Positions 1 through 64,000 of a stretch of 64,000 bases of DNA are shown here, piece by piece. The translations under genes and the position numbers were made by a program. The notes beneath the pieces were generated by a model. That model worked only from the letters and a program-made list of their open reading frames with translations, had not been told where the DNA came from and made no database searches. Every line of letters begins with the position of its first letter. Within the stretch, counting starts at the first letter, position 1. The stretch lies in the NCBI RefSeq assembly GCF_030704535.1, contig NC_081807.1, forward strand, positions 847,001 to 911,000, in the 5' to 3' direction. This stretch comes from Vitis vinifera. Its lineage: Eukaryota; Streptophyta; Magnoliopsida; Vitales; Vitaceae.

Positions 1-2026
1 GATAAACCTATCCTACCTATTTGGAACTTCATGATACTAACATATGCACACATTTTTTTATACGTACAAATAGCCACCAGAAAAAAATATTTTTGGGTGA
101 TGTTGCAATCACCCTTCCATAATTTAGATTATAAAACTAGCTGCCAAAAAGTTCCATCATAATCCATCCTTTTATCCACAACAATATACTCTCTGAGACA
201 CCAATATTGAAAGAGGTTCTGATTCTTTCCCATGTAAAAGTATGCTTCTGCAAGTCCCCCAAGTCCCAGCATGGCCCTCTAGCAGAAAGTGTCTTGGCAC
301 CTAAATGCTAGTCCCACAAAACTACCTGTTGGTTGCAACTAATTTACCCACTTGGGTGTTGCAGCTACCCAAATGTTACTTCTAAATAAGGGTTACTAGG
401 GTTAGGGAAAGACTCCTTAATGTGCATTAGGCTAACACCCCTGCTCACATTGGACCCCAATCTGCATGTTGAGAGGGGAAATTCAATATGCATACTCTAA
501 GAATTGGAGTTTTAACAACATGTAATGTTGGATTGTAAAACCTAAATCAGTCTTGTTGTGTCACGTATTTTTGTCATCCTATTGACAGACCAAAAAGAAA
601 AAAGGTTTAGAAGTCATCAAGTTGTATAAATGAAAGACTAAAAAACTTGTATCAGATGAACAGGAAATTAATGTTGTTAGCTGGAAAAGGGAAGGAGATT
701 TGCTTCACCAATGATTTGAGGCCTTGGACTAGAAAATTTGGAAGTATTGCAGAGGAAAAGTTGAGGTGCCATCATGAATAGGACGTAAGGTTCACATGAG
801 TTCAAACCAAACTGACAGAAGGTCCTTTATGTTGGCTCTTGCTTATATTAGTTCTTATATTAGTTCTTGTAAAATCGTCTTGGATGTCATCATGAATTTT
901 TGCCATTTTATCTAGCTAGCTAGATGCTGCTGCATTGGAACTTCCTTCCAGAAGTAAAGAAATTAACATAGAAAATACATAAGTTATTTCTTCATTGTAG
1001 TTCTTGTTCTCCTACTTCTGCCTGTTGTCTAATTGGTTTTCGGGTTGTCTAAACAATTCATTGTAGCCCTCACACCCTAAACCAGTGGCTTAAGATTCCA
1101 GACTTGGTTATTTAAGATTGATTTCATAGGATGCAATAATTTCCTAACAATTTAGATATAAAAAAGAATTAAGCAAAATGGGTAAATGCCATTTTTATGC
1201 TTAGTACAATCAAATACATACGTAAAGTTAGCAATATCAAGTAAATAGAATAGGTAAGATAAATTAGCACAATTCATAAAGATCAAGACATCAATGAGAA
1301 GGAAAAAAATCACAAGCTATAGTCTCCTTGAATCTTTCGCAACTAAAAATTAATGGAGCATAATGAATTTATTTATTTATTTTTCAATCAAGTGAAAGGT
1401 CCCAGAACCTCCACCAGAGAACATGCAGTTGGGTTGTGTACGTCTACTCCCTTACGACTTCATGAGCTAATGGCAGTGTATAATCCAAGTCCAGCAATTT
1501 CTAAGGTCCCACAATAGATGAGAAGTTCATGAGAATTAGTCCAACCCTATCCTTACGCCTTTTGAATTCCCAATTCAACCTCGTGTTTCCCGGAAAATCA
1601 TATATTACTGACAATAAATAAGTAATAAACATTTTCAATCTTATCGGAAGGCTAATAACAACAACACATGATACCCAAAATTACAAATTATCATTTCTTC
1701 ATATTAACATTCAAAGTTGCAATTAACAATAAAGAGAATCAAAACCCTAATAATATTCAAAATCCCCATTCTGAAACCTGAAATCATTGGTCCATAAAGC
1801 CCTAAGAAATAACTCAAATCGAATTCAAACCCTCATTTGAAGGGGAAAAAAAAAATAAAAAGCAAATATCAATCCAAACAAACTCGAAATTCCCATTGGA
1901 AACCTTAAACCCTAATTTCTAGTCAGTTGTATGGAAAAGGCTGAATGAGGGAAAGAGATCATAAAATTAAACCAACATCAAACACAGAGATGATGTGAGG
2001 TTAAGAGAAAAGAGTTCAATTCATAC
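1..2026. other. Non-coding flank, probably intron of the gene starting at 2191
   Basis: I see no convincing coding region here. The stretch is AT-rich with many stops in all frames. A splice donor at 2026 on the minus strand means that at least its right part is likely the first intron of the gene whose first exon lies at 2027-2191. No later exon could be recognised before the window edge. Confidence 0.4.
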
Positions 2027-2191
2027 CTGGCTTGAAGACATGGATCCGTCATCCATGGGAACTTGATTTGAATAACGCACTTCATCAATGGGAACTCGGG
2101 TGTCTGAAATTGGTAGGTTTTCAGAGGCACTCGAAGGTGGTCGGAGTGATAGTGGTGGTCGTTGAAAGGGTCGACGACGTTGAGAAGCCAT
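2027..2191 (-). CDS. First coding exon of an unrecognised gene (partial)
   Basis: An open frame on the minus strand begins at an ATG at 2191 (protein MASQRRRPFQRPP...) and runs to ...MDDGSMSSSQ. There the sequence reads CCAG|GTATGA, a good plant splice donor, at 2027/2026. An in-frame ATG at 2236 would add 15 residues rich in Ser and Thr. The peptide is basic and Pro/Arg-rich at its start and acidic/Ser-rich at its end. No family was recognised. The upstream DNA (2237-2330) is pyrimidine-rich on the plus strand, fitting a purine-rich 5' leader on the minus strand. Later exons would lie at lower coordinates or outside the window. It could also be a chance frame, but the clean donor at the end of a compositionally coherent frame argues for a real exon. 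Confidence 0.45.
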
Positions 2192-2252
2192 AGCCACTGA
2201 CGAAGAGGAAGTTAGAGATGAAGCTTCGGTGAACAAGAGCCGACAAAATTTT

Positions 2253-2462
2253 CCTCCTCTTTTCCCTGCTCTTTTTCTCTTATATTTTCCACATTATTTT
2301 TTAAGGAAAACAGTGAGGAAAATATTACAATATTTTCTTTAATATTTTCCTTCATATTTTTTTTCCATTGTATTTTCCATGTCATCCAAACTAAAAAAAA
2401 TCATTTTCCCTTGTATTTTTTTTCCTTTCCTTAGCATTTTCCGGGAACCAAACATAGCCTTA
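2253..2462. repeat. Possible MITE or transposon end
   Basis: AT-rich segment with runs of TTTTCC/GGAAAA. It ends in GGGAACCAAACATAGCCTTA at 2443-2462, a motif typical of the termini of small plant DNA transposons. It contains the palindrome GAAAATATTACAATATTTTC. No matching inverted terminus was found nearby, so it may be a truncated copy. It sits between the 3' end of the matrixin gene and the promoter of the exon at 2191. Confidence 0.25.
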
Positions 2463-2499
2463 AGATATTCCCAAGGAAGAGAAGCTGATATCCGATTGA

Positions 2500-3363
2500 T
2501 CAGCTGTATCTAACTCTAATGCCATCGATATCATCCTGAGCCAATTTCTTGATCACTCCATCATCAATTAATGCGTACATGAGGGCCTCCTTATATTGGC
2601 TGTGTGCAAGTCCTAGAATATGACCTATTTCATGAGTAACAACAGTTTCCAGATCGTGAGAACCAGGAACTGCACCAACCGTCCACGAATCGTCCTCATC
2701 CAAAATGATGGTTGCGTCAGTATATGATGGGGCGGCGGAACCCAGGGTTCCTCCAGGGCCATCACGGTGGCCAAACGTAACTCGGAGTACAGCACGTGAT
2801 TCCTCTCGAACCCTTTCGAAGGTGAACTTCGAAACAGCAGCCCATGCGTTGAAACCGTTTGTAATTGGTTGCTCAGGTTGGGAGCCAGGGAACACTACGT
2901 AGTGGATATGCATCTGATCAGGGGGCCATTTTACGCTCAATATATAAGCATAATTAGGGTTGATAGTACTGTTTGAGTTTGGGGGGTGGTCCGGGAACCC
3001 ACATCTTGGCTTGGACATCAGCGTGGCTGTTGGGGCGTCTAGGGTTCCAGTGGAGTTCAGATGGTAGAAGGTCTGAAAGGCTTTGAGGGAAGACTCCAAG
3101 GCATCGTCGAAATCATCACTACCCATCTGGGAATAATGGGTAGAGCTCAAGTAGCCATAGCGTTGAAGGTACTGCTTCACCTTCTGGATGCCTTCCCTTT
3201 TGTCTCCCTTTTTGGATCCCTCCAGATGGTTAAAAGACCCAAAGCTCTCCAGATGCCCGAAAGGCCCGACGCGTGAGGGGCCTGAGGAAGTTGCCTGAGA
3301 AAGGAATGGGAGGAGGAGAGAAGAAAGAATGAAGGAGAGCATGAGAGAAACTCTAGGCTCCAT
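2500..3363 (-). CDS. Matrix metalloproteinase (matrixin, M10A), intact
   Basis: Intronless 287-residue plant matrixin, an extracellular zinc endopeptidase of the metalloendoproteinase 1 / At-MMP type. Domains in order: hydrophobic signal peptide (about 1-25), peptidoglycan-binding-like prodomain (about 50-115), cysteine switch PRCGFPD (119-125, C121), and a catalytic domain with HEIGHILGLAH (H244, E245, H248, H254) followed by a Met-turn at M262. It ends at DDIDGIRVRYS with no hydrophobic GPI-anchor tail, so it is probably secreted and soluble. Plant family members usually carry HGDG, LAHAF and a His-x-Asp strand for the structural zinc and calcium. Here the region at 198-224 reads GHRDGPGGTLGSAAPS...ILDEDDSW, so most structural-zinc histidines are absent while the catalytic site is complete. 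The ATG at 3363 directly precedes the signal peptide. The gene is paralogous to the copy at 33542-34429 on the other arm of the inverted duplication. Confidence 0.9.
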   Translation of the reverse strand: MEPRVSLMLSFILSSLLLPFLSQATSSGPSRVGPFGHLESFGSFNHLEGSKKGDKREGIQKVKQYLQRYGYLSSTHYSQMGSDDFDDALESSLKAFQTFYHLNSTGTLDAPTATLMSKPRCGFPDHPPNSNSTINPNYAYILSVKWPPDQMHIHYVVFPGSQPEQPITNGFNAWAAVSKFTFERVREESRAVLRVTFGHRDGPGGTLGSAAPSYTDATIILDEDDSWTVGAVPGSHDLETVVTHEIGHILGLAHSQYKEALMYALIDDGVIKKLAQDDIDGIRVRYS

Positions 3364-4197
3364 GGCTGACCACTCGTGCTTTCCTTCACTCCAATGAGGT
3401 GTTTTAATAATCTGTATTGTAAACTGTCTTAATTACCTTTTCTTTCTTAATCGAATTAAGATTCTCACAACATTATTACCATATTTGGACTTGGTTGAGA
3501 ATATGTATTCAATGGCAAGATTTCCTTTCTTCTTCTCTTCTTCGTTGAGCAAATTACCACATCACTTTTTTTTCCTTACAGAAAAGAAAAGAAAAGAAAA
3601 GAAAAGAAAAAAAGTATAATTTTGTTTTAGGAAAGAAAAAAAAAAGAATAATTGACTTTATATATATATAAATTTAATTTTTTCCTTTTTTTTCCTTTTT
3701 TTTTTCTTTTTTTTTTTTTTCCCTTTTTGTAAAAGTGGAAAAAAATCTAATTTAATAACGCCCATGCATGTGAATTGAATTTTAGAACGTAGAAAGAAAT
3801 ATTAACTTTTATTCCCTTCTCACCCTTTTAAAAAAATTAAATTCAAAGAATGGTCGTACTTGGTACTAAAAGGGCAATTGTGCTTGACCACTACCACATA
3901 TATCTTTGTTGTCCTTTCTTAGTTTTGAGAAAGAATGAAAGAAAACACATGAAAGTTAAGAAGAGAGTTTGGTGGAATTTATTTTTTAATTGTATAGAAA
4001 AAATTAAAATATTTGATTTTTTTATTATATTAAAATAATTTATTAATATCAATTAATATCATTAAAGTGAATTTATTATTAATAAATTTAATTTAGTCAT
4101 TTTTATTACCCGGTCTAATATTAGTTATAGGATTTTTCAAGAATTGTAAAGTTTTGATGCCATCCAAGGAAGAGAAGTTGATAAATCCGATTGATTA
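3364..4197. other. Intergenic DNA, no gene seen
   Basis: AT-rich spacer between the intact matrixin and the broken one. It holds a GAAAA pentanucleotide run (3581-3610), T-rich tracts at 3680-3725 and no convincing coding frame. Confidence 0.6.
3581..3610. repeat. (GAAAA)n microsatellite
   Basis: Six perfect GAAAA units, followed by an A-rich run. Confidence 0.85.
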
Positions 4198-4673
4198 TTA
4201 AGTGCTGCATTTAGCTCTAATGCCATCGATGTCATCCTAAGCCAAAGTCATGGCCACTCCAGTAGTAATGGTTGCATGCGCAAGTCCTAGAATATGACCT
4301 ATTTCATGAGTAGCAACAGTTTCCAGATCGACAGAACCAGCAACTGCACCAACCGTCCACGATTCTTCCTCATCGAAAATGATGGTTGGGTTAGTAAATG
4401 ATGGGCTGGCGGAAGCCAGGGTTCCTCGAGGGCCATCATGGTGGGAAAACGTAACTCGGAGTTTAGCACTTGTTTCCTGTCGAACCCAGGTGAAGTTCGG
4501 AACAGCAGCCCCCATGCGTCGAAACTATTTGTAATTGGTTGCTCAGGTTGGGAGCCAGGGAACGTTAATTAGTGGATATGCATCTGATCACGGGGGCTAT
4601 TTTATGTCTCCCGGGGAGAAAGCACAATCTGGGTTAATAGTGTTTGAGCCAAGGGGGTGGTCCGGGACCCCAC
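4198..4673 (-). pseudogene. Broken matrixin copy, 3' part, split by a copia element
   Basis: Minus-strand homology to the intact matrixins covers the catalytic domain and C-terminus. The motif HEIGHILGLAH is preserved, as is the final DDIDGIRAK. Upstream of the catalytic block the frame is interrupted around 4510-4620 by stops and shifts. An in-frame stop also replaces the Gln before DDIDG, and the Met-turn stretch has been lost. At 4669-4673 the homology stops inside the cysteine-switch/prodomain region (matching GVPDHPP), where the copia element begins. It resumes at 11029. The gene was therefore broken by the insertion as well as by independent changes. Confidence 0.85.
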
Positions 4674-5286
4674 TGTTAAAATTCAACCAAGATGAATACC
4701 CTAATTTCATATATACTGGAATAGTCTTGTTAAAATCAACCAAGATGAATACCCTAATTTCATATATACTGGAATAGTTAACAAGGTAAATACCCTAACT
4801 TCATATATACTAGAATATTTAACAAGGTGAATACCCTAATTTATATATACTGGAATCTCCTGATTAAAAACAATGAGTAGAAAAATAATAGCGGAAGCAT
4901 ACCTGAATCCATTGAAGAAGAAACCTTATAGGAAGAAAACCCTTTGAGATGGTCTTCCAATTCTAGCCACTAGATTCTGTGTCAATTTCTCTCTGAGAGG
5001 ATTTTCAGAAATTGGAATGCGTAGTCCTAGAATGGGGACCATAACCCTATTTATAAACCGCTAGGGCAGTTTTAATTTTATCACAATTATATTTCTGCCC
5101 CTCATAGAAATAATAATTGTCTAATGGTATCTATACAATAATCTCATGACAATTATACCCTTAAGCCAATTAATCAATTATTAATTAGATCACTATATTT
5201 AGGCTTAATTAAATGATAGCACACACATTTTAATTATTTACATGTGTGGCCCAAATTATAGATTAATTACAAAAATTAATCTAACA
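4674..5286 (-). repeat. Copia 3' LTR
   Basis: 613 bp with TG...CA ends. The outer 180 bp hold about four imperfect tandem units of 40-50 bp built on AAGATGAATACCCTAATTTC (4674-4856). It differs from the partner LTR at two positions that I could see. Confidence 0.95.
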
Positions 5287-5303
5287 ATCTCCCACTGGGC
5301 CAT
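5287..5303 (-). other. Polypurine tract of the copia element
   Basis: On the minus strand GGCCCAGTGGGAGATT lies directly before the 3' LTR, the expected place of the plus-strand priming site. Confidence 0.7.
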
Positions 5304-5709
5304 ATGCATATGTAATCAAATAAATGTGTTTAACCTTATGAGCTCAAAATTTGCTATCATGTCCTTAGGGTATATCCGAACAATCTCGTCCATTAACTAT
5401 ACTGACATAGGATCAAGGTGGCCTTTGTTACATCAATCGTTACTAGACCAATCAATGGTCACATATATCTGCACAGCTAAATGACATAGATCAATCATGA
5501 GTGCATAGCATGGAAATTACATGCAATGTGATCTATTCATGCCTATTTCCAACTGGTCCAACTTAACTTTATTGAGATCAAATCTTTAGCGCATAATTTA
5601 ACAGAGTGCAATAAAATGAATACTTTATTTCTGCAGAACACAATCCAAATGTATAGATAAAGTCTAAACATAACATAGAGCAATATACAATGAATAATAC
5701 AAACTCCCA

Positions 5710-8700
5710 CTAAATTTGGATATCCTCAAATGAGACAACACCCATATGAGCAGTGTGCTCATGAAAGACCTTGGGTGGTAATCCCTTTGTAAGCGGATCC
5801 GCTATCATGGAGTTTGTTCCAATATGCTCTATGGATATCTGTCCACTCTGTACTTTTTCTTTTACAACTAGGAACTTGATATCAATGTATTTTGATTTTG
5901 TAGAACTCCTGTTGTTATTGGAATATAAAACTGCTGATTTATTGTCACAAAATATCTTCAGTGGTCTTTCAATACCATCCAGAACACGCAGCCCAGTGAC
6001 AAAATTTCGTAGCCATATTCCTTGATTGGATGCCTCATAACATGCTACAAACTCTGCTTCCATGGTGGATGAAGTTACGAGTGTCTGTTTGGCAAACCTC
6101 CATGAAATTGCTCCACCAGCCAACAGATAAATATAGCCTGATGTGGATCTTCTGCTGTCTTGGCATCCAGCAAAGTCGGAGTCGGAATACCCAATCAACT
6201 CTAACTGATCCAATCTCCTATATGTAAGCATGTACTCTTTTGTTCTCTGTAAATATCTCATAACCCTCTTGGCTGCTCTCCAATGATCCATTCCAAGGTT
6301 ACTTAGATATCTGCCTAACATGCCAACAATGTACGCAATATCCGGACGTGTACATACCTGAGCATACATTAGACTCCCCACAGCCGAAGCGTAAGGAATC
6401 TTCTGCATTTCTTGACTTTCTAAACTATTTTTATGGCATTGATTAAGACTGAATTTGTCTCCTTTAGCGACAGGGGTATCACCTGGTTTGCTATTTTGCA
6501 TGCCATACCTTTGGAGGACTTTATCAATATAGGTCCTTTGTGACAATCCTAAAATACCCCTAGAACGATCTCGGTGTATCTGGATTCCTAAGACAAATGA
6601 GGCATCACCAAGATCTTTCATCTCAAAATGTTTTGATAAAAATCTCTTGGTGTCGTGCAATATGCTAATATCATTTGTGGCTAGCAATATGTCATCGACA
6701 TATAAAACCAGGAAAATATACTTACTCCCACTGAATTTGTGATACACACATTCATCCATAAGATTTGCCTCAAAACCATATGAGACAATAATTTGATGAA
6801 ACTTGAAGTACCACTGACGAGAAGCTTGCTTGAGCCCATAAATGGATTTAGTTAATTTACAAACCATATTCTTTGAGTCTTCGGACACAAAATTTTCTAG
6901 TTGTACCATATAAATTGTTTCATCAATGTCACCATTGAGAAACGCTGTTTTAACATCCATTTGATGTAACTCAAGATCATAATGTGCAACTAGTGCCATG
7001 ATTATCCTGAAAGAGTCCTTCGTAGAAACTGGAGAGAAGGTCTCTTTGAAGTCAATTCCTTCTTTTTGAGTAAAGCCTTTAGCTACAAGACGTGCTTTAT
7101 ATCTTTCTACATTACCATTTGAATCCCGCTTGGTTTTAAATATCCATTTACAACCAATGGGCTTCGTACCAACTAGTAATGGGACAAGTTCCCAAACTTT
7201 ATTGTCTTGCATAGATTTGTACTCTTCATTCATGGCTTCAATCCATTTCTGAGAGTTGGAACTTTTCATGGCTTGCTGGAAGTTGATTGGATCATCTTCC
7301 ATCATTCCACTTTCTACCTCACGTTCCTGGAGATATACGATATAATCGTCCGAAATTGCATTTCTCCTCTCTCTAGTGGATCTCCTTAATGGCATATTTT
7401 CTTGAGGTTGTTGAGTTTGTTCTTCAGGAGCAATGTCCTCATTTGCAATTAAGGGTTGAACAATATTGTCTGTTGGTTGAGGATCCAAATTTACTTCTTG
7501 ATCAATGATAGGTAGTGAAACCTGTACATTATCAAAAGCAATAGTAGATCCCTCTTCCTCCTCAAAGACAATATTCCTAGCCTGATTTCTCCCCCCAAAC
7601 TCAACATCCTCAAAAAATGTTGCAGTTCCCGTCTCAAAAATTGACCTAATAGCAGGATCATAAAATTTAAAACCCCTTGATCGCTCTGCATAGCCAATAA
7701 AGTACCTGCTAACTGTTTTAGAGTCCAATTTCTTTTCATGAGGCTTATAAGGTCTCGCTTCAGCTGGACATCCCCAAATATGAAAATGCTTTAAACTGGG
7801 CTTTCGACCCGTCCAAAGCTCATAAGGCGTTTTAGCAGCCGCTTTAGTTGGCACCCGATTTAGGATATAAGCTGCCGTTTTGAGTGCTTCACCCCAGAGT
7901 TTTTCGGGTAAAGTAGAATGACTAATCATACTCCTTACCATGTCCTTAAGGGTTCGGTTTCGTCTTTCTGCTACACCATTCATGCTAGGTGATCCTGGCA
8001 TGGTGTATTGAGGGACGATCCCACATTCCTCTAGGTATTTAGCAAATGGTCCTGGATGTTGTTCACCTGATCCGTCATATCTACCATAGTATTCACCACC
8101 ACGGTCAGATCTGACGCTCTTTATTCTTTTGTTGAGTTGTAACTCAACTTCTGCTTTAAATGTTTTGAACACGTCCAATGATTGTGATTTCTCATGTATA
8201 AGAAATAGGTAGCCATATCTTGAGTAGTCGTCTATGAATGTTATAAAGTACTGTTGACCATTCCAAGATGCCGTAGGGTATGGTCCACAGATATCTGTAT
8301 GAATTAATTCTAAGACGTCTGTAGCTCTATTGACACCTAATTTCTTTGTTTTGGTCTGTTTTCCTTTAATACACTCAACACAAATATCAAAATCTGAAAA
8401 GTCAAGTGAATCCAAAATCCCATCGGACACAAGTCGCTCAACTCTAGATTTAGAGATATGACCTAGGCGTTTGTGCCACAATGAGGCCGAATTATCTTTA
8501 TTCAATTTACGTTTTGTACCTCGTGATTCCACATGCAAGGTTTCATTATAGGACAGAACAGTTTCCAACAAATATAGATTATCATAAACATTAAGTAAAC
8601 CGGTTCCTACAGCATTTGAATTAATAGATAATGTAAATTTATTGTTTCCAAATGAACAACAATAACCTGATTTGTCCAAAACAGAAACTGAAATTAAATT

Positions 8701-9783
8701 CCGTCTGAAAGACGGTACAATAAAAGTATCTATTAAATCCAAAAAATAACCAGATTTCAATAATAATCTAAAGTGCCCTATTGTCTCTACTTCTACCGAC
8801 TGACCGTCTCCGACATAGATGCATCTTTCAGCATCACTTGGTTTTCGGTAACTCAGGCAACCCTGCATAGAAACACAAATGTGAGTAGTAGCACCAGAAT
8901 CTAACCACCATGTGTTTCTAGATACTGAAGCTAAATTAACTTCAGAACAGACCAAAGTAAGAAACATACCTTTCTTAACACGCCAAGCAGCATACTTGGT
9001 ACATTCCTTCTTAGTATGTCCAGGCTTATTACAGAAGAAACATGTTACCTCAACTTTCTGTTTCTTTTGTTCTGGACCATTAGAAGCAGCAACCTTAATA
9101 TCCTTATTCTTTCGTTTGCCCTTATCCTTCGAAGTGCTAGCCAGATGAGCACTTTCGGTCTTGTCTTGCTTCAATCTCTCTTCCTCTTGCACACAGAATG
9201 AAATGAGCTCATTAAGAGTCCATTTATCCTTTTGACAGTTATAACTGACCTTGAATTGATTAAATTGTGCAGGAAGAGAGATGAGAACCAAATGCACGAG
9301 TAAATCATCAGATAACTCGAGTTTCAAAGCCTTAAGTTTTGAAGCAAGATGAGACATCTCCATGATGTACTCCCGAACATTGCCCTTGCCTTTATACTTC
9401 ATTGAAATCAAGCTTGCTAAAAGCGTGCTCGTTTCAGCCTTATCGTTTTTGGCAAAACGTTTCTGAATTTCCGCAAGGAAGTCACTGGCATTAGTAACCT
9501 CATCGGTTACCACACCCCTGAAAGCTTCTGGAATGCCGCACTTCATGATCATAAGACTTAGCCTATTTGAACGTTCCCACTTACCCCAATAAACCTCATC
9601 CTCTTGAGTACTTTGCTCATTAAGTTCATCGGGTTTGGGCATTCTCAAGGCCAAGTCTATATCCATGCAGCCTAAGAGAATCATCATATTCTCTTTCCAG
9701 TCCTTAAAATTAGTCCCATTTAACATAGGGACATTATTGATGTTGGCAGATATAGAAGTAGTTGATATAAAAGCTGAATCCAT
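5710..9783 (-). CDS. Copia gag-pol polyprotein
   Basis: Single open frame of about 1357 residues from the ATG at 9783 (MDSAFIST...); an in-frame ATG at 9834 would add 17 residues. Parts in order: UBN2-type Gag ([17 protein letters not shown]...), CCHC zinc knuckle ([14 protein letters not shown]), aspartic protease ([12 protein letters not shown]), GAG-pre-integrase ([10 protein letters not shown]), integrase core (HTDICGPYP...), copia reverse transcriptase with the YVDD active site, and RNase H (SDSDFAGC, then [10 protein letters not shown]). The gene order integrase before reverse transcriptase defines Ty1/copia. The lineage appears Tnt1/Tork-like but was not resolved. It is a mobile-element gene, not a host gene. 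Confidence 0.95.
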
Positions 9784-9834
9784 AACAAAATAAAATGAAT
9801 CAAATAAACCATCATGCTCACATAAAATAAGCAA

Positions 9835-10256
9835 TTAAACACATAATCTTTAAATTTAAAAGCAAATTATGACATTTCAAGATACCTAGCACAACATTAA
9901 TATCAAGTCTTTGGACAGTAATATTAACTGTAAGTGGTACTCTTGTTGTAGTGATCAAACATTGATGATAAGTTATGTCAAATAATAAATCTATCTTTGG
10001 ATTGATTTATTATTCACATTAAGTTACCTTTATAATCATCACATATTTATCACCACAAGTATGTATGCAATTTGACCAAATATTAACTTTCCTTTGGGCC
10101 AGTCAATACCCGCATGAATCACATACACACAAATATCTAACACCCCGAACAGACTAATCTACACGGAAGATGTCACTTTGGTGATTTTCCGCTTTAATTA
10201 GCCTATTTAAAATGCTAGATCAATAACTTAAATATTAATATCATAAAATGCTATTA

Positions 10257-10320
<64 letters not shown>

Positions 10321-10399
10321 TTTTATCAACTCAATATTTCATAAATCTTAATCCATTGACATATATTAAAATAATAACTCAAAGAATTAATCAAGGAGT
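9835..10399 (-). other. Copia 5' untranslated leader
   Basis: Non-coding region between the gag start and the primer-binding site. It includes an AAT microsatellite at 10258-10317. Confidence 0.8.
10258..10317. repeat. (AAT)n microsatellite
   Basis: About twenty perfect AAT units within the copia leader. Confidence 0.95.
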
Positions 10400-10401
10400 A
10401 G

Positions 10402-10415
10402 GCTCTGATACCACT
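10402..10415 (-). other. Copia primer-binding site
   Basis: The minus strand reads TGGTATCAGAGC immediately inside the 5' LTR, complementary to the 3' end of initiator-methionine tRNA as in most plant copia elements. Confidence 0.9.
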
Positions 10416-11028
10416 TGTTAAAATTCAACCAAGATGAATACCCTAATTTCATATATACTGGAATAGTCTTGTTAAAATCAACCAAGATGAATACCCTAAT
10501 TTCATATATACTGGAATAGTTAACAAGGTAAATACCCTAACTTCATATATACTAGAATATTTAACAAGGTGAATACCCTAATTTATATATACTGGAATCT
10601 CCTGATTAAAAACAATGAGTAGAAAAATAATAGCGGAAGCATACCTGAATCCATTGAAGAAGAAACCTTATAGGAAGAAAACCCTTTGAGATGGTCTTCC
10701 AATTCTAGCCACTAGATTCTGTGTCAATTTCTCTCTGAGAGGATTTTCAGAAATTGGAATGCGTAGTCGTAGAATGGGGACCATAACCCTATTTATAAAC
10801 CGCTAGGGCAGTTTTAATTTTATCACAATTATATTTCTGCCCCTCATAGAAATAATAATTGTCTAATGGTATCTACACAATAATCTCATGACAATTATAC
10901 CCTTAAGCCAATTAATCAATTATTAATTAGATCACTATATTTAGGCTTAATTAAATGATAGCACACACATTTTAATTATTTACATGTGTGGCCCAAATTA
11001 TAGATTAATTACAAAAATTAATCTAACA
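10416..11028 (-). repeat. Copia 5' LTR
   Basis: 613 bp, the same length as the partner LTR and nearly identical to it, with TGTTA...TAACA ends and the same internal tandem units (10416-10598). Confidence 0.95.
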
Positions 11029-11102
11029 CCCACATCTTGGCCTGGACGTCAGCGTGGCTGTTGGGGCGTCTAGGGTTCCAGTGGGGTTCAGATGGTAGAA
11101 GG
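11029..11102 (-). pseudogene. Broken matrixin copy, 5' remnant beyond the copia element
   Basis: Continues the homology interrupted at 4673: CCCACATCTTGGCCTGG... corresponds to the codons around the cysteine switch and MSKPRCG, then the end of the prodomain (TFYHLNPTGTLDAP). Homology stops near 11102 inside the prodomain, so the signal peptide and first part of this copy are gone. Confidence 0.8.
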
Positions 11103-11334
11103 TGATGCACGCCATCATGACAACCTGCTCTTGCTCTATTTTGAACAAAGAAAAACCCGCACAATGAACTCCCATCAACAATATTATAATTAGATAAAAA
11201 GTTTAAGGGTAAAAATATCAAAATGAGGTTATAACGGTAATTTAACTTTTTTTTTTTATTAATTTAACATGGGTATTTTCTTAATGATTCGTGATATAAC
11301 TTTCACTTTCTAGTTATTTCACAATAGACATATC
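11103..11334. other. Unassigned spacer between two matrixin pseudogenes
   Basis: No similarity to the matrixins and no coding frame recognised. It contains a T-rich run near 11250. Confidence 0.5.
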
Positions 11335-12049
11335 ATCCTGCATCATGATTGCTTCCCACGATTCCTCCAGGGCCATCAAAGGGGGGCCTAGCTCCCTTAT
11401 CTTTGAATTGGAAGCTAACTCGGAGTGTAGCATGTGATTCATCTCGAACCCTTTCAAAGGTGAAGTTTGAGACACCAGCCTACTGGTTGAAACCATTTGT
11501 AATTGGGTCCTCAGGGTGGGAGCCATGGAAGACGATATAGTGTATGCATCTAGTCAGGGGGCCATTTCGCGTCTCCTGGGTAGAAAGCATAATGGTTGCC
11601 TATATTGAGATGGTTCTGGCCATGGGGGTTGATAGTGTTTGAGCCAGGGGGGTGGTCTGGGACTCCACATCTTGGCCTGGACATCTGCGTGACTGACAGA
11701 GTCTCAAGAATGTCTAGGATTTCGGTGGGGTTCAGATGGTAAAAGGTCTGGAAGACTTTAATGGCAGACTCCAAGGCATCATCAAACTCATCAGTGTTGG
11801 TTTGGGAATAATGGGTAGAGCTCAGTTATCCATAACGTTGAAGGTACTGCTTCACCTTCTGGATGCCTTCCATTTTGTCTCCCTTTTTAGACCCCTTCAG
11901 ATGCTTGAAAGACCTAAAGCTCTCCAGCTTGAAGGACCCAAAGGGGGAAGTTGCCTGAGAAAGGAAAGGGAGGGGGAGGGGGAGGAGGAGGAAGAGAGAA
12001 GAAAGAACAAGATAGAGCAAGAGAGAAACTACAGGGTACCAGGCGCCAT
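11335..12049 (-). pseudogene. Broken matrixin copy, N-terminal two thirds
   Basis: The minus strand starts at the conserved ATGGCGCC (12049) and shows the signal peptide, LESFRSFKHLKGSKKGDK, the prodomain, the cysteine switch PRCGVPDHPP and the start of the catalytic domain. An insertion right after codon 3 shifts the frame, there is a stop after LQRYG, and further shifts follow, so the homology is spread over three frames. It ends near the ARPPFDGPGG-like segment. The HExxHxxGxxH site is missing altogether. It occupies the same place relative to the PPR gene as the broken matrixin at 31879 does on the opposite arm. Confidence 0.85.
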
Positions 12050-12059
12050 GGCTGACCAC

Positions 12060-12980
12060 CTTGGCATTACAACACTTCAGTTAGGTGTATTTATGAACAT
12101 TCCTTAAAAAATTATGGAAGGTGAATAATCTGTACTGTAATCTGTCTTAATTTCTTAATTAATCCAATTAACATTCTCCCAAAGTTACCATATATGGATT
12201 TGGTCCGAGGATATTCATATTCAATGCTAGATTTCAATATCAGTGGAAAGGAAAACTAAACAACCAGGCAATTGGGGAGCCTCGTGAAAGGAAAAGATGA
12301 GATTTTTTCCTTGTTTTCTTCTTTTTCTTGTTTGTTCATTTCACAAATTATCAAAAAAGTTCCCATTCGAGACTCACTACAGGTTTTGAAGATTGGATGA
12401 GATTCCCCCATAATTTTTCCTTTTGGGAATTTGTGAAGCAGTCAAAGATTTGGGAATGGTTGTGGAAATGAAGAAAATGAAAATCAATGAACCAATTTTT
12501 AGGTAAGAGAATTGTTAAAACTTTCAACTCAACTTTGTCTCATCCATCATTTTTTTTTTTAATTTTTTTTTCAATAAAACCTTTCAGCCTCATCCATCGA
12601 AACCCTAACCCTCTTCTTCAATTCCATTTTTCTCTTCTTTCCTTTTTTTTTTTTTTCATTTTTTTCATCATTTCTTTTTCCCTCTTTCCCTATAATACAT
12701 ACTAAAATTAAAAAACAAAGAAAAAAAAGAAAACATAAGAGAGAAGTGAAGGGGTATGTAGCCCTTTTGAAAATTTCAAACTTTCTTGCTAATGAATTGA
12801 AACATAGAGCCTATGAAGACTAGTGAAACCAGAGATATTCAGGAGAATTTGTTTATTATTTCATTGAGTATCAAAGGTATTTCCTGGTTAAAGTATACTA
12901 AAGAAGCTATCAAGGTAATGGAGGCATAAATTTACAACATATTCTTAAGGGTACTGATACAAAACCTGTAACTTGAAGAC
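12060..12980. other. Intergenic DNA
   Basis: No gene seen. T-rich tracts lie at 12540-12670. Short blocks such as AGGTTTTGAAGATTGG (12382 onward) recur inverted near 31530 and 32975, marking this as part of the duplicated arms. Confidence 0.6.
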
Positions 12981-12999
12981 GAAAGGTGGAATCATCAAC

Positions 13000-13460
13000 T
13001 TTTCACCCATTTTGTTGCAGCAACAAAAACAGAATTTCCTTGATGACCTCCATTGACTCCCTTGCTATTGGGTTGGGGAATTCCTCAGCCATCTTATGGA
13101 GCTTCATTTCAATGGTTCTGAGTCTTCTGACCATTCAAGTTTCACCACCTACCGCCTTCCCAGAAAAGAAAATAGCAGTTTGTAGTGAGCTGTATTGAAG
13201 AGCATATGAAGGGCAACTTCCCTTATATATCATTATACCGAGAAATTATCTGCCCTCTTATGCTTGAGCAGCTACAAGAAAAGTGTATGCTGAGATTTTC
13301 GCCTCATGAAGTTGTCTTTATTCTCAGTGTAACCAAACAATTCGAGGCTCAGCCCTGAAGGTACCCAGTAGGCAATTCTTAGAGCCATCTTATCAGGAAA
13401 TGCAGAGCCAATTCTATACCTTCCTGGCCCTCCCCATTCGAAATCTTCAATGATTTGCAA
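13000..13460 (-). other. Possible exon remnants of an unrecognised gene
   Basis: Two protein-like minus-strand segments. One runs from about 13460 to 13272 (IIEDFEWGGPGRYRIGSAFP..., then ALRIAYWVPSGLSLELFGYT) and has a preceding purine-rich context. The other runs from about 13143 to 13012 (MVRRLRTIEMKLHKMAEEF..., ending LLLQQNG and a stop). Composition and lack of stops look coding, and splice-like AG/GT sites occur between them, but I could not assign a family or link them with confidence. They lie downstream of the PPR gene on the same strand. They could be the tail of a degenerate or multi-exon gene. Confidence 0.3.
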
Positions 13461-13605
13461 TCATTTAATCACTAGCAATTTAAGACATGAATAAGCCTGC
13501 AGTAAGTTAAGAATGGAATCTGATATCTTCAATGTTATGTAGATTCCAGGACCTCCAGCCCAGATTAAAATAAGTACTTTCATTTGCTGCCAAGTTTCCT
13601 TCAAT

Positions 13606-15081
13606 TCAACTTGTAATCTCTATCCAACTGCGTCCAACATCTTTCTTTAAACCACTTTCCTTCATCAACTCCCTCAGCTGCCCAATCTCATCCCACATAC
13701 TGAATTTAGCATACATATTTGATAACAGAACATAGATCCCGACATTATGAGGATCCATCTCAAGTGCCTTGTGAGCAGCCAATTTACCCAATTCAACATT
13801 TCCAAATTCGTTGCAAGCATTAAGCAAAGCCCCCCACATTGAGATACTGTAACTGCCATTCTCTTTAAGTGTCATCTCATTCACCATCTTCCATGCCTTC
13901 TCCAACTCACCAGCCCTGCAAAGCAAATCAACTACACAACTGTAATGCTCTGGGCCAGGTTCCAATCCAAAGTCACTGACCATGGACTCAAAATACTTAA
14001 TTCCAAGTTTCACATGGCCAGTGTGTCCACAAGCAGAGATGACAGTCACAAATGCCACCCCATCTGGCCTTATCCCTTCCCTCAACATCTCTTTGTACAA
14101 CTCAATTACTTTTTCAAAATGCCCATTTCTACCACATACAGCAAGCATTGAGGTCCACAGAACAACATCTCTCTTTCTCTCCCCCTTGTATCCAAAGCCT
14201 GCCAAATTGAAGACTTGCCAAGCCTTCTCCACTGAGCCACACTTACCATACATTTCAATCAAAGAACTCTGCAAAAAGACATCAGCTTCCACATCAGAAA
14301 CCTTACGGATCACACTCCCATGAACCTGCCTACCCAATTCAATTGCGGACAGACCAGCACATGAGCGTAACATTGCTGACAATGTGAAATGATCACAATT
14401 CAAATTCAATGAACGCATCTTTCGAACGAAGTCAAGCCCTTCAACCCACAGCTTAGCCTCACCATAACCTGATAATAGTGCATTTGCACAAACAGTGTTC
14501 TTGACAGGAATTTCATCGAACACCATTGCTGCGTCATTGATAAGCGACAATTTAGCATACATATCAACCAGAGCACTACCCACAAAAACACTTGACAACC
14601 AACCTGATTTTTCAACACGGGCATGTATCTGTGCACCAAATTTAACGTTTTTCATGGAACATGAAGCCACTAAAGAACAACAAAAACTATATGTATCTAA
14701 AGGAACCCCATTGGTATGCATGAAAGAGAAGGTTTGCAGAGCCAAAAAAGAAAACCCACTTCGACAATAATCGGATAGAATCATATTGAAGGGCAATGGG
14801 TCTGTGGAGTTGATGCAGTTGAGCAAGGTGGTGAAGGTTTTAGAGTTGTTTCTATGAAGGCATGTGGTGTATGTGAAGATGAGTTTGCTCTGACAACTAA
14901 GGGAGATGAAGAGCAAGCCTGTTCTAAGTAGATGAGCATGAAGCTTCTTAATGCCTCTCACATTCTTAGTTTGAGAACAATGACGCAAGAATCCTTTGAT
15001 GGAATCGAACTTCTGTGTAGAATGCCAGTTAGACATCAATGGCGGAATCCAATGGCTTTGGGATTGCAGACCATCAATCAA
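13606..15081 (-). CDS. Pentatricopeptide repeat protein, PLS class, E type
   Basis: Intronless 491-residue PPR protein. It starts MIDGLQSQSHWIPP; a second in-frame ATG gives MSNWHST. PLS-type helical repeats are visible throughout, e.g. QIHARVEKSGWLSSVFVGSA, SSLIEMYGKCGSVEKAWQVF, VVLWTSMLAVCGRNGHFEKV and SCVVDLLCRAGELEKAWKMV. The C-terminus has an E motif (MWGALLNACNEFGNVELGK...) and the beginning of an E+ motif (KKDVGRSWIEI), without a DYW domain. PLS-E proteins bind specific organellar transcripts and usually act in C-to-U editing with a partner supplying the deaminase domain. Plastid or mitochondrial targeting is expected but not shown. A broken copy of the first part lies at 31017-31397 on the other arm, and crumbs at 43563 and 53060. 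Confidence 0.9.
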   Translation of the reverse strand: MIDGLQSQSHWIPPLMSNWHSTQKFDSIKGFLRHCSQTKNVRGIKKLHAHLLRTGLLFISLSCQSKLIFTYTTCLHRNNSKTFTTLLNCINSTDPLPFNMILSDYCRSGFSFLALQTFSFMHTNGVPLDTYSFCCSLVASCSMKNVKFGAQIHARVEKSGWLSSVFVGSALVDMYAKLSLINDAAMVFDEIPVKNTVCANALLSGYGEAKLWVEGLDFVRKMRSLNLNCDHFTLSAMLRSCAGLSAIELGRQVHGSVIRKVSDVEADVFLQSSLIEMYGKCGSVEKAWQVFNLAGFGYKGERKRDVVLWTSMLAVCGRNGHFEKVIELYKEMLREGIRPDGVAFVTVISACGHTGHVKLGIKYFESMVSDFGLEPGPEHYSCVVDLLCRAGELEKAWKMVNEMTLKENGSYSISMWGALLNACNEFGNVELGKLAAHKALEMDPHNVGIYVLLSNMYAKFSMWDEIGQLRELMKESGLKKDVGRSWIEITS

Positions 15082-15619
15082 AGTTCTCCATCACATCAAA
15101 ACGCCGTCGTATTCTGCATCTCCATCTAGAAACGCCTCCATTCCTTCCTCTGCTGAACAAAGCTGCAAGGTGTAGGGTTCTGGTTTCTCTTCGGAGGTAC
15201 AGAGAAAACGTCATTGTTTAATAAAACGGCGTTGCTTACCCTTCTCCGTTTGACATATTTCCTAATGAAACGGCGTCGTTTTAGATTCTCCGTTTCTTTC
15301 TTCCTTGCAGCTAATAAAGAATCAAGAATGTAACTGCAACTTTTTTACCTGAGAAAATCTTTGATAATCCTACTTCCATTTTCCATATGATTTGATGGGT
15401 CTAATTGTTTATCAAATATCCCAAAAAAAAATTTCATAAGAAAGAAGAAACAGAAGAGATTCTATTTGAATGTTTTGTATGGAGAGATCTGACTCTCAGC
15501 TTTGTCTATACAAAAATTTATAGATTACAATGAGTGGAAATGAAACAACCAAGTCCTCTTAATTCAAAATTTGGGACACTGGCTCACAGATCAATGTTGT
15601 TAGAGATCCTCTGCTTTCA
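15082..15619. other. PPR upstream region and SAUR 3' flank
   Basis: No gene. 15082-15300 holds the PPR leader with several AAACGGCGT-type motifs. 15420-15619 is the 3' flank of the SAUR at 15620 and reappears inverted after the SAUR at 30146 (30431-30660). Confidence 0.6.
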
Positions 15620-15904
15620 TCAGCAATTCAAACTACAAGTGACATCAATGAAGGCTTCTTCTGTGCATGGGATTGTGAGGCCTCCCCTTGGATGATCAAA
15701 CCCGAACTCTTCCTCTGCCTGACTCAATAAGTTCTGAAATGAAGGATCCTTCAAGTAAGAAACCGGCACCAGAAATCGCTTCTTCTGGTCTTCTCCCACA
15801 TAGACAGCAAAATAACCTTTTGGTACATTTTTTATCTCTCCACCCATCCGCACTCGCTGTAGGATCTGCTTAGCGTTAACGATCCCAGGCAATCGAAAGC
15901 CCAT
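15620..15904 (-). CDS. SAUR protein, A type (94 aa)
   Basis: Small auxin-up RNA protein (auxin-inducible family, like the soybean 15A/X10A group). Known family role: SAURs inhibit PP2C-D phosphatases and so keep plasma-membrane H+-ATPases active, promoting cell expansion; transcripts are rapidly induced by auxin. Seen here: [16 protein letters not shown]-terminus, then the SAUR core [13 protein letters not shown] (26-38), [20 protein letters not shown] and [16 protein letters not shown], with a short tail ending LNC. It differs by five residues from the A gene at 30146, its mirror partner across the inverted duplication. It lies upstream of the PPR gene on the same strand and forms a pair with the B gene at 17159. 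Confidence 0.95.
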
Positions 15905-16010
15905 GATTGTATGAATTCAGAAAAGTAATGGTAAGGAAAATTGTTCTCTAAGATGTCTTACGATAAGAAAACTCTGGCAGTGGGATGCCATATTTGTAGG
16001 ATGAGTGGAA

Positions 16011-16147
16011 TATATATAGAGGAAGAAAACTCTGAACGGACAGTCTTCTCAAATGGAGTTGGTGGTGAAGAGAAGTCTCTGAATAGGGTCCATCTCTGGA
16101 CATTCAACACAAGGGTTCACATGGCTTTGCCTCCCAGCTAATAATAA
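16011..16147 (-). promoter_or_regulatory. Shared SAUR promoter module (A, 15620)
   Basis: Minus strand: GCTGGGAGGCAAAGCCATGTG (16117-16137), a GGACCC-type motif, and TATATATA at 16011-16018 about 110 bp before the ATG. Confidence 0.75.
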
Positions 16148-17158
16148 GATCTTGCTGGGATGCATTCATGGCCTACTGCTTAATTAACAGAACAAACTTG
16201 AGAAGCCACTTGAAATTGCTAGCTATTTATTATTATATGCTGGTCAATGAGATCAACTGACATGGTGGGGACTGTGGATTTGGATCAGCCAACTGGTAGG
16301 GACTATATTCATTCCATTAACCATTGCCTTCCAGTGGTATATGTCTAAGCCTGTATGGGTTCTTATAAACATGAAAACTATCAGTGATACATTTGCTATG
16401 AAACTATCACATACTAAAAAGGAACACAAAGTATAAGCTCATGTGACAATGTTTCTTGAAATGATAGCCTCACAAAAAATCATACCGTACAAGTGTCCCT
16501 GTCAATGGGTTTAACAACTGAGAGAAGCATAAAATAAATTTAGGTTAATCTTCCTGCTCACTCATGAGAAATTCAAACTGCAATTTAGATCTTGATATTC
16601 TTAGAAAAATGATAGTATTTTGGAGATAGTAACTTGAAATGGGGGTTCTTGTTTTCAGTTTCCCTTTCTTAGTTAATCTTCCTATTTAAAAAGCCTTTTT
16701 TTTCTTATTCGAGTTGAGTTTGGTTCAGGTTGCAGCCATGGACACTCGTTATAAAAACTTGTTTCATGCAGTTAGAATTGAAATATCTAGCACTCGACTC
16801 TCTGACTTTTTTCTTCTTTCTTGTTATAATTTCATAATGCAAGCATTTGGGAAGCAGAGTTACAATCATATACATCTGTTTGGGGGTTCAGTTCAAAAAT
16901 CTGAAACCAGAATGTGATGAGAAAAACCTGTACTGAATGGCTGCTGGAGAACTAAAAAGGGATAAGGAAAAGTAAAGCTATTCAATTAATATGAAGACAT
17001 TTGACTGTATCAAATTGCTTTATAGAAAAATACAAGAACTTTACATTGTTCTCAGTACCAAAAGTCCTATCTCTCAATGATAAAAAATTTCTTTGTGGTC
17101 AGAGGAGTTAGAGATTCAGAGTCCTTCAGACTGGTTGTCTAGAGATTTTCCCAGTTGC
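16148..17158. other. Distal A-gene flank, then B-gene 3' flank
   Basis: No gene. 16260-16450 matches, inverted, the distal flank of other A genes (20820-20985, 29575-29800), including the ACTATATTCATTCC and GCTCATGTGA-type blocks. From about 16990 it is the 3' flank of the B gene. Confidence 0.6.
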
Positions 17159-17446
17159 TCATGAGCAATTCAAACTGAAAGTTAGATCAATGAAGGCTTC
17201 TTCTCTGCATGGGATTGTGAGAGCACCAAGTGGATGATCAAACCCGAACTCTTCCTCAGCTTGACTTAGCAAGTTCTGGAATGAAGGATGCTTCAAGTAT
17301 GAAATTGGAATCACAAATCTCTTCTTTTGATATTCTCCAACATAGATAGGAACATGGCCTTTAGGCACATTTGTGGACTCTGGAGAAGAAAGAATGCGTC
17401 TCAGGATCTGCTTTGCAGGAATAATCCTCTGAAAACGTATGGCCAT
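17159..17446 (-). CDS. SAUR protein, B type (95 aa)
   Basis: [19 protein letters not shown], then [33 protein letters not shown] and [16 protein letters not shown]. The true start is the ATG at 17446; the three codons before it (TTG ATA CTC) are open but not initiating. Relative to the commonest B sequence it carries S20, I34, Y39, A75 and F90. It is the first gene of the minus-strand B-A pair, with starts 1.54 kb apart. That is the same spacing as in the plus-strand B-A units. Confidence 0.95.
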
Positions 17447-17562
17447 GAGTATCAAACTTAATTCCTCGAAAAATGATGGTGGGAAATGGATTTCAAAGAA
17501 TTTGGAAAACAGGAATTAAGAAAAGCTATGAGACTTGCTGGGCATATGCCCCCTTACAATAG

Positions 17563-17699
17563 GTATATTTATAGAACAAATGCTATAAAGCCACCACTCT
17601 CAAATGGAATGGGCGGAGAAGAGTTAACTACAATGGGGGACCCTTGAAGGAGATGCATCACAAGGGATCACATGGCTTTGCCTCCCAATGAATAATAAG
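17563..17699 (-). promoter_or_regulatory. Shared SAUR promoter module (B, 17159)
   Basis: Minus strand: TTGGGAGGCAAAGCCATGTG, an AAGGGTCCCC motif, and TATTTATAG at 17566-17574. Confidence 0.75.
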
Positions 17700-18387
17700 C
17701 TTTTCATAGCATTCATAATGATATATATTTGTTGGTTTGCCAAGGCCTACCACAGCCAGTCTCCACCAGTACTAGTTGTGGTACATGTTAGGACACCTTC
17801 AAGTGAGAACAAACAAGTTACATTGTCATGGATTACACATAATGGTCAGATTTACAGCTTCCTCACCAGTACTCTCCCAATCTAGATGCTGTCATTGTAT
17901 TTTAAGTCTTGTGATGAACATGAACATGAACATATATTTAAAGTATGTTCACATTTCCTCAATAAAAACAGGCCTGCCCCATAAAAATTGCAGTAAATAT
18001 GATCAAACTTATCATAGGGATTTTCAGGGGAACCTTGTTAATAAACCTGCATGTCAAAATTGATCATAACCAGTTGATTTGCATGCATTTTCAAACTTCA
18101 CTTTTTGAACATAGTGAGGCATCTGTGTCAAGGAAAGGCCAATTGAGGAGAAAAAAACACAGAAGGAAAAGGACATTACAATCCTTTTATTATTTTTTTC
18201 AATCAGATATGATAATTGTGAAGCAATCCTTAATGAAATATTGAGCTTTTGGTTGACAAATTCTTACAAAGAAGAACTAGGTAAGTCAGAAATCAGTCAG
18301 TTGAAGATTCAACTGGAAGAAGTTAAGAGTATGATAGGCCTAGGCATAGATGACAGTTCAAATCCCCTTCTAGATACGGAAACATGA
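17700..18387. other. Spacer at the centre of the inverted duplication
   Basis: No gene. It lies between the divergent B genes at 17446 and 19817 and contains diverged distal B-gene flank. Confidence 0.5.
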
Positions 18388-18965
18388 TGTTAAGAAGTGT
18401 CCCAAATTCTTAATCAGTATAGATTCCTCTTTTGTAAAAAAATAGGTTGATATATTATTGTAATATTAGACTTCCTTATAGAATAAGGAAGGTTGTTGAA
18501 AATATTTCTATAAATATTGTAGGTCATGTGGGGAAAAAGTTATGAGATGGAGATGGGTTAATAAAGACTATATGGGGTGGATAGAGACGTGAAGAAGAAC
18601 GGGAGGTACCTAGTGGAGCGAGATGACTCGTGGTAGGGTAAGGATACGAAGAGTGGGGAAACATGGGATGTTTCAGCACCCAATAGTTGTATCTGGTTTT
18701 GTCTTTTGTAATGTTCTGATTCTATCATTTGTAATGTTCTCTATTGTATAGTGGAATGATTCTTTCTCATCTGTGGACGTAGGCACCCAATAGTTGTATC
18801 TAATTTTGTCCACTGTAATGTTCTGGTTCTGTCATCTGTAGTGTTTTCTATTGTATAGTGGAATGATTCTTTTTCATCCATGGACGTAAACATGATTGGT
18901 TGAACCACCTTAAAACCTTGTATTCCATTTGTGTTGATTATTTTTTTTTCTTTGTGTTCTTAATT
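18388..18965 (+). mobile_element. LTR relic, copia-like
   Basis: Begins TGTTAAGAAGTGTCCC. It contains a run typical of plant copia LTRs (TATTTCTATAAATATTGTAG, a GTGGAATGATTCTTT block, GTGGACGTA) and ends near a GAACCACCTTAAAAC segment. About 105 bp are tandemly duplicated (18674-18779 and 18780-18888). No internal retroelement genes are next to it, so it is a solo or truncated LTR. I could not fix the right end or a target duplication. Confidence 0.5.
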
Positions 18966-19569
18966 AATGATGTTTGCATCAAAGCTTCCGCCTCCATAAC
19001 ACATGAATATTTCTATCCTCTAAAGTCAGATCTAAGGCTCTTTAAATATCATATACCAAAAGGCTCTTCATGTTCCTGCAACATTTTGCAAGTCAAGACA
19101 GTGAGGCAGTCAGGCACAAAAAATAGATTATAATCAATAAATTTGGGTAGGTATTTTGGGAACATCTGTTGCAAACCAACTCAGTGTGCCCATTTATGAA
19201 TAATGCATGCCTTTTATTTTGACTTGGTGCTCCTGAACTACATCTTTCAAAGTCCATGATCTTTCTTTCGAGTTCTTTATACAGAGCATCACAGAACAAT
19301 AGCATATGATATGTTAGTTAGGCACTTAGTCAAATTTTTGTCCCCCCAGATTTAATGCTGAAATTCATACCATCACTGTGAGGAAACAAGAAACATCATC
19401 ACATGAGACAATAGCTTGTTGTTCCAGTATATCCAAATGATCAGTTGCATATAATCAGTCGGATGCAATACAAAGATAATAATTTCAAGTGGTCCTCTGC
19501 TGTTTGTTCAATTAAAGAGGCAGGCCATGGTGAAGAAACAAATATATACCAGTATGAAAGCTATCAAAA
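18966..19569. other. Distal upstream region of the B gene at 19817
   Basis: No gene. 19262-19430 (CATCACAGAACAATAGCATATG... through AACATCATCACATGAG) is a block repeated upstream of most plus-strand B genes: about 22575, 25800, 28070, 47905 and 57015. Confidence 0.6.
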
Positions 19570-19700
19570 TCTTATAATTAGTTGGGAGGCAAATCCATGT
19601 GATGCCTTGTGACATATCTCCTTCAAGGGACCCCATTGTAGTATTCTCTTCTCCACCTATTCCATTGGACTGGCCTTGTGGCATTTGTTCTATAAATACA
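19570..19700 (+). promoter_or_regulatory. Shared SAUR promoter module (B, 19817)
   Basis: GTTGGGAGGCAAATCCATGTG (19581 onward), AAGGGACCCCATTGTAG, and TATAAATA at 19691-19698. Confidence 0.75.
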
Positions 19701-19816
19701 CTTATTCCAAGGGTATACATCCACCAAGTCTCCAAGCTTTTCTTAATTCTTGTTTTTGAAAACTCTTTGAAATCCATCTCTGACCATCATTTTTCAAGGA
19801 ATTAAGTTTGAAACTC

Positions 19817-20104
19817 ATGGCCATCCACTTTCAGAGGATTATTCCTGCCAAGCAGATCCTGAGACGCATTCTTCCATCTGCAGAGTCCACAAATGTGCCC
19901 AAAGGCCATGTTCCTGTCTATGTTGGAGAGACTCAAAAGAAGAGATTTGTGATTCCAATTTCATACTTGAAGCATCCTTCATTCCAGAACTTGCTAAGCC
20001 AGGCTGCGGAAGAGTTCGGGTTTGACCATCCCCTAGGTGGTCTCACAATTCCATGCAGAGAAGAAGCCTTCATTGATCTAACTTGCAGATTGGATTGCTC
20101 ATAA
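19817..20104 (+). CDS. SAUR protein, B type (95 aa)
   Basis: First gene of tandem unit 1. The core SAUR motifs are complete ([33 protein letters not shown]). It is the most diverged plus-strand B copy here, with H4, A22, A64 (SQAAEE), R91 and D93. Translation starts at the ATG at 19817, nine bases after an in-frame TTG. The partner A gene starts 1.53 kb downstream. Confidence 0.95.
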
Positions 20105-21110
20105 GCAAGGAGGAAAATCTCACAACCACCAGCCTGAAGGACTCTGAATCTCTAACACCACTGACCCCAAAATCCAATCCCACCAATTTTGTATCATGGA
20201 GAAATAGCCCTTTTTGTAATGAGAACAATGTAAATTTCATCTACTTTTCTGTAAAGCAAGTTGACAGTCAAATTTCTTCATATTAATTGAATCTCTCTAC
20301 TTTTTCCTTATCTTCTGTTGTCCTCCAGAAGCCATTCTAAACAAGTAATTCCATCAATCTGCAGATTCATTTGCAATACAAATACTAGCAATCCAATAGC
20401 CCAATTTTTAAGTATTTGGGATTTGACAATATAAATACTCTCTCATTCTGGTTTAATTATTATGAATGTTCACTACCTGAATCAGCACTCAGCCCTAAGA
20501 AGGAAAAAATGCTCATTAAATAGGAAAAGGAAGAGTAAGTAAGCAACAGAAACTGAAAATAACTCAATTTCACTGGGTCTAGTTCGCCATGTGTTAGGTG
20601 GTCCTTTCCATAACAGCTAAAATGCCATTGTTTTTACTGCGAATATAAAAAACCAGGAAATCCTAAATGAGTCTTAGGATCAAAATCCTTCAATACTGTT
20701 TTGACTGCTTAGTTCATTTTTCATCTCTTTTATGTTTGATTCTATTGTTTTTGACAAGGACATTTGCATAATGTGATTCCTTCTATGGCAATTATTTCAA
20801 GCAACATTATCACATGAGCTGATAATTCGTGTTCCCTTTTAGTGTATGCTAGTTTCATAGACTATATATTACAGGTGGTTTCCGTGTTTATGAGAACTCC
20901 AACAAGCTTCAGACATGTACCACAGGTACCTATGGTTAGTGGAATGAATATAGTCCCTACCAGTTGGTTGTCCAAATCCAGTCATTGATAACAAGATAAC
21001 AAGTTGCTAATAATTTCGAGTGTGCTTCTCAACTTTGTTCTGTTAATTAAGCAGTAGGCCATGAATGCATCCCAGCAAAGAAATCTCAGTATGAACACCA
21101 CCCAAATCGT
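20105..21110. other. B 3' flank and distal A flank
   Basis: No gene. 20105-20290 is a 3' flank shared with other B genes (CACCACTGACCCCAAAA, CTGTAAAGCAAGTTGACAG). 20790-20990 is the distal A block (AACATTATCACATGAGCTGA..., AACAAGCTTCAGACATGTACC). Confidence 0.65.
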
Positions 21111-21236
21111 ATTATTATTTGGGAGGCAAAACCATGTGATCCCTAGTGATGAATGGACCCTATCAGAGACTTCTCTTTACCACCATCTCTGTTGAGAATA
21201 CTGGACATACAGAACTTGCTTGCTCTATATATATGC
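21111..21236 (+). promoter_or_regulatory. Shared SAUR promoter module (A, 21342)
   Basis: TTTGGGAGGCAAAACCATGTG (21118 onward), ATGGACCCTATC, and TATATATA near 21226. Confidence 0.75.
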
Positions 21237-21341
21237 TATTCATCCTGAGGATAAGGCATCCCACCAGCCAAAGTTTTCTTGTTCTAACAGATCTTAGAGT
21301 ACCATTTTCCTTACCATTACTTTTCTGAATTCATAGAAGTC

Positions 21342-21608
21342 ATGGGTTTTGGTTTGCCTGGGATGTTTGCTGCTAAGCAGGGTGCAGAATCCAAAAATGT
21401 GCCAAAAGGCTATTTTGCTGTTTATGTGGGAGAAGCCCAGAAGAAGAGGTTTGTGGTTCCAATCTCATACTTGAAGAACCCTTCATTCCAGAACTTGTTG
21501 AGTCAGGCTGAAGAAGAGTTCGGGTTCAATCATCCAATGGGAGGTCTCACAATCCCATGCACAGAAGAGGCCTTCATTGATGTTACCAGTGGTTTGAACA
21601 GCTCATAA
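21342..21608 (+). CDS. SAUR protein, A type, short form (88 aa)
   Basis: [20 protein letters not shown]: the N-terminus lacks seven residues present in the other A proteins (the ILQxVRK stretch). The SAUR core from NVPKGYF onward is complete. Coding DNA differs from the A gene at 24624 at one base only (G68 here, Ala there). Second gene of tandem unit 1. Confidence 0.95.
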
Positions 21609-22900
21609 GAGGAGAAGAGAGAGAGTCACATTGTAGTGTATAGGATGAGTAACCTCTAACACATTGACTTGTAATTTGTAAAGCAGTCCCTCCAGTTTTG
21701 AATTAAGAGGACTGGACTGTTTCATTTCCATCCATTGTAAAATTATTCTATACATTTTTCTGCAAGAACGTTGAGAGTAATATCTCTCCATATATACAAA
21801 GGTTCAAACAGAATCTCTTGGTTTCCCTTTTTTCCTGTTGATTTTGTTTCCCCTGGTTTCCACATAAAATTTGAGTAACCCGAAAAGCTCAGAAGTTTAG
21901 GCATGGATTGATGGATTAACTAGTATGCATGTGCCTATATCATAACTATTTGGGCATAATGTGATTCATTTTTCACTCAATTCAACTAAAATCAAAATAT
22001 TCAATCCAGGATTTTCTTTTCAATCACTATAAGCTGGTGAATTAACCAGATATGGAGTGACTACAAGGACCTTGGAATTTTTGGAATTATGTTGAGAATT
22101 GTCTCTAGAATTTGGGATATTAGTGAATTGTTAGACCTTAGAAATTCCGGCTTAAAAGCAAAAATCTTTTGGGAAGTCCTGTCTCAAACATTGGATCAGA
22201 GACATACTTCTGAAATTGAAGAAAAGAAATCACTAATTTATGACTCCTTCTCATCTCTTAACTGAACCCTGCATTGAAGCACTTTGGAAGTCATTTGAAG
22301 CAATTCAGCTGAAGGAAGTTATAGTATTGATGGACCTATGTATAGTCTATAGATCAAAACTTGAATCCTTCTCCTGATGAGGAAACATGAATATTTTTGT
22401 CCCCTGAGGCTAAACCTTGTGCCATAAAAATACTAAGAAAAAAATTTCTACAAATTTTGGAGTATATGTTGGAAACTAATTCAGTGTGCCCATTTATGAA
22501 TAATGCATGCTTTGTTTTTAGACTTAGGGAGTTCTTGAACTACATATTTTCAAGGTCCATAGTCTTGCTTTTGAGTTCTTTATATAAAGCATCATAGAAC
22601 AGTATCATGTGATATGTTGGTTAGGTCTTGCTTCTGTTCAAATTTTTGTCTCTGCGTATTTGATGCTGAAGCTCGGATAGTCACTGGTTCCTCACTTGTG
22701 TAGAACAAAAGACATCATCACATGAGAATATGGCTTGTTTGTTTCAGTATATCCAAATGATCAGTTGCATATATGTTATAACAGTAGGATGCGATACAAA
22801 GATAATAATTTCAAGTGGTCCTCAGCTGTCTGTTCTATCAACTGGTAGGCCATGATGAAGCAATGGATATATGACAGTATGAAAGATATGGAAATCTTAT
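21609..22900. other. A 3' flank and distal B flank
   Basis: No gene. 21609-21900 is the A-type 3' flank, nearly identical to 24891-25180. 22440-22760 is the distal B block, including ATCATCACATGAG. Confidence 0.65.
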
Positions 22901-23031
22901 AATTGATTGGGAGGCAAAACCATGTGATCCCCTGTCACATATCTCCTTCAAGGGACCCCATTGTAGTAATCCCTTCTCCATTCATTCCATCTGAGAATAC
23001 TGGCCCTATAGAATTTGTTCTATAAATATAC
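22901..23031 (+). promoter_or_regulatory. Shared SAUR promoter module (B, 23140)
   Basis: ATTGGGAGGCAAAACCATGTG, AAGGGACCCCATTGTAG, and TATAAATATA at 23021. Confidence 0.75.
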
Positions 23032-23139
23032 CTATTCTAAGGGCATACATCCACCAAGTCTCAAAGCTTTTCTTGTTTTCCAAACTCTTAGAAATCCATT
23101 TCCCACTATCAATTTTCTGAGTAACTAAATTTGAAACTC

Positions 23140-23427
23140 ATGGCCATCCGATTTCAGAGGATTATCCCTGCAAAGCAGATCCTGAGGCGCATTCTTCCAT
23201 CTCCAGAGTCTACAAATGTGCCTAAAGGTCATGTTCCTGTCTATGTTGGGGAAGCTCAAAAGAAGAGATTTGTGATTCCAATTTCATACTTGAAGCATCC
23301 TTCATTCCAGAACTTGCTAAGTCAGGCTGAGGAAGAGTTCGGGTTTGATCATCCACTGGGTGGTCTCACAATCCCATGCAGAGAAGAAGCCTTCATTGAT
23401 CTAACTTGCAGTTTGAATTGCTCATAA
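23140..23427 (+). CDS. SAUR protein, B type (95 aa)
   Basis: First gene of tandem unit 2, close to the consensus B protein with A39 ([10 protein letters not shown]). The ATG at 23140 is preceded in frame by TTG AAA CTC, which is not a start. The partner A gene begins 1.48 kb downstream. Confidence 0.95.
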
Positions 23428-24390
23428 GCAAGGAGGATAATCTCAAAACCACCAGCCTGAAGGACTCTGAATCTCTAACACCACTGACCCCAAAAACCAA
23501 TCCCATCAATTTTGCTTCATTGAGAAATAGGCCTTTTTTGTAATGAGAACGATGTAAATTTCTTGTACTTTTCTGTAAAGCAAGTTTACAGTCAAATGTC
23601 TTCATATTAATTGAATAGCTCTACTTTTTCCTTATCTTCTTTTGTCCTCCAGCAGCCATTCTGTACAAGTTAGTCCATTAATTTGCAGATTCATTTACAA
23701 TACAAATACTAGAAATCCAATGGCCCAATATTTAAGTACTTGGGATTTGACAATATAGATACTCTCTCATTCTGGTTTCATTATTATGAATGTCCACTAC
23801 CTGAATCAGCACTCAACCCTAATAAGAAAAAAAAGGCTTATTAAATAGGAAGAGGAAGAGAAAATAAGCAGCATAAACCGAAAATAACCCCATTTCACTG
23901 GGTCAAGATCGCTATGTGTTAGGTGTTCCCTTCCATAACAGCTAATCGCTATGTGTTAGGTGTTCCCTTCCATAACAGCTAAAATGCCATCGTTTTAACT
24001 GAAAATATCAAAAACCATGAAATCCCAAATGAATTTAGAATCAAAATCCTTCAATAATTTTTTGACTACTAAGTTAATTTACATTTACTTCATGTTTGAT
24101 TCTATTGTTAAACACTTTGACAAGGACATTTATATTATATGATTCCTTCTATGGCAATTATTTCAAGCAACATTATCACATGAGCTGATAATTCGTGTTC
24201 CCTTTTAGTGTATGCTAGTTTCATGGACTATGTATTGCTAGTAGTTTGTGTTTATAAGAACTCCAACAAGCTTCAGACATGTACCACAGGTATGCTATGG
24301 TTAGTGGAATGAATATAGTCCCTACCAGTTGGTGGTCCAAGTCCACAACCATTCCCAGCAAATAAATTTCTGTATGAACACCACCCAAAT
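23428..24390. other. B 3' flank and distal A flank of unit 2
   Basis: No gene. A direct repeat of about 34 bp (TCGCTATGTGTTAGGTGTTC...) occurs at about 23908-23944 and 23945-23980. 24120-24330 is the distal A block. Confidence 0.6.
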
Positions 24391-24518
24391 CTTATTATTA
24401 TTTGGGAGGCAAATCCATGTGATCCCTTGTGATGAATGGACCCTATCAGAGACTTCTCTTTGCCACCAATTCCATTGGGAATACTGGCCATACAGAACTT
24501 GCTTGCTCTATATATATT
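24391..24518 (+). promoter_or_regulatory. Shared SAUR promoter module (A, 24624)
   Basis: TTTGGGAGGCAAATCCATGTG, ATGGACCCTATC, and TATATATA near 24509. Confidence 0.75.
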
Positions 24519-24623
24519 CTACTCATCCTGAGGATATGGCATCCCACAGCCAAAGTTTTCTTGTTCTAACAGATCTTAGAGTACCATTTTCCTTACCATT
24601 ACTTTTCTGAATCCATAGAAGTC

Positions 24624-24890
24624 ATGGGTTTTGGTTTGCCTGGGATGTTTGCTGCTAAGCAGGGTGCAGAATCCAAAAATGTGCCAAAAGGCTATTTTGC
24701 TGTTTATGTGGGAGAAGCCCAGAAGAAGAGGTTTGTGGTTCCAATCTCATACTTGAAGAACCCTTCATTCCAGAACTTGTTGAGTCAGGCTGAAGAAGAG
24801 TTCGGGTTCAATCATCCAATGGGAGCTCTCACAATCCCATGCACAGAAGAGGCCTTCATTGATGTTACCAGTGGTTTGAACAGCTCATAA
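24624..24890 (+). CDS. SAUR protein, A type, short form (88 aa)
   Basis: Near twin of the gene at 21342: one base differs in 267, giving MGALTIPC instead of MGGLTIPC. It carries the same seven-residue N-terminal deletion. Second gene of tandem unit 2. Confidence 0.95.
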
Positions 24891-26120
24891 GAGGAGAAGA
24901 GAGAGATTCACATTGTAGTGTATAGGATGAGTAACCTCTAACACATTGACTTGTAATTTGTAAAGCAGTCCCTCCAGTTTTGAATTAAGGGGACTGGACT
25001 GTTTCATTTCCACCCATTGTAAAATTATTCTATACATTTTTCTGAGAGAAATTTGAGAGTAATATCTCTCCATACAAAAGTTCAAAAAGAATCTCTTGGT
25101 TTTCTGTTTTTTTTTTTTCCTGTTGATTTTATTTCCCATGGTTTCCATTTAAAATTTGAGTAACCCAAAAGGCTCAGAAGTTTAGGCATGGATTGGTGTA
25201 TTGACCAGTATGCATGTGCCCATATCATAACTATTTGGGCATTATGTGATTTATTTTTCACTCGAGTCAACCAAAATCAAAATATTTAATCCAGGATTTT
25301 CTTTTCAATTACTATAAGCTGGAGAATAAACCAGATATGGAATGGCTACAAAGACCTTGGAATTTTTTGAATTATATTGAGAACTGTTTGTAGGATTTGA
25401 GATATTAGAGAATTGTTAAACCTTAGATATTCAAGCTAAAAAGCACTAATCATCTGGGAAATCACTGTCTCAAACATAGGATCAGAGACATACTTCTGTT
25501 GAAGAAAAGAAATCACTATTTTATGATTCCTTCTCTTGTTATTTCTTAGCTAATCCCTACATTGAAGCACTTCAAAAGCTAGAAGCAACCCGTTCCAAGT
25601 AATTCAGCTGCAAGAAGTTATAGTATTGATAGACCTATGTAAAGATGAGAACTTGAATCCTTTTCCCGATAAGGAAACATGAATATTTTTGTCCCCTGAG
25701 GTCAAACTTTGTGCCATAAAAATTTGTCTAGAATTTTTAGAGTATATGTTGGAAAACAATCCAGTGTGCCCATTTATGAATGATGCATTCTTTGATTTTC
25801 TTTGTGTAGAGCATCACAGAACAATATCATGTGATATGTTTTTAATGTCTTGCTTCTGTTCAAATTTTCCTCTCTGCGTATTTAATGCTGAAGCTCGGAT
25901 CGTCACGGGTTGCTCACTTGTGCAAAACAGGAAACATCGTCACATGAGAGTACATCTTGTTTGTTTCAGTATATCCAAATGATCAGTTGCATATATGTTA
26001 TAACAGTAGAATGCAATACAAAGATAGTAATTTCAAGTGGTCCTCAGCTGTCTGTTCTATCAACTGGTAGGCCAAGATGAAGCAATGGATATATGAAAGT
26101 ATGAAAGATATGGAAATCTT
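24891..26120. other. A 3' flank and distal B flank of units 2/3
   Basis: No gene. Same succession of conserved blocks as 21609-22900, with the distal B block shortened around 25790. Confidence 0.6.
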
Positions 26121-26252
26121 ATTATTGGTTGGGAGGCAAAACCATGTGATCCCCTGTCACATATTTCCTTCAAGGGACCCCATTGTATTAATCCCTTCTC
26201 CATTCATTCCATCTGAGAATACTGGCCCTATAGAATTTGTTCTATAAATATA
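26121..26252 (+). promoter_or_regulatory. Shared SAUR promoter module (B, 26361)
   Basis: GTTGGGAGGCAAAACCATGTG, AAGGGACCCCATTGTA, and TATAAATATA at 26243. Confidence 0.75.
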
Positions 26253-26360
26253 CCTATTCTAAGGGCATACATCCACCAAGTCTCAAAGCTTTTCTTGTTT
26301 TCCAAACTTTAGAAATCCATTTCCCACTATCAATTTTCTGAGTAACTAAATTTGAAACTC

Positions 26361-26648
26361 ATGGCCATCCGATTTCAGAGGATTATCCCTGCCAAGCAGA
26401 TCCTGAGGCGCATTCTTCCTTCTCCAGAGTCTACAAATGTGCCCAAAGGGCATGTTCCTGTCTATGTTGGAGAAACTGAGAAGAAGAGATTTGTGATTCC
26501 AATTTCATACTTGAAGCATCCTTCATTCCAGAACTTGCTAAGTCAGGCTGAGGAAGAGTTCGGGTTTGATCATCCACTGGGTGGTCTCACAATCCCATGC
26601 AGAGAAGAAGCCTTCATTGATCTAACTTGCAGTTTGAATTGCTCATAA
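26361..26648 (+). CDS. SAUR protein, B type (95 aa)
   Basis: First gene of tandem unit 3. Consensus B protein except E40 (GETEKKRF, shared with the B gene at 28622). The ATG at 26361 is used. No A coding region follows in this unit; only a promoter relic remains at 27335. Confidence 0.95.
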
Positions 26649-27334
26649 GCAAGGAGGAAAATCTCAAAACCACCAGCCTGAAGTACTCTGAATCTCTAAC
26701 ACCACTGACCCCAAAAACCAATCCCACCAATTTTGAAACATGGAGAAATAGGCCTTTTGTAGTGATATCAATGTAAAATTCCACCATTTTTCTGTAAAGT
26801 GAGTTTATAGTTGAATTTCTTCATATTAAAAGAATAGCTCTTTTCCCTTATCTTATTTTGTCCTCCAGCATCCATTCAATATAATAAGGTATTCCATTGT
26901 TTGCAGATTCAGTTGCAATAAAAATACAGATGCTCTCTCATTCTGGTTTCATTATGAAGAATGCCCACTACCTGAATCAACACTCAGCCTGAATAAGAAA
27001 GAAAGGCTTGATAAATAGGACGATTAATTAATCAAGGAAACTGAAAGTAACCCTATTTTCACTGGGTCAAGTTTGCTATGCATTAGTTGTTTCTTTCCAA
27101 AATAGCCAAAATGTCATCATTTCTTCTATGTTTCTCTCTGCTGTTAAAAACATTGACAAGGACATTTGTATGATATGATTTCTTATATGGCTATTATTTC
27201 ATGCAACATCATCATATGCCACACGTCTGTTAGAGCTACTGGAATGAATATAGTCCCTGCCAGTTGGCTGATCCAAATCCACAGTAAGCCAAGACGAATC
27301 CTGGCAAATAAATTTCAGAATGAAAACTACAGCA
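26649..27334. other. B 3' flank and distal A flank of unit 3
   Basis: No gene. 27160-27290 matches the distal A block (ACTATTTCATGCAACATC..., GGAATGAATATAGTCCC), shortened. Confidence 0.6.
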
Positions 27335-27560
27335 ATCTTATAGCTGGGAGGCAAACCCATGTGAACCCTTGTGTTGAATGTCCAAAGATGGACCCTATTA
27401 GAGACTTCTCTGGACTCTGTATATATTCTACTCATCATAAGGATATGGCATCCCACTGTCAAAGTTTTCTTATCCCAAGACATCTTTAAGAACCATTTCT
27501 TGTTATAGTCTGTATCCATTCAAAATCAAAACAGAACATAACTCAATTTCTGTCATGAAG
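27335..27560 (+). pseudogene. Ghost A-type SAUR: promoter without gene
   Basis: AGCTGGGAGGCAAACCCATGTG, GATGGACCCTATTAGAGAC and the ATATATTCTACTCATC leader all align with working A promoters. After the leader (AAGTTTTCTTATCCCAAGAC) the expected ATGGG... coding sequence is absent. An ATG at 27554 opens only a few codons that do not resemble SAUR. The coding region was deleted between the leader and the next unit. Confidence 0.75.
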
Positions 27561-28384
27561 TTAGAGATGTCTATCTTAAAGAAAAAACTTTGCCAAGGGT
27601 GCTTTTTCAAAAGGTTGATTTGCATAGTGCTGTTTTAAATGTACCTAGGCCTACTTTACAAGGGAAAAAAAAAATTAAGCTACGAATATGATCTTCCTTT
27701 TGTCTTCTTCATTTTCATCATTTGAGCTTTTCCCCTTTCCTTGAACTATAAATGACGGTGCTTTTATTTTGAAGACCTGCATCCCTCAGTCAAACTTGAT
27801 GAAGAACCCTCGAAAAACATTGTACTAACATTTTCTAGATAAGAAAAACAGGAATAGTTTGTCTTCAATGGTAAAATTTGAGACTCTTTTAAATATCAGA
27901 AACTTGAAAGCAGTAAGGATCAGAAAACCAAGAATAATCAATAAATTTGTCTAGGTATTTTGGGAGCATATGTTGCAATCCAACTCAGAGTGCCCATTTA
28001 TGGACGATGCATGCTTTGCATTTAGACTTGGAGTTCTTGAAGTTCTTTCATTGTCTTGCTATTGAATTCTTTATATAAAGCATCATAGAACAATACCATA
28101 TGATATGTTGGTTAGGTGATTCCATTCAAACTTTCTTCTGCTAGATTTAATGCTGAAGAGTGAGGACCATATCATCACTGTTTCTTCACTTGCATAGAAC
28201 AAGAAACATCATCACATGAGAATATAGCCTTTTTGTCCAATATGTCCTAATGATCGGGTGGATGTATGTTATAATGAAATACAAAAATAATGATTTCAAG
28301 TGGTCGTCTGCTGTTTGTTATATTCAGTGGTAGGCCATGATGAAGCAACGGATATATGACAGTATGAAAGGTATCGAAATCATA
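27561..28384. other. Distal flank of the B gene at 28622
   Basis: No gene. 27940-28240 holds the distal B block (CATCATAGAACAATACCATATG, ACATCATCACATGAG). Confidence 0.6.
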
Positions 28385-28513
28385 TTATTTCTTGGGAGGC
28401 AAAACCATGTGATCCCTGGTGATATATCTCCTTCAAGGGACCCCATTGCCATAGTCTCTTACCATTCATTCTATCTGAGAATATTAGTCATATAGCATTT
28501 GTTCTATAAATAT
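28385..28513 (+). promoter_or_regulatory. Shared SAUR promoter module (B, 28622)
   Basis: CTTGGGAGGCAAAACCATGTG, AAGGGACCCCATTG, and TATAAATATA at 28505. Confidence 0.75.
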
Positions 28514-28621
28514 ACCTATTCTAAGGGCATATCCATCAAGTCCCAAACCATTCTTGTTTTCTAAGCTCTCAGAATCCATTTTTTACCATCACTTTAGTTT
28601 GAAGAACCAAGTTTGAAAATC

Positions 28622-28909
28622 ATGGCCATCCGATTTCAGAGGATTATCCCTACCAAGCAGATCCTGAGGCGCATTCTTCCTTCTCCAGAGTCCACAAATG
28701 TGCCCAAAGGCCATGTTCCTGTCTATGTTGGAGAAACTGAGAAGAAGAGATTTGTGATTCCAATTTCATACTTGAAGCATCCTTCATTCCAGAACTTGCT
28801 AAGTCAAGCTGAGGAAGAGTTCGGGTTTGATCATCCACTTGGTGCTCTTACAATCCCATGCAGAGAAGAAGCCTTCATTGATCTAGCTTTCAGTTTGAAT
28901 TGCTCATGA
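28622..28909 (+). CDS. SAUR protein, B type (95 aa)
   Basis: First gene of tandem unit 4. It carries T11, E40, A75, A89 and F90. A75 and F90 are shared with the minus-strand B gene at 17159, its mirror partner, which supports the inverted-duplication reading. The partner A gene starts 1.52 kb downstream. Confidence 0.95.
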
Positions 28910-29900
28910 GCAATAGGCAAAATCTAAAGACAACTGGCCTGAAGGACTTCGAATCTCTAACAACACTGACTCCAAAAACTAATCCCAGAAATTTTGCACC
29001 ATTGAGAAACAGGTCTTTTTGTACTGAGAACAATGTACATTTCTTGTATTTTTCTGTAAAGCAAGTGGACAGTCAAGTGTCTTCATATTAATTGAATAGC
29101 TTTACTTTTCCTCATCTCTCTTTTATCTTCCAGCAGCCATTCTGTACAAGTTTTTCCTTGTCACATTAATACTGTTGTTACTCTGCCTCCCAAAAGCTTG
29201 CATTAGGAAATTCTAACAAATGCTTGATATTTCAATTCCAATTACATGAAACAAATCATTTTGTTATGAATGTCTACTGCTGCAACCTGAATCAAACTCA
29301 ACCCGAATAAGAAAAAAGGGCTTGTTATGTAGGAAGATTAATGAAGCAAGGGAAACTGAAAACAAGTAAACAGCCCCATTTCAAGTTACTATCTCTTAGG
29401 TGTTCCTTTCTATAATATAGCCAAAATGTCATCATTTTTTTTAGAATATCAAGATCTAAATTACAGTTTCAATTGCCCATGAGTGAGCAGGAAGATTAAT
29501 CGACTTTATTTTACATTCTCTTTGTTGTTAAACTCGTTGACAGTGACATTTGTACAGTAATATTTTTTATATGGCTATTATTTCAAGCAACATTGTCATA
29601 TGAACATCTGTGTTTCTTTTCAGTGTATGCTAGTTTCATAGCAAATGAATTACAGGTAGTTTTTGTGTTTATAAGAACCCAAACAGGCTTAGACATATAC
29701 CACTGGAAGGCAGTGGGTAATGGAATGAATATAGTCCCTACCAGTTGGCTGATCCAAATCCACAGTCCCCACCATGTCAGTTGATCCAAATCCAGAGTCA
29801 TTGATCAGCATATAGTAATAAATAGTTAGCAATTTCAAGTGGGCTTCTCAAGTTTGTTCTGTTAATTAAGCAGTAGGCCACGAATGCATCCCAGCAAGAC
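28910..29900. other. B 3' flank and distal A flank of unit 4
   Basis: No gene. 29570-29830 is the distal A block and matches the inverted region 16210-16430 best (both have GATCCAAATCCACAGTCCCC-like text). Confidence 0.65.
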
Positions 29901-30040
29901 CTTATTATTAGCTGGGAGGCAAAGCCATGTGGTCCCTTGTGTTTGAATGTCCACTGATGGACCCTATTCAGAGACTTCTTTTCACCACCAGTTCCATTTG
30001 AGCAGACTGTCATAGAGAGTTTTCTTCCTCTATATATATT
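29901..30040 (+). promoter_or_regulatory. Shared SAUR promoter module (A, 30146)
   Basis: GCTGGGAGGCAAAGCCATGTG, ATGGACCCTATTC, and TATATATA near 30031. Confidence 0.75.
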
Positions 30041-30145
30041 ATACTCATCCTAAGGATATGGCATCCCACAGCCAAAGTTTTCTTATCCTAAGACATCTTA
30101 GAGTACAATTTTTCTTACCATTACTTTTCTGAATTCATAGAAGTC

Positions 30146-30430
30146 ATGGGCTTCCGCTTGCCTGGGATTGTTAATGCTAAGCAGATCCTGCAGCGAGTGC
30201 GGATGGGTGGAGGGGTAAAAAATGTACCAAAAGGTTATTTTGCTGTTTATGTGGGAGAAGACCAGAAGAAGAGATTTCTGGTTCCGGTTTCATACTTGAA
30301 GGATCCTTCATTTCAGAACTTATTGAGTCAGGCAGAGGAAGAGTTCGGGTTCAATCATTCAAGGGGAGGTCTCACAATCCCATGCACAGAAAAAGCCTTC
30401 ATTGATGTCACTTGTAGTTTGAATTGCTGA
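30146..30430 (+). CDS. SAUR protein, A type (94 aa)
   Basis: [20 protein letters not shown], as in the mirror gene at 15620. The five differences are G23, V24, N70, S72 and K83. K83 replaces an acidic residue in the usual TEEAF motif. It is followed downstream by the broken PPR copy, just as the gene at 15620 is followed by the intact PPR gene. Confidence 0.95.
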
Positions 30431-31016
30431 TGAAAGCAGAGGATCTCTAACAACATTGACCTGTGAGCCAGTCTCCACAATTTTGAATTAAGACGACTTG
30501 GTTGTTTCATTTCCACTCATTGCAATCTATAAATTTTTGTATAGACAAAGCTGAGAGTCAGATCTCTCCATACAAAACATTCAAATAGAATCTCTTCTGT
30601 TTCTTCTTTCTCATGAAATTTTTTTGGGATATTTGGGACATTTGATAAACAATTAGACCCATCAAATCTTATGTAAAATGGAAGTAGGATTGTCAAAGAT
30701 TTTCTCAGGTAAGTAAAAGAGTAGCAGTTAAATTGTATGTTCCTGTGTTAGCTACTTAGCTGCAAGGGTACAGCTTGATTCAGGAAGAAAAAAAACGGAG
30801 AATCTCAAAAACGACGCCATTTCATTGGAAATATAGAAAACGGAGAAAGTGAAGCACTGCCGTTTTGTTAGTAAAATTTAAACGGAGAAAAGTAAACAAT
30901 GACGTTTTCTCGGTGGCCTTGGAGTGAAACGAGAACCCTCCACCTGGAGTCAGGAATGGAGGCATGTATGGATGGGGATTCCGAATACGATGTCGTTTTG
31001 ATATGATGAAGCACTT

Positions 31017-31397
31017 TGATTGATAGTCTGCAATCCCAAAGCCATATTGGATTCCGCCATTGATGTCCAACTGGCATTCTACACAGAGGTTTGATTCCAT
31101 GAATGGATACTTGCATCATTGTTCTCAAACTAAGAATGTAAGATTCATTAAGAAGCTTCATGGGCTTCTACTTAGAACAGGCTTGCTCTTTATCTCCCTT
31201 GGTTTTCAGAGCACCACATGCCTTCATAGAAACAACTCTAAAACCTTCACCACCTTGCTCAACTGCATCACCCCACAAAGTCATTTCCCTCCGATATGAT
31301 TCTATCCGATCATTGTCGACATGGGTTTTCTTTTTTGGCTCTGCAAACCTCTCTTTCATGCATACCAATGGGGTTCCTTTAGATACATATCATTGAT
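31017..31397 (+). pseudogene. Broken PPR copy (N-terminal fragment)
   Basis: Matches the first ~125 codons of the PPR gene at 15081: the leader, SNWHSTQRFDSM, HCSQTKNVRFIKKLHG, LLRTGLLFISL, TTCLHRNNSKTFTTLLNC and FMHTNGVPLDTY. The start ATG is TTG here, and a frameshift near 31265 moves the homology to another frame. A small deletion removes part of the QSKLIFTYTTC stretch, and homology stops at 31397. The rest of the gene is absent. Confidence 0.85.
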
Positions 31398-31632
31398 TGA
31401 TTTCCATTTTCTTACCTAAAATTTGGTTAATGGATTTCCATTTTCGATCTTCATTTCAACAACTATTCCCGGATCTTTGACTAGTCCACAAATTCTCGAA
31501 AGGAAAAATCACGGAGGAATCTTAACCAATCTTCAAAACCTGCTTGTTACAAAGAGAACTGATGTAGTGAGTCTCAAATGTGTACTTCTATGATAATTTC
31601 TTAAATTAAGGTTGATGATCAAAGATTACATA

Positions 31633-31669
<37 letters not shown>

Positions 31670-31878
31670 TTTTCTTTTCTTTTCTGGACAATCACCTATT
31701 TGGTTAGTTTTCCTTTACGGCAACATTGAAACATACATACCCTCAGTCTAACTCTATATACAGCAATGTTGAGAGAATCAAGACAGGCTACAATACAGAT
31801 TATTCATCTTCCATAATTTTCTGAGCAATGTTCATAAAAACACCTAATGGAAGTGCTGCAACGCCAAGGTGGTCAGCC
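31398..31878. other. Spacer with AAT microsatellite
   Basis: No gene. Microsatellite (AAT)n at 31632-31669. Short blocks are shared inverted with 12360-12400. Confidence 0.6.
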
Positions 31879-32447
31879 ATGGCGCCTAGGGTTTCTCTCC
31901 TGTTGTCGTTGGTTCTTTCTTCTCTCCTCCTCCTCCTCCTCCTTTTCCCTTCTCGGGCAACTTCACCCTTTGGGTCCTTCAAGCTGGAGAGCTTTGGGTC
32001 TTTCAAGCATCTGGAGGGATCTGAAAAAAAGGAGACAATTACAAAGGGTTTTGACGCATGGGCTGGTGTACCAAACTTCACCTTCGACAGGGTTCGAGAT
32101 GAAATATTTGCTAAAATCCGAGTTTACTTCCAAGTCAGGGATAAGGGAACACTGCGCTACCCCTTGATGGGCCTGGAGGAATCTTGGCTTACGCCGAATC
32201 ATCATTGAATAATGCAACCATCCATTTCCATGGAGAAGAGGAGTTGGGGATGGCTCATTTCCAGACTGTACTGATTTGCAGACTGTTGCTACCCATGAAC
32301 TAAGCCATATTCTAGGACTTGCTCACAGTCAAGTTCAGGATGTCATCATGTATCCGTACATTGAGTCAGGACAGGTCAAGCATTTCACTCAATTTTCTGA
32401 GGTAACAAGATCACCCCAATATTATTTCCTCATAGAAATCAACTATT
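31879..32447 (+). pseudogene. Broken matrixin copy lacking most of the prodomain
   Basis: Starts like the intact gene (MAPRVSLLLSLVLSS..., with an expanded Leu run in the signal peptide). It runs through KHLEGSEKKE and then jumps directly to TITKGFDAWAGVPNFTFDRV. The deletion removes most of the prodomain and the whole cysteine switch. A frameshift at GTLRYPLMG closes the frame. Beyond it the other frame shows HELSHILGLAH (Gly to Ser between the zinc histidines) and a Met-turn-like VIMYPYI, then diverges before DDIDG. Confidence 0.85.
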
Positions 32448-32639
32448 AAGAATCAAGATCATAATAGGCTGAAAAAATAGGAGACGGATTGGAAGTTGAT
32501 TTTTAGCAGGCTGATTGGTTTTTTGATGAAGGGATATATTGAATTGTAGCTCGAGGTCTCATGGTAGAATATTCGATGGAGATAAAAGAATTAGCTAGGT
32601 AAAATAATAGAGCAAAATAATTTTTTTAATTAATCTAAG

Positions 32640-32757
32640 AGCCCGTTTAATAGTGATTTTAATAAACACTTTTAATCTTTCTAATATTTAAAATTTTTTA
32701 TCATTTAAATGTTAGAAATATTAAAAACTTTTTTAGAATCACTCTTAAACTTATTTT
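32640..32757. repeat. MITE-like hairpin element
   Basis: About 120 bp with imperfect terminal inverted repeats: TTTAATAGTGATTTTAATAA at the left against the complement of TTTTTAGAATCACTCTTAAA at the right. The AT-rich interior is itself foldable (TCTTTCTAATATTTAAAA against TTTAAATGTTAGAAATATT). The form is typical of small hAT-like plant MITEs. It has no coding capacity. Confidence 0.55.
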
Positions 32758-33122
32758 AAATTATGAAGAGATTATTAAAAGAATGTGGGTTTAACAATTT
32801 TTTTAATTAAAAATTGGTAAAAATTGATTTTGATTTTCTTCATTTCCACAACTTTTCCCCAGTGTTTGACTGGTCCTCCTTTCATTTAATCCTCAGGCAT
32901 CAACAATTGATCAAATGGTCAAACAATCCTCAAGAAATTCTCAAAAATGGAAAAACTATGGAGGAATAATATTCTTATCAAATCTTCAAAACCTTCTGTT
33001 AATGGACCTTTATATAGTCTGTTAAATAATTAAAATAAAATAAAATAAAAGGTTGATAATGGAAGATTGCATGCATAGAAATATTTTTTTATTTTGGAAA
33101 TTGGAAGACATGATTTCCTTCC

Positions 33123-33125
<3 letters not shown>

Positions 33126-33159
<34 letters not shown>
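33126..33159. repeat. (AAT)n microsatellite
   Basis: About eleven AAT units. Confidence 0.9.
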
Positions 33160-33541
33160 TTTTTTATGTTTTTCTTTAATTGAAAATGAGAAGAAATTAA
33201 TATAACCCTTTGATTCTTGAACAGCAATTTCAATATTTCGTGACAGAATTACTAATCCTGAATTAACCTTCATGACTTTGTGTTGATTCTTCCTAGAAAC
33301 TCCATATGTTGCCAACATTTTGGGTAGCTTTCCTTTCCACTTATACTAAAATCTAGCAATATCCTCAGACCCAAGTCCTTATATGGTAATAATGTTTGGA
33401 TAATCCCAGTTGGATGAATTAAGAAATCAAGACAGGCTGCAATACAGTTGCACTGATCATTCACCTTCCATAATTTTCCGAGGAATATTGCCTATAAAAT
33501 GATCACCTAATTGGAGTCATGTAACGCTAAGGTGGTCAGTC

Positions 33542-34429
33542 ATGGCGCCTAGGGTTTCACTCCTGCTCTTCATTCTTTCTTCTCTCCTCCTCCCTTTCCT
33601 TTCTCAGGCAACTTCTTCAAGCCCCTCTCGCGTCGGGCCTTTCAGGCATCTGGAGAGCTTTGGGTCTTTCAAGCATCTGGAGGGGTCTAAAAAGGGCGAC
33701 AAAACGGAAGGCATCCAGATGGTGAAGAAGTACCTTGAACATTACGGCTACTTGAGCTCTACCCATTATTCCCAAATGGATAGTGATGATTTCGATGATA
33801 CCTTGGAATCTTCCCTCAAAGCCTTTCAGACCTTTTACCATCTCAAGCCCACTGGAAGCTTAGACGCCCCAACAGCCACCCTGATGTCCAAGCCTCGATG
33901 CGGGGTCCCGGACCACCCCACAAGCTCAAACAGTATTAACCCCCAGTATACTATCGACCCAGGGAGCGTGAAATGGCCCCGCGATCAGATGCATATCCAC
34001 TATATCATCTTCCCAGACTCCCACCCAGAGGAGCCAATCACAAGGGGTTTTCAAGCATGGACCACTGTTTCAAACTTCACCTTCGAGAGGGTTCGAGAGG
34101 AATCATTTGCTAAAATCCGAGTTTATTTCCAAGTGAGGGATAAGGGAACTGCACCACCCCTTGATGGGCCTGGAGGAATCTTGGCTTACGCCGGTCCATC
34201 ATTAACTAATGCAACCATCCATTTCGATGGAGAAGAGAATTGGGTGGAAGGTGCAGTTGCTGATTCTTTTGATTTGCAGACTATTGCTACCCACGAAGTA
34301 GGTCATCTTCTAGGACTTGGGCACAGTCGAGTGGTGAAAGCCAACATGTATGCTTATACGGGTACTGCAGAGACGAAACCTTTGATTCAGGATGATATCG
34401 ATGGCATTAGAGCTAAATACAGCACTTGA
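33542..34429 (+). CDS. Matrix metalloproteinase (matrixin, M10A), intact
   Basis: Intronless 295-residue paralogue of the gene at 2500. Signal peptide (about 1-24), prodomain (about 50-115), cysteine switch PRCGVPD (118-124, C120), catalytic HEVGHLLGLGH (H251, E252, H255, H261), Met-turn at M269, C-terminal DDIDGIRAKYS. In the structural-metal region it reads QVRDKGTAPPLDGPGGILAY and NATIHFDGEENW. The His-x-Asp strand (H227, D229) is present, but the usual HGDG His and the LAHAF His are replaced (Tyr in LAYAG). The C-terminus is not hydrophobic, so secretion rather than GPI anchoring is likely. Several Asn-x-Ser/Thr sites are present. The start is the ATG in the conserved GGTCAGTCATGGCGCC context. 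Confidence 0.92.
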   Translation: MAPRVSLLLFILSSLLLPFLSQATSSSPSRVGPFRHLESFGSFKHLEGSKKGDKTEGIQMVKKYLEHYGYLSSTHYSQMDSDDFDDTLESSLKAFQTFYHLKPTGSLDAPTATLMSKPRCGVPDHPTSSNSINPQYTIDPGSVKWPRDQMHIHYIIFPDSHPEEPITRGFQAWTTVSNFTFERVREESFAKIRVYFQVRDKGTAPPLDGPGGILAYAGPSLTNATIHFDGEENWVEGAVADSFDLQTIATHEVGHLLGLGHSRVVKANMYAYTGTAETKPLIQDDIDGIRAKYST

Positions 34430-35219
34430 TGATCAATCGGCTGTCAACTTCTTTGTATGCTATGCATTGGCTCATGCAGTGAGTTTATTTCGTCCATCAA
34501 TAAATCTTATATTATATTTAACAAACGAAACATAATCTTAAAGTATAAGACAATGACACTTATCATAAATAGTATTCGATACCCAGTTAAGAGTTTTCTA
34601 TTCCATTTGGTGTTTACTATTCCATTATAATATTTCATTATGATGATTAATGGAAAATATTCCATTTTGATGATTAATAGAAATTATAACATGGAAATAA
34701 AATTGGACGGGTGTGAGTCGAAGATCAAAAGGTTGGCTCATGCTTTATATAAAGCTAAGGTCTCAAATATAATTGATTGGTATGAAGAGATCGACTCTCA
34801 ACTATATTCAACAAATTTACAATTTTCAAGAAAAATTTGAAAAAATCTTTTTGGATAAGTTTTCGTAATCTCTAACTATAAAAATGATAATAATAATAAT
34901 AATAATAAAATTATTTTATTATTATTATTATCTTGGTAAAACCTTCCGAATATGAAAATTTACTAAAATTAAGGAATTAAATCCCTTAAATTAATCTACT
35001 AAAATTTAGGAATTTGAAATTTAAAGGAAAAATCCTAAAACGGGAAAAGGGTTTCATATTAGTGGATTCAAAAGTATAATAAAGGCAAAGAATATTATTT
35101 TTTTGAAATTATACCCACAATATTTTTAATTTCAATAAATATTTTATTTACATTATTTTTCTATTTTATTTTGCTAATTTTACCTACCAAAAATTTACGA
35201 AATTTGTACGTGTAGTTAG
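34430..35219. other. AT-rich intergenic DNA
   Basis: No gene seen. AAT/ATT microsatellite tracts at 34888-34932. Confidence 0.6.
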
Positions 35220-35530
35220 TTTTTGGGGTCAGTGATGTTAGAGATTCGAGCTCCTTCTGGCCACTTGACAAAACAAACAGCAGAACCCCACTTGAAATTG
35301 TTATTTTTGTATGGCTCCGGATTGATTCTGACATATAACCATTTTGTTCATTTGGATAAAAGCATACCTACAGAATCTGGCATACAGATCAGATCTCTCA
35401 TATTCAGGGACCAAATGCCAGACCATAGTATTAGACGTGGTACATATTAGGACGGGACTGTTAAATATCTGAACAGACAACTCCAAACCTCAATTTGGAG
35501 GGATGAAAGCAATATTTTCATAATGATATC
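35220..35530 (-). pseudogene. Ghost B-type SAUR: flanks without gene
   Basis: The left edge (GGTCAGTGATGTTAGAGATTC...) matches the 3' flank of minus-strand B genes. It runs straight into sequence matching their distal upstream flank (AACAAACAGCAGAACCCCAC..., then the TTGTTCATTTGGATAAAAGCATA, ACCAAATGCCAGACCATAG and GTACATATTAGG blocks seen at 42690-42920). Coding region and proximal promoter are deleted. Confidence 0.55.
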
Positions 35531-36555
35531 GATAATTGCACCAGAAAAATTATTGATTCACTTGGTGGTCGGACTTGAACGGTGATCAAATTAATGACAT
35601 CATAAATATATAATTTTAATCTTATTAAAAATAAAATAATGATAAAATTAAAATTATAAAATAATTATAAAATTTTAAATATATTTCTTCATCTTATCTT
35701 TAATATTGATAAATTAAATCATATGATAAGAATAAAATTTATTAATGTATTGATATTTCTAATTCTATTAAATAATAAAAATATAACTTTTAATGGTTTA
35801 CATGAAATAAAATTTTATTATCTAAATATATTTATTTTTATATTTTTTAATAATGTTTAAAAAACAACTTTTTTATATGTAGTGCTTTTATTTTTAATCA
35901 TTCCTCATATTTATGTAATTATTTTTTTAAATGATTATTTGATTAAAATGGATGAAATCATCCTAAGTTTGTAAAACTTACCCTCCATTTTTTCACCCTA
36001 AAAAAACTCATTTCGGATAAAGATGCTCTTGACTTTTTTCTCACAAAAACGGCCCTTTATTTTAAAATACAAATGTAAATATTCAAAATGTTGAAGGATA
36101 TTTATGTCAAAAATTGAGTTACTATTCAAATAAAAAAATGAGAGTGGTTAATTTTATAAATTTGGATCTTTTCATCACTTTTAATCTATTAATCATTTTA
36201 AGCAAGGTCTTAAATCTTTGTATGTAAGCCATGTCAGCCAATGTGTCACCCACCCAATTGGCCTCTCTAAACAACTTGAGAACCTTGCACTTCCAGCTTC
36301 TATGGCTTATCTCTTGACAAGCTTTTGTTTGGATGACATGAAGACTCCTTGCATGTATCTTCTTTTGGGTGAGGACTATAGAAGTTTGAGGATCAACTTC
36401 TGCTCTACCTTTTTATCATGGCAGTCTCCCTTTTCTGAAAATTAGTTCTGTTAGAAAGGTTGAATTGCATTTCTTGCAGAGATATGGCTCCTAATGGGTC
36501 AACAGGCCACTGAAATTAATCCTTGTTTAAGCTAGAATTCTTCTGGACCTAGACC
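35531..36555. other. AT-rich intergenic DNA
   Basis: Nothing recognisable. 35580-36200 is very AT-rich. Confidence 0.5.
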
Positions 36556-37165
36556 TTCCAGCTAATTGTAGCGAAATAGTAAGCAAGTCATGATCTCCAC
36601 TGATCCTTTTCTTAAGATTGAGGAAGATCCCATCTCTGATTGGCGCAGAGAAGAAGCTGTTCTGGTCAAATATTCCTCAAAGTACTAATCCAAATGCCTT
36701 CAATGATAGGACATTCCCTAAAGAAATGTAGATTTGAGTCTATAGAGGCATCACAAAAGTCACAATTGGCTGAGACAGCAGGCCTTCTTTAACCAACATT
36801 TTCCTCCCTGCAGATTCGAGTCATCCTTCCCTGCAGATTCTGAAAAGATTGGGAAGAGAACATACCTAAGTAGATGGTTCCTAGTGCCTTAAATCTGTCA
36901 AATCTTCAAGAAAATTGAGGGGAATAACTTCACTTTCCTGGAGAGTTGATCAGGAAGAATTCCAGCCAAAGCAGCCAAATCCCAATTGCTTGGATTGTTA
37001 GATAGCAGCTAACTTTTTTTTCTTTTTCCAAATCAGTATTGTTCAGAGGTTGCAGGGTATGATCTATAAGAATCATACCATTAACCCATCTATCCTTCCA
37101 AGAAAGTTGTTGACCCATCACCAACTCTGCAAGCCAAGCTTCTATTCTACACCTACTTCCCTGCC
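36556..37165 (-). mobile_element. LINE relic (3' end of ORF2, zinc-binding RT region)
   Basis: The minus strand shows the conserved ending of plant non-LTR reverse transcriptases: CRVGDGSTTF then WKDRWVNG (around 37100-37050), a GIWLLWLEF-like segment, and the zf-RVT motif CDFCDASIDSNLHFFRECPI with a following W (36780-36680). Frames shift at least twice and stops occur, so it is an old fragment. Such segments also appear in annotated 'putative ribonuclease H protein' genes, but here no RNase H portion remains. Confidence 0.7.
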
Positions 37166-37683
37166 CTAATACTCCATGTACAAGACAAGGTTCCTTGGTT
37201 CTTCAGTGTCAACATCTCACCATCAACTTGAAATGTTTTTAAGAAATATCATAAGCTCTTCTTTCTTGAAATGTTGTTGAGCATGCCCTTAGTTGAAGAT
37301 TTGACTTTTTAGCAGGATGATTGAATCTGAAATATTTAACAAGCCAGAGGAGATTTATAAAGGCTAATGGAGTAATCCTTTATGTAGATTTTGTCTGGTT
37401 GATCTGCTGCAAATGCATTTGGAAAATCTAAGGCAATAACCTTCCTTCACTATATGGTTGCAAGAGGAAAAAATATAAGTCAAAAGCAGAGCTATTCAAT
37501 TGAGACGAAGAGATAAGGCTGTCAATTTTCTTTACAGAAAAATAAAAGAAATTTACGTTGTTTTCACTACAAAAAACACAATTCTCATAATCCAAAAATT
37601 GCTGGCATTGGTTTTTGTGGTCAATGGTGTTAAGAGATTTGGTATATCCTTCAGGCTGGTACTGTCCAGATTTTCCTTCTTGC
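37166..37683. other. Spacer and B-gene 3' flank
   Basis: No gene. From about 37490 it is the 3' flank typical of minus-strand B genes. Confidence 0.6.
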
Positions 37684-37971
37684 TCATGAGCAATTCAAGC
37701 TGCAAGTTAGATTGATGAAGGCTTCTTCCCTGCATGGGATTGTGAGACCACCCAATGGATGATCAAACCCGAATTCTTCTTCAGCCTGACTTAGCAAGCT
37801 TTGGAATGAAGGGTGCTTCAAGTATGAAATTGGAATCACAAATCTCTTCTTCTGAGTTTCTCCAACATAGACAGGAACATAGCCTTTGGGCACACTTGTG
37901 GACTCTGGAGATGGAAGGATGCGTCTCAGGATCTGCTTGGCAGGAATAATCCTCTGAAAACGGATGGCCAT
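37684..37971 (-). CDS. SAUR protein, B type (95 aa)
   Basis: First intact SAUR of the right-hand array. Core complete, with S26 (SVPKG), Y31, S58 and N87. Y31 and N87 recur in the minus-strand B genes at 51588 and 60016 and mark a subfamily. The start is the ATG at 37971; the preceding in-frame TTG is not used. Confidence 0.95.
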
Positions 37972-38078
37972 GAGTTTCAAACTTAGTTCTTTGAACGAAA
38001 GTGATGATGAAAAATGGATTCTAAGAGTTTAGAAAACAAGAAAGCTTTGGGACTTGATGGATATGCCCTTAGAAGAGG

Positions 38079-38200
38079 TATATTTATAGAGTAATGCTAT
38101 ATGGTCGGTATTCTCCAATGGAATGAATGGTGAAGAGGCTACAGCAATGGGGTCCCTTGAAGAGGATATATCACATGGCTTTGCCTCCCAACTAATAATA
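38079..38200 (-). promoter_or_regulatory. Shared SAUR promoter module (B, 37684)
   Basis: Minus strand: TTGGGAGGCAAAGCCATGTG, an AAGGGACCCCATTG motif, and TATAAATATA near 38080. Confidence 0.75.
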
Positions 38201-39093
38201 AGATTTTGACAGCATTCATACTGATATACATTTGTTGCTTCATCATTGCCTACCTCTTAGCAAAACAATCAACAGAGCCCCACTCCACTTGAAATTATTT
38301 TGTATTGCATCCAGCTGATATAACTAGCTGTGTTATAACTTAAGACTACTGCATATCAGAACAGCCAAGTTATCTTTTGATGTCATGATCTTTCTTGTTG
38401 CCACACAGGTGGGGTATTTGTGCTGAGGGTGACCTTTCATCTTGAATTTGTTGGGATGAAAGATAGAATGGAAGCATTGAACCAGCAGAGCATATGTTAT
38501 TGTTCCATGATCTGATGTCTAGACTCAAACCGACCAGATTCACCAAACCCTAGCTAAGCATGAATTGGATAAAGGAGGCTTTCATTTCACTGGTCAACTC
38601 AAAAATTTCAATTCTTAGACCAAGTACCACCACTAGCAGCCTAAGTACTTGGCAACAAGATAAGGAATCTTAGCGACTAAAGCGTTGAATTGCAAATGAT
38701 TAGAAGCCTGTATATAACTTAGCATATATATATATATATATATATGTTCATATATTTGGAGATTTGTTTCAGAAAACACACTGTTTGTCTAAATGCATCC
38801 TAATAGGAAATCATGTTGCAGCTTATAGAAATGGTGAGTACTGCTGGATCTTGATGGTACCTTGCGTTGTTTAAATTGATGGAGCTATAACTATAGCAGA
38901 GAATATAGCATTTTGGTCTCTCAAAAACAATTCATCAGGTGAAATAAACAAGAAAGATATGACAACGTAATTTCTGTCATTTTCTCATGTAGTGTAACCT
39001 ATATTCTCTCTCTCTCAAAAAAAAAAAAAAAAAAAAGTTACACAGAAAGGAGAAAAGGATATACATGGGATTGCATTCATTCTTTACAAAATT
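38201..39093. other. Distal B flank and C-gene 3' flank
   Basis: No gene. 38220-38600 matches the distal flank of other minus-strand B genes (42660-43110, 52130-52560, 60560-60900). (TA)n lies at 38724-38745. Confidence 0.6.
38724..38745. repeat. (TA)n microsatellite
   Basis: Eleven AT units. Confidence 0.85.
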
Positions 39094-39338
39094 GTCAACA
39101 GTGAAATGAGAAGTAAGATTGAGGAAAATATCTTCTCTGCAAGGGATTCTGGGACAGCCCATTGGATGATCAGATCCAAATTCTTCTGCCTTATGGAGAA
39201 GCACTTGGAATGTAGGTAGGTTCCAGTAACCTTCTGAATATCTGCAGCTGCTGAAACTGCTCTTGCAGTCATAATAGATTTGTGGAGAATTTAATTTCTT
39301 AGCATGAACAAGACCAGCTGGAAGGTGGACGACCCATA
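39094..39338 (-). pseudogene. C-type SAUR, broken (copy 1)
   Basis: Third SAUR type, recognisable by [13 protein letters not shown] at the N-terminus, an AADI segment, and a C-terminal block [19 protein letters not shown]... ending [16 protein letters not shown]. The central SAUR core (PKGY...YVGE...SYL) is deleted between AADIQK and LPTFQ. The first codons after the ATG at 39338 are shifted. A longer open frame covers part of it (39438-38977), but the result is not a working SAUR. Confidence 0.75.
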
Positions 39339-40422
39339 ATTTTTTATAGGTAAATCTCTTCAACAGAAGAATGAACAAGCTTGGGCAAGCTTCGGCTTGC
39401 AAAACAGAGAAAGCTTTGGAAGTAGAGAATTTGAACACCTATGTTGATTGTAATACTAGCATACGAGTATATATAGAAGGAATGGTATATTTGAATAAAT
39501 TGTGGAAGGAGTGGTATGAAGATATTTGGATAGTAGATGCATATGAATATTTGTACAAAAAAATGACCCACTTGAAATCAAGAAGATAGGAGAAACTCTT
39601 TTTGATTTAAGAACAGTACAAAGCTCAATATGTACATGCACTAGTAGCATGCTTGAGACATCTGATTCTTTTCAGTCTTCTTAGCAAGGAACCATATATT
39701 AGACATGCAAGCCTATCTAAATAACAACTTGGTTTGAATTGAGTCTCCCCCAGCTTGAACTCACCTGTCAATCCTACCAAGTGATTTGAACATGATTCTC
39801 TCCTGACAGAACAGATACTGGCTCAGTTGATGCAGATGAATTATGAATATATACACTCTAAATTTTAAATCACTGATCGGCTCTGATATTAATTAATGTT
39901 CAGATAAACAATAAAGGAATTCAAGGTATATTTATAGCTGGAGGTAAAAGGAAAACAGCAGTTAACATATCTCCAACAGAAATCACTGGCAATGCGCTAC
40001 TTTAGTACACCAACTAGCAAGGGACACCCTTTTGAAGAGCACATGAAGTGTCTCCCACTACCCCCTAGGCAGTGGGATCCATTTTAACCACCAGAGTGCT
40101 ATTGTTACAGATGATGTTATTCTAAGGAAATGAAATTCAATATTGCAAAGCAATCCTTGATTGAAATTTGAGCTCTAGGTTGAGAACAGAGGAAACAGAT
40201 TAAATCAATGGGAAAGCAGAAAAGTAAGAGATTCTATTTGATCCTTTTATATGAAGAGAATTGGCTATCAACTTTCTTTACAGAAAAAATGTATAAAATA
40301 ATTTTACAAGTGGAAATGAAACAGCCCAGTTCTCCTAATCCAAAAATGGAGACTGGTTTATGAGTCAATGGCGTTAGAGACTCTGCATCCTAGAGCCTAG
40401 TCATTTGCATATCTTTCTCCTC
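39339..40422. other. C upstream region, conserved block and A 3' flank
   Basis: No gene. 39890-40120 is an inverted copy of a block found at 46450-46640, 55700-55880 and 63700-63880. 40130-40422 is the A-type 3' flank. Confidence 0.6.
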
Positions 40423-40710
40423 TCATGGGCTGTTCAAATAACAACTGAGATTAATAAAGGCTTCTTCTGTGCATGGGATTGTGAGACCACCCATTGGATG
40501 ATCAAACCCGAACTCTTCTTCAGCCTGACTCAACAGGGTCTGGAATGCAGGATTCTTCAAGTATGAGATTGGAACCACAAATCTCTTCTTTTGGATTTCT
40601 CCCACATAAACAGAAAAATAGCCTTTAGGCACATTCTTGGACTCAGCACCCACATGTGCCCGCTGCAGGATCTGCTTAGCATTAACAATTCCAGGCAAAT
40701 GAAAACCCAT
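40423..40710 (-). CDS. SAUR protein, A type (95 aa)
   Basis: [20 protein letters not shown], core [13 protein letters not shown], and ending [11 protein letters not shown]. The most diverged A protein here: H4, V20, S33, I39, A55, T58, and a C-terminal Pro instead of the usual Cys-Ser. Confidence 0.95.
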
Positions 40711-40815
40711 GACTTCTATGGACTCAGAAAAGTAAAGGTAAGGAAACTGGTACTCTGAGATCTCTTAGAATAAGAAAAGTTTGACAGTGGGATACCATAT
40801 CCATAGGATGAGTAG

Positions 40816-40943
40816 AATATATATAGAGCAAGCAAATTCTGTATGGCCAATATTCTTTGGTGTTGAGAAGTCTCTAATGTTAGGGTCCATCTGTAGACAT
40901 TCATGACAAGGGTTCACATGGTTTTGCTTCCCAACTAATAATA
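40816..40943 (-). promoter_or_regulatory. Shared SAUR promoter module (A, 40423)
   Basis: Minus strand: TTGGGAAGCAAAACCATGTG (one change from the consensus GGGAGGC), ATGGACCCTAAC, and TATATATTC near 40817. Confidence 0.7.
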
Positions 40944-42130
40944 TGATTTTCAGTGGTCTTCCTTCTGAAATTTATTTGCTGGGATCATCATGGCCTACTT
41001 CTTAACTATCAAAACTAATTTGAAAAGCCCACTTGAAATTACTTGTTTAGTTATCTGGCAATTAATCTGACTCTTGATCTATATCAGCCAACAGGTGGGG
41101 ACAATGTTCATTGATGCACTAAGAATAGCTCACCCATAGTGTATGTTTGAAATTTGTTGGGGTTCTAAAAAACACAAATTATCAGCTCATGTGATGATGT
41201 TTCTTGAAATGAATTATCCATATAGGCAATCATATTATTTAAAGTACTTGTCAAGGTGTTAAACAACAAAGTGAAACAAAGGAAAATGTAATGGCAACTG
41301 GCAAGGAATGGATTTGATAATAAAACAATGCCCGTCTCCTGTCCCCATTTGTCCTACCATTGGAAATGCCTCACTCGGTTTTCAGACTCGAACATAATCC
41401 TTCTCAATAGATTCAAGTTCTAAAATTCTGTTCAGATGCTTTATCAAAGATATAATCAACATTAGCACTTCTACAAACATGCTGATTGGTTTCTGATGAG
41501 TTTGAAGAATCCAAACTGTAATAGACATGACAAAATGGGCACCACTTGCCTTTTAGATGATGTTGAATTATGAAGGTTCAAAGAAGGCCATTCATTTGAG
41601 ATTACATTTACATTTTGACTACTATTTCTCTAAGCCATCAGTTACAACAACAGGAATAGGATATTCAAACTTCAATTTATTTATTTATTTTTATTAATAA
41701 CCATAATCATAAGTTGTTCTTTCCTAAGATGTTACCGAATATGCCCTTAGTTGAAGATTTAGTTTTACCAGAATGATAGAAACCGAAATGTTTAAACAAA
41801 GATTAATAGATTTTGAAGGGCAAATGAAGTAACTCTCTAAATAGATTTGGTCTTGTGGCAATAACTTTTACTAAATGGCTGTCAGGGAAAGACAAATAAC
41901 ATAAGAAAAAGGTAAAGCTATTAAATTAAGATGAACAAATTTGGTTGCAAACTTGTTTTCCAGAAAAATAGAATAAATATACATTGTTCTCTTAAGGAAA
42001 AAGAAAAAAGGAAAAAAAAAAAAAAAAAAACCAACTCATAATTCAAAAATTGTTGGGTTGGTTTCTGTGGTCAATGGTGTTATAGATTTGGTATCCTCCA
42101 GGCTGATCATTATGTGACTCTCCTCCTTGC
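40944..42130. other. Distal A flank and B 3' flank
   Basis: No gene. 41050-41240 is the distal A flank (ATATCAGCCAACAGGTGGGG, CAGCTCATGTGATGATG). 41280-42120 is the region before a minus-strand B gene, repeated at 50755-51580 and 59270-60000. Confidence 0.65.
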
Positions 42131-42418
42131 TCATGAGCAATTCAAGCTGCAAGTTAGATTGAGGAAGGCTTCTTCTCTGCATGGGATTGTGAGATCCCCC
42201 AGTGGATGATCAAACCCGAACTCTTCCTCAGCCTGACTTAGCAAGTTTTGGAATGAAGGATGCTTCAGGTATGAAATTGGAATCACAAATCTCTTCTTCT
42301 GAGTTTCTCCAACACAGACAGGAACATGGCCTTTAGGCACATTTGTGGGCTCTGGAGATGGAAAAATGTGTCTTAGGATCTGTTTGGCAGGAATAATCCT
42401 CTGAAAATGGATGGCCAT
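42131..42418 (-). CDS. SAUR protein, B type (95 aa), diverged
   Basis: Open and full length but with unusual changes: H4, H17, F19, P24, C35 (VCVGE instead of VYVGE in the conserved core), D75, L86 and N87. Its promoter motif is also degraded. It may be losing function. The start is the ATG at 42418. Confidence 0.9.
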
Positions 42419-42528
42419 AAGTTTCAAACTTAGTTCTTCAAACTAAAGTGGTTGTGAGAGAAGGTTTTCTAGGTGTTTGGGAAGTAAGAAAAGCCTTGAT
42501 ACCTGGTGGATATGCCCATAGAATAGAT

Positions 42529-42655
42529 GTATTTATAGAACAAATGCAATAAGGCCAGTTTTCTCAAATGGAATGAATGATGAAAAGACAATTGCAATGG
42601 GGGTCCGGGTCCCTTAAAAAAGACATATCACAGGGCATCACAAGGTCTTGCCTCT
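42529..42655 (-). promoter_or_regulatory. Degraded SAUR promoter module (B, 42131)
   Basis: The TATAAATACA box is kept at 42530-42539. The upstream motif has decayed to AGGCAAGACCTTGTGATG. Confidence 0.6.
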
Positions 42656-43335
42656 GATGCTTTCATATATTTGTTGGTACATCTTGGCCTACCATTTAAC
42701 AGAACAAACAGAGTAGCCCCACTCAAAATTATTATCATTGTATTGCATCCCACTGATTATAATGTATCGAATTGATCATGTGGACAAAAACATAACTAGA
42801 AGGACTAAAATGCAGACCAGACTTCTCATAATAATGGACAAAATGCTACAAACTATAGCAGACCACAAGTACCAGATGTGTTATATAGGTTATGACAGTA
42901 CCAAATATCAGAGAAGACAAGTTATCCTCTAATGTGATGTTTTTTGCTACCATACAAGTAAGAAATTAGTGCTGAGTCCGAGTCTTCAGCCTGAATTTAG
43001 AGAGGCGAAAGATTGAATGGACTCATTGAACCGACATGGCATATGGTATTATTCAAATGATGCTGATGTCTAGACTCGAACATACCTGATAGTGACCAAA
43101 CCCTAGCAAAACATAAATTGGATAAAGAAGCCTTTTATTTCAACAGTCAAGTCAAATATTTCATACCATATATATATGGTATTGTTCTCATTTAGGAAAA
43201 CCTGTTTTCTCTTAGAAAAGAATTTAAGGAGGACAAAGGAGAAAAAATGTACATGGGATTGCATTTCCTTCCTTACAAAGTTGTCGTTTTTTCTTTTCAT
43301 TTCCTTTGGTAAGCACTTTTTATACATGCAGCCCC
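42656..43335. other. Distal B flank
   Basis: No gene. Close to 52130-52790 and 60560-61127. Confidence 0.6.
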
Positions 43336-43465
43336 GTCAAACAAGAAGTAAGATCTAGGAAAATATCTTCTCTGCAAGGAATTCTGAGACCACCATTTGA
43401 TGATCAAATCCAAATTATTCTTCTGCCTTGTGTAGTAGCTCTTGTAATATAGTAGCTCAATTGTT
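43336..43465 (-). pseudogene. C-type SAUR, broken (copy 2)
   Basis: Minus strand: ELLHKAEE, stop, FGFDHQ, then after a shift [19 protein letters not shown]. Only the C-terminal third remains. Confidence 0.7.
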
Positions 43466-43562
43466 GAAATATATATGAAGTCCTCTAACTCACTGTCCAG
43501 GGCAAATCAATCACAAAATCATAGTGCAGACCAGGTTCTGACATGAAGTAATGATTCGTGAA

Positions 43563-43814
43563 CTAAAAGATAGTATAGCCAGATGCTGGAAGACAACCGA
43601 GAAAATCATACAAATCCTCATGTCTGAATTCCCATAAACCTGAACTAGACAATGTAATATCTCTCTTCTTTCCCCTCTTGTCTGAATTCCCCATAAACCT
43701 GAACATGTCCCAAGCCTTCCCTCCTAAGCATTTTCCATGCATTTGAATCAAGGAACTCAGTTGCAAGACTCCATGTATCACATCTGTAATGGGACACACC
43801 GCATTGGAATTCAT
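43563..43814 (-). pseudogene. PPR crumb (copy 2 of the right-hand units)
   Basis: The minus-strand peptide VLQLSSLIQMHGKCLGGKAW then RGKKRDITLSSSG matches VFLQSSLIEMYGKCGSVEKAW...KRDVVLWTSM of the PPR gene at 13606. No other PPR repeats surround it. Confidence 0.65.
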
Positions 43815-43815
43815 C

Positions 43816-45160
<1,345 letters not shown>

Positions 45161-45296
45161 TATTATTAGTTGGTAGGCAAAGCCATGTGATCCCTTGTGT
45201 TGAATGTCCACAGATGGACCCTATCAAGGACTTCTATTCACACCAACTCCATCTGAGAATACTGGCCATACAGAACATGCTTCCTCTATATATATT
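45161..45296 (+). promoter_or_regulatory. Shared SAUR promoter module (A, 45400)
   Basis: GTTGGTAGGCAAAGCCATGTG (GGTAGGC variant), ATGGACCCTATC, and TATATATA near 45287. Confidence 0.7.
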
Positions 45297-45399
45297 CTAC
45301 TCATCATAGGGATATGGCATCCCACTGCCAAAGATATCTTTTTCTAACACATAAGAGTACCATTTTCCCTACCATTACTTTTCTCTGATCATACGCTTC

Positions 45400-45687
45400 A
45401 TGGGTTTTCGCTTGCCTGGGATTGTTAATGCTAAGAAAACCCTGCAGCAAGAGCGCAAGGGTGCAGAGGCCAAAAATGTACCAAAAGGCTATTTTGCTGT
45501 TTATGTGGGAGAAGTTCAGAAGAAGCGATTTGTAGTTCCAATCTCATACTTGAAGAACCCTTTATTCCAGAACTTGTTGAGTCAGGCTGAAGAAGAGTTC
45601 GGGTTTGATCATCCAATGGGCGGTCTCACAATCCCCTGCACAGAAGAAGCCTTTATTAATCTTACTTGCAGTTTGAACTGCTCATGA
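45400..45687 (+). CDS. SAUR protein, A type (95 aa)
   Basis: [20 protein letters not shown] with the normal core. It has K13, T14, L55 (KNPLFQNLL) and a B-like tail [11 protein letters not shown]. Downstream (46310 onward) lies the conserved non-coding block. Confidence 0.95.
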
Positions 45688-46309
45688 GAGGAGAGGAAGA
45701 TATGCAAATGGCTAGTCAGTAGGACATGTAATTTCTAACACCACTGACTTGAAATCCAGTCTCTCCAATTTTGAATTAGGAGAACTGGGTTGTTTCATTC
45801 CCACTCGTTGTAACTTATTCTATACAATTTTAGTCAAATTTCTCCATACATAACATTCAAACAGAATCTTTGTTTTTCTTCTTTTCTCATTGATTTTGCT
45901 TCCCCTGGTCTCCTTGTATAAGTAGTCACCATGGATATGCACATAAATTTAAGAGAAACAAAAAATCCCAGAAGTTTAGGCTTTCTTGATGACTTTTAGC
46001 TCCTTCACTGCAGATACTGATGTGCATATGCCTGTCATAAATATTTGGGCAGAATATGGTCACTTTCCACTTACGTCAACCAAAATCTAAACCTTCAGTC
46101 CAGGAGTTGCTTTTCAATTATGGTCAGTGAATAGACCCGCTGTAGGCGTTGGGGTCTTGTTTCTTCCTTTCTTTTTATCATCATCATCTCATTTTCCCCA
46201 TTCGTTGCAGCTATTAAAGCTAGAGGCTTAGCTTACTCTATTCAAGACTATATTTGAAAACTATTTTCAGTTCAACCAGACATTATCGATTTTGATATTT
46301 TGCAATGCA
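45688..46309. other. A 3' flank
   Basis: No gene. Repeated after the A genes at 54625 and 62626. Confidence 0.65.
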
Positions 46310-46925
46310 GTTTTACCATATATACTGTAACCTTGATGGGGTTAGGCCTGTTTTTCTTCCTACTTCTGTTCAGCATCATTGAATAAAAAGGCAACAAAAA
46401 TTAGGGAAAAGTAGCAAGCTGCCAGGTTGTCATTTCCTAGTGATAATATAATCCATTCGACTTGCACCCTGGTATTAAAAATGGTCCAACTGTGAGTGGA
46501 ACTAGTAGGAATCATTTCATGTGCTCTTCACAAGGGTCCGTTGCAAGCTGTTGTACTAAAGCAGCTCACTGCCAGTGATTTATGTTGATGACATGTTAAC
46601 AGCAGCTTTACTTTTTCATTCAGCTGAGATATACCTTGAATATATTTGATTTTCATGTTTGTTATGGTTTATGTTCAATGTTTATTTCCATATGGGTTGT
46701 TCTTTTATGGTTCTTAATCGACAATAGGCTTCTCCTGTCTGCACATCTTGGATTTGGAGTGGGTCCCCTCCAAGAAATGGTAGGGCATCATGTGTTTCAA
46801 CATTATGGTAGGTCCCCTTCAGAAGGTCTTGTGTCTCAAAAGAAAAGTTCCCTGCCCTTTCATCTATATATACACTCAATCTTAAATTTGAAATCATAAG
46901 TCTTTGATTGTCTACCACCAAAGAT
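46310..46925 (+). repeat. Conserved non-coding block F with promoter-like end (copy 1)
   Basis: Repeated at 55545-56220 and 63540-64000, with a ~200-bp part also inverted at 39890, 49480 and 58350. The right end looks like a promoter: GTGTCTCAAAAG (46828 onward, containing the auxin element TGTCTC) and a TATATATA box near 46866. No recognisable coding sequence follows it. I read it as a lost gene's promoter or a conserved regulatory block. Confidence 0.5.
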
Positions 46926-47996
46926 TTAATTCCTTCATCCTACATTTCCCCTAAAATCTTTTTCTTGTTTTTTTACTATAGATATATTTGCAATCTCCCC
47001 TATAAATCATGGGCATCTATCAAAGATCTGTGTGTTGAACACACTATTCAAATAGAGGATCAGAGACAGTTCTGAAATTGAAGAAACAAATTATCAATTT
47101 ATCATTCCTTTTCTTCTCATCTCTTTAAGAACCACTTGACTAAATCTTACCAGAAGAAATTGGGAAGCTGAAAGCTAGACATTTGAGGATTTGAGATGGA
47201 AAAAATTTACAATATTGTAAGGTTTTCTACATAGGAAGAAATGAATCTTTTTGTTCCCTCAGGTTAAGCTTGAGGCCAAGGGCGCTTGGTGTGCCTGCAA
47301 TATGCTGCAAGTCAAACACTTGTGAGGCAGTTGGCTTCACGACACAAGGATTAACCAATAAATTTGTTTAGGATTTTGGGGAGCATATGTTTCAAACCAA
47401 GAATGCCCACTTTATGAATAACAGATGCTTTGTATTTGGACTTGGAATTCCTGAAGTTCCATAGGCATATAAGTGCTATAAGCCTATAGTTTCCCTGTTT
47501 ACCAACAAAATGCTATGTTCTTCCTTTTTCAATAAGTACTGATAGTATTAATTCTTCTAAAAGTTTCTAAGTCGTCAGTAGACGGCTAGTGTTTGTCCTT
47601 CAACATGGCAGTGAAACAAATCCCCAATTATTTGTACTACACCATCTAATGGATAAGCTATCTTTTGAAAGATATAATGTGATGGCCACGCAATTAACTC
47701 AAAGCCAGAGATATCTAGGCTTCTAATTATTTGAAATTTGACAAGTGTCACTAAGATTCTTCATCTCAGAATCCAAATATTTAGGTTCCTGATGGTTGTG
47801 TGTTGCCTCACAATTGAAACATTTGAGTTTGACCACTGCAATAAAAGACTTTATCCAATTCATCATTTTCAGGGGTTTGGTGATTCTAGTTGATTTGGGT
47901 ATAGACATAAACATCATAGAACCATACCATATGTTATGTTGGTATGGTGCCTCTGTTCAGTCTTTCATCTCCCAAATTCTGGCTGAAGGTTGTATT
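46926..47996. other. Distal B flank
   Basis: No gene. 47900-47990 is the distal B block. Sister of 56220-57120. Confidence 0.55.
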
Positions 47997-48246
47997 TGTT
48001 AAAATCTGGAGAAAAATAAGGAACTAAAACTTGCAGAAAATATTAGAGTACTGAGTTGGAGAAAGGCACACAAATATTTCACCAATGAGAATGCCTATTT
48101 ATAGGCTTACAACCAAACTGAAAATACTAAAAACTCTCAGCTGCTATGACTACTTCTACTAACAGAAAAACTGAAAATTATGGAGCAAAACAGAGACTGA
48201 GTCTAACTAAGACATTTTCAAAGGCAAACTCTCATGAATTCTAACA
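47997..48246. mobile_element. Solo LTR or TRIM-like insertion (250 bp)
   Basis: TGTTA...TAACA ends, flanked by a GTATT 5-bp duplication (47992-47996 and 48247-48251). The sister unit at about 57085-57110 lacks it, giving an empty site. It contains a TATTTATAGG box. No coding capacity. The termini resemble those of the copia element at 4674, but the interior differs. Confidence 0.8.
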
Positions 48247-48520
48247 GTATTCGGCCCCAGATCCTCACTTGTCTGCTCTAATATTCAGCAGGGGTGGCCT
48301 GCTATAGTTTGAAGCATTTTGTCCTTGAATACAAGAAACCTGGTCTATAAGTTAGTCCCTGAAGTTAGGCTTTTATCCAAATTATCAGTAGGAGATAAAT
48401 TGCATCAGTCGGATGCATCACAAAAATAATAATTTCAAGTGGGCCTCTGCTGTTTGTTCTGTTAAGTGGTAAGCCACAATGAACCAGAAAATATATCACA
48501 ATATGAATGCTATCAGAATC

Positions 48521-48653
48521 TTATTATTTGTTGGGAGGGCAAACCATGTGACTCTTTGTGAGTTATCTCCTTTAAGGGACCCCATTGCAGGAGCCTCTTC
48601 ATCACTCATTCCACTTGAAAATACTGACCATACAGCATTTGCTCTATAAATAT
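48521..48653 (+). promoter_or_regulatory. Shared SAUR promoter module (B, 48761)
   Basis: TTGGGAGGGCAAACCATGTGA, AAGGGACCCCATTGCAG, and TATAAATATA near 48645. Confidence 0.75.
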
Positions 48654-48760
48654 ACCTACTCTATGGGCATAGATCCACCAAGGTTCAAAGCTTTCTTATA
48701 TTCTAAAATCTTTGAAATCCTTTCCCACCATCACTTTTTGAGAAACCAAATTTGAAACTC

Positions 48761-49048
48761 ATGGCCATCCGTTTTCAGAGGATTATTCCTGCCAAGCAGA
48801 TCCTGAGACGCATTCTTCCATCTTTGGAGTCCACAAATGTGCCAAAAGGCCATGTTCCTGTCTATGTTGGAGAAACTCAGAAGAAGAGATTTGTGATTCC
48901 AATTTCATACTTGAAGCATCCTTCATTCCAAAACTTGCTAAGTCAGGCTGAGGAAGAGTTCGGGTTTGATCATCCACTGGGTGGCCTCACTATCCCATGC
49001 AGAGAAGAAGCCTTCATTGATCTAACTTACAGTTTGAACTGCTCATGA
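48761..49048 (+). CDS. SAUR protein, B type (95 aa)
   Basis: Consensus core with L22 (PSLEST) and Y90. L22 is shared only with the gene at 57652, its counterpart one unit to the right. The start is the ATG at 48761. Confidence 0.95.
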
Positions 49049-49807
49049 GCAAGGAGGAAGATCTCAAAATGGATGGCTTCAAGCTCTCGTCTCTCTAACA
49101 CCACTTACCCCAAAATCCAGTCCCAACAATTTTGTATTACTGAGAAAAAGGTCTTTTTGAAGTGACAACGATATAGTTTTCTTCTATTTTTCTGTAAAGC
49201 AATTAGTTGACAGTCAAATGTCTTCATCTTAATCACACAGAAATAACCATGTTCCTTTCTCTTCTTTTCAAAAGAAAGCATGTTGTTTCTTTTCTCCCTT
49301 GTGATTCCTCACTAGCCAAGAAGATGTTTCATTTTCTCAGTTTTTCGTCTTTCCATTACATCCATCCAACAATTGGCTTCTCCTTATGTGTAAAGCACCA
49401 TCATTCTAATTTGTAAAACACCCAGCTCTGACATTGAAATAAAACTTCAGATAAACATGAAAGACGTAAGCTGCCATCAACATGAAAAGTAGAGATATAT
49501 TCAAGGAATATTCACAGCTGGAGGCAAAAGGGAGAACAGTAGTTAACATTGGAAGTGAGATACTTTAGTACACCAACTTGCAAGGCACACTCTCATGAAG
49601 AGCACATGAAGTGCCTCCTACTAGGCCCAAGGCAGTAGAATCCATTTTAAAACACAAGATCATTGGTTGCAGTGTTGACTTGGAAAAGTTGAATCATTAA
49701 CATGGCCCTTCCTCATCTCTCTCTTTCAATTTTTGTTGAATAAAACTGAATGAACGACTTAGCCCCGTGAAGATCAATTAAATATGGTAAATATTTATAT
49801 ATAACTT
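49049..49807. other. B 3' flank and inverted block
   Basis: No gene. 49480-49690 is block F in inverted orientation. Sister of 57940-58690. Confidence 0.55.
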
Positions 49808-50760
49808 GTATCAACTCACTCTTACTAATCATGGACATATTATCCATTTTGGGACTAAAGTACCCTTATGGTTTTAAAATAGATATAGAGGATTAAGAGT
49901 TCATATATATATATATATATAACATAAAAACCTTTTCCCCTATCTGATATAAGATATTACAATGACCCTCCATATAGATACAATATTTTAATTTGTTATA
50001 TCTCGTGGGATTATGGGGCCAAACAAACAAACATTCCTTGCGAAACCAAACAAACTCTCACACAAGGATTAGGGATCGACTCTAATACTATTTGTAACAC
50101 CTATTTCTAATTGTATAAATATCATCCACTCTACACCCAAGGAACCCTTAGGGTTTTAAAACACATTTGTATGATTGAGAGGAGCTCATACATAGATAGT
50201 ATTAGGGAAAAAGTTTTCCTTGTTTGATGTCGAATATCAATATCCTATATTATTATCATTATATCGATCCCACAAAATTGTAGAACCAAACAAACAAATA
50301 CCCCTTACTCTTAATCATGTAAATATTATCCACTTTGCACCGTAAATACTCTCATGACTTTAAAACGTGTCTACAAGATTAAAAGTAATCTATACATATA
50401 TAGCACCAAGAATTTTTTTTCCCATTCAATGTGGGATATCACAACCCCCTCCTCCATATAAATACAATGTTCTTGTGGGGCCAAACAAACTTCTACATCT
50501 TATGGGGCCAAACAAACTTCTACATCAAGGTCAAGAATAAACTCTAATACCATTTGTAATTACTCACTCCTAATTGTGTAGGTATTGTCTGCTCTAGACT
50601 AAGACCCTTATGACTTTAAACGCATTTATAGGATTAAGAAGAGTCCATACAAATATAACGTCAAGAACTTTTTTCATTATCCAATGTGGGTTATTACAAC
50701 CATCTCACCTCCCATGCAAGCACAACATTATCTTTAAGTCCCATGAGATTACAAGGCTGA
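49808..50760. repeat. Array of about four diverged dispersed-repeat units
   Basis: About 200-270-bp units sharing TATTATCCACT, GGTTTTAAAACA/CGT, a CAATGTGGGATATCACA-like segment, GGGGCCAAACAAAC and CTCTAATACCATTTGTAA. They start near 49820, 50106, 50310 and 50565. The sister unit continues at 58690 without them. The motifs resemble a widespread plant repeat with LTR-like character, but I cannot name the family. (TA)n at 49904-49921. Confidence 0.55.
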
Positions 50761-51587
50761 GCAAACAGACAACCCTTCTCTTGTCCCCAGTTGTCCTACC
50801 CTTGGAAATGTTTCCACCCAGTTTTCAGTTTCAAACATAATCCTATTTCTATCCTTCTCCATGGATTCAAGTTCTAAAATTCTGTCTGGGTGCTTTATCA
50901 AAGATGCAATCAACATTAGCACTTCTCTAAACATGTAGATTGGTTTTTGATGATTTTGAAGAATCCAAACTGTAATAGACAAGATAAAATGGGCACCACT
51001 TGTCTTTAAGGTTCAAAGAAGGCCATTCATTTGAAATTACATTTACATTTACATTTACATATACATTTGAAATCACTTCTTTTAGATGACTACTATTTCT
51101 ACATCAATTACAACAATAGGAATAGGATACCAAAACTAGAAATCTTTTTATTAATAACCATAATCATAAGTTGTTCTTTCGTGAAATGATGCTGAATTTT
51201 CTCTTAGTTGAAGATTTAGCCTTACTAGAATGATAGAATCCAAAATATTTAAACAAGGCACGATGGATTTTAATGGAGTAAGCCTTTAAATAGATTTGTT
51301 TTCGTTGATAAGCTGCAAATGGGTACTGGAAACTTATGGCAGTAACATTTACTAAATGGCTGCCAGAGGATGACAAATAACATAAGAAAAAGGTAAAGCT
51401 ATGCAATTAAGATGAACAAATTTGGTTTTCAATTTGTTTTGAGAAAAATAGAATAAATTTACATTGTTCTCTTGAGGAAAAAAGAACCCAACTCATAATT
51501 CAAAAATTGTTGGGTTGGTTTCTGTGGTCAATGGTGTGACAGATTTGGTATCCTTCAGGCTGGTCATTATGTGACTTTCCTCCTTGC
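50761..51587. other. Region before a minus-strand B gene
   Basis: No gene. Sister of 41320-42130 and 59290-60015. 51035-51070 holds a short TTTACA tandem repeat. Confidence 0.6.
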
Positions 51588-51875
51588 TCATGAGCAATTC
51601 AAGCCACAAGTTAGATTGATGAAGGCTTCTTCTCTGCATGGGATTGTAAGTCCACCCAGTGGATGATCAAACCCGAACTCTTCCTCAGCCTGACTTAGCA
51701 AGTTTTGGAATGAAGGATGCTTCAGGTATGAAATTGGAATCACAAATCTCTTCTTTTGAGTTTCTCCAACGTAGACAGGAACATAGCCTTTGGGCACATT
51801 TGTGGGCTCTGGAGATGGAAGAATGCGTCTCAGGATCTGCTTGGCAGGAATAATCCTCTGAAAACGGATAGCCAT
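51588..51875 (-). CDS. SAUR protein, B type (95 aa)
   Basis: Subfamily with P24, Y31 and N87, plus G91. An open frame extends 23 codons upstream to an ATG at 51944 ([10 protein letters not shown]...), but that extension lies in the leader of the other copies and is not conserved. The ATG at 51875 is the likely start. Confidence 0.95.
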
Positions 51876-51985
51876 GAGTTTCAAACTTAGTTCTTCAAAC
51901 CAAAGTGGTTGAGAGAAATGGATTTCTAGATGTTTGGGAAGCAAGAAAAGCTTTGATACCTGGTTGTTGTGGCCATAGAATAGAT

Positions 51986-52110
51986 GTATTTATAGAACAA
52001 ATGCAATAAGGCCAGTTTTCTCAAATGCAATGAATGGTGGAAAGACAATTGCAATGGGGGTCCCTTAAAGAAGATATATCACAGGTCATCACATGGTCTT
52101 GTCTCTGATG
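51986..52110 (-). promoter_or_regulatory. Diverged SAUR promoter module (B, 51588)
   Basis: Minus strand: AGACAAGACCATGTGATGAC in place of GGGAGGCAAAACCATGTGAT, a GGGACCCCCATTGC motif, and TATAAATAC near 51986. Confidence 0.65.
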
Positions 52111-52790
52111 CTTTCATGTATTTGTTGGTACATCTTGGCCTACCATTTAACAGAACAAACAGCATAGCCCTACCCAAAATTATCATCATTGTATTGCATC
52201 CCACTGATTATAATGAATCGAATTGATCATGTGGACAAAAACATAACTTGAAGGACTAAAATGCAGACCAGACTTCTCATATTAATGGACAAAATGCTAC
52301 AAACTATAGCAGACCACAAGTACCAGATGTGTTATAGGTTATGACAGTACCAAATATAAGAGCAGACAAGTTATCTTCTAATGTGATGTTTTTTGCTACC
52401 GTACAAGTGCGAAATTGGTGCTGAGTCCGAGTCTTCAGCCTGAATTTAGAGAGGTGACAGATTGAGTGAACTCATTGAACCGACATCATCATTCAAACGA
52501 TGCTTATGTCACGACTCAAACCTACCTGATATCGACCAAACCCTAGAAAAACATGAATTGGATAAAGAAGCCTTTTATTTCAACAGTCAAGTAAAATATT
52601 TTGTGCCATATATGTATGGTATTGTTCTCATGAAGGAAAACCTGTTTTCTCTTAGAAAAGAATTTTTATAAAGGGCCAAGAAAAAAATGTACATGGAATT
52701 GCATTTCCTTCCTTACAAAGTCATTGGTGTTTTTTCTTTTTATTTTCTTTTGTAAGCTCTTTTAATACATGTAGCCCATTCAAATGTGAA
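52111..52790. other. Distal B flank
   Basis: No gene. Sister of 42656-43335. Confidence 0.6.
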
Positions 52791-52915
52791 GTAAGGTCGA
52801 GGAAGATATCTTCTCTGCAAGAAATTCTGAGACCACCCATTGGATGATCAAATCCAAATTAATCTTCTGCCATATGTAGTAGCTCTTGGAATGTAGTTGC
52901 CCAATTGTTGAAATA
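52791..52915 (-). pseudogene. C-type SAUR, broken (copy 3)
   Basis: Minus strand: NNWATTFQELLHMAED, stop, [17 protein letters not shown]..., ending [12 protein letters not shown]-terminal fragment only. Confidence 0.7.
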
Positions 52916-53029
52916 TATCATGTCCTCTAACTCACTGTCCAGTGCAAATCAATCCCAAAATCATATTGCGGTCCAGGTTCTGACATGAAGTAATGATTCA
53001 TGAACTAAAATAGAACATGGCCAGATGCT

Positions 53030-53250
53030 GGAAGACAACCAAAAACTCGTACAAATCCTCATGCTTCTCCTATTTCAACCATTGGTTAGACAGGGTAATG
53101 TCTTTCTCTTCCCTCCTGTCTGAATTCCCATAAAACTGAACATATGCTTAGCCTTCCCTCTTAAGCACTTTTCATGCATTTCAATCAAGGAACTCAGTTG
53201 AAAGACTCCATGTATCACAGTAGTAAATGGACAGACCACAGTGGAATTCA
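53030..53250 (-). pseudogene. PPR crumb (copy 3 of the right-hand units)
   Basis: Counterpart of 43563-43814, more degraded. The minus strand matches the same SSLIEMYGKC-to-KRD stretch of the PPR gene. Confidence 0.55.
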
Positions 53251-54381
53251 TATGTTTATCTGGCTTACGGACCAGTTCATCTCTGAAAAACGAGAAACAT
53301 TAGCTCCTGAAGGCTTTATCATCCACCCCCCAGGTGGTAATTGCAAATGTGTATATGTACACAATATGCCCTGCCATTTATTAGAGAACTACCAAAAAAA
53401 GACCACTTGAAATCCCAGAGATGGAGAAACCTCTTGTCGATTTAAGAACTGTACAAAAGCTCAATCTGTATGTGCATTAGAGGCATGCCTGAGAAATCTA
53501 ATTCCTTTCTGTCTTCATGGGGAGGAGACACAATGGGGACTTCATTGGCCACATTGATAACTTGGCTATTACCATTCACTTAATTACAGAGGTGCTGACA
53601 TCCCATATTAGACCCTTCAAAGCTATGTAATAACAATTCATTTTCACAGCTTGAACTTACCTTTCAATCCAATGACAGACTCGAACATGATTCTCTCCTG
53701 ACAAAACAGATACTGGCTTAGTTGATATGGATGTATTATTATCATTTAGGCATTTTGCTTTTTCCATTTCCAAACAAAGAAACTGTGAAACAGCAATGGC
53801 CAAGTTTCTGAGTGTTAAGAGGAGAATACAAGGGAATGGCATGGTTTTTTTTTTTTCTCCAAAAAACAAAGTCAAAGTCAAAGAAATCCTTCATATTCTT
53901 TATGTGAAGCTGAAAACAGAGATCCATTGCTGTCATATGACATCCCAGTTTTCATTTGCTTGGAATGTTATCAGAAAGGGCGACCCTTCATATGGAATTT
54001 GGATAATCTCTCTTGGAGCCCTTCAAACTTAACGACTAGAAGAAACACATTGACAAGGACATCTGAATAATATGATTTCCTTTATGGATAATTTATTGCA
54101 GGCAACATCATAACATGAACTGATGATTTGTGATTCAATGTTATTGTCTGATAATGTCAAAAGAAATGAATTAGTGGTAGTTTTTGTGTTTATCAGAACA
54201 CAAACAAGCTTCAGACATTTATCACTGGAAGGCTATGGTTAGCCAAATGAATATAGTCCCTACCAGTTGGTTGAAACAGCTAACATTTTCAAGTGGGCTC
54301 CTCAAGTTTGTTCTGATAATTTTAAGCAGCAGGCCATGACGAGTTGCAGCAAATAAATTTTTGGTAGTAAGACCACCGAAA
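53251..54381. other. C upstream remnant and distal A flank
   Basis: No gene. 54090-54290 is the distal A block. Confidence 0.55.
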
Positions 54382-54520
54382 TCTTATTATTAGTTGGTAG
54401 GCAAAACCATGTGATCCCTTGTGTTGAATGTCCATATATGGACCCTATCAAAGACTTCTCTTCACACCAACCCCATTTGAGAAACTGGCCATACAGAATT
54501 TGCTTGCACTATATATATTC
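54382..54520 (+). promoter_or_regulatory. Shared SAUR promoter module (A, 54625)
   Basis: GTTGGTAGGCAAAACCATGTG, ATGGACCCTATC, and TATATATT near 54511. Confidence 0.7.
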
Positions 54521-54624
54521 TACTCATCCTAAGGATATGGCATTCCACTGCCAAAGTTTTCTTATTCTAGCACATCTCAGAGTACCATTTTACTTACCAT
54601 TAATTTTCTCTGATCATACAAGTC

Positions 54625-54912
54625 ATGGGTTTTCGCTTGCCTGGGATTGTTAATGCAAAGCAAGTCGTGCAGCAAGTGTGCAAGGGTGCAGAGGCCAAAA
54701 ATGTACCAAAAGGCTATTTTGCTGTTTATGTGGGAGAAGTTCAAAAGAAGCGATTTGTGGTTCCAATCTCATACTTGAAGAACCCTTCATTCCAGAACTT
54801 GTTGAGTCAGGCTGAAGAAGAGTTCGGGCTTGATCATCCAATGGGTGGTCTCACAATCCCCTGCACAGAAGAAGCCTTTATTGATCTTACTAGTAGTTGG
54901 AACTGCTCATGA
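54625..54912 (+). CDS. SAUR protein, A type (95 aa)
   Basis: [21 protein letters not shown]69 (EFGLDHP) replaces the near-invariant Phe, and the tail SSWNCS is shared with the gene at 62626. Otherwise a normal SAUR core. Confidence 0.95.
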
Positions 54913-55544
54913 GAGGGGAAGAAGTTATGCAAATGGCTAGTCAGTAGGACATGTAATTTCTAACGCCATTGACTTGTAATCCAGTCTCTCCAATTTTGAG
55001 TTAGGAGAACTGGGTTGTTTCATTTCCACAAATTGTAAATTGTTCTATACATTTTTCTGTATAGAAAGTTGAGAGTCAAATCTCTCTACAACAAAACATT
55101 CAAACAGAATCTCTTGGTTTTCCTCTTTCTCATTGATTTTGTTTCCCCTGGTCTTCTTATATAAATAGTCACCATGTATATGCACATCAAATTTGAGAAG
55201 AGTAACAAAAAAATCCTAGAAGCTAAGGCCTGCTTGATGGTTTTTAGCTCCTTCACTGCAGATACTGATGTGCATAGACCTGTCGTAAATGTTTGGGCAG
55301 AATATGTTCATTTTCCATTTACTTCAACCAAAAGCTAAATCTTCAGTCCAGGAGTTGCTTTTCAATTACCATGGTCAGTGAAGCATTGGGATCTTGTTTC
55401 TTCCTTTCTTTTTATCTTCGATTTTCTCGTTTTCCCCATTCCTCGTAGCTAGCCAGAGTCTCAGCTTACTCTGTTCAAGACTATATTTGGAAACTAGTTA
55501 CAGATCAACCAGTTAATATAGATTTTGATATTTTGCAATGCAGT
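54913..55544. other. A 3' flank
   Basis: No gene. Nearly the same as 62914-63540. Confidence 0.65.
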
Positions 55545-56220
55545 TTTACCATATATACTGTAACTTTGATGGGGTTAGGCCAGTTTTTCTTCCTACTTCT
55601 GTTCAGCATCATTGAATAAAAAGGCAACAAAAATTAGGGAAAAGTAGCAGAGCTGCTGAGTTGTCATTTCATAGTGATAATATCATCCATTAGACTTGCA
55701 CCCAGGTATTAAAATTAGTCCAACTGCTAGTGGAACTACTAGGAAACACTTCATGTGCTCTTTACAAGGGTCTGTTGCAAGCTGGTGTACTAAAGCAGGT
55801 CGGTGCCAGTGATTTTTGTTGATGTCATGTTGTTAACAGCAGCTTTACTTTTTCATTCAGCTGAGATATACCTTGAATATATGTCATTTTCATGCTTTTT
55901 ACAGTTTGTTCCATGTTTATTTTCATGATCTAACATAGGATGATAGTAACCATATACACGTTGTTCTTGTACAGTTCTTAAATTGACAATAGGCTTCTCC
56001 TGTTAGTAACTCTTGGATTTGGAGTAGCACCTGTATGGGTGGTTCTCTAAGAAATGGTACGGCATCATACGTTGAACATTATGAATAGGAAGGCGAAGCT
56101 GCATGATCCGTCAGAAAGTGTTGTCTCTCAAAAGAAAAGTTCCCAACCCTTTGATCTATAGATACACTCAATCTCATATTTAAAACCCACACAAGTCTTT
56201 GACATTGTCTACCACCAAAG
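55545..56220 (+). repeat. Conserved non-coding block F with promoter-like end (copy 2)
   Basis: Same block as 46310-46925, including TTGTCTCTCAAAAG (TGTCTC at about 56122). The TATA region is slightly changed (CTATAGATACACTC). No gene follows. Confidence 0.5.
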
Positions 56221-57410
56221 CTTTAATTCCTTTATCCTACAATTCCCCCAAAATCATTTTCTTGTTCTTTTTCTGTAGATATATATGTTGTCTCCACTAT
56301 AAATCATGGACTTTTCGATTTATGATTCTATTTCTTTTCATCTCTTAAAGAACCTCTTGACCAACTCTTACCAGAAGAACTTGGGAAGCTGAAAGCTAGT
56401 CATTTGAGGATTTGGGATGAAAACAAGTTACAATATTGCAAGGTTTTCTACATAAGGGAAAAATGAATCTTTGTTCCCTCAGGTTAAACTTGAGGCCAAG
56501 GGATCTTTGTGTACTTGCTATATGCTGCAAGTCAACACTTGTGAGGCAGTTGGGTGCATGCAACTACGAATAACCAATAAGCCTATTGTTTTCCCTGCTT
56601 ACATATCAAATGCTAAGTTCTCTCTTTCCTTTTCCTAGAAATACTGGCAGTATTGATTCTTCTAAAAGTCACTAAATCTTCAGTAGACGGCTTGTTTTGT
56701 CCTTCAACATGGCAGTGAAACAAATCCCCTATCATATAACTACACCATCTAATGGATAAGCTATCTTTTGGAGGATATAATGTGATGGTCATACAAATAA
56801 CTCAAAGCCAGAGATATCTAGGCTTTTAATCATTTATCATTTGACAAGTGTCACACTAAGATTCCTCATCTCAGTTGCCAAATATTTAGGTTGCTGATGG
56901 TTGTGTGTTGCATCACAATTGAAACATATGAGTTTGACCACCGCAATGAAAGACTTTATCTGATTCATGGTCTTCTGGGGTTGGTGAATCTGCTTGATTT
57001 GTGTCTAGACATAGACATCATAGAACAATAGCATATGATATGTTGGTATGGTGCTTCTGTTCAATCTTTCATTCCCCTGAAATTCTGGCTGAAACTCGTA
57101 CTCGGCACCAACTCCTCACTCGGATGTAACAAGAAACATCATCGCGTTAGAAGATAACTTGTCTACTCAGATGTTCAACAGGGGTGGCCTGCTATATTTT
57201 GAAGCATTTTGTACTTGAATATAAGAAATCTGGTCTCTGAGTTAGTCCCTGAAGTTAGGCTTTTATCCAAATTATCAGAGGGATATACATTGCAATCAGT
57301 CGGATGCATTACAATAATAATAATTTCAAGTGGGACTATGCTGCTTGTTCTGTTGAGTGGCAGGCCACAATGAACCAGCAATTACATCACAGTAGGAATG
57401 CTATCAAAAT
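56221..57410. other. Distal B flank
   Basis: No gene. Sister of 46926-48520 without the 250-bp insertion. Confidence 0.6.
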
Positions 57411-57548
57411 CTTATTATTAGTTGGGAAGCAAAACCATGTGACTCTTTGTGAGTTATCTCCTTTAAGGGACCCCATTGCAGTAGTCTCTTCATCACTCAT
57501 TCCACTTGAGAATACTGACCATACAACATTTTCTCTTTAAATATACCT
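57411..57548 (+). promoter_or_regulatory. Shared SAUR promoter module (B, 57652), TATA changed
   Basis: GTTGGGAAGCAAAACCATGTG and AAGGGACCCCATTGCAG. The TATA position reads CTTTAAATATA instead of CTATAAATATA. Confidence 0.65.
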
Positions 57549-57651
57549 ACTCTGTGGGCATACATCCCCCAAGTTTCAAAGCATTCTTATATTCCGAAAT
57601 CTTTGAAATCCTTTCCCACCATCACTTTTTGAGAAACTAAATTTGAAACTC

Positions 57652-57939
57652 ATGGCAATCCGTTTTCAGAGGATTATTCCTGCCAAGCAGATCCTGAGAC
57701 GCATTCTTCCATCTTTGGAGTCCACAAATGTGCCGAAAGGCCATGTTCCTGTCTATGTTGGAGAAACTCAGAAGAAGAGATTTGTGATTCCAATTTCATA
57801 CTTGAAGCATCCTTCATTCCAAAACTTGCTAAGTCAGGCTGAGGAAGAGTTTGGGTTTGATCATCCACTGGGTGGCCTCACAATCCCATGCAGAGAAGAA
57901 GCCTTCATTGATCTAACTTGCAGTTTGAACTGCTCATGA
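57652..57939 (+). CDS. SAUR protein, B type (95 aa)
   Basis: Counterpart of the gene at 48761, sharing L22; the only protein difference I see is C90 here against Y90 there. The start is the ATG at 57652. A weakened TATA suggests lower expression. Confidence 0.95.
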
Positions 57940-58573
57940 GCAAGGAGAAAGATCTCAAAATGGCCGGCCTCAAGCACTCTCATCTCTAACACCACTGACA
58001 ACAATTTTGTATCATTGCGAAATAGGTCTTTTTGAAGTGAAAACAATGTAAATTTCTTCTATTTTTTTCTGTAAAGCAGGTTGACAGTCAAATGTCTTCA
58101 TCTTAATCACACAGAAATAACTATGTTCCTTTTTCTTTCTTTTCTCCCTTGTGATTCCTTATTAGCCAAAAAGAAGTTTCATTTTTTCAGTTTTCGGTCT
58201 TTCTATTACATCCATGCAACAGTTTGCTTCTCCCTCTGTGTAACGCACCATCATTCTAAATTGTAAAACACTTAGCTCTGATATTGAATTAAAAGTTCAG
58301 ATAAACAAGAAAGATATAAGCTGTAATCAACATGAAAAGTAGAAGACATTCCAGGAATATTCACAGCTGGAAGCCAGAGGGAGAACAACAGTTAACATGT
58401 CCCCAACAAAAATCACTGGCATTGAGCTACTTTAGTACATCAACTTGCAAGGAACACTCTCACATGAAGTGCCTCCTACTAGGGCCCAAGGCAGTAGAAT
58501 CCATTTTAAAACATAAGATCATTGGTTGCAGTGTTAAATTGGAAAATTTGAATTATTTTAAAACACAAGTGCC

Positions 58574-58617
<44 letters not shown>

Positions 58618-58690
58618 TTTTTTATTAAAATTAAGGAACAGGCTTAGCCCCATGAAGATCAGGTAAATATGGTAAATATGTATATATAAC
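57940..58690. other. B 3' flank and inverted block
   Basis: No gene. 58350-58545 is block F inverted. (CT)n at 58577-58609. Confidence 0.55.
58577..58609. repeat. (CT)n microsatellite
   Basis: About sixteen CT units. Confidence 0.95.
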
Positions 58691-59029
58691 CACTTTGAGA
58701 GACACATTCAAATGCTTTCAATGCTAATCAGAAAAAGTCAGAAAAGATAAGGTTATCATCAATATAAACAATTGCAGAGAATGTATACCAATTAAATGTC
58801 ATTTATAATATTTAGGAATTCCAAGGCAATCAAATTCTATTCATAATGTCCAAGACATACTGTGAATGTTATTTTATCATCTATGTATGGTAATTGAACA
58901 AGTCTTTGATTGAAGGTTTAGCTTTAGGTTTGCTTTGAGTGGTAAACTAAACATTATGACTCCCAAATGGTTTATTTATCAAACCTTTGCTCAAATTTTT
59001 GTGTTTTGGATTGCTCAACTCAAATTTTT

Positions 59030-59240
59030 TAGCTATCTGGTAATCTGATCTATATCAACCAACAAGTGGGAACTATATTCATTGATCTACTAAGCATAGC
59101 TCACCCATAGCATATGATAGAAACTTGTTGGTGTTCTAAAAAAAACAAATTATGAGCTCATGTGATGATGTTGCTTGAAATAAATTTTCCATAGGGGAAA
59201 TCACGTTGTTCAAAGTCCTTGTCAAGGTATTAAACAACAA
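59030..59240 (-). pseudogene. Ghost A-type SAUR: distal flank without gene
   Basis: ATATCAACCAACAAGTGGGA, ACTAAGCATAGCTCACCCAT and GAGCTCATGTGATGATG align with the distal flank of the minus-strand A gene at 40423 (41070-41210). No A coding sequence or proximal promoter occurs on either side. Confidence 0.6.
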
Positions 59241-60015
59241 AGATAAACAAAGGAAAATGTAATGGCTACCGGCAAGGAATGGATATTGATAATAAAACAA
59301 TGCCCTTCTCCTGTCCCCATTTGTCCTACCATTGGAAATGCCTCTACTTGGTTTTCAGATTCAAACATAATCCTGTTTCTATCCTTCTCCATAGATTCAA
59401 GTTCTAAAATTCTGTCTAGATGCTCAATCAAAGATATAAATCAACATTGGCACTTCTTTAAGCATGTCAATTGGTTTCTGATGAGCATTAAAGCTCCAAA
59501 ATGGGCACCACTTTGAATTAGGAAGGTTCAAAGAAGGCCATTCATTTGAAATTACATTTACATTTTGACTACTATTTCTAATCCATCAATTACAACAACA
59601 AGAATAGGATACTAAAACTTGATATGTTTTTATGAATAACAATCATCATAAGTTGTCCTTTCTTGAAAGTTGCTGAATATGGCCTTACCAGAATAATAGA
59701 ATCCAAAATATTTAAACTAAGTAGATTTGGTTTCATTGGACACTGGAAACTTATGGCAATAACTTTTACTAAATGGCTGCCTGAGAAAGACAAATAGCAT
59801 AAAAAATAAGTTAAAGCTAAGCAATTAAGATGAACAAATTTGATTGTCAACTTTTCCAGAAAAATGGAATAAATTTACATTGTTCTCAAGACCAAAAAAG
59901 AAAAAAGAAAAAAACCCAACTCATAAATTCAAAAATGCTGGGTTGGTTTTTGTGGTCAATGGTGTCATAGCTTTGGTATCCTTGAGCCTGGTCATTATAT
60001 GATTTTCCTCCTTGC
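59241..60015. other. Region before a minus-strand B gene
   Basis: No gene. Sister of 41280-42130 and 50761-51587. Confidence 0.6.
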
Positions 60016-60303
60016 TCATGAGCAATTCAAGCTGTAAGTTAGATTGATGAAGGCTTCTTCTCTGCATGGGATTGTGAGTCCACCCAGTGGATGATCAAAC
60101 CCGAACTCTTCCTCAGCCTGACTTAGCAAGTTTTGGAATGAATGATGCTTCAGGTATGAAATTGGAATCACAAATCTCTTCTTCTGAGTTTCTCCAACAT
60201 AGACAGGAACATAGCCTTTGGGCACATTTGTGGGCTCTGGAGATGGAAGAATGCGTCTCAGGATCTGCTTGGCAGGAATAATCCTCTGAAAACGGATGGC
60301 CAT
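60016..60303 (-). CDS. SAUR protein, B type (95 aa)
   Basis: Same subfamily as 51588 (P24, Y31, N87) with H54 ([10 protein letters not shown]) and Y90. The start is the ATG at 60303. Confidence 0.95.
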
Positions 60304-60413
60304 GAATTTCAAGCTTAGTTCTACAAACTAAAGTAGTTGAAAGAAATGGATTTCTAGATGTTTGGGAAGCAAGAAAAGTTTGATACTTTGTGGATATGCC
60401 CGTAGAATAGATG

Positions 60414-60540
60414 TATTTATAGAACAAATGCTATGTGGCAAGTTTTTTCAAATGGAATGAATGGTGGAGAGACAATTGCAATGGGGGTCCCTTAAACAAG
60501 ATATATCACAAGGCATCACATGGTCTTGCCCCTGATGCTT
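60414..60540 (-). promoter_or_regulatory. Diverged SAUR promoter module (B, 60016)
   Basis: Minus strand: GGGCAAGACCATGTGATGCC, a GGGACCCCCATTGC motif, and TATAAATAC near 60414. Confidence 0.65.
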
Positions 60541-61127
60541 TCATATATTTGTTGGTACATCTTGGCCTACCATTTGCCAATTGATCATGTGGAGAAGGAC
60601 TAAAATGCAGACCAGACTTCATATTCAAGGACAAAATGCTACAAACTATAGAAGACCACAAGTACCAGATGTGTTATAGGTTATGACAGAACCAAATGTC
60701 AGAGCAGACAAGTTATCTTCTAACGTGATGTCTTTTGCTACCATACAAGTGAGAAATTGGTGCTGAGTCTGAGTCTTCAGCCTGAATTTAGAGGGGCAAA
60801 ATATCGAATGGACTCATTGAACCAACATAGCATATGGTATTATTCTAATGATGCTGATGTCTAGGCTCAAACCAACCTGATATTGACCAGACCCTAGCAA
60901 AATATGAATTGGATAAAGAAGCTTTTTATTTCAACAGTCAAACCAACCTGGTACTGTTCTCATGCAGGGATACCTGTTTTCTCTTAGAAAAAAATTTTTA
61001 TACACGAGGACAAAGAAAAGCAAATGTAAATGAGATTGCATTGCCTCCCTTACAAAATTGTCATTGGTGTTTTTTCCTTTCATTTTCTTTGGTAGGCTCT
61101 TTTTGTATATGTAGCCCAGTCAACTAA
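60541..61127. other. Distal B flank
   Basis: No gene. Sister of 42656 and 52111. Confidence 0.6.
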
Positions 61128-61350
61128 GAAGTCGGATTGAGGAAGATATCTTCTCTGCAAGGAATTCTGAGACCACTCATTGGATGATCGAATCCAAATT
61201 CTTCTTCTGCCTTATGTAGTAGCTATTAGAATGGAAGTTGGACCAAGCATGATATTGAAACTGCAAAGCGCTTCTTCTGTCCCTCTCCAACATAAACCAC
61301 AAGGTAGCCTTTTGGGATGTCTGCAGCTGTTGCAAATGTGTGTATGTACA
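61128..61350 (-). pseudogene. C-type SAUR, broken (copy 4)
   Basis: The best-kept C copy. The minus strand shows ADIPKGYLVVYVGEGQKKRF, a damaged middle with two stops after [16 protein letters not shown], then a shift into the [12 protein letters not shown] frame. The N-terminal part is missing, replaced by upstream-like sequence beyond 61345. Confidence 0.75.
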
Positions 61351-62390
61351 CAATGTGTCCTGCCATTTAGTAGAGGACTACCAAAAAACGACCCACTTGA
61401 AATCCCAGAGATGAAGAAACCTCTTGTTGATTTAAGAACTGTACAAAGCTCAATCTGTATATGCATTAGAAGCATGCCTGAGAAATCTAATTCATTTCTG
61501 TCTTCTTGGGGAGGAGATAGAATGGGGACTTCATTGGCCACATTGATAACTTGGTCATTACCATTCACTTAATTGCATAGGTGCTGCCATCCCATATTAG
61601 ACCATTCTAAGCTACGTAAATAATAATTCATTTTCAGATGGGCTCTCTATTGCTTGAACAATCCAACTAAAAAACTTAAACATGATTCTCCCCTGACAAA
61701 ACAGATACTGGCTTAGTTGATATCGATGAATTATGAACATTTAGGCATTTTGTTTTTTCCAATTCCAAACAAAGAAACTGTGAAACAGCAATGGCTGAGT
61801 ATTCTGAGTGTTAAGAGAAGAATACAAGGGAATGGCATGGCTCCTTTTTTTTTTTGGAAAAAAAAAAAACAGTCATAGTCAAAGGAATCCTTCATATTCT
61901 TTATGTGAAGCTCAAAACAGAGATCCATTGCTGTCATATGACATCCCAGTTTTCATTTGCTTGGAATTGTTGTCAGAAAAGCAGCCCTTCATATAGAATT
62001 TGGATAATCTCTCTTGGAATCCTTCAAACTTTGACTAGAAGAAACACATTGACGAGGACATCTAAATAATATGATATCCTATATGGATAATTTATCCCAA
62101 GCAACATCATCACATGAATTGATGGTTTGTGATTCAATTTTATTGTCTGCTAATGTCTAAAGAAATAAATCAGTGGTGATTTTCATGTTTATCAGAACAC
62201 CAACAAGCTTCAGACATATATCACTGGAAGGCTATGGTTAGCGAAATGAATGTAGTCCCTACAAGTTAGTTGAAATAGCTAACATTTTCAAGCGGACTTC
62301 TCAATTTTGTTCTGATAATTTTAAGCAGTAGGCCATGACAAGTCGCAGCAAATAAATTTTCAGGATTGAAACCACCAAACTCTTATTATT
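61351..62390. other. C upstream remnant and distal A flank
   Basis: No gene. The PPR crumb of the sister units is absent here. 62090-62290 is the distal A block. Confidence 0.55.
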
Positions 62391-62530
62391 AGCTGGTAGG
62401 CAAAACCATGTGATCCCTTGTGTTGAATGTCCATATATGGACCCTATCAAAGACTTCTCTTCACCACCAGCTCCATTTGAGAATACTGTTCATACAGAAT
62501 ATGCTTCCTCTATATATATTCTACTCATTA
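62391..62530 (+). promoter_or_regulatory. Shared SAUR promoter module (A, 62626)
   Basis: GCTGGTAGGCAAAACCATGTG, ATGGACCCTATC, and TATATATA near 62521. Confidence 0.7.
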
Positions 62531-62625
62531 TAGGGATATGACATCCCACTGCCAAAGATTTCTTGTTATAACTCATCTCAGAGTACCGTTTTACTTACCA
62601 TTACTTTTCTCCGATCATACAAGTC

Positions 62626-62913
62626 ATGGGTTTTCGCTTGCCTGGGATTGTTAATGCTAAGCAAATCCTGCAGCAAGTGCGCAAGGGTGCAGAGGCCAAA
62701 AATGTACCAAAAGGCTATTTTTCTGTTTATGTGGGAGAAGTCCAGAAGAAGCGATTTGTGGTTCCACTCTCATACTTGAAGAACCCTTCATTCCAGAACT
62801 TGTTGAGCCAGGCTGAAGAAGAGTTCGGGTTTGATCATCCAATGGGTGGTCTCACAATCCCCTGCACAGAAGAAGCCTTTATTGATCTTACTAGTAGTTG
62901 GAACTGCTCATGA
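62626..62913 (+). CDS. SAUR protein, A type (95 aa)
   Basis: [21 protein letters not shown]33 (GYFSVYVGE), L48 (VVPLSYLK), tail SSWNCS as at 54625. Last complete gene in the window. Confidence 0.95.
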
Positions 62914-63539
62914 GAGGGGAAGAAGTTATGCAAATGGCTAGTCAGTAGGACATGTAATTTCTAACGCCATTGACTTGTAATCCAGTCTCTCCAATTTTGA
63001 ATTAGGAGAACTGGGTTGTTTCATTTCCTCACATTGTAAATTGTTCTATACAGTTTTCTGTATAGAGAGTTGAGAGTCAAATGTCTCCATACAAAACATT
63101 CAAACAGAATCTCTTGGTTTTCCTCTTTCTCATTGATTTTGTTTCCCCTGGTCTTCTTACATAAGTAGTCACCGAGTATATGCACATGAAATTTGAGAAG
63201 AGTAACAAAAAAATCCCAGAAGTTTAGGCCTGCTTGATGGTTTTTAGCTCCGTCACTGCAGATACTGATGTGCATATGCCTGTCATAAATATTTGGGCAG
63301 AATATGTTCATTTTCCACTTATGTCTACCAAAATCTAAATCTTCAGTCCCGGATTTGCTTTTCAATTACCATGGTCAGTGAATAAACCAACTGTGGGCAT
63401 CGGGATCTTGTTTCTTCCTTTCTTTTTATCATCAATCTTCTCGCTTTCCCCATTCCTTGTAGCTATTAAAGCTAGAGGCTTACTCTATTCAAGACTACAT
63501 TTGGAAACTACTTACAGATCAACCAGGCATTATTGATTT
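62914..63539. other. A 3' flank
   Basis: No gene. Same succession as after 54912. Confidence 0.65.
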
Positions 63540-64000
63540 TGATATTTTGCAATGCAGTTTTACCATATATGGGGTTAGGCCTGTTTTTCTTCCTACGTCT
63601 GTTCAGCATCATTGTATAGAAAGGCAACAAAAATTAGGGAAAAGTAGCAAGCTGCCAGATTGTCATTTCATTGCGATGATATAATCCATTTGACTTTCAC
63701 CCAGGTATTAAAATTGGTCCAACTGCGCGTGGAACTAGTAGGAAACATTTCATGTGCTCTTCACAAGGGTCTGTTGCAAGCTGGTGTACTAAAGCAGCTC
63801 AGTGCCAGTGATTTTTGTTGATGATATGTTGTTAACAGCAGCTGTACTTTTTCATTCAGATGAAATATATACCCTGAATATATGTGATTTTCATGTTTAT
63901 TACAGTTTATTTGAATGTTTATTTTCATGATCAAACATAGGATGATAGTAACTATATACGGGTTGTTCTTGCACAGTTCTTAAATCGACCATAGGCTTCT
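63540..64000 (+). repeat. Conserved non-coding block F (copy 3, cut by window end)
   Basis: Matches 46310 and 55545 (TTAGGCCTGTTTTTCTTCCT, CATTTCATGTGCTCTTCAC, GTTAACAGCAGC). The promoter-like end would lie beyond the window. Confidence 0.55.

Follow-up and report, generated by a model that had tools for sequence, protein, structure and literature searches.

Gene content of the locus

The window analysed here is a stretch of 64,000 nucleotides of grapevine DNA (Vitis vinifera, contig NC_081807.1, C3:847001-911000). Together with 20 kb to its left and 30 kb to its right it forms a studied region of 114 kb, and whole-genome searches covered 495,616,077 bases on 21 contigs. Two groups of SAUR, PPR and matrixin genes, one on the minus strand (left arm) and one on the plus strand (right arm), lie on either side of a centre made up largely of further SAUR units (Table 1). 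All four arm SAURs carry PF02519 (Auxin_inducible) at 81.4-85.0 bits against a curated cut-off of 26.3. The product of the left PPR gene, with PF13041 in three stretches and the E motif PF20431 at 70.1 bits, is a PPR protein of the E class, and the matrixins at 2500 and 33542 match PF00413 (Peptidase_M10) with 90.8 and 107.1 bits (cut-off 24). Two genes of the centre, the A' genes 21342 and 24624, are intact SAURs of 88 aa (PF02519 at 84.8 and 84.2 bits) that were missing from the account of the first-pass annotation, an earlier reading of this DNA.

Table 1 Features of the two arms and the centre (window coordinates).
Feature	Position	Strand	Evidence and remarks
Intact matrixin M3L, outside paired block	2500..3363	-	PF00413, PF01471
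Matrixin M2L, two remaining pieces (11118-11026 and 4671-4201) separated by a Copia element	4201..11118	-	tblastn
Broken matrixin M1L, left arm	11351..12000	-	tblastn pieces with stops; upstream 11900-12512 pairs with 31406-32011
Intact PPR gene with E motif, 476 aa, left arm	13606..15036	-	PF13041, PF01535, PF20431
A SAUR, left arm, 94 aa	15620..15904	-	PF02519; sister to 30146 in three trees
B SAUR, left arm, 95 aa	17159..17446	-	PF02519; 3' part sister to 28622, upstream with 19817
Centre between arms	17753..28326		about 1.35 kb unmatched in the 114 kb region, then three plus-strand SAUR units
Centre units B19817-A'21342, B23140-A'24624, and B26361 with A' remnant only		+	same direction as right arm
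B SAUR, right arm, 95 aa	28622..28909	+	PF02519
A SAUR, right arm, 94 aa	30146..30430	+	PF02519
PPR relic, 5' quarter, frame-broken	31063..31390	+	tblastn; sole partner in the 114 kb region is the left PPR
Junction of deletion of about 2.2 kb	31390..31412	+	left 12512-14689 without counterpart
Broken matrixin M1R, probable deletion fusion	31834..32392	+	5' part with M1L, 3' part with 33542
Intact matrixin M2R	33542..34429	+	PF00413; dS 0.41 to 2500

Matrixin matches number 34 genome-wide, 20 of them on C3. The 15 on the minus strand of C3 all lie at 775-859 kb, left of the centre, and the 5 on the plus strand all lie in the right arm, a distribution that points to the left arm as the probable original. 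Further matrixins had been counted into the left arm by the first-pass annotation; they are indeed present, but M3L falls outside the paired block and M2L is probably not part of what was copied.

An inverted match between the arms

Self-comparison pairs 14689-17753 with 31390-28327 on the opposite strand over 3194 columns at 82.2% identity and 3235 bits (3008 sites compared, K2P 0.138 overall), which is the anti-diagonal that had been claimed between the arms. Chance similarity is rejected: when the left arm was shuffled 20 times by permuting non-overlapping dinucleotides, the best score within the 114 kb region was 35.6 bits. Every 300-base window of the left arm starting from 14700 to 17100 has its best partner in the right arm, and the inverted flank pairs proposed earlier fall on the same alignment (left 15615-15327 with right 30435-30734 at 94-96%; left 16351-16213 with right 29686-29835 at 96%). 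Outward of the main match, collinearity restarts at the first matrixin, where the stretch upstream of M1L finds its partner on the right (Table 1). The arms lie about 10 kb apart and hold their parts in the same order (B, A, 5' part of the PPR gene, M1 upstream) in opposite directions.

The listed matches of at least 1 kb within the array (from 13 kb onward) number 43, of which 13 are inverted. The arm pair is the sole inverted match among the 21 listed matches of at least 1 kb that exceed 1000 bits; the remaining 12 inverted ones stay at 71-76% identity and below 800 bits. The locus thus holds a real inverted duplication, a backward copy of a short gene block inside the SAUR cluster. It had been described as large, and here the duplication stands while its size was overstated: the matched unit measures some 3 kb, to which the stretch at the first matrixin adds about 0.6 kb.

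Kinship of the duplicated genes

Among 10 A and A' genes, the left and right A genes are sisters with support of 100/98 in the upstream, 100/100 in the coding and 100/100 in the downstream tree, so that 15620 and 30146 are not placed apart. As reported before, five residues out of 94 distinguish their proteins; the genes have dS 0.201 (0.085-0.325), dN 0.023 and dN/dS about 0.11.

The kinship of the B genes changes along their length. Coding 3' part and 230 downstream bases taken together join left to right with 99/98 among 14 B genes (downstream alone 88/89), while in the 300 bases upstream the left B joins 19817 with 90/91 (13 genes). The competing groupings, left B with 19817 for the 3' part (13 genes) and a left-right clade for the upstream bases, are rejected at p-AU 0.0175 and 0.032, values that are optimistic since the groupings tested were named after the first trees. 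Gene B is a mosaic whose 3' part follows the arms and whose promoter does not, and the pairing of the two B genes claimed by the first-pass annotation holds for the 3' part but fails for the 5' flanks. The residues A75 and F90 are, as stated there, exclusive to B17159 and B28622 (2 of the 14 B genes compared). Alanine is also found at the position corresponding to 75 in the A'-type gene 24624. Homology upstream of the left B stops at 17752, and the next 1.3 kb have no partner in the 114 kb region.

A split kinship is likewise found in the right-arm matrixin M1R. Its upstream sequence and start join M1L (78/84 in a tree without the gene at 805 kb, 94/93 in one with it), and its 3' part joins 33542 in the same two trees (95/93 and 95/94). 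Combined with an internal gap in the tblastn match, this reads as a deletion that fused two adjacent matrixins. The intact matrixin 33542 had been counted as part of the event. Its dS is 0.408 (0.304-0.536) to the nearest left gene at 2500, 0.419 to the gene at 805 kb and 0.447 to that at 827 kb, about twice the value for A. None of these left genes thus matches the event in age, 33542 coming out as the older, which leaves its membership in the duplication unsupported.

The PPR gene, as described earlier, is intact on the left arm only, its counterpart on the right being truncated and broken in frame. Left positions 12512-14689 have no partner anywhere in the 114 kb region, which means that about 2.2 kb are missing from the right arm, among them the 3'-terminal three quarters of the PPR gene. 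Over 287 shared columns, 3 changes are unique to the left PPR, 28 to the right relic and 12 to a copy on contig C5. The 28 changes of the relic amount to roughly half the neutral K and fit a decay that started soon after copying. The C5 copy itself (97.3% over 894 bases and 98.6% over 357 bases, without flanks) arose in a later event of its own. At the junction left by the deletion, a stretch of 13 bases (31399-31411) is repeated at 31433-31445, which hints at templated filler, although the repeat overlaps homologous sequence and proves nothing.

Divergence along the block

K2P between the arms has the same value, 0.181, for the B 3' flank and the B-A intergenic stretch, and stands at 0.169 upstream of the PPR gene and at 0.223 over 559 sites at the M1 upstream and start. 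These four noncoding stretches (0.17-0.22) and the dS of A (0.20) share a similar, putatively neutral level, as a single event predicts. Elsewhere K is uneven, with 0.100 upstream of A, 0.079 in the A 3' flank, 0.084 in the PPR 5' coding part and 0.310 upstream of B. Noncoding K near A amounts to 0.061 vs 0.196 further out (ratio 0.31; Fisher 4e-13, with island limits picked after seeing the data). The same near/far ratio in five control A pairs is 0.39, 0.39, 0.39, 0.59 and 0.67, the two highest values belonging to A'21-A'24 and A54-A62, respectively. Constraint is favoured as the cause of the dip because the silent sites of A show none.

Together, the collinearity, the sister A genes and the presumed-neutral divergence of about 0.2 support the claim that a block of matrixin, PPR, A and B was duplicated in inverted direction and that the PPR gene was lost on one arm. 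At substitution rates between 2.5e-9 and 1.3e-8 per site per year, K of about 0.19 would date the event to roughly 7-38 million years ago.

Origin of the inverted block

The arrangement is probably the product of a segmental inverted duplication inside the SAUR array, with the left-to-right direction and the single step judged from the grapevine genome rather than from outgroup species. The source block would have been the minus-strand series B, A, PPR and matrixin M1 at the border of the matrixin array and the SAUR array, and a copy in opposite direction would have been set down beyond the first SAUR units. The most likely kind of molecular step is replication-based template switching or a fold-back repair of a break. 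As trees and gaps suggest, the right copy would then have lost about 2.2 kb, a stretch reaching from within the PPR gene, of which the 5' quarter is left, to the M1 promoter, and an internal deletion would have fused its matrixin with a neighbour. Both copied SAURs stayed intact, and the net lasting effect would be two extra SAUR genes, with one PPR gene retained.

Several other histories could be imagined for this locus. Likeness owed only to same-family SAUR units lying in both directions, with no specific event behind it, is barely credible: inverted matches are not rare in the array, but the arm pair far outscores them and includes PPR and matrixin sequence, and the sister position of the A genes speaks against it as well. 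The A trees and the ranking of the array matches refute this reading. A larger block with several matrixins could have been copied, the left partners of 33542 having since been lost or replaced. This is unlikely yet deserves some weight, as a matrixin-matrixin order is found outward of the PPR gene on both sides and 33542 joins the left matrixins with 95/95 in a tree rooted with C14; its dS of 0.41-0.45 to the three left genes tried, vs 0.20 for A, argues for the shorter block. Also unlikely is a history in two steps, in which the block was first duplicated in direct tandem and one of the copies then inverted, for instance through recombination between inverted SAUR genes. Of the 26 SAUR matches at C3 862-922 kb, 14 are on the plus and 12 on the minus strand, so that inverted pairs exist for such a recombination, and the mosaic B gene sits at the inner edge. 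Against this, no trace of a direct copy survives and the scheme takes one step beyond need, although the data at hand do not separate it from a single-step inverted duplication.

Perhaps the arms form a palindrome homogenised by gene conversion, in which case the age would be underestimated. The low noncoding K near A could be read in this way, as could the single synonymous change over 29.7 sites in the B 3' half, but this half is too short to judge conversion. Silent sites less diverged than their surroundings, the mark of a palindrome maintained by conversion, are not seen in A, where dS 0.20 equals the outer noncoding divergence (0.18-0.22), and three other A pairs with a ratio of 0.39 show that constraint near genes can account for the dip. 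Conversion between the arms is therefore very unlikely. The arms may also still serve as a substrate for inversion: past recombination between the inverted B genes may have flipped the centre of 10.6 kb and left B mosaic, and both directions of the centre may exist among grapevine haplotypes. This idea is improbable; if true, such flipping would switch which SAUR promoters face each other.

Comparison with known SAUR clusters and implications

For grape, PMC8584205 counts 29 SAURs on chromosome 3 and describes three clusters, located on chromosomes 3 and 4 and ascribed to tandem duplication; clusters on C3 and C4 were recovered here too. Its main text nowhere uses the words inverted, orientation, pentatricopeptide or metalloproteinase and does not describe the inverted block, and no description of this inverted duplication was found in the published literature searched. 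The cluster as such is already published, and the event itself is an ordinary gene-family duplication in an array of mixed direction. The C4 SAUR array of the same genome belongs to the same Pfam family and is of comparable size, but differs in direction: all 25 of its 25 matches at 18.17-18.25 Mb are on the minus strand as direct repeats, whereas the C3 array is mixed. A second PPR-matrixin block was not found among the best 8 blastn matches each for the C4 array (90 kb) and C3 735-765 kb.

Fold-back and template-switch inverted duplications, as treated in PMC3907307, likewise consist of two copies in opposite direction with a spacer. That study concerns human copy-number variants, while the grape event is old and its breakpoints are worn, so that the mechanism is not readable from them.

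According to PMC9522268, SAUR proteins inhibit PP2C.D phosphatases and thereby promote cell expansion. Given this role and the intact SAURs on both arms, the lasting effect of the duplication is likely to be one of SAUR dosage or finer expression. The locus clearly illustrates how a SAUR array grew through a backward copy of its own border, with genes other than SAURs carried along, and the copied SAURs stayed intact while these passengers decayed. As PMC8584205 ties a SAUR to berry size, the structure of the locus may be of local use for the annotation or cloning of grape SAURs.

The array holds older PPR remains as well. A PPR relic of 65 aa at 43635-43829, with a copy near 53.1 kb, is older than the right-arm relic. 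It has four matches genome-wide, namely itself, the copy at about 53.1 kb, the C5 copy and the PPR gene at 13606, with 38-40% identity to the last two. As it matches only these, the same border of matrixins and SAURs was probably copied into the array on an earlier occasion, and the PPR gene can serve to trace the order in which the duplications took place.

Composite SAUR units and PPR relics

The right part of the array is built of composite units that are 84-89% alike, each containing an A gene and a B gene on the plus strand and a B gene and a degraded SAUR on the minus strand. These minus-strand remnants are of a third SAUR type, and each unit has one (four positions). Genome-wide, the old PPR relics match only each other, the intact left-arm PPR at 13606 and a PPR copy on C5, another contig of the same genome. 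This C5 copy, which lacks the flanking block, shows 97-99% DNA identity to the gene at 13606 across two matched pieces. In the spacer adjoining the left B gene, a 107-base direct repeat is present in two copies (18676-18888).

Features of the locus and the related C5 copy
Feature	Position	Strand	Remarks
Second close PPR copy	C5:6239628-6240902		L022, L023; DNA match to PPR at 13606
Degraded SAUR, third type	39112-39231	minus	
Degraded SAUR, third type	43338-43447	minus	
Degraded SAUR, third type	52778-52894	minus	
Degraded SAUR, third type	61130-61327	minus	
Old PPR relic	43635-43829		within one larger repeated SAUR unit
Old PPR relic	~53102-53257		within another such unit
Composite SAUR units	41075-64000, continuing to ~72.5 kb		~9 kb each; direct repeats
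Copia retrotransposon	4674-11028		intact 1357-aa frame

Matrixins of the left side

The Copia element splitting the broken left matrixin M2L is young; its long terminal repeats are 99.5% identical (618 columns), and a 5-base target duplication, CCCAC, lies at 4669-4673 and 11029-11033. The matrixin was already broken when the element inserted. Two left-side matrixins, both intact, at 2500-3363 and C3:805458-806324 (C3 being the contig holding the window), differ with a dN of 0.077 and a dS of 0.057, and this dN/dS ratio of 1.35 may reflect relaxed or positive selection.
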